From: Desulfobulbaceae bacterium
GTDB taxonomy: Bacteria; Desulfobacterota; Desulfobulbia; Desulfobulbales; Desulfobulbaceae
Direction: 5' to 3'
Assembly: GCA_012744275.1 (NCBI GenBank)
Contig: JAAYIE010000035.1
Coordinates: 1-43,260, forward strand
DNA: 43,260 nt
In this document: positions 1 through 43,260 of the stretch, piece by piece
How positions within the stretch are numbered: the first letter of the stretch is position 1
Layout: every line of letters starts with the position of its first letter
The notes under the pieces: model-generated
Told to the model about the DNA's origin: nothing
The model's database searches: none
The model's input: the letters and a program-made list of their open reading frames with translations, nothing else
Program-made: the position numbers and the translations under genes

Positions 1-1
1 G

Positions 2-214
2 CGCCTTGGTGCAGGCTTTTCCCTGATACTCTTTGGCCGCACCCTGGATGGCCTGCGGGTGCACGACCGCAGCCGCCTCAAACGGGAAGGCATTCCCTAC
101 GGCGCGGTTATTGCCGTGGGCACCACCCTGAGTGTGGGGTATCGTTTGTACACAGGAGGTTCCCTGGCAGGGCTTTTGCCCTGGATAGTTCCAGCAGTGG
201 TACCGCAGATCTGA
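2..214 (+). CDS. cpaA: Prepilin peptidase (CpaA/TadV-like), C-terminal fragment
   Basis: This is the 3' end of a gene that begins outside the window; an open frame runs from the first complete codon to TGA at 212-214. The last 70 or so residues contain a hydrophobic segment (SLILFG), a basic loop, then REGIPYGAVIAVGT, which matches the C-terminal IPYG-type segment of A24 prepilin peptidases of the CpaA/TadV type, and a final hydrophobic stretch. Such enzymes cleave and methylate Flp pilin precursors in the inner membrane. The catalytic aspartates would lie upstream and cannot be seen. Its position just before cpaB fits a tad locus. The family call rests on one short motif plus context. Confidence 0.6.
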   Translation, partial: RLGAGFSLILFGRTLDGLRVHDRSRLKREGIPYGAVIAVGTTLSVGYRLYTGGSLAGLLPWIVPAVVPQI

Positions 215-263
215 CCCTGCCTGTGCAGCCGGATCTGCAGCAGTGAAGCACATTATTCACCAT

Positions 264-280
264 GGGGTGCAAGGCACCCC
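264..280. other. Short perfect hairpin between cpaA and cpaB
   Basis: GGGGTGC (264-270) and GCACCCC (274-280) form a 7-bp stem with a three-base loop in the 141-base gap between the prepilin peptidase and cpaB. No T-run follows, so it is not a classical intrinsic terminator. It may slow transcription or protect the mRNA end inside the tad operon. Function is unproven. Confidence 0.4.
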
Positions 281-355
281 GCACTCTTTCAAGCCCGCAA
301 GGGTGCAGCCGTGCAGCACACATTCGTGCTGCCGCATGAAAAAGGAGAACAAGCC

Positions 356-1285
356 TTGTCTCGCCTATCCCGCCTGCTCTTTTTTCTTATCGCGCTGGTC
401 TGCGCCTTTGGTGTCAGCCTGGCAGTCTACAAACGCCTCACCCGGCCGCCGGTAACCGAAGTGGTTACCAGCCAACAGGCGGTGAAGCAGATTGTGGTGG
501 CCTTTAAAGACCTTAAACGCGGCCAGGTAATCCAAACAGCCGACCTGAAGCTGGCCACCTACCTGCAGGAATCTCTGCCGGCCGGCTTTTTCGAGCAGGT
601 GGAAGATGCGGCCGGCCGGGTGGTGCTGCAGCCCATCAGCGTTTCCCAGCCGGTGCTCGAATCCCAGCTTGCCGGCAAGGATTTTACCAGGGGCGGCCTG
701 GCAGCCCTGATCAGCCCAGACAAACGCGCCATGGCCGTGAAGGTGGATAATGTTATTGGGGTGGCCGGGTTTATCCAGCCCGAAAGCATGGTGGATGTGC
801 TGGTGGCCGTCACGCCGGACAGCGACCAGGCTCGCGCCCTGATTGCCGACGGCAAAACCGGGGGCAAGGAAGTCAATTCGCAGGTGACCAAATCCGTGCT
901 GGAGAATGTGCGGGTGCTCGCCATTGGTACCCAGGCGGAAGAGACCGGCGATAACAAACCCCGGCAGGTGACCGTGGTCACCCTGGAAGTGAGCCCGGAA
1001 GAGGCGGAAAAGCTTGGTCTGGCTGTGACCCAGGGCAGCATTCACCTTATGCTGCGTAACTACAGCGATCAGAACCAGGTGCCCACCTCCGGCGCATCCG
1101 TGGTTTCTCTGCTCAAATCCAACCAGTTGGGCAGTATGCCGGCGGAAGAGACCGCCTATATCCCGCCGGTACCGCGGCACGATTTCAGCCCGGCTCCGCG
1201 GCTGCCCCGCACCATCACGGTCATAAACGGCAACAAGGTCGAAAAAAAAGAACTTAATGAGGCAGGAACAGGAGGGGGAGAATAA
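356..1285 (+). CDS. cpaB: Flp pilus assembly protein CpaB (RcpC)
   Basis: CpaB/RcpC is a periplasmic, inner-membrane-anchored component of the Tad secretion machine and is thought to work with the CpaC secretin. I chose the TTG start at 356 because AAGGAG at 342-347 sits 8 bases upstream and the protein then opens with a typical anchor (SRLSRLLFFLIALVCAFG). An in-frame GTG at 311 would add 15 non-hydrophobic residues and has no ribosome site. After the anchor comes a SAF-like domain (VVAFKDLKRGQVIQ, then LPAGFF), followed by the CpaB/RcpC domain (AMAVKVDNVIGVAGFIQPESMVDV) typical of the family. Length from TTG is 309 residues, normal for CpaB. The stop codon overlaps the start of cpaC by one base, so translation is probably coupled. 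Confidence 0.93.
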   Translation: MSRLSRLLFFLIALVCAFGVSLAVYKRLTRPPVTEVVTSQQAVKQIVVAFKDLKRGQVIQTADLKLATYLQESLPAGFFEQVEDAAGRVVLQPISVSQPVLESQLAGKDFTRGGLAALISPDKRAMAVKVDNVIGVAGFIQPESMVDVLVAVTPDSDQARALIADGKTGGKEVNSQVTKSVLENVRVLAIGTQAEETGDNKPRQVTVVTLEVSPEEAEKLGLAVTQGSIHLMLRNYSDQNQVPTSGASVVSLLKSNQLGSMPAEETAYIPPVPRHDFSPAPRLPRTITVINGNKVEKKELNEAGTGGGE

Positions 1286-2790
1286 TGAGCTTGCAGAGCC
1301 AAAAGATTGCCTGGATTGGGGTGCTGTGCAGCTTGTGCCTGTTTTTGGGCATGGGTTTTGCCCAGGCGGCTTCGGATCCGCAGATCGATATTACCGTGAC
1401 TCCCACCCGTCAGGTCCATCTGGAGGTGAATCAGATGGCCAGGATTACCACCTCCATGCCGATTGAATCCATGGCCGTGGTGAACGACAAGGTGGCCGAC
1501 CTGGTGAGCGTGCTGCAGATGTCGCACGAAGCCTATGTACGCGGCCTGAGTGTGGGCACCACCCAGGTATTGCTGTGGGACAAAAACGACCGCCTCATTG
1601 GCACCTACGACATTGTTGTGCGCCCCAATCTCACCGGTCTGAAAAAGAACCTCTACGACATGTTTCCGGGCGAGAATATTCTGGTCAGCGATTCGGGCGA
1701 GTTCATCACCCTGTCGGGCACTGTCTCCAGCGCCAGCAAGCTGGATGGTGTGCTGCGCATTGCCGAAGCCTATACCAGTGGCCGGGACGGCAAGGGCGGC
1801 AAGGATAAAATCGTCAACCTTTTGCAGGTTGGCGGGGTGCAGCAGGTGATGCTGGAGGTGCGGGTGGCTGAGATCTCCAAAAAAATCGGCCACCGGCTGG
1901 GCATCAACTTTTCCGTGGCTGCCCGGGATGGCGATGCCGGCCTCAGTCTGCTCGACGGCCTGACCGTATTGCCCGAGGATGGCTGGCCAGGCAACCCGCT
2001 GACCGTATCCAGCGCGGTCAATGCTGCCTTCAGCTTTTTAGACGGTAACGAGGCCTTTACCGTAGCCATTGACGCCCTGCAGGATGAAGGCCTGCTGAAA
2101 ATACTGGCCAAGCCGACCCTGATTGCCCAAAGCGGTCAGACTGCGAGCTTCCTGGCCGGCGGTGAGTTTCCCTTTCCACTTTCCAGTGATGATGATGTCA
2201 CCATCACCTGGAAACCCTTTGGCGTGGCCCTGAACTTTACCCCCACCGTGCTTGGTGATGGTCGCATTTCCCTTACCGTATCGCCGGAGGTGTCTGAACT
2301 GGATTTTACCAAGACCATTGTCTATGCCGGTTTTGTGGTGCCCTCCCTGGATACCCGCAGGGCATCCACCGTGGTCGAGCTGAACGACAACCAGAGCTTT
2401 GCCATTGCCGGGCTGATGAAAAACAATGTGCGCGAATCCGTGGCCAAATTCCCCCTGCTGGGGGATATCCCCATCCTTGGCGCCCTGTTCCGCAGCACCA
2501 AGTTCCAGAACGATGAAACCGAGCTGGTTATCGTGGTGACCCCGCGGCTGGTAAAACCCACCGATGGCGACCAGGTGGCCCTGCCAACCGATGCCTTTGT
2601 GCCGCCCAACCCCTTTGAACTGCTCATGTTTGGCCGGCTGGAGGGGTATCAGCCGCCGCCCAACCGGCGTCAGGCTGCCCGCAGCCCGGGCAAACAGGGC
2701 GCGCAGGTGCCGATAACCCGGCCAGACGCCATACCCGCTGCTTCGCAACCCGGCATGCAGGGCGATTTTGGCCACATCATTCCCGATTAA
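1285..2790 (+). CDS. cpaC: Tad pilus secretin CpaC (RcpA)
   Basis: This is the outer-membrane secretin through which the Flp pilus leaves the cell. The 501-residue product begins with a Sec signal peptide (about residues 1-28, ending FAQAA), then an N-terminal BON-like/pilus-assembly region with the VNDKVADLVSVL and GTTQVLLWD signatures of type II/III secretin N-domains in Tad systems. The secretin core occupies about residues 185-425 and ends with the conserved segment running from VVELNDNQSFAIAGL through FPLLGDIPILGALFRS to ELVIVVTPRLV. The C-terminal 70 residues are proline-rich and low-complexity, a common place for pilotin or periplasmic contacts. GGGGGAGAA just upstream gives a strong ribosome site. 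A small lipoprotein gene follows directly and may encode its pilotin. Confidence 0.95.
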   Translation: MSLQSQKIAWIGVLCSLCLFLGMGFAQAASDPQIDITVTPTRQVHLEVNQMARITTSMPIESMAVVNDKVADLVSVLQMSHEAYVRGLSVGTTQVLLWDKNDRLIGTYDIVVRPNLTGLKKNLYDMFPGENILVSDSGEFITLSGTVSSASKLDGVLRIAEAYTSGRDGKGGKDKIVNLLQVGGVQQVMLEVRVAEISKKIGHRLGINFSVAARDGDAGLSLLDGLTVLPEDGWPGNPLTVSSAVNAAFSFLDGNEAFTVAIDALQDEGLLKILAKPTLIAQSGQTASFLAGGEFPFPLSSDDDVTITWKPFGVALNFTPTVLGDGRISLTVSPEVSELDFTKTIVYAGFVVPSLDTRRASTVVELNDNQSFAIAGLMKNNVRESVAKFPLLGDIPILGALFRSTKFQNDETELVIVVTPRLVKPTDGDQVALPTDAFVPPNPFELLMFGRLEGYQPPPNRRQAARSPGKQGAQVPITRPDAIPAASQPGMQGDFGHIIPD

Positions 2791-2812
2791 GGTTTGCAAT
2801 GGAGCCGCCGCT

Positions 2813-3127
2813 ATGAAAGCCCAACTTGGTATACTTATGGCAGTATTTCTTTTGATGACGGTCAGTGGCTGTTCCACTACCCCGCAGGCAGACCGCTTCC
2901 GGGGCGTGGCCACCGAATTGGCCAAACACAGCCAGGCTGCAGACCCGGCCGCAGGCACCATTCCCCAGGATGTGACCGGGATGGACGGCGAAGTGGGTAA
3001 ACATGTGATGGATCGCTACAAGGCAGGCTTTGTTCGCCAGGCGCCCAAAACGGAAACCTATTCCATCAGTGTTGAAGGCGCGAATATCTCTTCCCAGGCA
3101 GGGGGCTCACCCGCAGGAGGACAGTGA
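2813..3127 (+). CDS. Small Tad-locus lipoprotein (possible pilotin)
   Basis: A 104-residue protein. The ATG at 2813 is preceded by GGAG at 2801-2804 and gives a proper lipoprotein signal: short basic start (MKAQ), hydrophobic core, lipobox VSGC with the acylated cysteine near residue 22. An upstream in-frame start at 2768 lies inside cpaC and lacks a signal. The mature part is short, polar and Gly/Gln-rich at its end; I recognise no domain. Its place between the secretin and tadE suggests a role in secretin assembly like the RcpB/pilotin-type accessory proteins of tad loci, but that is positional inference. Its TGA shares a base with the tadE ATG (TGATG), which indicates translational coupling. 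Confidence 0.75.
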   Translation: MKAQLGILMAVFLLMTVSGCSTTPQADRFRGVATELAKHSQAADPAAGTIPQDVTGMDGEVGKHVMDRYKAGFVRQAPKTETYSISVEGANISSQAGGSPAGGQ

Positions 3128-3654
3128 TGAAACCACTTTTTCATTCCGAACAGGGAGCTTCGGCAGTCGAGTTTGCCCTGGTGCTGCCGATTCTGGTCTT
3201 TCTCACCTTTGCCATTATCGAATTTGGGATACTGCTCTTTGACAAGGCAGTGATTACCAATGCCTCACGCGAAGGAGCGAGAAATGCAATTGTATTTAAC
3301 GCCAATGCCGATGGCAGCCCAAATTATTTAACAGAATCAGATATTAAGAAAATCGTAATAGACTATACAAAAGGTAACTCTGCAGATAAGGGTATTTTGA
3401 TAAATTTAGGAAACCCTTCGAAAACTGTATTAAATATTGATGATGTTACGATCAGCTGCAGTCCAAATCCTTCAGCAGAGTCTTGGCCATCTGGAGCCTG
3501 CACAAATAAGGGATATTACCTCAATGTACAGGTAAACTATACCTATAATTTTCTAGTTTTGCCCAATCTTGCACGCCTTCTTCAAGGGGATTTTAATGAC
3601 GTAAACCTAACTCTTCCTCTGCATTCAAAAACTGTAATGCGCATGGAGGGATAA
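3127..3654 (+). CDS. tadE: TadE-like minor pseudopilin
   Basis: A 175-residue protein whose first 45 residues carry the TadE signature: QGASAVEFALVLPILVFLTFAIIEFG, in which the prepilin-type GASAVEF motif directly precedes one transmembrane helix. TadE proteins are processed by the prepilin peptidase and act as minor pseudopilins in Flp pilus assembly. CAGGAGGAC upstream is a strong ribosome site, and the ATG at 3127 overlaps the preceding stop. After about codon 55 the gene turns clearly AT-rich, and the periplasmic part (with two cysteines in ISCSPNPSAESWPSGACTN, perhaps a disulfide) resembles nothing I can name. A tadG-type gene follows one base after the stop. Confidence 0.88.
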   Translation: MKPLFHSEQGASAVEFALVLPILVFLTFAIIEFGILLFDKAVITNASREGARNAIVFNANADGSPNYLTESDIKKIVIDYTKGNSADKGILINLGNPSKTVLNIDDVTISCSPNPSAESWPSGACTNKGYYLNVQVNYTYNFLVLPNLARLLQGDFNDVNLTLPLHSKTVMRMEG

Positions 3655-3655
3655 T

Positions 3656-4924
3656 GTGAAAAAACTAAACATTATATATTTACATCTGGCCAATAAAAAA
3701 GGGGCGGTGGCTGTTTATACCGCCTTGGTTTTGATGGTGCTCCTGGGCTTTGGCGCCCTGGCCGTGGATGTGGGCCATTTGTACGGGGTGCGTAACGAAC
3801 TCAACAATGCGGCTGATGCAGGCGCCCTGGCTGGTGCGAGTGTGCTGCTCGATAATCAAGGCAATGCCACGCTAACAACAATATCACCTGCCAAAGCCGA
3901 GGCTAAGCGGGTTGGGGAGTCCAACCCAACGGGTAATACAATGGTGAGCATAGACCAAAATGCTGACGTTCAGGTCGGGCATTGGTCGTTTAAGACAAGG
4001 ACCTTTACTAAAAATGAAGTTCCGGATCCGAGCCTGCCCAATAATTGGTGGGTCAACAAGAGCAGTGAAGAGCTTGATCAAGACATTAATTTTATCAATG
4101 CCGTTAAAGTGACCCCAAAACGGGATGGTACGCCGTCATTCCTTGCTCGGGTTTTGCGTCTCGAATCGTTTGTTGTCAATTCAAAGGCTGTTGCCTACAT
4201 TGGCTTTGCAGGCGAGCTTTTTCCTGGGGAATTGGATATGCCGATTGCCATCTGTAAAGATGCTATAGTTAATGATGATGCGGTAACCTGCAATGTTGGC
4301 AGGATGTTAAACAGTGGTGGAAATGCAAGTACCTCCATGACGGCTATGTGGACAAATTTTACCCAGCCATGCGAGACCGCCAGTGGTGATACTATGCAAA
4401 AACTTACAGATAAATGCGAAGGCAATAATGAAAGCACTGTTTTATTTGGCCAAGGTATAGGCACTCAAAATGGTGTACAAGATAAGATTTTAAGAAATGT
4501 TGAGACGTGCTGGGAAAACAATGCCGATTCTGATGACGATAATATACCAGATAAATTCTGGCCCCTGACCCTGCCCGTGGTGGAGTGTGGTTCCAGTAAT
4601 ACCTGCGCTGCATTGGTTGGAGCTGTGAATGTGAATGTAGTTTGGATACAGCGTGACAATGATCCACATTATAACGATGTTCCAGTAAAGATGGAGGGTT
4701 GGGAAAATAAGGCCAGCGACGGTTTTACACGCTGGAAAAGTTTCGTCGATTATTTTCACCTGCAAAACTTAAATGGTCCTCCTGTTACTGAGGCAGATTA
4801 TGCTGCCCTTTATCAAAAAAAGAATATTTATTTTATGCCAAGTTGTGAACTTGTTGAGCCGATCGGTGGAACAGGTGGCCAGAACTTTGGTATTCGCGCC
4901 GAAATCCCAGTATTAGTCGAATAG
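3656..4924 (+). CDS. tadG: TadG-like Flp pilus assembly protein
   Basis: Starts with GTG at 3656, preceded by GGAGGGATAAT at the end of tadE. Residues 12-65 match the TadG-like N-terminal domain: KKGAVAVYTALVLMVLLGFGALAVDVGHLYGVRNELNNAADAGALAGAS, with a single transmembrane helix. TadG-type proteins are minor membrane-anchored components of the Tad machine, some carrying a von Willebrand factor domain. The remaining 350 or so residues are extracytoplasmic, contain at least ten cysteines (for example CKDAIVNDDAVTCNVG and VECGSSNTCAAL) and are poorly conserved; I do not see a MIDAS motif. DNA after about 3880 is much more AT-rich than the flanking tad genes, which suggests rapid divergence or replacement of the exposed domain. 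Confidence 0.85.
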   Translation: MKKLNIIYLHLANKKGAVAVYTALVLMVLLGFGALAVDVGHLYGVRNELNNAADAGALAGASVLLDNQGNATLTTISPAKAEAKRVGESNPTGNTMVSIDQNADVQVGHWSFKTRTFTKNEVPDPSLPNNWWVNKSSEELDQDINFINAVKVTPKRDGTPSFLARVLRLESFVVNSKAVAYIGFAGELFPGELDMPIAICKDAIVNDDAVTCNVGRMLNSGGNASTSMTAMWTNFTQPCETASGDTMQKLTDKCEGNNESTVLFGQGIGTQNGVQDKILRNVETCWENNADSDDDNIPDKFWPLTLPVVECGSSNTCAALVGAVNVNVVWIQRDNDPHYNDVPVKMEGWENKASDGFTRWKSFVDYFHLQNLNGPPVTEADYAALYQKKNIYFMPSCELVEPIGGTGGQNFGIRAEIPVLVE

Positions 4925-4937
4925 AAACAAGCAGACA

Positions 4938-6143
4938 TTGAAAGAATCAGAATCAGCAGAACAGGTGGTTATGGCAGCAGCAAAAAGCAACCTCTCTGTC
5001 CGCCTTGCAATCCGCTCCAATGAGGTGCTGCGGGCTTTGCGGGAAATTATAGGCCGCATGGATGGCTTTGTCCTGCAGGAAGACCCCAGGGCCAGCCGGG
5101 TGGATATTCTGGTGCTGGAGGTGGGCAATGCGCCAGAACAGGAGCTGGAAACCATCCGCGCCCTGATGCAGGCAGGTGTGGTGGGCAGCCTTTTTATTAC
5201 CTCGACCCAGGCCACCCCTGAAATCCTGCTGCCGGCCCTGCGCGCCGGAGCCAAGGAATTTTTCCAGCAGCCCATTAATGCCCAGGAGGTTATCACTGCC
5301 CTTGGTCAGGCGAAAAAACTGGAAACAACAACCCATGACGCTGAGGCCGAGCCACTGCAACTGGGTAAAATCCACTGCGTGCTGGGGGCCAAGGGCGGGG
5401 TGGGCAGCACCACCTTTGCCGTCAACCTGGCAACCAACCTGCAGGCAGCCCTGCCGGAAAAGCTCATCGCCCTGGTCGACCTCAACCGCCTGACCGGTGA
5501 GGTGCCGCTTTTTCTTGATCTGGAGACCGGTTTTAACTGGGAGGAGATCGGCAACAACCTCAACCGGCTGGACGAGGCCTATTTGAAAAGCGCCCTTATC
5601 CGCCACGCCAGCGGCATCTATGTGGTGCCGGCGCCTGCCACCCTGGACCTGGACGGCAAAACTCCGGCCAATCTGGGTGCGCATATTTTAAGTGGTATGC
5701 AGTCTGTTTTTGATCATATCATTGTGGATATGGAAAAACGGATTGACCAAGAGGCGCTCCACATTCTGTCGGCCGCGCAGCAGCTCTACCTTATTGCCAA
5801 CCTGACCATGCCCTGCATGGTGAGCGTGAAGCGCCTGACCGACACCCTGCGTGAACAGGGTATCCAGGAAAGCAAGATGCGGGTGGTGGCCAACCGCTTT
5901 GAAAAGAAATCGCAAATCGATTTGCAGGAAGCAGCCCGCATCATCGGCAAGGAGATCGACGCCATTATTCCCAATGATTACCGCCTGTCCATGATGGGCA
6001 TCAACCGGGGCAAGCCCCTGGCTGAGGTGGACAGCAATTCAGCCGCAGCCATGGCCTATGGCGAACTGGCAGAGAGTATAGAGGGCGTAGAGGGGCGGCA
6101 AAAAAGCAGGAGGCGCGGCTGGGGCTTGTTCCAGCGCAGATAA
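4938..6143 (+). CDS. cpaE: Tad localisation ATPase TadZ/CpaE
   Basis: TadZ/CpaE proteins are MinD/ParA-like ATPases that place the Tad apparatus, often at a pole. Residues about 20-130 form an atypical receiver domain (ALRAGAKEFFQQPI is its recognisable end), and residues about 145-385 form the P-loop domain with the deviant Walker A motif GAKGGVGSTT. The second half keeps IIVDMEKRIDQEAL in place of the usual Walker B/switch region, and the C-terminus is strongly basic (KSRRRGWGLFQRR). The start is uncertain: TTG at 4938 has no obvious ribosome site, while ATG at 4971 has AGGTGG close upstream and gives 390 residues. cpaF follows 30 bases later. Confidence 0.92.
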   Translation: MKESESAEQVVMAAAKSNLSVRLAIRSNEVLRALREIIGRMDGFVLQEDPRASRVDILVLEVGNAPEQELETIRALMQAGVVGSLFITSTQATPEILLPALRAGAKEFFQQPINAQEVITALGQAKKLETTTHDAEAEPLQLGKIHCVLGAKGGVGSTTFAVNLATNLQAALPEKLIALVDLNRLTGEVPLFLDLETGFNWEEIGNNLNRLDEAYLKSALIRHASGIYVVPAPATLDLDGKTPANLGAHILSGMQSVFDHIIVDMEKRIDQEALHILSAAQQLYLIANLTMPCMVSVKRLTDTLREQGIQESKMRVVANRFEKKSQIDLQEAARIIGKEIDAIIPNDYRLSMMGINRGKPLAEVDSNSAAAMAYGELAESIEGVEGRQKSRRRGWGLFQRR

Positions 6144-6173
6144 AGGTATGTTCAGGCACCAAGAGGCATTTGA

Positions 6174-7544
6174 GTGAATATTCAGGATCACCTTGACCGG
6201 CTCAACATTCCCGCAGCAGGAGCTGCACAGCCAGCCAAAACCCTGCCGTTAAACACGCAGGATGTGCTGGTCTCGGATGAATATTTTGCTCTGAAAGCCG
6301 ACATCCATGACCGCCTGTCAAAAATGCTGGACCTGTCGCTGCTGGAGCGGGTTGAAGATCCCATCCTGCGTCGAGAAATCCGCAATGCCACCCGGAAGAT
6401 ACTGGGGGATGGCAGTCTGCGCCTGATGCCGCTTAATGCACGTGAGCATGAACAGCTGCTGGACGAAATCGAATATGAGGTTTTGGGTTTAGGCCCGCTG
6501 GAAACCCTGATGCGCGACAGTGCAGTATCCGACATCCTGGTCAACAGATATGACCAGGTCTATGTTGAACGCTACGGCAAGCTTGAGGCGACCAAGGTTC
6601 GCTTTAAGGACAACAGGCACCTGATGCGCATTATCGAAAAGATTGTTTCTGCTGTTGGCCGGCGTATTGATGAAATTTCGCCGCTGGTGGACGCCCGCCT
6701 GGCGGATGGTTCGCGCGTCAATGCCATTATCCCGCCGCTGGCCCTGGGCGGACCCTGCCTGTCGATCCGCCGCTTTTCCGTTGATCCGCTCGAACTGCAC
6801 GACCTGCAGGTGCTCAAAACCATCACCCCGGTGATCGGTACTCTGCTGCAGGGCATTGTACGGGCGCGGCTGAACGTGCTGATTTCGGGCGGTACCGGTT
6901 CGGGCAAGACCACCATGCTCAATGTGATGTCCAGGTTTGTATCACCCCTGGAACGCATTGTTACCATCGAGGACTCCGCCGAATTGCAGCTCAGACAGGA
7001 GCATGTTGTTCGCCTGGAAACCAGACCACCCAACATCGAAGGGCATGGAGAAATTACCCAGCGGGATCTGGTGCGCAACAGCCTGCGTATGCGGCCAGAC
7101 CGTATTATTGTCGGCGAGGTGCGGGGCGCAGAGGCGGTGGACATGCTGCAGGCCATGAACACTGGCCATGACGGCTCCCTGACTACGGTACATGCCAACT
7201 CCCCGGCAGATGCCCTTATGCGCCTTGAGACTATGGTCAATATGGCCGGCTTTAACCTGCCCAGTGATTACATCAAACGGTATATCAGTTCTGCCATTGA
7301 TGTGGTCATTCAGGTAGAGCGCCTTGTGGATGGGTCGCGTAAACTGGTGAGCCTGTCTGAAATTACCGGCATGGAAGGCAATGTTATCACCATGCAGGAA
7401 ATTGTTGCCTTTGACCAGACCGGCATCGACGCAGAGGGCAGGGTCAGCGGCCATTTCCGGGTGCGGGGAGTGCGACCGCGGTTCTTCTCCAGATTTACCA
7501 GCATGGGGGTTCCCATTCCTGAAGAACTGTTCGACAAGGATTGA
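6174..7544 (+). CDS. cpaF: Tad secretion ATPase CpaF/TadA
   Basis: This is the hexameric type II/IV secretion-type ATPase that powers Flp pilus assembly from the cytoplasmic face. The 456-residue protein shows the N-terminal helical domain with [20 protein letters not shown], the Walker A box GGTGSGKTT at about residues 239-247, the Asp box ([10 protein letters not shown]), the Walker B region [12 protein letters not shown] and the His box ([16 protein letters not shown]). All catalytic boxes are intact. The start is GTG at 6174, with AGAGG about 9 bases upstream. The length is normal for the family. tadB starts within or just after the stop. Confidence 0.97.
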
Positions 7545-7570
7545 GCCCAAGCAAAATAACTGCGCAGACT

Positions 7571-8530
7571 ATGGAATTACTCTTTGCCCTTGCCCTTTTT
7601 GCTGTCATCCTGCTCGCCTTTTGGGGTGGGTATGCGCTTTTTTTAAAACCTGAAAAAGGGCGCAGCCTGTATGGCATGGTGGCCAAATATTCACCCCGTA
7701 AGAGCGAGGGTGAATATGTTGACCTCTACTATCACCGCAAATTGAGTGATATCCCGTTTCTGCAGTTCATTCTTGAACGCATCCCCCTGGTGCGCAGCCT
7801 CGACAGCCTCATGCAGCAGGCCGGGGTAAACATGCTGGCAGGCGTTTTTATCCTGCTGTGCCTGGTGGCTGCTGCCTTTACCTACCTGATCGGCAGTCTG
7901 TGGAGCAAACACGTTGAGGTGGCGCTTGGTCTGGCCTTGTTGGCCCTGATTTTGCCGTATGTTCTGCTGCTGTTTAGAAGGCGGCGGCAACGCTTTCGCT
8001 TTGAAGCGCTTTTTCCCGATGCCCTTGACCTGATGGGCTACTCGCTGAAGGCCGGGCATTCCATTATGGCCAGTTTACGCATGGTGGCGGAAGAAATGGC
8101 TGCTCCTGTAGGGCCGGAATTTGCCCGGGTGGTGGAAGAGATCAATTTTGGCAACAGTTTTGAAACAACTCTGCAGAATTTTGCCCGCCGGGTGGATTCC
8201 GCAGAACTGCGGTATTTTGTGACCTCGGTCATCATCCAACGGGAAACCGGTGCCAACCTGGTGGAGATCCTGGAAAAAATTTCGGAAACCATCCGCCGCA
8301 AATTCCGTTTTCGTGAAAAAACCAGGTCGTTAACTGCTGAAGCCCGTCTTTCGGCAATGATTCTTACTGGCTTACCTTTTTTTGTAGCCATAGCAGTCAG
8401 TCTGACCAACCGGAAATATATCATGGTGCTGACCACTGATCCGCTTGGCCCGTATTTGATCGCTGTTGCCGCTGTTATGATGGTGTTCGGCATCATTGTG
8501 ATGTACAGGCTTGTCCAAATAGACTTATAG
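7571..8530 (+). CDS. tadB: Tad inner-membrane platform protein TadB
   Basis: TadB and TadC are GspF-type polytopic proteins forming the inner-membrane platform on which CpaF acts. The ATG at 7571 gives 319 residues beginning with a transmembrane helix (ELLFALALFAVILLAFWGGYALF). A TTG at 7541 overlapping the cpaF stop would add ten residues that do not look like a leader. Transmembrane helices follow at about 90-130, then the cytoplasmic T2SSF domain (FEALFPDALDLMGYSLKAG and a second part reading RRVDSAELRYFVTSVIIQRETGANLVEIL), then two more helices at the end. Five bases separate it from tadC. Confidence 0.94.
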   Translation: MELLFALALFAVILLAFWGGYALFLKPEKGRSLYGMVAKYSPRKSEGEYVDLYYHRKLSDIPFLQFILERIPLVRSLDSLMQQAGVNMLAGVFILLCLVAAAFTYLIGSLWSKHVEVALGLALLALILPYVLLLFRRRRQRFRFEALFPDALDLMGYSLKAGHSIMASLRMVAEEMAAPVGPEFARVVEEINFGNSFETTLQNFARRVDSAELRYFVTSVIIQRETGANLVEILEKISETIRRKFRFREKTRSLTAEARLSAMILTGLPFFVAIAVSLTNRKYIMVLTTDPLGPYLIAVAAVMMVFGIIVMYRLVQIDL

Positions 8531-8535
8531 ACACT

Positions 8536-9498
8536 ATGGACTCCACCGCCTTATTGCTTTCTGCAGCCGTCTTTGTGGTTTTTGTGCTCCTGGTTTTCAC
8601 CGGGCGCTCACTCTTCCTCGCCTGGCAAGGCAAGAGGCAGGTGGTGCAACGTACCACGCAATGGAGCGGATCGCGCCCAGACAAGGCTTCGGCTAACGAA
8701 AAGCGGTCTGCGAAAAAAAAAGGTGCATTCGGCGCCAGGGCCCTGTGGATTTTGCTCGGCCTGCCCGGGGCAAGGCGGGTGGAGCAGCACGAGGCTATTT
8801 ATGCCGGCACGCCCATGTTCTATCAAAGGGCTGGCATTTACGACGCCACCGGCCTGGGCGCCTATCAGGCGCTGCGCTACACCCTTGTGGTTGTCCCTTT
8901 TTTGCTGCTTGGCCTGTACCATCTTGCCACTGGTGCGCCGTACAACCCCAGGCTCCTGCTGGCTGCGGTGTTTGGCGCAGGTTGCGGCTATATGCTGCCG
9001 GTGTGGTGGCTCCGGTTACGGGCCCGCTGGCGAAAGAATCAGTTGAACCGGACTTTTCCCGATGCCATTGATTTGCTCATGGTTTGTGTGCAGGCAGGCA
9101 TGGGCCTTGATTCAGCCATTAACCGCATTGGCCGGGAAATCCACGTAACCAGCCCTGAGCTGGCTAAGGAATTTAAGATCCTCTCCCTGGAACTGAAAAC
9201 CGGCAAACCGCGGAACGAGTGCCTGCGTAACCTGGCGCAACGGACTGACCTGCCGGATATCGACAATCTGGTGAATTTGCTTATCCAGGCAGATAAATAT
9301 GGCACCGGTGTGGCCCAGGCCCTTGAGGTGCATGCGGAAGACATGCGGCAGAAACGCTATGCGAGAATTGAGGAGGCTGCCGCCAAGTTGCCGGTCAAGC
9401 TGACTATTCCCATGATTCTTTTTATTTTTCCCGCCCTGTTCGTGGTTATCATGGGGCCGGCAATGATTCAGGTTTTCCGCACTTTTCTCGACAAATAA
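8536..9498 (+). CDS. tadC: Tad inner-membrane platform protein TadC
   Basis: A 320-residue partner of TadB with the same T2SSF fold. It has an N-terminal helix (residues about 5-28), a long basic cytoplasmic stretch, two central helices (ALRYTLVVVPFLLLGLYH; LLAAVFGAGCGYMLPVWWL), then the T2SSF core TFPDAIDLLMVCVQAGMGLDSAI and LVNLLIQADKYGTGVAQALEVHAEDMR, and a C-terminal helix (LTIPMILFIFPALFVVIMGPA). The last motif is characteristic of TadC. It lies five bases after tadB and 13 bases before tadD, in the canonical tadA-B-C-D order. Confidence 0.95.
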   Translation: MDSTALLLSAAVFVVFVLLVFTGRSLFLAWQGKRQVVQRTTQWSGSRPDKASANEKRSAKKKGAFGARALWILLGLPGARRVEQHEAIYAGTPMFYQRAGIYDATGLGAYQALRYTLVVVPFLLLGLYHLATGAPYNPRLLLAAVFGAGCGYMLPVWWLRLRARWRKNQLNRTFPDAIDLLMVCVQAGMGLDSAINRIGREIHVTSPELAKEFKILSLELKTGKPRNECLRNLAQRTDLPDIDNLVNLLIQADKYGTGVAQALEVHAEDMRQKRYARIEEAAAKLPVKLTIPMILFIFPALFVVIMGPAMIQVFRTFLDK

Positions 9499-9511
9499 AG
9501 GGGTGGTTCAG

Positions 9512-10663
9512 ATGCTGCAACATACTCAAGGCACAGGCGGAACTAAAAAAGCTGTGCTCAGCTCTTTTGCCCTGTGCGCCCTCATGCTGACCGGTTGCGC
9601 CGGCACGGGTACGGGCCGGCTTCAGCCGCCCCAGATTGTTTTCAACAACCTTGACAGCGGTGTCTATCAGCAGTTCCAGGCAAGGGTAAAGCCCTACAGC
9701 AATATATCTGAATCCCTGTACCGGCTTGGACGTTACCAGCAGCGAAGCGGCAAGCATGTTCAAGCTGTTGAATCCTTCCGGAAAGTACTGGAGCTGCAGC
9801 CTGATGACAGCAAAGCGTTAAACGCTCTGGGTGCCTCGTATGACGCCCTGGGAAAGTGCAGCGAAGCCCAAAAATATTATAGCAAGGCGCTGCAATACAA
9901 GCCGGATGTGGCCTATATTTATAACAATCTTGGCTATTCGTATCTGCTTTGCGGCAACATTGATCTGGCTGTCAGCCATCTCAAACGGGCAGCAGAGCTT
10001 GATACAAGTTCCAGGCGTATTGCCAACAATTTATATATGGCTGAATTGAAAACCTACGGCCTGGCCCAGACGCCGGCCTCCCAACCTGCATCGCCCCCTG
10101 TCCATATCCCGTATGGGATTGAACCCACCAACAGGCAGGCAGCGCAGGTTGCCCACATGCCCACAGAGGCAGCCAGCCAGACCCACATTACCATACAGCC
10201 GCCGGTAGTGGTCGAGATCAGCACAACGGTAAAGAAGCCTGTTCCAGCTGCTGCCGAGACAGCATTAATGACACAAGACCTACCCAGGGAGCCGGAGAAA
10301 AAGCAACCAGGACTGCCGGAAATCAGTATGAAAGGCTCCATTGAAATTGCCAATGGTAATGGTATCCGCGGCATGGCGCAAAAAAGCGCCCTCTTCCTGC
10401 GCGAACTGGGTCTGCCAGTGAACAGGATTACCAATGCAGCGCACTTTAATCATGCCAGCAGTACCATCTATTACCAGCACGGCTACGCAGAATATGCGTA
10501 TTTCCTGGCTGACCTGCTCCCAGGAAAGCAACTGGTAAAACCGCAGCCCGGTATTGCCGCCGGAACCAGCACGGTACAGGTGGTGCTTGGCAAGGATATG
10601 CAGCCCGATGCTCTGGACCATGCTGCGGCCAAAGTTGCGGACAACCATCTGGCAGCTCAATAG
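9512..10663 (+). CDS. tadD: TadD-like TPR lipoprotein with C-terminal LytR_C domain
   Basis: The ATG at 9512 follows AAAGGGG by 8 bases; a GTG at 9503 lies inside that ribosome site. The lipoprotein signal ends in MLTGC. About three tetratricopeptide repeats occupy residues 60-175 (for example SKALNALGASYDALGKCSEAQKYYSKALQ), as in TadD, which is needed for pilus biogenesis and may help the secretin assemble. A proline/alanine-rich linker follows, then a second domain at about residues 270-370 starting SIEIANGNGIRGMAQKSALFLRELG and ending VQVVLGKDM; this fits the LytR cell-envelope C-terminal domain (IEVxNGNGxxGxA motif). The LytR_C addition is an envelope-binding module by analogy, not shown here. 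Confidence 0.87.
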   Translation: MLQHTQGTGGTKKAVLSSFALCALMLTGCAGTGTGRLQPPQIVFNNLDSGVYQQFQARVKPYSNISESLYRLGRYQQRSGKHVQAVESFRKVLELQPDDSKALNALGASYDALGKCSEAQKYYSKALQYKPDVAYIYNNLGYSYLLCGNIDLAVSHLKRAAELDTSSRRIANNLYMAELKTYGLAQTPASQPASPPVHIPYGIEPTNRQAAQVAHMPTEAASQTHITIQPPVVVEISTTVKKPVPAAAETALMTQDLPREPEKKQPGLPEISMKGSIEIANGNGIRGMAQKSALFLRELGLPVNRITNAAHFNHASSTIYYQHGYAEYAYFLADLLPGKQLVKPQPGIAAGTSTVQVVLGKDMQPDALDHAAAKVADNHLAAQ

Positions 10664-10675
10664 GTGCATTTCCAC

Positions 10676-11683
10676 ATGCTGTCGCCTTGCCTTACCTGCC
10701 TTACCCTGCTTCGCAGTACTGTTTCAGCTTCTACCCTGCAAAAGACAAGGCAGGAAGTTACTTCCCTCCTCTTGCTTCCGGTTGTGGCCTGCATGCTGGC
10801 AGGTTGTGGCGCCCTGGCCAAGGATGCCACAAAAACCACCCTGGATAAAGAAATTGAGCGACAACTGGCGAGCTACAAACTGAGGGATGAGCAGCAACCC
10901 CAGGAGCAACTCAGCCGGGAAGCCTATGAACAGCTCGGAGACCAGCAAATCAAAGCAGGCGATATCAACAGGGCATATTTGAACTATATGAAGGCCCTCA
11001 ACCTTGAACCGGAAAATATTTCTCTTTTGCACAAACAAGGAGCCTTGTTGCTCAAAAAAAGGAAATACCCGGATGCCGAGGCAGTATATCGAAAACTCCT
11101 TGTCCTTTCAGCAAACGATTGGCAGGCATCAGAAGGTTTGGGGATATCGCTTTTTGGTCAGCACATGTTCAAGGAAGCTGAACAGTCTTTTCAGGTAGCT
11201 CTGCAAGGAAATCAGAACATTGCAACCAGTCATCACTACCTGGGCTTAGCGTACAGCGCCCAGGGGCAGTACGACCAGGCTATAGCACAATTTGAGCATG
11301 CCTTGGAGCTTGGGCAGAATGATAAGGCTGTTCTGAACAATCTGGCCTTGACCTACAGCTTGATGGGCAACAATGAGCAGGCGGAAAGTTTACTGCGGCC
11401 GCTTGCCAGCGCCAGCAAAGATAAAAAAACCTACAACAATCTTGCTGTTGTCCTGGTAAAACTGGGGAAATTTGATGACGCTCTGCATGCCTTTAAGAAC
11501 GGTTCAGGCACTGAAGCTGTCGCATACTATAACCTTGGTGTACAGTTCCTGAAACTGAAGCGCTACCCGCAAGCTATTGCGTCGTTTGAAAAAGCTATTT
11601 CTCTTTCTCCCAAGTACTACCTTGCTGCTGCGCAGAACCTCGAATTTGCAAAAAAGGCGCAGTCTTCCGATCAAAGCCATTAA
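10676..11683 (+). CDS. TPR-repeat lipoprotein, second TadD-like protein
   Basis: Begins 12 bases after tadD and is surely in the same operon. ATG at 10676 has AGGTG 9 bases upstream (overlapping the tadD stop); a GTG at 10664 is the alternative. The leader is unusually long: about 25 residues precede the hydrophobic core SLLLLPVVACMLAGC, whose LAGC is a good lipobox, so a later non-standard start is possible. The mature protein consists of about six to seven TPRs between residues 80 and 325 (REAYEQLGDQQIKAGDINRAYLNYMKALNLEP; ATSHHYLGLAYSAQGQYDQAIAQFEHALELG; VAYYNLGVQFLKLKRYPQAIASFEKAISLSP). It is probably an outer-membrane scaffold of the Tad machine. It is the last gene of the tad run. Confidence 0.85.
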   Translation: MLSPCLTCLTLLRSTVSASTLQKTRQEVTSLLLLPVVACMLAGCGALAKDATKTTLDKEIERQLASYKLRDEQQPQEQLSREAYEQLGDQQIKAGDINRAYLNYMKALNLEPENISLLHKQGALLLKKRKYPDAEAVYRKLLVLSANDWQASEGLGISLFGQHMFKEAEQSFQVALQGNQNIATSHHYLGLAYSAQGQYDQAIAQFEHALELGQNDKAVLNNLALTYSLMGNNEQAESLLRPLASASKDKKTYNNLAVVLVKLGKFDDALHAFKNGSGTEAVAYYNLGVQFLKLKRYPQAIASFEKAISLSPKYYLAAAQNLEFAKKAQSSDQSH

Positions 11684-11688
11684 TCAAT

Positions 11689-11710
11689 GCGCAGCGCTGT
11701 TTTGCTGCGC
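11689..11710 (+). terminator. Hairpin after the tad operon (possible terminator)
   Basis: GCGCAGC (11689-11695) pairs with GCTGCGC (11704-11710), five bases after the stop of the last tad gene. No T-tract follows, so it would have to work with Rho or simply stabilise the 3' end. Two more hairpins follow: TCCCGC with GCGGGA at 11755-11772, and TCTGTGT with ACACAGA at 11787-11810, the last nearest the convergent mgtC stop. Confidence 0.4.
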
Positions 11711-11833
11711 AACCGCATAACAACCCTGGTGCAGAACCATCTGTTTCAGTGTTGTCCCGCAGGCACGCGGGAACAATCAGCCCCCTTCTGTGTGTCTGCA
11801 CCAACACAGAGAGGCTTTGAAATGGAATCGGAA

Positions 11834-12559
11834 CTACCCGCTGATTGGAGTAATACGAAACCCGTAGACCGAATCAATATTTTCCAACTGTTTCGATAGG
11901 CGTGATGAGCTTGAGCGGTTGGTACTGTAAAGCACCATATTGAAACGGCGTTCATGGCCTTTTTCGTCCAACCGGTAACTGATGTGGGTAACCCGAAATC
12001 CACAGGCGCGCAGCAATTGCTTGAGGGATTCCTCTGTAAAGGCATCGGTACGCGCACCGCGTACATCGAAGTTGTAGTAGATCATGGATGGCAGACGCAG
12101 TTCAATCCAGTGCAACAGGGAAAGGACCGCGATGGTGATCACCACCGAGACAACCAGGGGAAAGTAAAAGCCGATGCCCGCCAAAATGCCGATTGCTGAA
12201 GTGATCCAGATGGAGGCGGCGGTGGTGAGGCCACGCACTGTGGGGCCTTCCTTCATGATAACGCCGGCGCCAAGGAAACCAATACCAGTCATGATACCCT
12301 GGGCCATCCTGGTGGGGTCGAGCCGGATGAGATCAACATTGGTGCGGACCCAATGCGATTCATACACTGTCACCAGCATCAGCAGACAGGAAGTGACGCA
12401 GACCAGCGCCTGGGTGCGAAACCCAGCGGGTCGGCCGCGATAAGTACGTTCAGAGCCGATGGTCATCCCCGCCAGCAAGGCTACCAGCAGGCGCGCCAGC
12501 ATAGCGTAATCATCTGAATTCAGGCAGACAATATCTTGAAGGGAATGCCAGAGTTCCAT
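11834..12559 (-). CDS. MgtC/SapB-family membrane protein
   Basis: A 241-residue protein with the full MgtC signature in its N-terminal 145 residues: LLVALLAGMTIGSERTYRGRPAGFRTQALVC, then RMAQGIMTGIGFLGAGVIMKEG, then VRGLTTAASIWITSAIGILAGIGFY. This covers about four to five transmembrane helices. A cytoplasmic, ACT-like C-terminal part (about 160-241) follows. MgtC proteins modulate F-type ATP synthase and Mg2+/acid/phosphate adaptation in some pathogens; SapB-type members are otherwise uncharacterised. GAGG lies 9 bases before the ATG at 12559. It is transcribed against the tad operon. No magnesium-sensing leader can be recognised by eye upstream. Confidence 0.9.
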   Translation of the reverse strand: MELWHSLQDIVCLNSDDYAMLARLLVALLAGMTIGSERTYRGRPAGFRTQALVCVTSCLLMLVTVYESHWVRTNVDLIRLDPTRMAQGIMTGIGFLGAGVIMKEGPTVRGLTTAASIWITSAIGILAGIGFYFPLVVSVVITIAVLSLLHWIELRLPSMIYYNFDVRGARTDAFTEESLKQLLRACGFRVTHISYRLDEKGHERRFNMVLYSTNRSSSSRLSKQLENIDSVYGFRITPISG

Positions 12560-13030
12560 ATAACCGTGCCTCGTTCAAAATAAGCGCAACGCGCCTGGCT
12601 GCTGCGGGCATCAGCCTCGAAATGCCACCAGCAAACCGGTAAATAATGTCCCATACAGTAGTAGGCATCTGCCCTTTTAGCCAGTGGAAACAATGGAGAT
12701 AAGTGGATAAGGGAAAAACGGCATCCTCACGTACAACTCACCATTGTAAGAACGCAGCCAAAAACCTCTGCCCACGCCCCGCGACAAGCGCTCTTCGCCG
12801 GATACAATTCCGGCACAGGTACGGTCCGGCTGCCAATGAGCGGCGTGGGCCTGCAACTCTGTACAGGTGAGCATGGCAGAAACGAGAGCGACAGCCCCAA
12901 GGACAGTCGCTACTCAGCGGGTAAAAGCCACTATGAGCGAGGAGGCAGGAAGGGCCATCGCAGCGCGGACAAGCATGATGATGACTGAGTTGGAGCACAG
13001 CGTTCAACCAAACGACCAGCGTACGAAAAA
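12560..13030. other. 471-base gap without a confident gene
   Basis: This stretch separates the divergent mgtC and thioesterase genes and should hold both promoters. I find no RNA gene, no transposon end and no strong -35/-10 pair. On the minus strand it contains a small open frame with a signal-peptide-like start but no standard initiation codon, listed separately. Confidence 0.6.
12677..12874 (-). CDS. Possible small secreted protein or gene remnant
   Basis: The open frame between stops runs from 12913 down to the TAA at 12677. Read from its first codon (GTA at 12913-12911) it gives a convincing signal-peptide shape: VATVLGAVALVSAMLTCT followed by ELQAHAA as a cleavage site, then about 50 polar residues with one cysteine. 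The only usual start codon is the ATG at 12874, which would cut the signal in half. Either translation begins at a rare codon, the gene has lost its start, or the resemblance is chance. No family recognised. Confidence 0.2.
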   Translation of the reverse strand: MLTCTELQAHAAHWQPDRTCAGIVSGEERLSRGVGRGFWLRSYNGELYVRMPFFPYPLISIVSTG

Positions 13031-13447
13031 GTGAAAGATCCAGCGTATTTCAACCGATTTTGCGAAAATTATTTGCCGGGACTTCTTGGCATACAAATGA
13101 CTCTGGTTAATGAGCAGGAAGTTCGCGCAGCAATGGTAATAACAAAAGCACATTTAGCGCCTAATGGCTATTTGCATGCTGGCAGCGTGGTGACGTTAGC
13201 GGATACTTCGTGTGGCATTGGCTGCATCGCCAACTTGCCTGAAGGTGCCTCGGGATTTACGACAGTCGAGCTTAAGTCTAATCATCTTGGCACAGTACTT
13301 GATGGAATCCTTGAGTGTATCGCAACACCTGTTCACAAAGGCCGTACGACACAAGTCTGGGATGCCACAGTTTTCAGCAAAGGCACTGGCAAGGCAATAG
13401 CGCTCTTTCGCTGTACACAAATGATTTTGTATCCGAAGAATGACTGA
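13031..13447 (+). CDS. PaaI-type hotdog thioesterase
   Basis: A 138-residue single-hotdog protein. GTG start at 13031. The family motif is clear: NGYLHAGSVVTLADTSCGIGC corresponds to the (N/H)GxxHGG...LADTA region of PaaI/YdiI-type acyl-CoA thioesterases, followed by TTVELKSNHLG, the strand that forms the CoA pocket. Normal members have HGG or HAG here and an acidic residue (Asp in LADT) as catalytic base, both present. Substrate cannot be told from sequence. It stands alone between mgtC (divergent) and the AMIN-domain gene (convergent). The YbgC-type enzyme in the lipid cluster is a different family. Confidence 0.85.
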   Translation: MKDPAYFNRFCENYLPGLLGIQMTLVNEQEVRAAMVITKAHLAPNGYLHAGSVVTLADTSCGIGCIANLPEGASGFTTVELKSNHLGTVLDGILECIATPVHKGRTTQVWDATVFSKGTGKAIALFRCTQMILYPKND

Positions 13448-13500
13448 CAGCTGCCCTGTTAACGCAACGGCAGCGCCTTCTCAGCTAAATGAGAGGGTGG

Positions 13501-13554
13501 AGGCGAGGCTTACAGCTTACAAAGGTACGCCGACGTACTCTACAAACCTCGCCT
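13501..13554. repeat. Nested inverted repeat between convergent genes
   Basis: AGGCGAGG (13501-13508) pairs with CCTCGCCT (13547-13554). Inside it GTACG (13525-13529) pairs with CGTAC (13534-13538) over the loop CCGA. The gap lies between the convergent thioesterase and AMIN-domain genes, where a bidirectional transcription end is expected, but no T-tract is present. A loosely similar arrangement of GGCGAGG and GCCGACG appears at 20561-20615, so this may be a degenerate dispersed repeat. Confidence 0.4.
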
Positions 13555-13581
13555 TATTGAACGTGAGCGATCAGTCCTCCT

Positions 13582-14802
13582 TTACGCTTTTACCGTATTC
13601 ACGATCAGGACAAAAAAATTATCCTCCTTAAAGAAAACCTGCTGCAAATCGTAGTTCTGGTTTGGTTCCAACTCCACAAAAACTCGCACCTTGCCACCAT
13701 CCGCCGATTTATCCAGCCGAATTGCCTTGACCAGGCGGCCGCTTATTTTAATTGGTCCTTCCAGCGCAGGCGCAACCTGCAGGTTGCTGAATTCACAGAT
13801 CACCTGTGGGGATCCGGTTTCGATACTGCGCAGCACTGGTGGATAAAAACCATTGAGTTTGAACTGTACCAACTCGCCCCTGGGTGAGTCCGGATCAAAC
13901 TGGATGGCAGACAGGTACGGCGCTTCCGTGGGAGCAGCAGATGGATCCGGGGTGCCGGTACCGGGCGCAGGTGTTGTTGCTGCAGGCGCTGTGTCTGCAG
14001 CAGCTGCTGGTGCAGCGGGCTGAGTCTCGGCAGAAGGCTGTGCTGTAACCGGGCTGGCGGCTTTTGCGGTAACCTCGGGGGTAGAGGTCTGCGGTGGGCT
14101 GGTCTTGGCCTCTTCCGGTTGTGCTGCCGTCTCCCGGGCTACTGGGAGAGCAGGTTGCCTTTCCTCGGGTATTTTCGCTACAGCAGCAGGGGCAGGCCTT
14201 GGCGTAGCAGCCCTGGCCGGTTTTTCTTCCTGCCGTGCTGCAACCGCAACAGGAGCCTTTGCCACGTCTTTATCTCCCCTGGCTGTTACAGCTGCTTCCT
14301 GGCCCGGACCTTTTTGCTTGGTTGCACCGGCCTGCAACCTGGCCGGTGCAACCTGAGTCTGCTTTTCCTTGGCAACAGCCGCTGCTCCCGGCCCGCTGAA
14401 GCGAACAACCAGACGGTTATTCTGCTTATCCACATTATAGCTGTGTTTCAGACCCTGCAGTGAGTTGACATCAAAGACGAGTCGCGTTCTCACATCGTCC
14501 TGACGATGGATACCAACCCGCACGCCCTTAACCAGGGCCGCACCGGGAGCAAGGTTGCGCAGGGTGCTGCGTGGTTGCACTCCCTCAAAATCATACACGA
14601 CCCGGGGCTGGTTGCCGCCCATGGTGAAGACCTTTGGTTCCGTAACCGTGTTAAAACTGAGCACCACCTCTTCACTGCCGGCGGCAATGGTCTTGTGCAC
14701 AATTTTTTGCAGCTGCGAGGCATTCGCCGCTGCAGTCATGCTGCAAAGCAGGAAAAATGGGAGTATTAGCCGGGAAAACATGGTAAGAAAGGAGTTTTTC
14801 AT
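13582..14802 (-). CDS. AMIN-domain periplasmic protein
   Basis: A 406-residue exported protein. Signal peptide at residues 1-28 (LILPFFLLCSMTAAANA). An AMIN-type beta domain follows at about 30-135 (VVLSFNTVTEPKVFTMGG; PRVVYDFEGVQ; VRVGIHRQDDVRTRLVFDV; NRLVVRFSG). Residues about 140-300 are a long Ala/Pro/Glu linker of low complexity. The C-terminal 110 residues (ELVQFKLNGFYPPVL, then VRVFVELEPNQNYDLQQVFF) look like a second, divergent AMIN copy. AMIN domains bind peptidoglycan or target amidases and secretins, but here no amidase or secretin domain is attached, so its enzymatic partner is unknown. It is divergent from the radical SAM gene. Confidence 0.8.
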   Translation of the reverse strand: MKNSFLTMFSRLILPFFLLCSMTAAANASQLQKIVHKTIAAGSEEVVLSFNTVTEPKVFTMGGNQPRVVYDFEGVQPRSTLRNLAPGAALVKGVRVGIHRQDDVRTRLVFDVNSLQGLKHSYNVDKQNNRLVVRFSGPGAAAVAKEKQTQVAPARLQAGATKQKGPGQEAAVTARGDKDVAKAPVAVAARQEEKPARAATPRPAPAAVAKIPEERQPALPVARETAAQPEEAKTSPPQTSTPEVTAKAASPVTAQPSAETQPAAPAAAADTAPAATTPAPGTGTPDPSAAPTEAPYLSAIQFDPDSPRGELVQFKLNGFYPPVLRSIETGSPQVICEFSNLQVAPALEGPIKISGRLVKAIRLDKSADGGKVRVFVELEPNQNYDLQQVFFKEDNFFVLIVNTVKA

Positions 14803-15059
14803 TTTTTAGGGACAATGCAAAGAGATAATTTGAAAATCAGTTTGTATTGCTAGCAACAATTACGCTTTGCTGGCTCAGGAAGCAAGGTTTTTTCACAAAG
14901 AACCAAGCCTGCACATCTCTTCCCAGTATAATCCATACTCTTACGCAAAGGCAAAGCTGACGAAGAATTTTCGTGCATAGCCCCGGCTTGCCTGGTCAAC
15001 AATTACCCCTGACTTTTTTACCTGTAATTCAAGAGCAAAATAGCAAAGAGCAAAATTCC

Positions 15060-17624
<2,565 letters not shown>

Positions 17625-17676
17625 GCATTCTGCTCCTTTGCAGTAAATATTGTTGTTTCCATCCCATGAATTTTAC

Positions 17677-17702
17677 GCGGCACGGTTTTTGTGCCGCTTT
17701 TT
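17677..17702 (+). terminator. Intrinsic terminator after the radical SAM gene
   Basis: GCGGCAC (17677-17683) pairs perfectly with GTGCCGC (17691-17697), followed directly by TTTTT (17698-17702). It lies about 50 bases after the radical SAM stop and just 22 bases before the trpB2 start codon, so it ends the upstream transcript. Such closeness to trpB2 might also make it a leader attenuator for that gene, though no leader peptide was found. Confidence 0.85.
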
Positions 17703-17724
17703 GTGCCCGGATAAAGGAGAACGA

Positions 17725-19068
17725 ATGAAAAAGATTGTACTGCGCGACGATGAAATGCCACGGCAATGGTATAATGTGGTGCCGGATATTCCAAACGGGC
17801 TGCGGCCGCCGCTGGATCCGGTGAGCCATAAGCCGATCAGCCCGGACAAACTGGGGGCGATCTTTCCCCAGGGGCTGATTGAACAGGAAATGAGCCAGGA
17901 ACGCTTTATTCCCATTCCGGAAGAAGTGCTGGAAATCTATTCCATCTGGCGGCCAAGCCCGCTGGTGCGCGCCAACAAGCTGGAGCAGGCCCTGGGCACC
18001 AAGGCGAAAATCTATTTCAAAAACGAAAGCGTTTCGCCCATAGGCAGCCATAAGGGCAATTCTGCGGTACCACAGGCCTTTTTCAACAAACGGGAAGGTA
18101 TCAAACGCCTGACCACTGAAACCGGCGCAGGCCAATGGGGCGCAGCCCTCAGCTTTGCCACCTCAAAATTCGACATGGCCTGCAAGGTCTACATGGTGCG
18201 GGTTTCCTACGACCAGAAGCCCTACCGCAAATTCATGATGCAGACCTACGGCGGCGAGGTGGTGGCCAGCCCTAGCGCAGACACCAAAATTGGGCGCGAA
18301 ATTCTGGCGCGTACGCCGGATACGCCGGGCGCTCTGGGCATGGCCATTTCAGAAGCCCTGGAAGACGCCTTTGCCCATGCCGACACCAACTACTCGCTGG
18401 GTTCGGTCTTGAACCATGTGGTGCTGCACCAGTCCATTGTCGGGCTGGAGGCCAAAAAGCAGATGGAGATTGCCGGCGATTATCCGGATGTGATTATCGG
18501 CTGCTGCGGCGGCGGCTCCAACTTTGCCGGGCTGATTGTCCCCTATGTGCCCGACTATCTGGAAGGAAAAAAGATACGCTTTGTTGGCTGTGAGCCTGCC
18601 TCCTGCCCCTCGCTCACCAGCGGCAAGCTGGCCTATGACACCGGCGATGTGGCCATGATGACCCCACTTTTGTGCATGTACACCCTGGGTCACGATTTCG
18701 TGCCGCCGGGTATGCATGCGGGCGGTCTGCGCTACCACGGCATGGCCCCGATTGTTTCGGCGCTTGCCCGTGAAGGTATTGTTACGCCGATGGCCCTGCA
18801 TCAGCTCGAATGTTTCGAGGCAGGCGTGCTCTTTGCCCGCACCGAGGGCATTATTCCTGCGCCGGAAAGCACCCATGCCATCCGTGGGGCTATTATCGAG
18901 GCCATGAAAGATCCGAAGGAACCCAAAACCATCCTGTTCAACCTGTCTGGCACCGGGGTGATTGACCTGCCCTCCTATGACCAGTACCTGCAGGGCAATT
19001 TGCAGGATTACAGCTACCCGCAGCAGGATATTGACGAATCCTTGGCCAAACTGCCCAACATTCCCTGA
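17725..19068 (+). CDS. trpB2: TrpB2-type tryptophan synthase beta chain
   Basis: A PLP enzyme of the TrpB2 branch, which condenses indole (or a related nucleophile) with serine. The start is ATG at 17725 with AAAGGAGAA 7 bases upstream. At 447 residues it is longer than classic TrpB because of the N-terminal extension ([26 protein letters not shown]) typical of TrpB2. The Schiff-base lysine is K110 in [10 protein letters not shown], and the phosphate-binding loop GGGSN is at about 262-266. ETGAGQWG matches the conserved ExGAGQWG loop. No trpA or other trp genes are nearby, in keeping with TrpB2 proteins being unlinked to the trp operon and possibly acting as stand-alone indole salvage enzymes. 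It is flanked on both sides by intrinsic terminators, hence monocistronic. Confidence 0.93.
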
Positions 19069-19121
19069 GTACAGGCGGGCTGGCAAGGCTGGCTCGTGAT
19101 TTTTTTGTATTTTGTACAGGC

Positions 19122-19156
19122 ACAGCCTGCTGTTTCAAAAACGGCAGGCTGTTTTT
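19122..19156 (+). terminator. Intrinsic terminator after trpB2
   Basis: ACAGCCTGC (19122-19130) pairs perfectly with GCAGGCTGT (19144-19152), a 9-bp stem followed by a T-run. It lies about 55 bases after the trpB2 stop. It also argues against the long upstream extension of the next frame (from 19112), which would run through this hairpin. Confidence 0.85.
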
Positions 19157-19201
19157 CGTGCTGCTTGTCTCTTCAGCACGTCCTTTACTCGCCCACCTGC
19201 C

Positions 19202-20431
19202 ATGCTGTTTTCTTTTTATGACACGCCGTTTTTTCGACGGTGCATTATCACCCTGCTTCTGCTGTTGACCGCCTGGCCAGCCGCAGCCCTGTCTGCCCCC
19301 TGCTCTGGCATGGGGAAACTTATCAGTAACGGTTCCTTTGCCGTGGCCGATACCTCCGGCAAGATCGTGGCAGGCTGTAATCTTGATCAACAACTGGTGC
19401 CTGCCAGCATCATCAAAATTGCCACGGTGCTCACCGCCATGCAGGTGCTGGGGCCGGATTACCGCTTCAACACCGGTTTTTATCAGGATAGCGCGGGCAA
19501 CCTGTATATTCGCGGTTTTGGCGACCCCTCCCTGGTTTCTGAAGAGATCAGCCTGATTGCCGCCCATCTGCGGGCACAAGGCCTTGAGAACGTAGCCACG
19601 CTCTTTGTGGATGATTCCGCCTTTGCCCTGGAAGGGCCGATACCTGGCCAGGCCATCAGCGACAATCCTTACGATGCCCCAGTAGGCGCGCTTGCGGTTA
19701 ACTTCAACAGCATCGCTGTTTTTAAAGACAAACACGGCAACATCACCTCAGGCGAGGCGCAAACACCAACCCTGGCCCTGATGCACGAACTGGCACGCCA
19801 GCGGCCAGCAGGCCGCATGCGCCTCAATATCTGCTGTGATGGATCGGATGGCATGGAGCGCAGTGCCCGTTACGCGGGCGAACTGTTTAAGGCTATTTTC
19901 CAGCAACACGGCATTACGGTCGCCAGGCTTGGCGGCACCAAACCAACGCCTAGCCAGGCGCGACAGCTCTACCTGCATAGCAGCAGTAAAAATCTGGAGG
20001 CAATCAGTGCAAATCTCATGCACTCCTCCTCAAATTTTATCGCCAACCTCGTCTTTCTCCAGGCCGGGGCCAAGCGCAAGGGCTACCCTGCCACCTGGGC
20101 CAAGGCACGGGCTGTGCTGCAGGAGGAACTCAACATCCTGCTCGGCCCGGCCATGGCACAAGCAATTCACGTGGAAGAAGGCTCTGGTCTTTCCCGGGAA
20201 AGCCGTGCAAGCAGCCGCGTCATGCTCACCCTCTTACAACGTTTCCGGCCCTACCGGGCAGTTCTGCGGCAACAGGATAATATTAGCCGCAAGTCGGGCA
20301 CCCTTACCGGCGTGTACAATCTGGCCGGTTACCTGCCCAATGGCAGGGCATATGTCATCATGCTCAACCAAGCGAAAAACACCAGAGACTCTGTTTTGGC
20401 CCGTTTACAGCAAAACTACGGCGCTCATTAA
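19202..20431 (+). CDS. D-Ala-D-Ala carboxypeptidase/endopeptidase, class C PBP (DacB-like)
   Basis: A periplasmic peptidase family S13 (PBP4-type) enzyme that trims or opens peptidoglycan cross-links. The ATG at 19202 follows the terminator and gives an N-terminal signal (RRCIITLLLLLTAWPAAALSA). The active-site serine is in PASIIK (S69, K72). GDPSLVSEEI and FVDDSAF fit the family's typical segments. The second motif is SSN in HSSSNFIANLVF, and KSG in RKSGTLTGV is the KTG-equivalent, so all three catalytic motifs are intact. At 409 residues it is somewhat shorter than E. coli DacB (477). I see no obvious operon partner; dnaJ-like starts 242 bases later. Confidence 0.9.
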   Translation: MLFSFYDTPFFRRCIITLLLLLTAWPAAALSAPCSGMGKLISNGSFAVADTSGKIVAGCNLDQQLVPASIIKIATVLTAMQVLGPDYRFNTGFYQDSAGNLYIRGFGDPSLVSEEISLIAAHLRAQGLENVATLFVDDSAFALEGPIPGQAISDNPYDAPVGALAVNFNSIAVFKDKHGNITSGEAQTPTLALMHELARQRPAGRMRLNICCDGSDGMERSARYAGELFKAIFQQHGITVARLGGTKPTPSQARQLYLHSSSKNLEAISANLMHSSSNFIANLVFLQAGAKRKGYPATWAKARAVLQEELNILLGPAMAQAIHVEEGSGLSRESRASSRVMLTLLQRFRPYRAVLRQQDNISRKSGTLTGVYNLAGYLPNGRAYVIMLNQAKNTRDSVLARLQQNYGAH

Positions 20432-20673
20432 GCACCGGGTACCATTTGTAACAATGCGGAGGCAATACAGCCTACCCCTTGGCTAAACGGGCATCGGTCT
20501 TATAGTTGCTGGATAAATTTCAGTTCCAGAGCAAGAATAACTTCAAAAAGACGAGGCAAAGGCGAGGTAGATACAGGTCATGAAACCTTCTACTATCACT
20601 TGCCAACGCCGACGCAGGAGTATTTTGCTATGGCATGGATTGAGTTCTACCCTTTCAGCCTGCACCAACAGCG

Positions 20674-21627
20674 ATGAACAAAAAAATAAACGATTATTAC
20701 GAAACACTCGGCCTTTCTAAGGATGCTTCTGCCGAGGAGATCAAAAAAGCCTACCGCAAACTGGCCCTCAAGTATCACCCGGACAAGAACCACGGCAACA
20801 AGAGCGCCGAAGAGAAGTTCAAGGAGATCAGCGAGGCCTACGCTGTCCTTTCTGATCCTGAGAAACGGCGGCAGTACGACACCTTTGGTTCAGCCGGGTT
20901 TCATCAGCGCTTCAGCCAGGAAGATATTTTCCGCAATTTTGATCTGGATTCCATTTTGCGCCAGTTCGGTTTCGGCGGTGGTTTCCGGGGCGCCAGCAGC
21001 TTTCGCACAGGCGGAGGCGGATCGCCCTTTGAGAATATCTTCCAGGGAAGTATGGGCAGGAGCGGCTGCGGCAGCGGCGGTTGCTCACCGCAGGCGGTTG
21101 CAGGCGCTGATTTGAATTATACCCTCAATATCAGCCTGGATGATGTGCTCCAGGGCGCAGAAAAGACGGTTACTGTGCGGCAACCGGGCAGCGGCCAGCA
21201 AAGCATTTCTGTGAAGGTGCCCAAGGGGATCGAGCACGGCAAGCGCTTGCGGCTTTCGGGCCGGGGCGCGCCATCACCCCAGGGCGGCCCGCCCGGTGAT
21301 ATGTATTTGAAGATCAACCTCACCCCCCATCCCCGTTTTCAGCGGGAAGAGGATGATCTGGTGGTGGAACACAAAATCTCCTTCAGCCAGGCCTGTCTGG
21401 GGGCGAATATTGAAGTGGAAAGTCTGGAAGGGAAAAAATTCAACGTCAAGGTTCCGGCCGGGGTGCAGGCAGATGCCCGCCTGCGCATCAAGGGGCATGG
21501 TCTGCCTGCCGGGCCCATGGGCGACGAGCGGGGCGATCTGCTGGTTAAACTCGCTGTCGCTGTGCCCAAGGAACTCAGCCCTGAGCAGGAGACGCTCATT
21601 CAAAGCCTGGCTGAAAACGGCCTCTGA
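20674..21627 (+). CDS. DnaJ/CbpA-like co-chaperone (no zinc finger)
   Basis: A 317-residue J-domain protein that would stimulate DnaK ATPase. The J domain spans residues 5-72 with the HPD motif at 35-37 (KYHPDKN). A Gly/Phe-rich region covers about 88-150 ([19 protein letters not shown]). Two beta-type C-terminal substrate-binding domains follow ([65 protein letters not shown]). The four CxxCxGxG zinc repeats of true DnaJ are missing, placing it with CbpA/type II J proteins. No DnaK or GrpE gene is close. No ribosome site is obvious before ATG 20674. Confidence 0.9.
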
Positions 21628-21633
21628 TCTTTA

Positions 21634-21672
21634 ACCTGCTGCCCCATCGATAAATGCCGTGGGGCAGCAGGT
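21634..21672. terminator. Long perfect hairpin after the dnaJ-like gene
   Basis: ACCTGCTGCCCC (21634-21645) pairs with GGGGCAGCAGGT (21661-21672), a 12-bp perfect stem with a 15-base loop. It lies seven bases after the dnaJ-like stop and about 110 bases from the end of the convergent tetR gene. No T-tract on the plus side; probably a shared transcript end for the two convergent genes. Confidence 0.55.
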
Positions 21673-21780
21673 ATCGACCAGGCCCGCCAGCCCTCTTCGC
21701 ATCCCTCTATAGCGGGCGGGCAAGTATCTATGATCTGTATCTCATCCCCTTGACACCATCTTTCATCTGCACTGGCACCC

Positions 21781-22458
21781 TCACCTGCCTTCCCCAGTAC
21801 TCCCCTCATTTTCGGAACCCTGCATCAAATACGGGTTACTGGCGTCACGCAGCATAAAGAAGAAGGCATCAATCATCTGCGCCATCTCTTGCCTCACGGC
21901 AGAGCTTTTTGGATTAAGCAAAATCGCCATCACCATGCCGTCCATAAAGGCATACAAGGTCAAGGCCCCCAAACGGGGGTTGAAATTCTCGGCCAGTTGC
22001 CCCCTGGCCATGGCATTGCGCATGATGCCTTCAATTTTGCGTAAGGATTTTTGACGCCGCTCATTCACCTCGCAATCTGTTTCATTGCGGTCAGTACTGC
22101 CCAACTTGCCACGATCCATCCAGATCTGGAAGAACTGGCGCGTAATTGCGTTTTCCGCCAAATCCTTCAAAATGGCCAGATGCAGCTCATGCAGCCTGCC
22201 TAAAGGATCCAGCTCCCCTGCCCGCTCTCCGAGTTGGGCTATGGCCTCAAACGGTAGCGTCACCTGCTCGTACAGGGCTTGCAGCAGATGGTCTTTGTTG
22301 TCAAAATGCCAGTAAATCGCCCCCCTGGTTACCCCAGCCATCTTTGCTACATCTGAAAGGGTAGTCCCAGAAACGCCCTGGGATGAAAACAGGGAAAGGG
22401 CTGCCCTCAGTATGTTGGCGCGTGTTTCCTCGGCCCCTTCCTTGGTTTTTCTTGCCAC
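21781..22458 (-). CDS. TetR/AcrR-family repressor, likely of the RND pump
   Basis: A 225-residue TetR-family regulator. I start at GTG 22458, which has GGGAGGT five bases upstream; ATG 22476 would add six residues and include the ribosome site. The helix-turn-helix is classical: RANILRAALSLFSSQGVSGTTLSDVAKMAGVTRGAIYWHFDNKDHLLQALYE, closest in style to AcrR/TtgR/MexR-type repressors of RND pumps (GVTRGAIYWHF). The C-terminal domain has GALTLYAFMDGMVMAILLNP, also typical of AcrR-like proteins. It follows the outer-membrane gene of the pump on the same strand after 160 bases. A likely operator lies upstream of the adaptor gene. Confidence 0.9.
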   Translation of the reverse strand: MARKTKEGAEETRANILRAALSLFSSQGVSGTTLSDVAKMAGVTRGAIYWHFDNKDHLLQALYEQVTLPFEAIAQLGERAGELDPLGRLHELHLAILKDLAENAITRQFFQIWMDRGKLGSTDRNETDCEVNERRQKSLRKIEGIMRNAMARGQLAENFNPRLGALTLYAFMDGMVMAILLNPKSSAVRQEMAQMIDAFFFMLRDASNPYLMQGSENEGSTGEGR

Positions 22459-22618
22459 AATATACCTCCCATCCATGCTCTGTTATTCCAATTCTACCTC
22501 AAAGTGTACCGCCTCTGTGCCGACATCGGCGAATACGATGCAGACCGCACTATGCCGCATTTTAAAGCGTTCACTGCTGTCAACTTAACGGGCGGAGCCC
22601 CCAGCTATCAAATCGGAA

Positions 22619-24052
22619 TTATTCTTTCCACCCGCCTCCCAGAGCCTTGAACAGGTTTACCTGATTGTTCTGCTGCGCCAGACGCAACATCACATAGCTC
22701 TGGCGCGCCTCAAACAGGGATCGTTGTGCATCGAGCTGGGTCAGGAAGCTGTCAATACCTTCCATGTAGCGGGCCACGGCCAGGTCATAGTATTCTTGGC
22801 TGGCTTCCACATAGGCCTTTTGCGCCGCCACCTGTTCTGCCAGCCATCTTTGGGCAGCCAGGGCGTCAGCCACCTCGCGAAAGGCGTTTTGAATGGCCTT
22901 TTCGTAGCTGACAATACCTGCCTCCTTGCGCAATTCCGCCACATCCAGCTGGGCCTGCAAACGGCCGCCGGTAAAAATGGGCAGATTTACCGACGGAGAA
23001 AAGAGCCAGACCCCGGTCGAACCATCAAAAAGGTCATCAAAATCCGGCCCCATGTACCCCGCATTGCCGGTCAAACGGATGCTCGGAAAAAAAGCGGCCC
23101 TGGCCGCGCCAACACTGGCATTGGCCGCTTTAAGCTGATGCTCAGCCGCCTGGATATCGGGCCGTTGCAGCAAGACACTTGAGGGCAGATTGGCGGGCAA
23201 GGCCAAAGTCAAATCATGCTCTTCCAGGCGCTGGCCGTTTGCGGAGGGATCGGCCAGACCAGTGCCAGCCAGCAGGGTCAGGTAGTTCATGTCTTGCTCG
23301 CGCTGCAACTGATACTGGGCCACGCTGCCCCGCACCCGTTCCAGCATGGTGCGCGACTGCGCCAGCTCCAGGCTGTTGGCAATGCCGCCATTGAAGCGCT
23401 GCTCCACCAGACCGTACGATTCCTCTTCATTTTTGAAGGTATTCTCGCTGATGGCCAGAAGTTCGCGGTCAGCCAGGAGACTCAGGTAGGCGCGGGCGGT
23501 CTCCGCCACCAGACTGATTACCGCCGCCCGGTGCACCTCGGTCTGCGCCAGGTACTGCTCCAGGGCATCTTCATTGAGATTGCGCACCCGGCCAAAGAAA
23601 TCCAGCTCATAGGAGGTTATCCCGACACCAACCGCATACATCTCGCCGGTGCCGTACTGGCCGCCGCTGTAGGACCGCTGCTTGGTCCAGGAACCGTCTG
23701 CACCGATATTGGGAAAGAGTTCGGAACGCTGGATACGGTACTGGGCCTGGAAGGTTCCCACACTGAGCGCCGTCTCCCGCAGATCCCGGTTGTTGGCGAG
23801 CGCCGTGCCAATAACCTGCCGCAGGCCCGGATCTGTGTAGAAAGATGCCCAGCCGGTCTCGCCGACATTGAGCCCAGCCTGGCTACCCTGCTCAGCCTTG
23901 CTGCTGCCAGTGCCACTGCCAATACTGGCGCTCACCGGCAGTTCTGCAGGCACCGGCATGTCCGGCCGGGTGTACTGCGGGGCCAGACTGCAACCAAAAA
24001 ATGAACAGGCCACCAGGCCCAGGGCCAGTGATTGATAGGTACGTTGCATCAT
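22619..24052 (-). CDS. RND efflux outer-membrane lipoprotein (NodT/OprM family)
   Basis: A TolC-superfamily channel of 477 residues. The signal ends in a lipobox (FFGC), followed by the family's N-terminal stretch [18 protein letters not shown]. Two OEP repeats are visible: residues about 75-265 ([64 protein letters not shown]) and 280-470 ([56 protein letters not shown]). Its ATG overlaps the TGA of the transporter gene (ATGA), so translation is coupled. It forms the outer-membrane duct of the tripartite pump. Confidence 0.95.
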
Positions 24053-27000
24053 AAATCGTCCTCTATCTGCTGAGGTTCTGTACGCCTCGTGTTTGCAGTC
24101 TCTGTCTCGGCCGTGCCACGACCGCCATGTTTAGTGAAAACCCGCACCACCACCACGTAGAAGACCGGCACAAAAACAACGGCCAGGAAGGTGGCGGAAA
24201 GCATACCGCCAACCACGCCAGTACCAATGGCATGGCGGGCATTCGCGCCCGCGCCGGTGCTGATGGCCAGGGGCAGAACGCCAAAAACAAAGGCCATGGA
24301 GGTCATCAGGATGGGCCTGAGCCGCTGCCGGGCTGCCCGCACCGTGGCGTCAATCACTTCCCGGCCCCTGTCCACCCGACGTTTAGCGAATTCAACAATC
24401 AGGATGGCATTTTTTGCAGACAGACCGATGGTGGTCAAAAGGCCAACCTGGAAGTAGACGTCGTTTTCCAGACCACGGAAATAGGTGGCTGCCAGAGCGC
24501 CCAAGACACCCAGGGGAACCGAAAGCATGACCGAAAAGGGCACACTCCAGCTCTCGTAAAGGGCGGCCAGACAGAGAAAGACCACCAGGAGCGAGATAGC
24601 GTACAGGAAAGGGGCCTGCGCGCCGGAACGCTGTTCCTGGAAAGAGGTGGCGGTCCACTCGTAGCCAAAGCCCTCGGGCAGTTGTTTCATGATATCGTCC
24701 ACAATCTGCATGGCATCACCGCTCGACTTGCCCGGTGCAGGCTCACCCACAATTTCCATGGCCGGATAGCTGTTGTAGCGCTCCAGCCTGGGCGAACCAT
24801 AGCTCCATGAACCAGTGGTCACCGCGGAAATGGGCACCATTACGCCAGCGTTGTTGCGCACATACCACTGCTCCACATCTTCCGGGGCCATACGGTGTGA
24901 AGCCGCTCCCTGAACATAGACACTTTTTACCCGGCCCTTGTAGAGAAAGTCGTTGACATAGCGGGCACCCCAGGCAACGGACAGGGTCGTGTTGACATCG
25001 GCAATACTGACCCCCTGGGCCATGACCTGCTCGTAGTCAATATCCAGATGATACTCAGGCACGTCATCCATGCCGTTGGGCCGCACCCGCACCAGGTTCG
25101 GATTCTGGCTGGCCAGACCAAGGAACTGGTTTCTGGCCTCCAACAGTTTTTCATGACCATGGCCAGCCCTATCCTGCAGGAAAAAGTCAAAACCAGTGGC
25201 TGTACCCAGGGCTGGCACTGCCGGCAGGTTAAAGGCAAAAATCATGGCCTCCTTAACCGGGCTGAAGCGTGCCGTGGCCCGGGCAACGAGCGCATCCACG
25301 GACTGGTCTTCCCGTTCACGCTCGCTCCAGTCTCTGAGCTGGGTAAAAACCATACCCATATTCTGGGCCATGCCAGCAAAGCTGTACCCAGAAACAGCAA
25401 AGGCGCCCTGGATATTTTCCTGCTCCTCTTCAGTGTAGTACTTTAAAATTCTTGCCTGCACATCTCTGGTGCGCTCCAGGCTTGCACCTGCGGGCAACTG
25501 CACCATGGTCAAAAACACACCCTGGTCTTCCTCGGGAATAAAGGCGGTAGGCAGACTCGTGAAAAGCCAGCCCATGGCGACCAGCAGGACTACATAGGTG
25601 AGCATAACCCGGCCCAGACGGGTAAGTACATGCTGCACGGTATTGCGGTATTTATCCGCGCTGTGGTCAAAGCCGCGGTTAAACCAGCCAAAAAAACCTT
25701 TTTTCTCGTGGCTCTCGCCTTTTTTAATGGGCTTGAGCAGGGTGGCGCAGAGAGCAGGCGACAGGGTCAGGGCCACCACCACGGAAAGCACCATGGCCGA
25801 AACAATAGTCACTGAAAACTGGCGGTAGATTTCACCGGTAGCCCCACCCATGAAGGCCATGGGCACAAACACGGCAGAAAGCACCAGCGCAATACCAATC
25901 AAAGCGCCGGTGATCTGGTCCATGGATTTGCGAGTTGCTTCCCTGGGCGGGAGCCCCTCTTCCTGCATGATCCGCTCCACGTTCTCCACCACCACAATGG
26001 CGTCATCCACCAGAAGACCAATAGCCAAGACCAAGCCAAACATGGTGAGGGTATTGATGGAAAAACCCAGCACCGACATGATGCCAAAGGTACCCAGAAG
26101 AACCACCGGCACGGCAATGGTTGGCACCAGCGTAGCCCTGAAGTTCTGCAAAAACAGGTACATGACCAAAAAAACCAGGATAATGGCCTCAACCAGGGTC
26201 TTGGCCACCTCCTTGATGGATATGCGGATAAAGGTGGTGGTGTCGTAGGGGTAGATAGCCTCAACGCCATCAGGAAAATACGGCTTCAGCTCCTCAACCT
26301 TGGCGCGCACGCTATCCGAGGTCTCTACGGCATTAGCCCCGGTGCCCAGCATGATGGCCATACCAGCCGAGGGCTGCAGCTTGCCGTTTTCGGCATAGGT
26401 GCCGATGGTGTTATAGTCATTCGAACCAATGGCCAGGGTCGCAACATCCTTGAGGCGCACCTGGGAGCCATCCTGATTGACCTTGAGCAGGATTTCCTCA
26501 AACTGTTCTTTCGAGGTCATCAGCATCTGGGACATCAGGGTAAAGGAAGTCTGCTGGCCAGGGATACTGGGTGCACCACCCAGGGCGCCTACGGTTACCT
26601 GGCTGTTTTGCACCGAAATCGCACCCACCACATCCTGCGGGGTGAGGTGATGGCTGTTGAGTTTGTAGGGATCCAGCCACACCCGCATGGCGTACTTGCC
26701 GCCAAAGACCTGCACCGAACCAACACCCTCCAGGCGACTGATGGGGTCGCGCAGGTTGGTAGTCATAAAGTCGGCCAGGTCCACGTTTTCCAGACTGGCG
26801 TCCGGCGAGATCAGGGCCAGCATCATCAGGAAGGTGGAGTTTGATTTCTCCACCCGCACGCCCTCCTGCTGTACTGCCTGGGGCAGCGAGCTGATGGCGC
26901 GCTGCAGCTTGTTTTGCACCTGCACCTGGGCAATATCCGGGTTGGTGCCGGACTCGAAGGTCAGGGTCATGAAGACCATGCCTGCCGAGGTACTCTCACT

Positions 27001-27237
27001 CTTCATGTAGAGGAAGTTATCGAGCCCGGTCATGTTTTCCTCAATGACCTGGATCACGTTACTTTCAATGGTGCTGGCAGAAGCGCCACGGTACATGGTG
27101 GTAACCCGGATGGCCGGGGGGGCAATCTCCGGGTACTGGGAGATGGGCAGGTTCTTGACAGCCAAAGAACCCGCCAGCATGATGACAATGGAAATAACCC
27201 ATGCAAAGATGGGCCGATCAATAAAAAACCTGGCCAT
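24049..27237 (-). CDS. RND multidrug efflux transporter (AcrB/MexB, HAE1 family)
   Basis: The 1062-residue inner-membrane proton/drug antiporter. It opens [23 protein letters not shown], the hallmark of HAE1 pumps. The proton-relay aspartate pair is present in [19 protein letters not shown] (transmembrane helix 4), and the helix 10-11 region [17 protein letters not shown] carries the essential lysine. Two large periplasmic porter loops and twelve helices are inferred from the hydrophobic pattern. Length is typical (AcrB 1049). The gene starts three bases after the adaptor stop and overlaps the next gene by four bases. Substrates cannot be told from sequence; hydrophobic drugs, bile salts or lipids are usual. 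Confidence 0.97.
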
Positions 27238-27240
27238 GAC

Positions 27241-28464
27241 TCACTCCGCCTTGTGTTCTGCCTGGGGAGCGCCCTGGCCCGTCTGATTTCCGCCCGGCTG
27301 CGCACCTGCAGCTGCGGCTGGCGGAGCATCAACCACCTTCACTTCCATATCTGCCCGCACTTTCTGCAGGCCATCAACTATTACCCGCTCGCCTGCCTTC
27401 AGGCCTGAAGTCACCAGCACCTGCTGGCCGTAATTGCGGCCGGTCTGAATCATGCGTACTTCTGACTTGGAGGCCTGATTGACCAGCATCAGCATCTGCT
27501 CGCCACGCGGGGTGCGCTGTACCGCAGATTGCGGCACCAGAAGAGCAGGCTCCTCGGTAGGGCTGGTGAGGCGGGCACGGATGAACATACCGGGTAAAAG
27601 GCTGCGATCAGGATTGGGTACAATGGCCCGCACCGTTACCGTGCCAGTGCCCTGATCCACTGTAACATCAGAGAATTCGAGGGTGCCCGGTGCACCGTGT
27701 TCGCTGCCATCGGCAAGCAGCACCTGTACCCTGGTGGGCTCTGTATCGCCTGCAGCCTTTCTGCCAGCCATCTTTTCCCGCAGGGCAAGCATATCATCTG
27801 CTGGCTGGTTCACATCCACATAGAGCGGATCAAGCTGCTGGATCACGGCCAGGGCATTGGGCTGTTGCGCCGTCATCAACGCGCCCTCGGTCACCATGCT
27901 CCTGCCAATGCGGCCGCTGATCGGGGCCTTGATCTTGGTGTATTCCAGGTTGATCTTCGCGGTTTCAAGGGCAGCCCTGGCAGCGGCAATCTCAGCCTGG
28001 GCCTGCTTCCAGGCAGCCTCCATCTCCACCTGCTCCTGGGCGCTCACCGCCTTGGTCTGCACCAGGCTGCGGTAGCGGGCTGCTTTCTGACGGGCAGAGT
28101 ATTCCACGGCCGTGGCTTGGGCCAGTCGCGCCTGGGCGCTCTCCACCGTAGCCTTGTAGATGGCGGGATCAATCTGATACAGCACCTGACCTGCCTTCAC
28201 TTCACTGCCTTCAGTGAACAGGCGCTTCTGCAGGATGCCGCTCACCTGGGGCCGCACCTCAGCTACCCGGTAGGCAGCGGTGCGGCCGGGCAGTTCCACC
28301 TGGGGCAAAATCATCTGCTCTGCCACCTGGTACACCACTACCTCTGGCGTGCCCATCATGCCCATGGGATTGGCCTGCTGTTCTTCCTTTTTGCATGCAG
28401 CTGTGAGGGCAAGGAGCAGACAGCTCAGGCCTGTGCACAGGCGGATCAACGTTTTGGTTTGCAT
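27241..28464 (-). CDS. RND efflux periplasmic adaptor (AcrA/MexA family)
   Basis: The membrane-fusion protein that joins transporter and outer-membrane duct. The 407-residue precursor has a lipoprotein signal with lipobox LTAAC and mature start CKKEEQQ. Then the lipoyl/hairpin/barrel layout: VELPGRTAAYRVAEVRPQVSGILQKRLFTEGSEVKAGQVLYQIDPAIY (first lipoyl half), a helical hairpin at about 95-165 (ARLAQATAVEYSARQKAARYRSL), INLEYTKIKAPISGRIGRS (second lipoyl half), and beta-barrel segments up to about 370. AGGA lies 8 bases before ATG 28464. First gene of the pump operon, directly downstream of the palindromic operator/promoter. Confidence 0.96.
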   Translation of the reverse strand: MQTKTLIRLCTGLSCLLLALTAACKKEEQQANPMGMMGTPEVVVYQVAEQMILPQVELPGRTAAYRVAEVRPQVSGILQKRLFTEGSEVKAGQVLYQIDPAIYKATVESAQARLAQATAVEYSARQKAARYRSLVQTKAVSAQEQVEMEAAWKQAQAEIAAARAALETAKINLEYTKIKAPISGRIGRSMVTEGALMTAQQPNALAVIQQLDPLYVDVNQPADDMLALREKMAGRKAAGDTEPTRVQVLLADGSEHGAPGTLEFSDVTVDQGTGTVTVRAIVPNPDRSLLPGMFIRARLTSPTEEPALLVPQSAVQRTPRGEQMLMLVNQASKSEVRMIQTGRNYGQQVLVTSGLKAGERVIVDGLQKVRADMEVKVVDAPPAAAAGAQPGGNQTGQGAPQAEHKAE

Positions 28465-28603
28465 AATTGTCTTCCTGGGTTACCGGTTACCTGCTTGTAC
28501 AAGTCAAACGATTTAAACGAATTAAACTACATAGTTGAATAGAATCAAAGCCTGTTGAGCACAATTATGAATACGCAACAAGGCATGATAAAAAAGCTCG
28601 GGA

Positions 28604-28632
28604 AATATACATACAGTTGTGCATGTATGCAA
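28604..28632 (-). promoter_or_regulatory. Probable promoter of the RND efflux operon
   Basis: On the minus strand TTGCAT (28632-28627) is followed after exactly 17 bases by TATATT (28609-28604). These match the sigma-70 -35 and -10 boxes in four and five of six positions. The -35 box begins one base beyond the stop codon of the upstream exporter gene, and the adaptor ATG is 140 bases downstream. Confidence 0.65.
28608..28631. promoter_or_regulatory. AcrR-like 24-bp operator over the efflux promoter
   Basis: TACATACA (28608-28615), an eight-base centre, and TGTATGCA (28624-28631) form a palindrome with one mismatch between the half-sites. From memory this matches the outer half-sites of the E. 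coli acrAB operator bound by AcrR (TACATACA...TGTATGTA), with the same 24-bp span. It covers the spacer and parts of both promoter boxes, so binding would block RNA polymerase. The likely ligand is the TetR/AcrR protein encoded at the end of the same operon. Confidence 0.7.
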
Positions 28633-28633
28633 A

Positions 28634-31600
28634 TTATTTTTTCATCAGCACTGCATTTTTTCTCTGCCCTACCTGCTCTGTCGTGCTTTCAGTAATGGGT
28701 ACAGGTTCGCTCGCTGCAGGCCTGCGACAAAGCAGCCAGGCCAGCTCTCGATCTGTTTGGGTCAAGGCACTGCCCAGCACCACAAAACCCATATTATGCA
28801 CCAGCTCTGCAAGGTGCTGCGGATTTCGGTAAAAAGTCTGGTGACCAGCCAAGCGTACCCGCTTGTCCTCCAGATGCCAGCGCCAGCTGCGCCGTCCCTG
28901 CGGGTTTTGTGAATGGCGGATGAGCATGATGCCGCCCGCAGCCAGGCAACGTCGGGCCTGATGCAGGGTTGTTGCCAAAGCAGCATCATCCAGATAGTGC
29001 AGCACATCCAGGATGAGCACCAGATCAACAGGCTCAGGCAGGAACGGATCATCCGCAGCCCAGCCTTGCTGGATATGCCCCTGCCTGGCAGTAGCCAGGG
29101 CAGCTACCCGTACCCGATTTGGGTCTGGATCAATACCGAAGAGCCTGGAGCCAGGAAAATACTCCAGGCACCAGCAGGCGGGCAGGCCAAAGCCGCAACC
29201 GATATCGTAGATGCTGCGGATCTTGTGTTTGTACGGAGCCAATAGTCCCGGCAGTTCGGGAAACATGGGGTCAAAGGCCAGTTTGCAACGAATAAAAACT
29301 CGCGGATAGGCTTCCAGCAGGCGGTAGCGACGAATAACTCTCTTGTTAAGAGAATCAGCCAACGACAAAGGTGCAGCAGCGCTGTCTTCATCAAAAACAC
29401 GTTTCAAAAGTGGTGGCAGGAGCAGGGCTGCGCCAATTAATGAATAACCAATACCCAGAACCGCAGTCAGACCCACGCTGCGCAGAAGGGAATGTTCAGC
29501 AAAACAGAGCACGCCGAAGCCGATGAGGCTGGAGAAAGCCGCCATGAACACCGTGGTGCGCGCCAGCAGGTATGAGGGATGATTGGCCCTTCGATACCAC
29601 TGGTAGCCGTACACGGTGTAGATCGAATAGTCATCGCCCATGCCGAAGATGATGATTGCCAACATCAGGGCTGGAATATCCAGGGGATGACCAATGAGAT
29701 ACAGAGTGCCCAGGGTGCAGATAAAGGCAAAAAAAGGCGGCAGCAGGGTGAGTGCGGTTAGGCGTAGGCTTAAAGAGAAGAGCAGGTGGAAAAAGGCTAC
29801 TATGGCAACAATAAAGACCAGACCCTTCAGAAACACAGAAAAGAGGATTTCACCCAGACGCTTGGCAAAATAAGGGCCGTCAAAGATGCGGGCGAGATCT
29901 TGATAGCGTGTAAAGAAGCTGTCTGACTCGTAGGTCTTGCCAGTTTGGAGACTAATGAACTGAATGTAATCTCCCTGGTCCCCTTCCTGCCCGCTTGTCT
30001 GATTCACCCCAAACAGGCGTAAAAAGGCTGCTGGCAGAAGTGGCACGTCCGGTCTGTATTCGGGTGCAAGCAACTGTAAAAAGGGGGTAAAGGCATCCTT
30101 GGTGAAACCGGCTTTTTGTCCGGCCCGGTCAAGCGCGTCTCGGAACTGCTCACTGCGCTCAGGTGTCCAGAAGTTGCGCCAGGCCTCAAGGTTGGCACTG
30201 CTGCGCAGCGGTCCTGGAAAAAACATGGAAGGAGAAAAGGCCGAGCGGATACGGCCCGCCTGCAGATCCTCTTCCAGACGCTGGAGCAGAACATCGTTGG
30301 TCTCTTGCAAAGCAGCCAAGTTTTCCGCCCTGGCCATGAGATACACCCGGCCGCTCATATCGCCCCAGATTTGGGTAAATTGCGTTTCTGCCGTTCTGGT
30401 CTCTGCCCGCACCGAACTCATATCCTGCAAACTGATATGAAACACGGGCCGGGCAAAGGGGAGCAGGCAGACGAAGAGAAGTGCAGCAGCAATGGCGCCG
30501 GCCTTGCCTCTGGAACTCAGCCATTTCACCAGATGTCTGAGCGGTAGAGCACGATCAGGGCCAGGTGGCATCCGGGGGAATATTCGTGGAAACACGACCA
30601 TCACATAAAAATAGGTTCCCAGAAATCCAAGAGCGGTAAAGATGCCTAACTCGGTGAACATGGGGAAGCCGCTCAAACTCAGCAAAAGAAAGGCGCAGAC
30701 CGTGGTCAACAGGGCGACCCGACCGCCAATCGCCCGCACTTCATCTGCTACAGCCTGCCCCCGGGTACTATGGGGCCGGTCGAGCAGGAGCAGATAGGTG
30801 ATGCCGAAATCCACAGTGATGGAAATGAGCGCCCCGCCAAAACCCATGACAAGAATGGAGATGGAGTCGAAAAAGAGCGAATAGACAAAAAGTGCCGCGG
30901 CTGTGCCCACCATGGAGGGCAAGAGCGAGAGCAGCCCTAATAGGGGCCGGGGAAAGGTAAGCAGCAGTAGCAGGGCAATTCCGGCAGAGGAAAGCAGCAG
31001 GGCCAGCTGCACATCATGGCGAATGATCTCTTCGTTATCAAGCGCAGCGCGATACGCACCCACCGGGGTCAGGCGTGGTTCCAGATTTCGGGCTCGGTAC
31101 GGCTCCAGCAGTTCTTTTTCTGCTTCGTGAAAAAACCGTGCCAACAGCCGGGCCTGTTCGGTATTGGAGCCCGGTTGCATGGGTCGGGCGGTAAGCAGCA
31201 GGTGCCTGTCGTCGGCACTGATGAGATGACCACGATACAATTTCGCCTGCAGAGTGGGTGCAAGCGGAGCCAGCTTGGCCAGAATGAGTTCTCTGAGGCC
31301 CAGGGGGTCGGTCGCGGCGAATTCGGCCAGGCCAATACCCTCCAAACCCTGAAAGGAACGGGCCAGATCCTGGATGCGGCCTTCCACCGCCTGAGGTTCC
31401 AGCCTGGGGGCAATATCCTGCTCCAGTTCCTCCCAGCTGAAAAGGAGCGGCAGTTGTGGCGGCAATTGCACAAGCAGCTCAGGCATCAGGCCGCTCAACT
31501 CCCGATTGCCCACCTCTGCAAAAAGGCCGCTGGACCGCATCTTGTCTTCCAGAATTTTACCTGTGGCTACCAGTTCGTCGGGCGCAGTAATACCCAAATC

Positions 31601-31798
31601 AAGATCCACCGCCACCTGATCATGTACCGGATGATTGGCAAAGATCTCCATGGCGTCGCGCATCACCTGCTCCTGACCCGGCATGGAACGAACGATATCG
31701 GTATCGATATGGAGCCGCTTGAGCGCGGTCAAGGTGAAGCCCAGGGTCGCCAACAACGAGCAGGCAAGAAGGATGTATGTGGTTAGAGATTTGGGCAT
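28634..31798 (-). CDS. MMPL/RND-type lipid exporter fused to a SAM methyltransferase
   Basis: A 1054-residue fusion. ATG 31798 gives MPKSLTTYILLACSLLATLGFTLTALKRL; a GTG at 31834 adds 12 residues. Residues about 1-800 are an MMPL exporter (COG4258 type) with two halves: helices at about 225-420 with MGFGGALISITVDFGITYLLLLDRP, and about 635-790 with MLAIIIFGMGDDYSIYTVYGYQW. The aspartates in these (TVDFG and GMGDDYS) are the expected proton-relay sites. From about residue 855 a class I methyltransferase begins, with the SAM-binding motif YDIGCGFGLP and a following acidic GIDPDPNRV, then LILDVLHYLDDAALA. Such exporters sit in aryl polyene clusters with a separate methyltransferase; here the two are one protein. 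Last gene of the lipid cluster. Confidence 0.85.
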   Translation of the reverse strand: MPKSLTTYILLACSLLATLGFTLTALKRLHIDTDIVRSMPGQEQVMRDAMEIFANHPVHDQVAVDLDLGITAPDELVATGKILEDKMRSSGLFAEVGNRELSGLMPELLVQLPPQLPLLFSWEELEQDIAPRLEPQAVEGRIQDLARSFQGLEGIGLAEFAATDPLGLRELILAKLAPLAPTLQAKLYRGHLISADDRHLLLTARPMQPGSNTEQARLLARFFHEAEKELLEPYRARNLEPRLTPVGAYRAALDNEEIIRHDVQLALLLSSAGIALLLLLTFPRPLLGLLSLLPSMVGTAAALFVYSLFFDSISILVMGFGGALISITVDFGITYLLLLDRPHSTRGQAVADEVRAIGGRVALLTTVCAFLLLSLSGFPMFTELGIFTALGFLGTYFYVMVVFPRIFPRMPPGPDRALPLRHLVKWLSSRGKAGAIAAALLFVCLLPFARPVFHISLQDMSSVRAETRTAETQFTQIWGDMSGRVYLMARAENLAALQETNDVLLQRLEEDLQAGRIRSAFSPSMFFPGPLRSSANLEAWRNFWTPERSEQFRDALDRAGQKAGFTKDAFTPFLQLLAPEYRPDVPLLPAAFLRLFGVNQTSGQEGDQGDYIQFISLQTGKTYESDSFFTRYQDLARIFDGPYFAKRLGEILFSVFLKGLVFIVAIVAFFHLLFSLSLRLTALTLLPPFFAFICTLGTLYLIGHPLDIPALMLAIIIFGMGDDYSIYTVYGYQWYRRANHPSYLLARTTVFMAAFSSLIGFGVLCFAEHSLLRSVGLTAVLGIGYSLIGAALLLPPLLKRVFDEDSAAAPLSLADSLNKRVIRRYRLLEAYPRVFIRCKLAFDPMFPELPGLLAPYKHKIRSIYDIGCGFGLPACWCLEYFPGSRLFGIDPDPNRVRVAALATARQGHIQQGWAADDPFLPEPVDLVLILDVLHYLDDAALATTLHQARRCLAAGGIMLIRHSQNPQGRRSWRWHLEDKRVRLAGHQTFYRNPQHLAELVHNMGFVVLGSALTQTDRELAWLLCRRPAASEPVPITESTTEQVGQRKNAVLMKK

Positions 31799-32021
31799 GG
31801 CCAGGGGGTATTCGTTTCCGGGTATGTAGCGCACCTGCAGTGAAATCAGCAGCAGATAGTGCGCTGCTTTTTCGTTTGTCTGAACATTTCAATGAAAGGC
31901 GGAGAAAAGGACAAAAACAGCCGCTCCGCTTGCCGCCGGCCACAGGCAGCAGTATAGTATGACTTCAAGATAGCCGGTTTGAGTAAACCTTTTCTGCTCC
32001 ATGTGCAGCACACGCCATCCC

Positions 32022-32441
32022 ATGCCCCACTGGTACGAACACCAACTTCTGCGCCTGACTGCTCTTCCCTACGTGCAGCGCGCCATTGCCGATCAGGCTG
32101 ATTTGAGTGCTTTTAGGGCGCGGCCCTCCCTGCGCATCCTGGCTGGCGTCTTTCTCATTGGTGCAAGCTTTGTGGTCTGTTGGCCGCTCATAAGCGTACT
32201 CGGATATTTAGCCCTGCACTTTGGCAATCCCTGGGTCGTGGCTGTTGGCGGCCCACTTGCCTACGGCTTTTCCCACCTCGTTTTTCTGGCGGGCATGTAT
32301 TTGTCTGGCGCTGAATACAGTCTCATCTTCTGCCGCTGGCTGGTACGAGTGGTGATGGAGCGGCTTCTGGCTTGGCAGGGCATCAAACCCGAACAAGGGA
32401 CACGGGGTAATTCCGACTCCAGAGTAACCAGTTCTCGGTAA
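32022..32441 (+). CDS. Small conserved-looking membrane protein in the lipid cluster
   Basis: A 139-residue protein from ATG 32022 (MPHWYEHQLLRL); ATG 32001 would add seven residues. Two to three hydrophobic segments are visible (LRILAGVFLIGASFVVCWPLI; VVAVGGPLAYGFSHLVFLAGMYLSGAEYSLIF), and the C-terminus is polar with VRVVMERLLAWQGIKPEQG. I do not recognise a family. It is the only plus-strand gene inside the cluster, divergent from the exporter-methyltransferase across 223 bases and convergent with the dehydratase, so it may have its own promoter. A role in lipid or exporter assembly is a guess from location. Confidence 0.65.
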   Translation: MPHWYEHQLLRLTALPYVQRAIADQADLSAFRARPSLRILAGVFLIGASFVVCWPLISVLGYLALHFGNPWVVAVGGPLAYGFSHLVFLAGMYLSGAEYSLIFCRWLVRVVMERLLAWQGIKPEQGTRGNSDSRVTSSR

Positions 32442-32478
32442 ACCGTACTGAATACTGAATACCACTACCACCGGCTCT

Positions 32479-33417
32479 TTATGCCAAAGACCCAAGCCCC
32501 TGCAACCACGCAGGCGGCCGCAGCCGCCCCCCGCTGACATCGCGCATCAGCAGGCCTTGTACCTCCTCGTACAACTCCCCGCCCTGCAGCAGCCAGAGAT
32601 CGTACTCCAGCTCATCCGTTTCCTGGCGCCGCAGGCACACCCGTACCTGATAGCATTGGCCTGGCTGGGTGGCTTTGTGGATCCGCCGCCGCCGCATGGC
32701 CACAGGAAAAGGCACAAAGGAAACCAGCCTTTGTCCATGCACACAGGCCACATGCATGGCTCCGTCCAAGGGGAAGGGCGAGCCCAGCCAGTTGCACAGG
32801 TCATGCACGTTCGCACCGATGCTGCCATGCTCACAATTAAAAACAGGGGCGCAAACCTCGCCGCCCGCCTCCAGCCCATTGACCCAAAGATTGCCAGACA
32901 GGCTTTGTAAGGCCGGGCCAAAGGGCACCAGTTCTGCATATACCTGCGCGCTGGGAAGCTGGATTTCCACTGCATCCGGCCGCTTTGGCGGTGAAGCCCG
33001 CGGAAGCTGAGGAGTTGCGACCAAAAACGCTGTTTTCTCTTCTTCTGCCAGTTCCAGTTCAGCCCAGCTCAATCTGCGCGTTATGCCTTTTTGCGTCACC
33101 CGGCGTGACAGGCTGAGTAGCTCCCTGCCCTCCTCCTCTCTTACTTCCACAAAAAAGTTGAGTTCCCGCTCTTGGTCGGCAATTTCTACCAGGCGAAGAA
33201 AGCGGGCTCGAAGCACCAAGTTAGGCTGAATAGTCGGACGAATAACAGCATAAGCCGCAGCTGCAAGGCGCATGCTTTCCACTGCAGGCAGGATGGTGCG
33301 GCCGCCAAGCTGATGGTCGCGCAGCCAGTCTGGAAGAGGATAACAAAAGGTGAACACAGGGCGACAGGACGGTCTGGCCGAGAAAATTCTATTCGGGAAA
33401 CTGCCGCCAAAGGGCAA
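32479..33417 (-). CDS. PKS-type double-hotdog dehydratase
   Basis: A dehydratase with the layout of modular PKS DH domains rather than FabZ. Numbering from the longest start (TTG 33417), residues 31-44 read WLRDHQLGGRTILP, the HxxxGxxxxP motif with catalytic His35. The second hotdog has VYAELVPFGPALQSL, like the YGPxFQ segment, and PLDGAMHV, in which Asp218 would be the second catalytic residue (DxxxH here, usually DxxxQ/H). The start is uncertain: TTG 33417 overlaps the thioesterase end by 29 bases, while GTG 33357 leaves a 31-base gap and still keeps the first hotdog motif; neither has a good ribosome site. It would dehydrate beta-hydroxyacyl-ACP, probably during chain building with the neighbouring ketosynthases. 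Confidence 0.78.
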   Translation of the reverse strand: MPFGGSFPNRIFSARPSCRPVFTFCYPLPDWLRDHQLGGRTILPAVESMRLAAAAYAVIRPTIQPNLVLRARFLRLVEIADQERELNFFVEVREEEGRELLSLSRRVTQKGITRRLSWAELELAEEEKTAFLVATPQLPRASPPKRPDAVEIQLPSAQVYAELVPFGPALQSLSGNLWVNGLEAGGEVCAPVFNCEHGSIGANVHDLCNWLGSPFPLDGAMHVACVHGQRLVSFVPFPVAMRRRRIHKATQPGQCYQVRVCLRRQETDELEYDLWLLQGGELYEEVQGLLMRDVSGGRLRPPAWLQGLGSLA

Positions 33418-33865
33418 TAGTCTTGTCGTCGATCTCCACCGGTATTCCGCGGGTGTTCACCGCGCAGTGGCGGGTATAGCCGGTGCAGATGATTTCACCA
33501 TCTGTGGCCCTGGTAATGAGGTAGTCGAACTGTACCTTGACCAGTTCGATGCGCTCCGGTCGGGTGTGGATGTACATGAGGTCATCGTAGTAGAGCGGGG
33601 TGTAGTAGTTCAGCTCGGTCTTGATAACCGGATAGATGAAACCGCCCTCTTCAATCTCTTTGTAGGGATAGTTGGCTTCACGCATCAATTCGGCCCGCCC
33701 CACCTCAAAATAGCGCAGATAGTTGGCATGGTACACGACTTGGGAGCGATCGGTATCCACATAGAGGGTGCGCAGCTCGCAGCGGTGCCAAACCTTGCCG
33801 GTGGCGGTTTCGCGCACGTAGCAGGCTGGCTCCATCATCTCGAAACAAAAAGGTTTCGGCCGCAT
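33389..33865 (-). CDS. YbgC/4-hydroxybenzoyl-CoA-type acyl thioesterase
   Basis: A 158-residue hotdog thioesterase. ATG 33865 overlaps the ketosynthase stop (TAATG) and has GAGG six bases upstream, so translation is coupled; the ATG at 33892 would lie inside the ketosynthase. The signature is LYVDTDRSQVVYHANYLRYFEVGRAELMRE, where D of DTD is the usual catalytic aspartate. The family mostly has G-V/I-V-Y-H after DTDxx; here Ser-Gln replaces the Gly. Aryl polyene clusters carry a comparable thioesterase (ApeK). It probably releases or proof-reads acyl chains. Confidence 0.87.
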   Translation of the reverse strand: MRPKPFCFEMMEPACYVRETATGKVWHRCELRTLYVDTDRSQVVYHANYLRYFEVGRAELMREANYPYKEIEEGGFIYPVIKTELNYYTPLYYDDLMYIHTRPERIELVKVQFDYLITRATDGEIICTGYTRHCAVNTRGIPVEIDDKTIALWRQFPE

Positions 33866-35130
33866 TAGAGACCTCGAAAAATAAGACAGCAATTGGTACC
33901 GCCAAAACCGAAGGCATTACTGAGCACATGTTCGTAGCGGTGCAGTCTGGCCCTGTTTGGCACCACATCCAGGTCGGCCAGATCCGGGTCGGCCAGGTGG
34001 TTGACCGTGGGCAGCACCAGCTGCTGTTGCATAGACTCAATGGCCAGGGCTGCCTCAATGGCTGCCGCGGCTCCCAAACTATGGCCTACCTGGGACTTGT
34101 TGGCGGAAATGGGTAAGTGCGCCAAATGTGTACCAAAAACCTCGCGCAGGCAATCGGCCTCGGTGCTGTCACCTGCCCGGGTAGAGGTGCCATGGGCATT
34201 AACCGCGCCAATATCTTCCGGCTGCAGGCCCGCGTCGGCAATGGCAGCGCGCATGCACTGCACCACCGTGGCCTGGTTGGGCCGGGTGAAATGGTGTGCG
34301 TCGGAATTCCAGCCCACTCCTAACACCTCGGCCTTTGCGTGCAAAGCCCGACTACGGGCTACTTCTTCGGCGGCCAGCACCAAAACACCCGCGCCCTCGG
34401 CCAGGACAAAGCCCTTGCGATCATGGCTGAAGGGCCGGGAGGCCTGGGCCGGGTCTGTATAGGCCCGATCCTTTTCCCCCACCTTAATGGTGGCGAGCAT
34501 ATTGGTAAATCCCAGGATAATTTCGGGGATCAGGCAGGTTTCTACTCCGCCAGCCAGGGCAAAATCGGCATCTCCGTCGCGAATCATACGGGCGGCAAGG
34601 CCAATAGCATGGTTGCCCGAGGCGCAGGCTCCCTGTGGCGAAATAATTGGGCCAGTAAAACCCAGCTCCATGCCCGCCTTGCCTGCGGGCAGATTGGCGC
34701 AGAGATTGGGCAGCAGGTAGGGGCTCACCTTGAGCGGGCCATGCTGCAGATAGTTGCCCATGGCGATGCGATAGGCGTCCGACCCGTTGAGGGCAGAGCC
34801 GATCAGGCAGGCGGTGCGGGGACCACTGACACTATCCATACTCAAGCCGGCATGTGCCAGGGCCTGGCGGCACATCTCCACGGTGAGAAAAACATAGCGT
34901 GCGTTCCAGACCGAAGCCTCCTTTGCATTCACATTGGGCAGAGTGGTCGGGTCCCAGTCAGGGATCTCGCCCACCACATTACTGCGGGTTTCCACCTGAC
35001 AACGGCTCAAACGGCGAAAACCGGCCTTGCCCGCCAGGGCCTCTTGCCAGGTGGCGGCAAAGCTGCTTCCCAGGGCCGTGGCAGCAGCATAGCCCACCAC
35101 CACTACCCGTCTGTTTTGTGCTGCCTGCAT
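33865..35130 (-). CDS. Beta-ketoacyl-ACP synthase, FabF/FabB-like (first of two)
   Basis: A 421-residue ketosynthase with an intact Cys-His-His triad: C169 in QGACASGNHA, H313 in NAHGTST, H350 in ANKSQVGHSLGAA. It ends with the family's glycine-rich NAFGFGGTNCCLIF. It would do decarboxylative Claisen condensation of malonyl-ACP onto an acyl primer. Motifs around the active site differ from housekeeping FabF (NLPAGKAGMELGFTGPIISPQG), in line with a dedicated secondary-metabolite role. It sits 34 bases after the other complete ketosynthase; the two are clearly diverged (for example HGTST versus HATAT). Confidence 0.93.
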   Translation of the reverse strand: MQAAQNRRVVVVGYAAATALGSSFAATWQEALAGKAGFRRLSRCQVETRSNVVGEIPDWDPTTLPNVNAKEASVWNARYVFLTVEMCRQALAHAGLSMDSVSGPRTACLIGSALNGSDAYRIAMGNYLQHGPLKVSPYLLPNLCANLPAGKAGMELGFTGPIISPQGACASGNHAIGLAARMIRDGDADFALAGGVETCLIPEIILGFTNMLATIKVGEKDRAYTDPAQASRPFSHDRKGFVLAEGAGVLVLAAEEVARSRALHAKAEVLGVGWNSDAHHFTRPNQATVVQCMRAAIADAGLQPEDIGAVNAHGTSTRAGDSTEADCLREVFGTHLAHLPISANKSQVGHSLGAAAAIEAALAIESMQQQLVLPTVNHLADPDLADLDVVPNRARLHRYEHVLSNAFGFGGTNCCLIFRGL

Positions 35131-35164
35131 AACGAAATCGCCAAATCAATATCCACACATCTGT

Positions 35165-36427
35165 TCAGGTGCAACGCCGAAAAATCGCACAGGCATTGCA
35201 GCCGCCAAAACCAAAGGCATTCTTCATCACAAATTCCTGCGCAAGGGAACGCTGTTCCTCGGCCACACAGTCGAGCTCCATGTCAGGATCCGGCCGATAG
35301 TTAATAGTGGGTGGCAGCAATTCCTCTTCCATACCGCGCAGGGCAAAAATCGTTTCAATGGCGCTCGATGCCCCCATGGCATGGCCAAGGATTGATTTGT
35401 TGGCAGATACCGGTGGTAAATCTGCTCCAAAAACCGTTCGCAGGGCTTCATACTCGGTTTTGTCCCCAGCTTTAGTGGCTGTGGCGTGGGCATTCACCGC
35501 CTTCACCTCTTGAGGGCTGATCCCAGCATCAACCAGCGCACCTTGCATACACTGAATAATAGTGGGGGCAAAGGGCAGAACCGGGTGCTGGGCATCAGAA
35601 CTCATACCCCAGCCTGCGAGTTCAATCGAATAGTCAAGACCATGGGCTCGGGCGAATTCCTGGCTGCACAGAATCAAGGCACCCGCGCCTTCAGACAGGA
35701 CAAAACCGCGCCGGTGCACAGAAAAAGGACGGCTGGCTTCCTGGGGCAGTGCATCCTCTTCGTCCTTTTTGGGGATGAAAATGCCGTTCATAGTATAAAA
35801 ACCTGCGGTGATCGGTGCCACCACCGCACAATCCACCGCACCACAAATCACCACATCCGCCCGCCCCAAAGCCAACAGCATGGCTCCGCTGAGCAGCGAA
35901 CTGAGTCCGGTGGCGCAGGCGCTGATGGTTGACATAATCGGCCCGGTGGCGCCGGTATGCATGGCCACCTTGCCACTGACCATGTTGATGCAGGAATTGG
36001 GATTGGCGTAGGGAGGCGGCAGCTTGCCACTCTTCTGCCACTGGCGGTCGGCCTCAAGCAGGGCATCCACTCCACCCACCGCGGAACTGAAGGTGGTTGC
36101 CACCCTGGGTGCGAGTTCTTTATCAATAGTGATGCCACTGCGGGCCAGGGCGCGCTCCACCACCAGAAGCGCGTATTTGAACACCGGCGAGCTCCACATG
36201 GCCCGTTGCCGGGCGCTCAGGAAAGGATAATCGAGCTGGTCGATATCCGGCAACTGTCCGGCAATGCGCACCGGGAAATCCGAGCCGGTGGCAAAGCGGC
36301 TCAAATGACTGATGCCGCTTTCTCCCTTAAGAGCACGGGTCCACTGCTCTTCCAGCTCTATTCCCAAAGAAGAAATACAATCATAGCCAATAATCACCGG
36401 CCCGTGGCCCGGCTTACGCCACTGCAT
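35165..36427 (-). CDS. Beta-ketoacyl-ACP synthase, FabF/FabB-like (second of two)
   Basis: A 420-residue ketosynthase. Triad residues are C171 in TISACATGLSS, H314 in NAHATAT and H349 in ANKSILGHAMGAS. It ends NAFGFGGCNACAIF. The HATAT variant for the usual HGTxT is seen in several specialised KS groups, including aryl polyene-related ones. ATG 36427 lies eight bases after the stop of the radical SAM gene. Together with its neighbour it could supply two chain-length or primer preferences. Confidence 0.92.
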   Translation of the reverse strand: MQWRKPGHGPVIIGYDCISSLGIELEEQWTRALKGESGISHLSRFATGSDFPVRIAGQLPDIDQLDYPFLSARQRAMWSSPVFKYALLVVERALARSGITIDKELAPRVATTFSSAVGGVDALLEADRQWQKSGKLPPPYANPNSCINMVSGKVAMHTGATGPIMSTISACATGLSSLLSGAMLLALGRADVVICGAVDCAVVAPITAGFYTMNGIFIPKKDEEDALPQEASRPFSVHRRGFVLSEGAGALILCSQEFARAHGLDYSIELAGWGMSSDAQHPVLPFAPTIIQCMQGALVDAGISPQEVKAVNAHATATKAGDKTEYEALRTVFGADLPPVSANKSILGHAMGASSAIETIFALRGMEEELLPPTINYRPDPDMELDCVAEEQRSLAQEFVMKNAFGFGGCNACAIFRRCT

Positions 36428-36435
36428 AAACAGCT

Positions 36436-37434
36436 CTACCAGGGAATGAACTGATAGAGTTTGGCAAACATTTCATACACTTCTATCCAGTTTTGCAGAT
36501 CCCTGCTGCTGTTCATGTGGGCGCGCTTATTGACCATCACCCAACTCATATGGGCAGCCCCATCCTTGCAGGTGGCGCAATCCCTGGTTTCCGAAGTGCA
36601 GCAGCGATGGGTGGTCTTGAGATCCGAGGCCCAGCGGACAAAGTTGGTCAGCCGTTTGGGCTGGGGTTCCCGATTGTCTGCATAAATGGTGACCGAAGGG
36701 CATTCCATCCAGCCAAAATGCCGTCCCTGCATCATGCCGGTGGTGATGATTTCGTGGTAGTACTTGCAGGAAATAACCGTATCAGGGTAGGCATCAAGCA
36801 GGCTATCCATTTCGGCGCGCACATCCGTCAGTTCCTGCGGCTGCCAGGAAAAGCCATCCACCCCCTCGTCGTTGGAGAGCAGCTGCATGTGCACCTTCAA
36901 ACCCACATCCCTAATTTTTCGTACTATTTTTTCGCACTTGCCCAGTTGTTTCGGGGTGATGGTAAAAAGGTAGTAGGCATGCGGGTCGCCAGCATAGTTG
37001 GCGCTGGAAACCTTGAAGGTATTTTTGCCGCGCAGGATGGTCTCGTCTTCCTCGTCTCCCCACAGGGAAATACCCACCATCATGTCCGGAAAACGGTCCC
37101 GCGGCACCTTGATGAGCCCGTTGGTGGCGCAGAAGGTGGGCAGGCGGCGGTAGAAGGCTTCCACCCGGTCCAGGCAAAGCGTGGGTTCACCGCCAATCAA
37201 AATAGCCAAGTTTACCCCGCGTGCCATTTCCGCTTCCACAAAGGCGTGCCATTTGGCAATATCCTTTTCTTCACTCGCCGCTTTATGCTCGCCAGAGGAA
37301 AAGAAGAAACAGCCCTTGCAGCGCAGGTTGCAGCGGTCAGTGACATCATAGATGGAACTGCGGATATTCAGGCGGGAAATTTGTTTGTAACGCCGGTACC
37401 AAGCCGGGTCCAGGAGGGAGCTCACGGTTTTCAT
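36436..37434 (-). CDS. Radical SAM protein with C-terminal cysteine cluster (second of tandem pair)
   Basis: The ATG at 37434 gives 332 residues; a longer open frame reaching 37686 overlaps the neighbour and is not real. The radical SAM motif is DVTDRCNLRCKGCFFF with C35, C39 and C42. GGEP at about 81-84 is the expected SAM-binding segment. A second cysteine group is at C245 and in CCTSETRDCATC (C278, C279, C286, C289), which suggests one auxiliary [4Fe-4S] cluster, SPASM/Twitch-like. The neighbour at 37445 has the same layout, so the two are paralogues. SPASM-type proteins mostly modify peptides or small molecules; action on ACP-bound or lipid chains would be unusual and is inferred only from the cluster. 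Confidence 0.85.
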   Translation of the reverse strand: MKTVSSLLDPAWYRRYKQISRLNIRSSIYDVTDRCNLRCKGCFFFSSGEHKAASEEKDIAKWHAFVEAEMARGVNLAILIGGEPTLCLDRVEAFYRRLPTFCATNGLIKVPRDRFPDMMVGISLWGDEEDETILRGKNTFKVSSANYAGDPHAYYLFTITPKQLGKCEKIVRKIRDVGLKVHMQLLSNDEGVDGFSWQPQELTDVRAEMDSLLDAYPDTVISCKYYHEIITTGMMQGRHFGWMECPSVTIYADNREPQPKRLTNFVRWASDLKTTHRCCTSETRDCATCKDGAAHMSWVMVNKRAHMNSSRDLQNWIEVYEMFAKLYQFIPW

Positions 37435-37444
37435 GGTTGTAACT

Positions 37445-38521
37445 CTAGGCGTCTTCCTGGACCGGCAGGTGGTTGCCGGAGGAAGAGAGATTAGCGCCCT
37501 TTTCGTAGTGTCGCACCCAGACCGCCAGGTAGGTATCCACATAGTCCAGCCAGGCGGCAAAGGTCTGTGGATGATCGGCATGACGATACATGCGGGCTGT
37601 GACCACAGCACTGCCAGCAGCGTAGTGGCGACAATCGGCGCAGTCGGTATCAGGTACACAGCAGGCAGCGGCACGATCCCAGCCAAGATCGGTGCGATAC
37701 TGGCGGAAACTACGGCCCAGCCCTACCGCTGTGGAGGCGTTTTGACGTGGATAAGGACAGGAAAAAAGATCGTGCAGGCCCATGGCATGGGTGTGCACGA
37801 TGATGCTGTAGGGCGAATAGAGCACCGTGTCGGGGTACTCGGCCAAAAGCTTGGCCATCATGTCAGCGGTGGCTTTGAGGCTGGCCGCATCGTGACGCAA
37901 GGGCCCGGTGTAGCCGACTGGAGCGGAAAACATGTTGAAACTGATGCGCTGCCCCTTTGCAGCCAGGATACGGGTTACCTCCGCGGCCTGCTCTATATTG
38001 TGTGGAGTAAAGGTATAGATAAAAATGGCGCGGGCATCGTCATGGTAAATTTCCAGTTGCCGCTGGAGCATGGAAGGGGCCCTGCGTACCAGCAGGCTGG
38101 CCGCATCATTACCCCATACGGAAACATGGATACGATAATCAATGTCCCTGGGTATGGGCCGCAGGCCATTGGTGGCAATGGCACCCAAGGGGATAGTTTC
38201 AAAACAGACCCGGCACAGCTCCGGCACCAGCGAGGGTTCGGCTCCGGCCAGAACCGCAAAGGTGATACCACGCTTTTTTTCCTCGACCATCAGGGTCTGC
38301 CAGGCGAGCGGATCGCATTCTTCTGCAGCCAGATGTTTTTCGCCGTTAAAATAATAACATCCATCGCAGCGAATATTGCAGCGATTGGTCATGTCGTAGG
38401 TAGATTCCCGCAGAAAGAAATATTGCCGCACCTTCTCCCAGCGATCCCGTATGGCTGGGCTGGCAAGGATATCGCTGAATTTGCAGGATCCTGTTCCGGC
38501 AACCTGCACCTTCGTTGTCAT
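37445..38521 (-). CDS. Radical SAM protein with C-terminal cysteine cluster (first of tandem pair)
   Basis: A 358-residue protein whose ATG overlaps the stop of the dehydratase-ACP gene (ATGA). The core motif is DMTNRCNIRCDGCYYFNGEKH with C48, C52 and C55. A conserved AGAEPSL takes the place of GGEPTL in its paralogue. The auxiliary cysteines are C255, then C287, C288, C294 and C297 (CCVPDTDCADC), the same order and near-identical spacing as in the neighbouring protein. The two share motifs throughout (ATNGL, PRD, YPDTV...H) but clearly differ in sequence, so duplication is old. Substrate unknown; perhaps successive radical steps on the same lipid chain. Confidence 0.87.
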   Translation of the reverse strand: MTTKVQVAGTGSCKFSDILASPAIRDRWEKVRQYFFLRESTYDMTNRCNIRCDGCYYFNGEKHLAAEECDPLAWQTLMVEEKKRGITFAVLAGAEPSLVPELCRVCFETIPLGAIATNGLRPIPRDIDYRIHVSVWGNDAASLLVRRAPSMLQRQLEIYHDDARAIFIYTFTPHNIEQAAEVTRILAAKGQRISFNMFSAPVGYTGPLRHDAASLKATADMMAKLLAEYPDTVLYSPYSIIVHTHAMGLHDLFSCPYPRQNASTAVGLGRSFRQYRTDLGWDRAAACCVPDTDCADCRHYAAGSAVVTARMYRHADHPQTFAAWLDYVDTYLAVWVRHYEKGANLSSSGNHLPVQEDA

Positions 38522-39147
38522 ACTTCGCTCTTTTTTTCGTCGATGTAATTGGCGATGATGCGCAGGGTGGTCAGTTTAGGATAGTCGTCCTCATCAATGC
38601 GGATGCCAAACTCATCGCGAATCACCAGGGCAATGGTGGCCAGATCCATGCTGTCTATACCCACCTCGTCCACCAGATCCAGATCCGGATCAAAGGTATC
38701 GGCGCTCACATCTTCCAGTTTCAATTCATTGATGATAATTTCCGCAACCCGGATGGTTGTGGCATTTTTATCTGCTTGCATAACGTTTTCTGCGTCCTTA
38801 TTGGCCAAAAAGATAGTGCCGCTGGACACCTCTTCCGTGCCTGCTCTGATACGATAGAGATACTGGCTCTGCTCCGTGCCAGCCTTGGCTTGCAAGGTAA
38901 GCACAGTGTTTGGGGTAACCAGCTGTTTAAATTTGATTCTGCTTGCCGACTTGAGATAGAGTGATGAACCGCTGGCCCTGGCCACCATATCGACAATCAT
39001 ACTGACCTGTGCAATAGCGGGTACAACAGGAAAATCAGGAAAATGTCCATCAAACCACGGTGAATCTGCCTGCACGTGTACCTGGGCTCTTATTTCTCCC
39101 TTCACGGTGCGCTCGGGCGCGGACATTGCATACCACACCGAATTCAT
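38518..39147 (-). CDS. Hotdog dehydratase fused to an acyl carrier protein
   Basis: A 209-residue fusion. Residues about 15-120 are a FabA/FabZ/ApeI-like hotdog: SPWFDGHFPDFPVVPAIAQVSMI, with His35 as catalytic base (GHFP) and the proline-rich loop typical of the family. After a short linker, residues about 131-205 form an ACP with the phosphopantetheine attachment motif EVGIDSMDLA (Ser166). The ATG at 39126 (MSAPERT) is a credible alternative start, with GGTGTGG upstream. From memory, ladderane-candidate clusters in anammox bacteria also use unusual FabZ/ACP partners. Fusion to its own carrier suggests substrate channelling. Confidence 0.87.
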   Translation of the reverse strand: MNSVWYAMSAPERTVKGEIRAQVHVQADSPWFDGHFPDFPVVPAIAQVSMIVDMVARASGSSLYLKSASRIKFKQLVTPNTVLTLQAKAGTEQSQYLYRIRAGTEEVSSGTIFLANKDAENVMQADKNATTIRVAEIIINELKLEDVSADTFDPDLDLVDEVGIDSMDLATIALVIRDEFGIRIDEDDYPKLTTLRIIANYIDEKKSEV

Positions 39148-39252
39148 AACTGTCTACGAAAAATACGCGTTATATTCAGAACCTGCTAAGGACCTTGCAT
39201 TTCACCTGTATTTTTACAAAAAAGCAAGCAATTCTTCCACCCTGTTTGCCCG

Positions 39253-40596
39253 TCAACGGACTAAATACTCCCAAAGGGGGCCTACCCGACCGCGTGCGTG
39301 CATCCTGGCTACCACATTGGCGGCAGCAGCACCGCCTGAACCAACCAGCCAGTTGATACGACCCTGGGCCTGCTCCAGCACCATGGTTTCTATTGCGCCA
39401 CGGTCTATGGCGTCAGGTTCGTAAAAAACCGGACGAAGCAGGTCGATCTGGCTATCGATTTTACCCTCCTGCAGGGCTATCTCATAAAGCTCTGTACCCG
39501 GATAAATACGAATACCAACAAAGAAAAAAAAGGCTGCGCCCTGCAACTGTTCCATGCGCCCCAAACTTTCCCGCACAGTTGCCGCGCTTTCCCCTGGACC
39601 GCCCAGAAGAAAATAATGGGCAACATGCAAGCCTGCTGCTTTGGCGCTTCTATGAGCAGCCAGCACATCCTCTGTACCAAAGGGTTTGCGGTAACTGCGG
39701 AGCATACCAGCGGACATGGATTCGGTGCCGAACTCTACATGGCGGCAACCCGCCTCAGCCATAGTTTCAAAATAATGGCCAGGGGGCTTAAGCGGGGCAA
39801 AAAAAGCGCCCCAGGGAATACTGAGACCACTTGTTCGTAGCGCCTTGGCCACTTCCATACTGTGGCGCACATCGGAGTTAAAAGCTGAATCAGTGATGAA
39901 GAGATATTTTGCCCCAGACTGCTCCAGGGCAAGGGCAGTAGCAGCCACCTCATCAGCCGGCACCAAGCGATGGCTACGCCCTTCTATACTCGGATAGGGG
40001 CAGTAAATACAGCGAAAGGAACAGCCCCGTTTGCTTTGCAGATTCAACATGCCACCGTGCTGGAGGTAAAAATCGCGCTGCTCTGCCGGAGCCGGAACAC
40101 GCATACGCGTACCTTGCCAAGGCAGTGCGGCCTCGGCCTGCCCCTTCGGACCAAGGACGCCCGCAACAGAGGCCGGGTCTTTTCCCTTTTCCAGGGCATC
40201 CACCAGCAGGGCAAAACGCTCTCCCTCACCAATAATGCCGTAATCCACTCCCAGGGTCGCATACACCTCCCGAGGCATGATGGTAAAACCACTGCCTCCG
40301 CAAACCAGCACGGCCTGGCTGTGTTTTCTCAGCCAATCGACCAGATTGCGGTACTGATCAAGAAAGTATTGCGCAGCACCTGCCTCGGTATTGTCAATGT
40401 TGCGGCAGGCGATACCGATCACTCCGGGGATAAAATTGTGCAGCAAGACGGCAAGCTCCTCCAGACTGCCACTGTTGAGGTCGTAGCGCTGTACCTGATG
40501 CTGTGGCCCCAGGGCCCCGGCAACATAGTCCAGCCCCAACGGATAAACCGGATAGGGCACGGTCAGAGTATTTGGCGAGAGGAGCAGCACCTTCAT
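39253..40596 (-). CDS. B12-binding radical SAM protein (lipid-biosynthesis type)
   Basis: A 447-residue protein with an N-terminal cobalamin-binding-like Rossmann domain (MKVLLLSPNTLTVPYPVYPLGLDYVAGALG; VLVCGGSGFTIMPREVY; VDYGIIGEGE) and a radical SAM core with RGCSFRCIYCPYP (C192, C196, C199). The classical DxHxxG base-off motif is not evident, as in other class B enzymes. Later motifs HVEFGTESMS and HVAHYFLLGGPGE fit the HpnJ/PhpK-like group. Such enzymes methylate inert carbons or rearrange lipids. The ATG overlaps the KS-CLF stop by four bases. The 105-base gap to the dehydratase-ACP gene is the only larger spacing in the upstream half of the cluster. Confidence 0.88.
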   Translation of the reverse strand: MKVLLLSPNTLTVPYPVYPLGLDYVAGALGPQHQVQRYDLNSGSLEELAVLLHNFIPGVIGIACRNIDNTEAGAAQYFLDQYRNLVDWLRKHSQAVLVCGGSGFTIMPREVYATLGVDYGIIGEGERFALLVDALEKGKDPASVAGVLGPKGQAEAALPWQGTRMRVPAPAEQRDFYLQHGGMLNLQSKRGCSFRCIYCPYPSIEGRSHRLVPADEVAATALALEQSGAKYLFITDSAFNSDVRHSMEVAKALRTSGLSIPWGAFFAPLKPPGHYFETMAEAGCRHVEFGTESMSAGMLRSYRKPFGTEDVLAAHRSAKAAGLHVAHYFLLGGPGESAATVRESLGRMEQLQGAAFFFFVGIRIYPGTELYEIALQEGKIDSQIDLLRPVFYEPDAIDRGAIETMVLEQAQGRINWLVGSGGAAAANVVARMHARGRVGPLWEYLVR

Positions 40597-42764
40597 GGCA
40601 GTGAAAATTCCATGGCGCTTAAGTTTGTACCACAGCTTAGCAGGAGTATGTTTTTCCCGGCCAGGGGCAAGGGAGCCTGCTGCCCCAAAAGCAGGGCAGG
40701 CACCTCTTGCTCATGTACGAAGGCTACAGCCAGCGCTGCTGCCACGGCCGAGGCCGAGGCAAATTGGCCCAGATAACTCTGGTAGAAGCAGAGCGGAAAA
40801 TCCCGACCACAGTGGCGGCGAAATTGCGCCAATTGTTCTTGGCCTGCGCCTTCAGCAAGCGGAGAAACAGCGGCCATGATCAGCCCGATGCGCTGGCTAA
40901 GCGCCACCGCGCCACCAAGCTCTTCTATAAGCAGGGGTACTGCTCCAGGATCGGTATACAGTAGACAATGCCTGATAACAGCCCAGGCGCCCTGATGTTC
41001 CCGTCGCAGATATAGGGCAGCGCCGCCATCGCTCAAAGACGTTTCAGGGCTGATGCTGCTATCCAGCATGGGCGACCAGGCTGCATGGCCCTCATCCGCA
41101 CCCAGAAGCAGGGCTGCCTGCCCTTCCCTGCAGGCCAGCAGCTCTGCGGCAAAACAGGCCTGCTCAAAGGATTGACTGCCGCCACTGGTGGTAACATTGG
41201 CACCTTTGGCGCCAAGCATTAAGGCGATCTGCCCGGCCGGGCTGTTGTGGACCGAGCCGATGAAATCCGTGGGGCTGGGGAACTGCTGCCCACTCTCCTC
41301 CAGACGGGTAAGGAAATCCGCGGTCTCAGACAGAGCGCCCCACCCCGTGCCCATAAAGACGCTTTCAACCGAGGTGCTGGCATCTTGACCGCTATCTTCG
41401 GGCACACTTGCTGCAGCCAGGGCAAGACTCAGGCGGGCCAGACGTTTCAGCCGCCGGATCTGACGGGCAGGCAAAGCCGCACAGCATTCCACCTCATTCA
41501 CCAGGCCAGCACAACTTGCGCCTGATTGCAAACGGGCCATGGTGTCCTGCAAATTACCGGCGCCAGTGAGGCAGGCGCAACCGTGCACGGCAAGTTCGGG
41601 CATGGGCGGCAGCGAAGCTGCCGCAGGAAAAGCTGAGGGAGCCGCAAACAGTAAGCTGCCGTTATTACCGCCAAATCCAAAGGAGTTGGAAAGGATGGCA
41701 CGCAGTGGTTTGTTATCCAGTTTGAGCTGCGGCGTCAAACCCAGGGCTGGGTCTGCCTCGGCAAAGCCGGTGTTGCCCGGAACAAAGTCTTTGGCCAGGG
41801 CCAGGCTGGCGACCACGGCCTCAATGGCCCCTGCAGCGGCCAGACTGTGTCCGCTTGCACCCTTAATAGAAGAAAGGGGCGGTGGCTGGGTAAAAAGTCG
41901 CCGGATGGCCTGTGCCTCGGCCAAATCATTTTCTGTGGTACCAGTGCCGTGCAAACTGATGTAGTCAATATCGGCCGCAGGCAAACCTGCATCTGTTAAA
42001 GCGGCCTGCATAGCAGCCAGGGCTCCGTCACCCTGGGGATGCGGCGAGGCGGGATGGTGGGCATCACAGGAGAGACCGGCACCCAAGAGTTCTGCCAGGG
42101 GTTTGCTCTGCTCTTCCGTACTTAAAAAAAGCATGGCCGCACCCTCGGCCACGGCCATACCGCGGCGGCGCTGGTCCATGGGTTTAGGACCGCTGGCATC
42201 AACAAGCTGCAGGGAATGGAAGCCGAAAAAGGTTAAACGGCACAAGGAATCCACCCCACCGGCCAAAACCCGTTTGAACCGGCCATTTTTCAACAGACGA
42301 AACGCTAGGGCAAGGGCAAGGGCACCAGAGGAGCAGGCCGTGGAAACAGTTAGAGCCGGGCCTTGGCATTGGGCTAAACGGGCCACTTCTGCCGCCACGG
42401 TATGCAGACCATGGAATCGGTAGGCACTGGCGTCAATCACCTTGCGGGCCAGCAGGTCTTCCGTACGCAACATGCCGCCGGTGGTACAGCCGAGTACAAC
42501 CGCATCTGGTGCCAGCGTTCCCCCAGCCAGGGCCTGCTCCGCTGCATGCAAAGCCAGTTGATGCGTGCGCGGCAAAGGGCTGGCGCTGCTTCCCCTAAAG
42601 GCCGCCTGCCCTGCAGGGAGTTGTCGCCCCTGCACAAGCGGAAAAAGGGTAAGCGGGCCTAAACAGCTCGCTCCATGTCGCAGGGCAGCTTCAGTAGCCT
42701 CCGGACCGTCGCCCAGAGCGCTGACGATACCAACCCCACCAATAAAAACCCGAGGTCCACTCAA
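40593..42764 (-). CDS. Ketosynthase fused to a chain-length-factor-like KS domain
   Basis: A 723-residue didomain protein. Residues 1-380 are a complete ketosynthase with C144 (STACSSGAL), H272 (LHGTGTTEND) and H306 (KGASGHSLAAAG) and the GFGGNN end. Residues about 388-723 form a second, shorter thiolase-fold domain related to the 'beta-ketoacyl synthase, N-terminal-like' family; the stretch SGGSQSFEQA (527-536) stands where the nucleophilic cysteine would be, so this half lacks it and the matching His boxes. That is the layout of KS-CLF pairs in type II PKS and aryl polyene systems, here on one chain. Start is TTG 42764, overlapping the ACP stop; no good ribosome site, so coupling is likely. 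Confidence 0.9.
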   Translation of the reverse strand: MSGPRVFIGGVGIVSALGDGPEATEAALRHGASCLGPLTLFPLVQGRQLPAGQAAFRGSSASPLPRTHQLALHAAEQALAGGTLAPDAVVLGCTTGGMLRTEDLLARKVIDASAYRFHGLHTVAAEVARLAQCQGPALTVSTACSSGALALALAFRLLKNGRFKRVLAGGVDSLCRLTFFGFHSLQLVDASGPKPMDQRRRGMAVAEGAAMLFLSTEEQSKPLAELLGAGLSCDAHHPASPHPQGDGALAAMQAALTDAGLPAADIDYISLHGTGTTENDLAEAQAIRRLFTQPPPLSSIKGASGHSLAAAGAIEAVVASLALAKDFVPGNTGFAEADPALGLTPQLKLDNKPLRAILSNSFGFGGNNGSLLFAAPSAFPAAASLPPMPELAVHGCACLTGAGNLQDTMARLQSGASCAGLVNEVECCAALPARQIRRLKRLARLSLALAAASVPEDSGQDASTSVESVFMGTGWGALSETADFLTRLEESGQQFPSPTDFIGSVHNSPAGQIALMLGAKGANVTTSGGSQSFEQACFAAELLACREGQAALLLGADEGHAAWSPMLDSSISPETSLSDGGAALYLRREHQGAWAVIRHCLLYTDPGAVPLLIEELGGAVALSQRIGLIMAAVSPLAEGAGQEQLAQFRRHCGRDFPLCFYQSYLGQFASASAVAAALAVAFVHEQEVPALLLGQQAPLPLAGKNILLLSCGTNLSAMEFSLP

Positions 42765-43027
42765 GAATTTCTGCCAGGTGAATGCTGTTCGATATACGTT
42801 GCAAGCGCCCGGAGGCTTGCAAACACCTCCTGACCAACCTCCTGGTTATTGATCAGGACACCATAATCCTTCTCCACCATGACCACCATTTCCAGCACAT
42901 CAATGGAATCAATGCCAAGCTCACCCCCTACCAGGCGGGCATCGGGATCAAAGGCTTCGAGCGTCAATTCCTGCAGATTAAGCAGGCTGATTAATTTACC
43001 CTTCAACTCTTCTATCAGCACATCCAT
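42761..43027 (-). CDS. Acyl carrier protein
   Basis: A stand-alone ACP of 88 residues. I use ATG 43027 because AAGG lies seven bases upstream and the product then begins like other ACPs (MDVLIEELKGKLISLLN). Upstream starts at 43054 and 43075 have no better site. The 4'-phosphopantetheine serine is Ser41 in ELGIDSIDVLEM. It is acidic and of normal length. It is the first visible gene of the lipid cluster and overlaps the KS-CLF start by four bases; it presumably carries the growing chain. Confidence 0.93.
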   Translation of the reverse strand: MDVLIEELKGKLISLLNLQELTLEAFDPDARLVGGELGIDSIDVLEMVVMVEKDYGVLINNQEVGQEVFASLRALATYIEQHSPGRNS

Positions 43028-43260
43028 GGCAATACCTTGGAAAACTCGTTTCATCGTGGCGAACAGGCCCAACATCAGGCCGGAACAAGAACACCTCTCT
43101 GTACACTATGACCACCGCACTTGTCACGTAGTCCCAGCAAAAGAAGGTTACTTTTACCCTCCCAAATGGTAGATTAAAGAGTTTAATGTGACATTGCTAC
43201 ATTGTGGCACGATGCATTGCAATATCCTGTCAACACCCCTGTATCTGGACGATCAGAAAA
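43028..43260. other. Upstream region of the lipid cluster, no gene seen
   Basis: The last 233 bases lie upstream of the ACP gene and hold no credible coding frame on either strand. A TTGACA box occurs on the minus strand (43233-43228), but no matching -10 hexamer is found 16-18 bases on. The palindrome ATTGCAAT (43216-43223) and an AT-rich stretch near 43170-43200 could belong to a promoter or regulator site. The cluster's true promoter, or further genes, may lie beyond the window edge. Confidence 0.5.

What the first reader, a model, noticed from the sequence alone, without database searches (positions are those of the whole stretch)
28634..43027. Lipid/polyketide-like cluster combining FAS/CLF-type enzymes with three radical SAM proteins
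Twelve genes, most overlapping by 1-4 bases or separated by under 40, encode one stand-alone ACP, a dehydratase-ACP fusion, three active ketosynthase domains, a CLF-like domain, a PKS-type dehydratase, a thioesterase, an MMPL exporter-methyltransferase, two SPASM-like radical SAM proteins and one B12-type radical SAM protein. The KS/DH/CLF/thioesterase/exporter set recalls aryl polyene clusters. The radical SAM set recalls candidate ladderane clusters proposed by comparative genomics in anammox bacteria, with a relative reported in Desulfotalea. No ketoreductase or primer-activating ligase is visible, so the product is not a standard aryl polyene. Carbon-carbon bond formation, cyclisation or methylation of a polyunsaturated chain is a reasonable hypothesis.
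Basis: partly seen in the sequence, partly recalled or inferred. Interest (0 to 1): 0.85.

Follow-up and report, generated by a model that had tools for sequence, protein, structure and literature searches.

The report
Radical-SAM polyene lipid gene cluster
Sulfate-reducing bacteria and a few purple sulfur bacteria share a large set of genes that looks like a known pigment-lipid pathway enlarged by several radical enzymes, among them a matched pair of unknown function, so cultured strains may let chemists study how oxygen-free bacteria reshape lipid chains.

Summary
The window is a whole contig, and its right end cuts the locus. The missing half lies on contig C49 of the same genome: ketoreductase, ApeP-like dehydratase, LolA, AMP-ligase, FakA/FakB-like fusion, glycosyltransferase, acyltransferases, ACP, KS and three more radical SAM proteins (six in all). 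So "no ketoreductase or ligase" was a contig-end artefact. No aromatic ammonia-lyase or chorismate lyase was found in this genome.

A core (DH, ACP, radical SAM pair E+F, two KSs, thioesterase, PKS-type DH) is present in 30 of 30 related loci with full flanks. E lies next to F in 76 of 80 loci; three have F without E. A B12 radical SAM protein (e) occurs in all 21 E/F genomes of 297 searched, and in 15 of the other 276; 13 of those 15 carry a ladderane-type protein.

Best reading: an oxygen-independent relative of aryl-polyene and ladderane-candidate loci. It builds an unsaturated ACP-bound chain, edits it with radical SAM enzymes, attaches it to a lipid and exports it. E and F match no named family above cut-off; relatives elsewhere sit beside acyl-thioester enzymes. 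The product is unknown. RND pump genes at 21781-28464 do not seem to belong.

The parts
42761..43075 (-). A: stand-alone acyl carrier protein
   Evidence: PF00550 32.2 bits, NF006617 67 bits (cut-off 70); motif GIDSID; matches the ACP beside the KS/CLF of an APE/flexirubin-type cluster
40593..42764 (-). B: ketosynthase-chain length factor fusion (ApeO-ApeC like)
   Evidence: PF00109/PF02801 N half, Ketoacyl-synt_2 C half; KS Cys/His/His intact, CLF half lacks the Cys; PDB matches include 6qsp, labelled beta-ketoacyl synthase
39253..40596 (-). C: B12-binding radical SAM protein, sister subfamily to the ladderane-type protein
   Evidence: TIGR04072 365.1 bits, cut-off 360; CxxxCxxC at residue 192; tree places it in a 56-row clade apart from ladderane-type loci, 100/100
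38518..39147 (-). D: FabZ/ApeI-like dehydratase fused to an ACP (two separate genes in many relatives)
   Evidence: PF07977 and PF00550; catalytic His motif GHFP present; both halves in 30 of 30 full-flank loci
37445..38521 (-). E: radical SAM protein 1 of the conserved pair
   Evidence: CNIRCDGC motif; no family above cut-off; 76 of 80 loci, next to F in all 76; model pLDDT 82.9, fold neighbours are SPASM/twitch and viperin-type radical SAM enzymes
36436..37434 (-). F: radical SAM protein 2 of the conserved pair, the most conserved protein of the tally
   Evidence: 69-95% identity to 16 relatives; median 83% over 80 loci, which were themselves found with F; model pLDDT 82.5; BlsE Z 18.1, SkfB 17.4, SuiB 17.2
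35165..36427 (-). G: FabF-like ketosynthase 1
   Evidence: TIGR03150 326.6 bits, below its cut-off; Cys/His/His intact; 30 of 30 full-flank loci
33865..35130 (-). H: FabF-like ketosynthase 2
   Evidence: TIGR03150 377.9 bits, below its cut-off; Cys/His/His intact; 30 of 30
33389..33865 (-). I: YbgC/FadM-type acyl thioesterase
   Evidence: TIGR00051 85.4 bits over its cut-off 68.7 (scored with the longer ORF 33389-33892); 30 of 30
32479..33417 (-). J: PKS-type (double hotdog) dehydratase; start codon uncertain
   Evidence: PF21089 23.7 bits, below cut-off 27; HxxxGxxxxP and DxxxH motifs by eye; 30 of 30
32001..32441 (+). K: small conserved protein with hydrophobic stretches (by eye), no known family
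   Evidence: no Pfam or NCBIfam match; 25 of 30 full-flank loci
28634..31834 (-). L: MMPL-family exporter fused to a class I methyltransferase (ApeM/ApeB-like roles)
   Evidence: PF03176 20.8 bits (cut-off 20.5), PF08241 49.2 bits; both halves in 22 of 30 full-flank loci

Best explanation
The locus is an oxygen-independent, radical-SAM-enriched relative of the aryl-polyene (APE) and ladderane-candidate gene clusters. Shown by sequence: a KS/CLF, an ApeR-like KS, a ketoreductase, two ApeI/ApeP-like dehydratases, ACPs, an acyl-activating AMP ligase, a thioesterase, a glycosyltransferase and two acyltransferases, and an MMPL/LolA export set, plus six radical SAM proteins (three B12-binding C, e, m; the pair E+F; one SPASM protein n). 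No enoyl reductase is among the genes seen. Inferred: (1) an acid starter is loaded on an ACP by the AMP ligase; (2) KS/CLF, KR and DH extend it into an unsaturated chain; (3) the E-F-KS1-KS2-DH-ACP-TE-J module makes or reshapes a second ACP-bound chain, with E and F abstracting hydrogen from the acyl thioester and passing electrons to an auxiliary Fe-S cluster, giving a desaturation or a C-C bond; (4) the B12 enzymes methylate or cyclise; (5) the chain is attached to a lipid and exported to the outer membrane. The general class is fairly safe; step 3 is a guess with partial support.
For: Family assignments in window and C49. Matches to an annotated Aureispira APE/flexirubin-type cluster for ACP, KS, CLF, TE, FabG, LolA, GT2, LpxL-type and DH proteins. 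Counterparts by family for 16 of the 18 E. coli ape roles listed in PMC8253772, one of them (ApeN) by position only; the E. coli proteins themselves were not compared. Core present in 30 of 30 full-flank loci, E next to F in 76 of 80. Protein e in 21 of 21 E/F genomes and in 15 of the other 276. E and F share five invariant Cys beyond the radical SAM motif, 50 of 50 rows, enough for one auxiliary cluster. In the 5 of 15 plasmid records that were read, relatives of E and F sit beside PaaA-like, MaoC or thioesterase genes, or ACP, TauD and NRPS. HAL lies within 100 bp of e in 6 of the 9 E/F genomes that have HAL, which ties the pathway to an aryl starter in those.
Against: No HAL and no UbiC in this genome, so an aryl starter is not shown here. 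In the Aureispira comparison E, F, C, e, m, n, J, K, L, the AMP ligase, the FakA/FakB-like fusion and the PlsC-like protein have no match. PlsY-like genes in 8 of 80 loci, the FakA/FakB-like fusion and PlsC-like acyltransferase point as well to a membrane glycerolipid fatty acid. F occurs without E in three loci that have room for it (L123, L148, L158), so the pair is not absolute. The fold search gives several unrelated functions for E and F (blasticidin pathway enzyme, peptide maturases, sulfatase maturation, viperin), so chemistry cannot be read from fold. The C-terminal part of both models, where the auxiliary cluster should be, has low confidence. No product, no expression data.
Confidence: 0.6

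Rival explanations
1. An anaerobic polyunsaturated fatty acid pathway for membrane glycerolipids, as Rattray et al. proposed for the Desulfotalea loci: the chain is released by the thioesterase, phosphorylated by the FakA/FakB-like fusion and put on glycerol by PlsY/PlsC-type enzymes.
For: PlsY-like gene in 8 of 80 loci (5 of 30 full-flank), often right after J; FakA/FakB-like Dak2-DegV fusion and PlsC-like gene on C49; polyunsaturated hydrocarbons reported in D. psychrophila (PMC2649909, abstract and parts of two sections).
Against: LolA, MMPL-methyltransferase, GT2 and LpxL-type genes fit outer-membrane export of an APE-like lipid; PlsY was seen in 8 of 80 loci only and not among the genes assigned on the two contigs here.
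Confidence: 0.2
2. An ordinary aryl polyene cluster, in which the radical SAM enzymes only add small decorations (methyl groups) to a standard aryl polyene.
For: Near-complete APE role set; HAL next to e in several relatives; methyltransferase domain in L.
Against: Two extra KS, an extra ACP, an extra DH and a TE go with E/F (30 of 30 full-flank loci), more than decoration needs; no HAL or UbiC in this genome.
Confidence: 0.15
3. A true ladderane pathway making fused cyclobutane lipids.
For: C passes TIGR04072; e and C homologues are shared with ladderane-type loci.
Against: C sits in a separate clade with a long stem; no phytoene-desaturase-like gene among the cluster genes on the two contigs; no ladderanes were found in D. 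psychrophila (PMC2649909); anammox clusters could not be fetched for direct comparison.
Confidence: 0.03
4. The radical SAM genes belong to an unrelated peptide-maturation operon that merely lies beside fatty-acid genes.
For: Nearest folds of E and F include peptide maturases SkfB and SuiB.
Against: Same strand, D to G spaced by -4, 10 and 8 bp; same core genes in 30 of 30 full-flank loci.
Confidence: 0.02

Closest known systems
Aryl polyene (APE) biosynthetic clusters (E. coli apeA-R; flexirubin-type)
   Same: KS/CLF, ApeR-like KS, KR, ApeI/ApeP-like DH, ACPs, AMP ligase, thioesterase, GT and acyltransferases, MMPL exporter, LolA, methyltransferase, by family and in part by direct match to an Aureispira cluster; roles from PMC8253772.
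   Different: Six radical SAM proteins, two additional KS, an extra PKS-type DH, a FakA/FakB-like fusion; no HAL or UbiC in the genome.
   Same: Homologues of e (57-63% identity) and C (30-42%, in 14 of 15 loci), and in varying number KS, CLF, ACP, GT2, LpxL-type, PlsC-like and MMPL genes (several of the 15 contigs are short).
   Different: Those 15 genomes have no E at the threshold used; e is directly followed by C in the 14 loci that show both. A phytoene-desaturase-like gene is in 4 of the 15 loci and in 0 of 30 full-flank (2 of 80) E/F loci, but it does lie near other E/F loci too, so this is no sharp difference. C belongs to another clade.
SPASM/twitch radical SAM enzymes (BlsE, SkfB, SuiB, anSME)
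   Same: Fold: F aligns with Z 18.1, 17.4, 17.2 and 16.6 (ranks within 1 Z are tied, and viperin is as near as anSME); CxxxCxxC plus extra conserved Cys.
   Different: Sequence identity 14-17%; genomic context is acyl carrier/thioester rather than peptide or nucleoside.
Plasmid-borne relatives of F and E in Alteromonas, Burkholderia, Tistrella and Methylomagnum
   Same: Full-length homologues, 29-37% to F or 25-33% to E; F groups with the first three, E with Methylomagnum.
   Different: One copy per record, beside PaaA-like diiron and MaoC/thioesterase genes, or ACP-TauD-NRPS; no KS was annotated or found in the five stretches read (the Tistrella one tested in part).

Membership tests
Aryl polyene cluster | KS plus chain length factor and their ACP | tested here: met
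   B fused KS-CLF and A
Aryl polyene cluster | dedicated ketoreductase and ApeI/ApeP-type dehydratases | tested here: met
   KR on C49 (NF004200 285.7 bits over cut-off 273); D and the C49 DH match ApeI-like and ApeP-like only below cut-off
Aryl polyene cluster | starter-activating AMP ligase | tested here: met
   C49 12272-13669, best model 4-coumarate-CoA ligase 103 bits, below its cut-off; no match in the Aureispira cluster
Aryl polyene cluster | source of an aryl starter (ammonia-lyase or chorismate lyase) | tested here: not met
   PF00221 and PF04345: 0 matches in the genome; HAL in 9 of 21 E/F genomes
Aryl polyene cluster | MMPL/LolA/DUF3261 export set | tested here: inconclusive
   MMPL in L and LolA on C49 are met; the DUF3261 label is mine by position, no Pfam match
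Aryl polyene cluster | aryl polyene product | not testable with these tools
   needs chemistry
Ladderane-candidate cluster (Rattray type) | TIGR04072 radical SAM protein | tested here: met
   365.1 bits, cut-off 360, but in a separate clade
Ladderane-candidate cluster (Rattray type) | phytoene-desaturase-like oxidoreductase in the cluster | tested here: not met
   no such gene among those assigned on C153 28634-43075 or C49 (x_AmOx query without a match on L165); the rest of the genome was not searched
Ladderane-candidate cluster (Rattray type) | synteny with anammox loci | not tested
   Kuenenia could not be reached; only same-phylum ladderane-type loci were compared
Ladderane-candidate cluster (Rattray type) | ladderane lipids | not testable with these tools
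   needs lipid analysis
Radical SAM, SPASM/twitch type (E, F) | CxxxCxxC and further Cys for an auxiliary cluster | tested here: met
   3+5 Cys in 50 of 50 rows
Radical SAM, SPASM/twitch type (E, F) | SPASM/twitch fold | tested here: inconclusive
   barrel fits; C-terminal region of low confidence

The most novel reading that the evidence does not exclude
E and F, with their own KS pair, dehydratases and ACP, form a ring or a new C-C bond in an ACP-bound unsaturated chain without oxygen. This would either build a carbocyclic or aromatic head group de novo, standing in for the missing ammonia-lyase/chorismate-lyase route, or cyclise the polyene. The locus would then be a culturable sister of the ladderane pathway that yields a new class of cyclised polyene lipid.
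Probability: 0.18. Interest if true: 0.88.

Novelty: new variant of a known kind. Interest (0 to 1): 0.62.

Why it matters
How anaerobes build ladderanes and other strained or polyunsaturated lipids is an open question, partly because anammox bacteria are not in pure culture (PMC4790861, PMC9821293, passages read). This locus shares homologues of two B12 radical SAM proteins and part of the chain-building and export machinery with ladderane-type loci, and it occurs in named strains of culture collections (Desulfobulbus rhabdoformis DSM 8777, Desulfofustis glycolicus DSM 9705, Desulfogranum japonicum DSM 18378, Allochromatium palmeri DSM 15591, Thiorhodococcus mannitoliphagus DSM 18266). It also marks E and F as two unnamed radical SAM families whose neighbours suggest acyl-thioester substrates.

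Tried and rejected
Rejected: the RND efflux operon (TetR, HlyD, AcrB, TolC; 21781-28464) as part of the cluster. It recurs beside the locus in a same-genus relative (L167), while N_RND is in 1 of 30 full-flank loci, that one being the same relative's contig. Rejected: the overlong ORF start of F. Rejected: strict either/or use of E/F and a phytoene-desaturase-like enzyme, because such a gene lies in E/F loci L072, L078, L085 and L128 and in second-half stretches of E/F genomes G085, G261 and G083.

Led nowhere: E against the phage collection (no match); the name rSAM_ladder_B12 in papers (0); oxygen-independent radical SAM desaturases (0 papers); PDB sequence search with F (best E 0.0025). One search used a wrong family (crotonyl-CoA reductase) and is not used. 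One search fetched an E. coli CFT073 stretch meant to hold the ape genes but it did not; no toxin gene was in the listing and it was not used. Foldseek and VIA lists gave no single function for E or F; families not listed are not excluded.

Rows dropped before counts, and results against the reading: the C tree kept 78 sequences (window included) out of 105 hits after length, score (150 bits) and duplicate filters. The tally uses the best 80 of 291 confirmed loci, so 211 were not looked at; 'full flank' means 30 of those 80, and 'present' means a tblastn match (E <= 1e-4) anywhere in the locus. Four of 80 loci have no E: L143 is cut, but L123, L148 and L158 have 1.6-4.5 kb before F and still no E. 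Three E/F loci (L106, L116, L139) have a ladderane-type C and a HAL-like gene beside the E/F module. m and n were found in only 4 and 6 of the 30 full-flank loci, partly because the flanks end before them.
Full report
What is there. The window is the whole of contig C153 (43,260 bp) of a 2.83 Mb, 159-contig genome. Eleven - strand genes from 43075 down to 28634 encode ACP (A), KS-CLF fusion (B), B12 radical SAM (C), DH-ACP fusion (D), radical SAM pair (E, F), two KS (G, H), thioesterase (I), PKS-type DH (J) and MMPL-methyltransferase (L); a small + strand gene K lies between J and L. The record with the second-highest identity to F is titled Desulfobulbaceae, so the host is probably a member or near relative of that family.

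The missing half. Relatives show that a divergent operon starts just upstream of the ACP. In this genome it is on contig C49 (17,446 bp), found with the relative's B12 radical SAM protein (90% identity). In order: ApeP-like DH, KR, LolA, a lipoprotein-like protein (no Pfam match), B12 radical SAM e, AMP ligase, FakA/FakB-like Dak2-DegV fusion, GT2, LpxL-type acyltransferase, ACP, KS, PlsC-like acyltransferase, BchE-like B12 radical SAM m, SPASM radical SAM n, and on the other strand a PagL-like gene. The two contig ends align next to each other on a same-genus contig. So the locus has six radical SAM proteins, each with CxxxCxxC. HAL (PF00221) and UbiC (PF04345) give no match in the genome.

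How widespread. A scan of the one-genome-per-species collection with an F alignment gave 404 pattern stretches, 291 confirmed relatives, best 80 kept. Most titles name Desulfobulbaceae, Desulfocapsaceae, Desulfobacteraceae, Desulfosarcina-type or plain 'Deltaproteobacteria'; two are Chromatiaceae. In the 30 of 80 with full flanks, both halves of D, E, F, G, H, I and J are present (30 of 30 each); MMPL 22, B KS and CLF 21, C 22, A 24, KR 21, LolA 21, e 19, K 25, PlsY 5, N_RND 1. E is next to F in 76 of 80 loci; of the other four one is cut and three (L123, L148, L158) have F without E. In a draw of 297 genomes of the phylum, 22 match E at 1e-15 and 21 of these hold the E+F pair; G018 holds only a partial distant match; five of six same-genus genomes, own included, have the pair.

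Link to ladderane-type loci. Protein e is found at E <= 1e-100 in 36 of the 297 genomes: all 21 with E+F and 15 others (Fisher p 7e-23; genomes are related, so this is not a clean probability). Of those 15, 13 carry a TIGR04072 protein of 568-651 bits; in the other two (G141, G238) the contig is short and C is absent or only partly matched. Their loci share e, C, KS, ACP, CLF, GT2, LpxL-type, PlsC-like and MMPL homologues to varying degree. The tree of C splits E/F-type (56 rows) from the rest (22 rows) with 100/100 support and a stem of 0.99 changes per column. Exceptions: three E/F loci (L106, L116, L139) carry a ladderane-type C next to a HAL-like gene. The two Chromatiaceae sit inside a Desulfobulbus group, which suggests horizontal transfer.

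Link to aryl polyenes. Against an annotated Aureispira plasmid cluster with ammonia-lyase, FabG, KSs, CLF, LolA and deacetylase, phmmer pairs A, B-KS, B-CLF, G, H, I, KR, LolA, GT2, LpxL, ACP3, KS3, both halves of D, and the ApeP-like DH of a relative with proteins there; the radical SAM proteins, J, K, L, the ligase, the FakA/FakB-like fusion and the PlsC-like protein have no match. Against the role table of PMC8253772 (passages read), counterparts by family exist for ApeB, C, D, E, F, H, I, J, K, L, M, O, P, Q and R, and by position N; ApeA and ApeG were not matched. HAL is present in 9 of 21 E/F genomes and 0 of 15 ladderane-type ones; in 6 of the 9 it lies within 100 bp of e, and in five of the loci read (G030, G130, G250, G229, G067) the order is e-HAL-TE-FakAB-GT2, where the window's group has e-AMP ligase-FakAB-GT2. 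This is the best hint that e acts on an aryl or ligase-loaded head group. UbiC: 0 of 21 E/F genomes, 1 of 15 others.

E and F. Both have the radical SAM motif and five more invariant Cys in 50 of 50 aligned rows. Models: pLDDT 82.9 and 82.5, with weak C-terminal regions. Best structural neighbours are SPASM/twitch and viperin-type radical SAM enzymes, BlsE first for F (Z 18.1, rmsd 3.5, 260 aligned). Plasmid searches found 15 records with relatives over 80% of the length, 11 of them Alteromonas; I read five. Two Alteromonas records have PaaA-like and MaoC genes beside it, Burkholderia PaaA-like and thioesterase genes, Tistrella PaaA-like, MaoC and Rieske genes nearby, Methylomagnum an ACP-TauD-NRPS group. 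The F clade groups with Burkholderia, Alteromonas and Tistrella, and E with Methylomagnum (100/98 each; the Methylomagnum branch is very long). These contexts suggest acyl-thioester chemistry, which supports an acyl-ACP substrate for E and F.

Mechanism. Shown: the gene set, intact KS motifs, no enoyl reductase among the genes seen, Cys pattern of E/F. Inferred: chain building by KS/CLF, KR and DH; radical editing by E/F and the B12 enzymes; lipid attachment and export. The exact reaction of E/F (desaturation, ring closure or other) is not known; I favour oxidation of an ACP-bound chain.

Literature. Rattray et al. 2009 (PMC2649909; abstract, first parts of Results and Discussion read) describe ladderane-candidate clusters with radical SAM genes in Kuenenia and Desulfotalea. 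Javidpour et al. 2016 (PMC4790861; abstract and passages) expressed candidate genes without success. The Cariaco paper (PMC9902471; passages) reports antiSMASH 'ladderane' clusters in Desulfobacterota and other phyla with unknown function, so loci of this kind have probably been flagged by software before. I found no paper describing the E/F module in the searches (open-licence papers only; beyond the papers named here I saw listings).

Verdict. It is a new variant of a known kind, well conserved, with cultured carriers and two unnamed radical SAM families.

Noticed in passing
21781-28464: TetR, HlyD, AcrB-type RND pump and TolC operon directly left of the cluster; seen beside it in a same-genus relative and not in the other full-flank loci.
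   Followed up: partly
L060 11218-12893: In a same-genus one-contig genome, an AAA_21 ATPase gene and a small overlapping ORF sit between C and D of the operon, like an inserted defence-type pair.
   Followed up: no
L106, L116, L139: E/F module followed by an ACP, an ammonia-lyase-like gene and a ladderane-type B12 radical SAM gene: the two systems side by side.
   Followed up: partly
L123, L148, L158: F homologues without an E gene although the contig has room upstream; L148 also shows no KS.
   Followed up: no
L130, L132: Purple sulfur bacteria (Thiorhodococcus, Allochromatium palmeri) carry the locus, nested in a Desulfobulbus group in the tree of C.
   Followed up: partly
L220 7180-9535 and similar Alteromonas plasmids: A PaaA-like / radical SAM / MaoC trio near recombinase and Tn3 transposase genes; an Enterobacter hormaechei record gives the same match values.
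   Followed up: no
L165 1629-2270: Transposase-domain (DUF772) ORF near the far end of the second operon.
   Followed up: no
311-7544: Tad/Flp pilus genes (RcpC/CpaB, secretin, TadE/G-like, T2SSE ATPase).
   Followed up: no
14973-17624: Another radical SAM protein, of the Radical_SAM_N2/DUF2344 type, apparently unrelated to the cluster.
   Followed up: no
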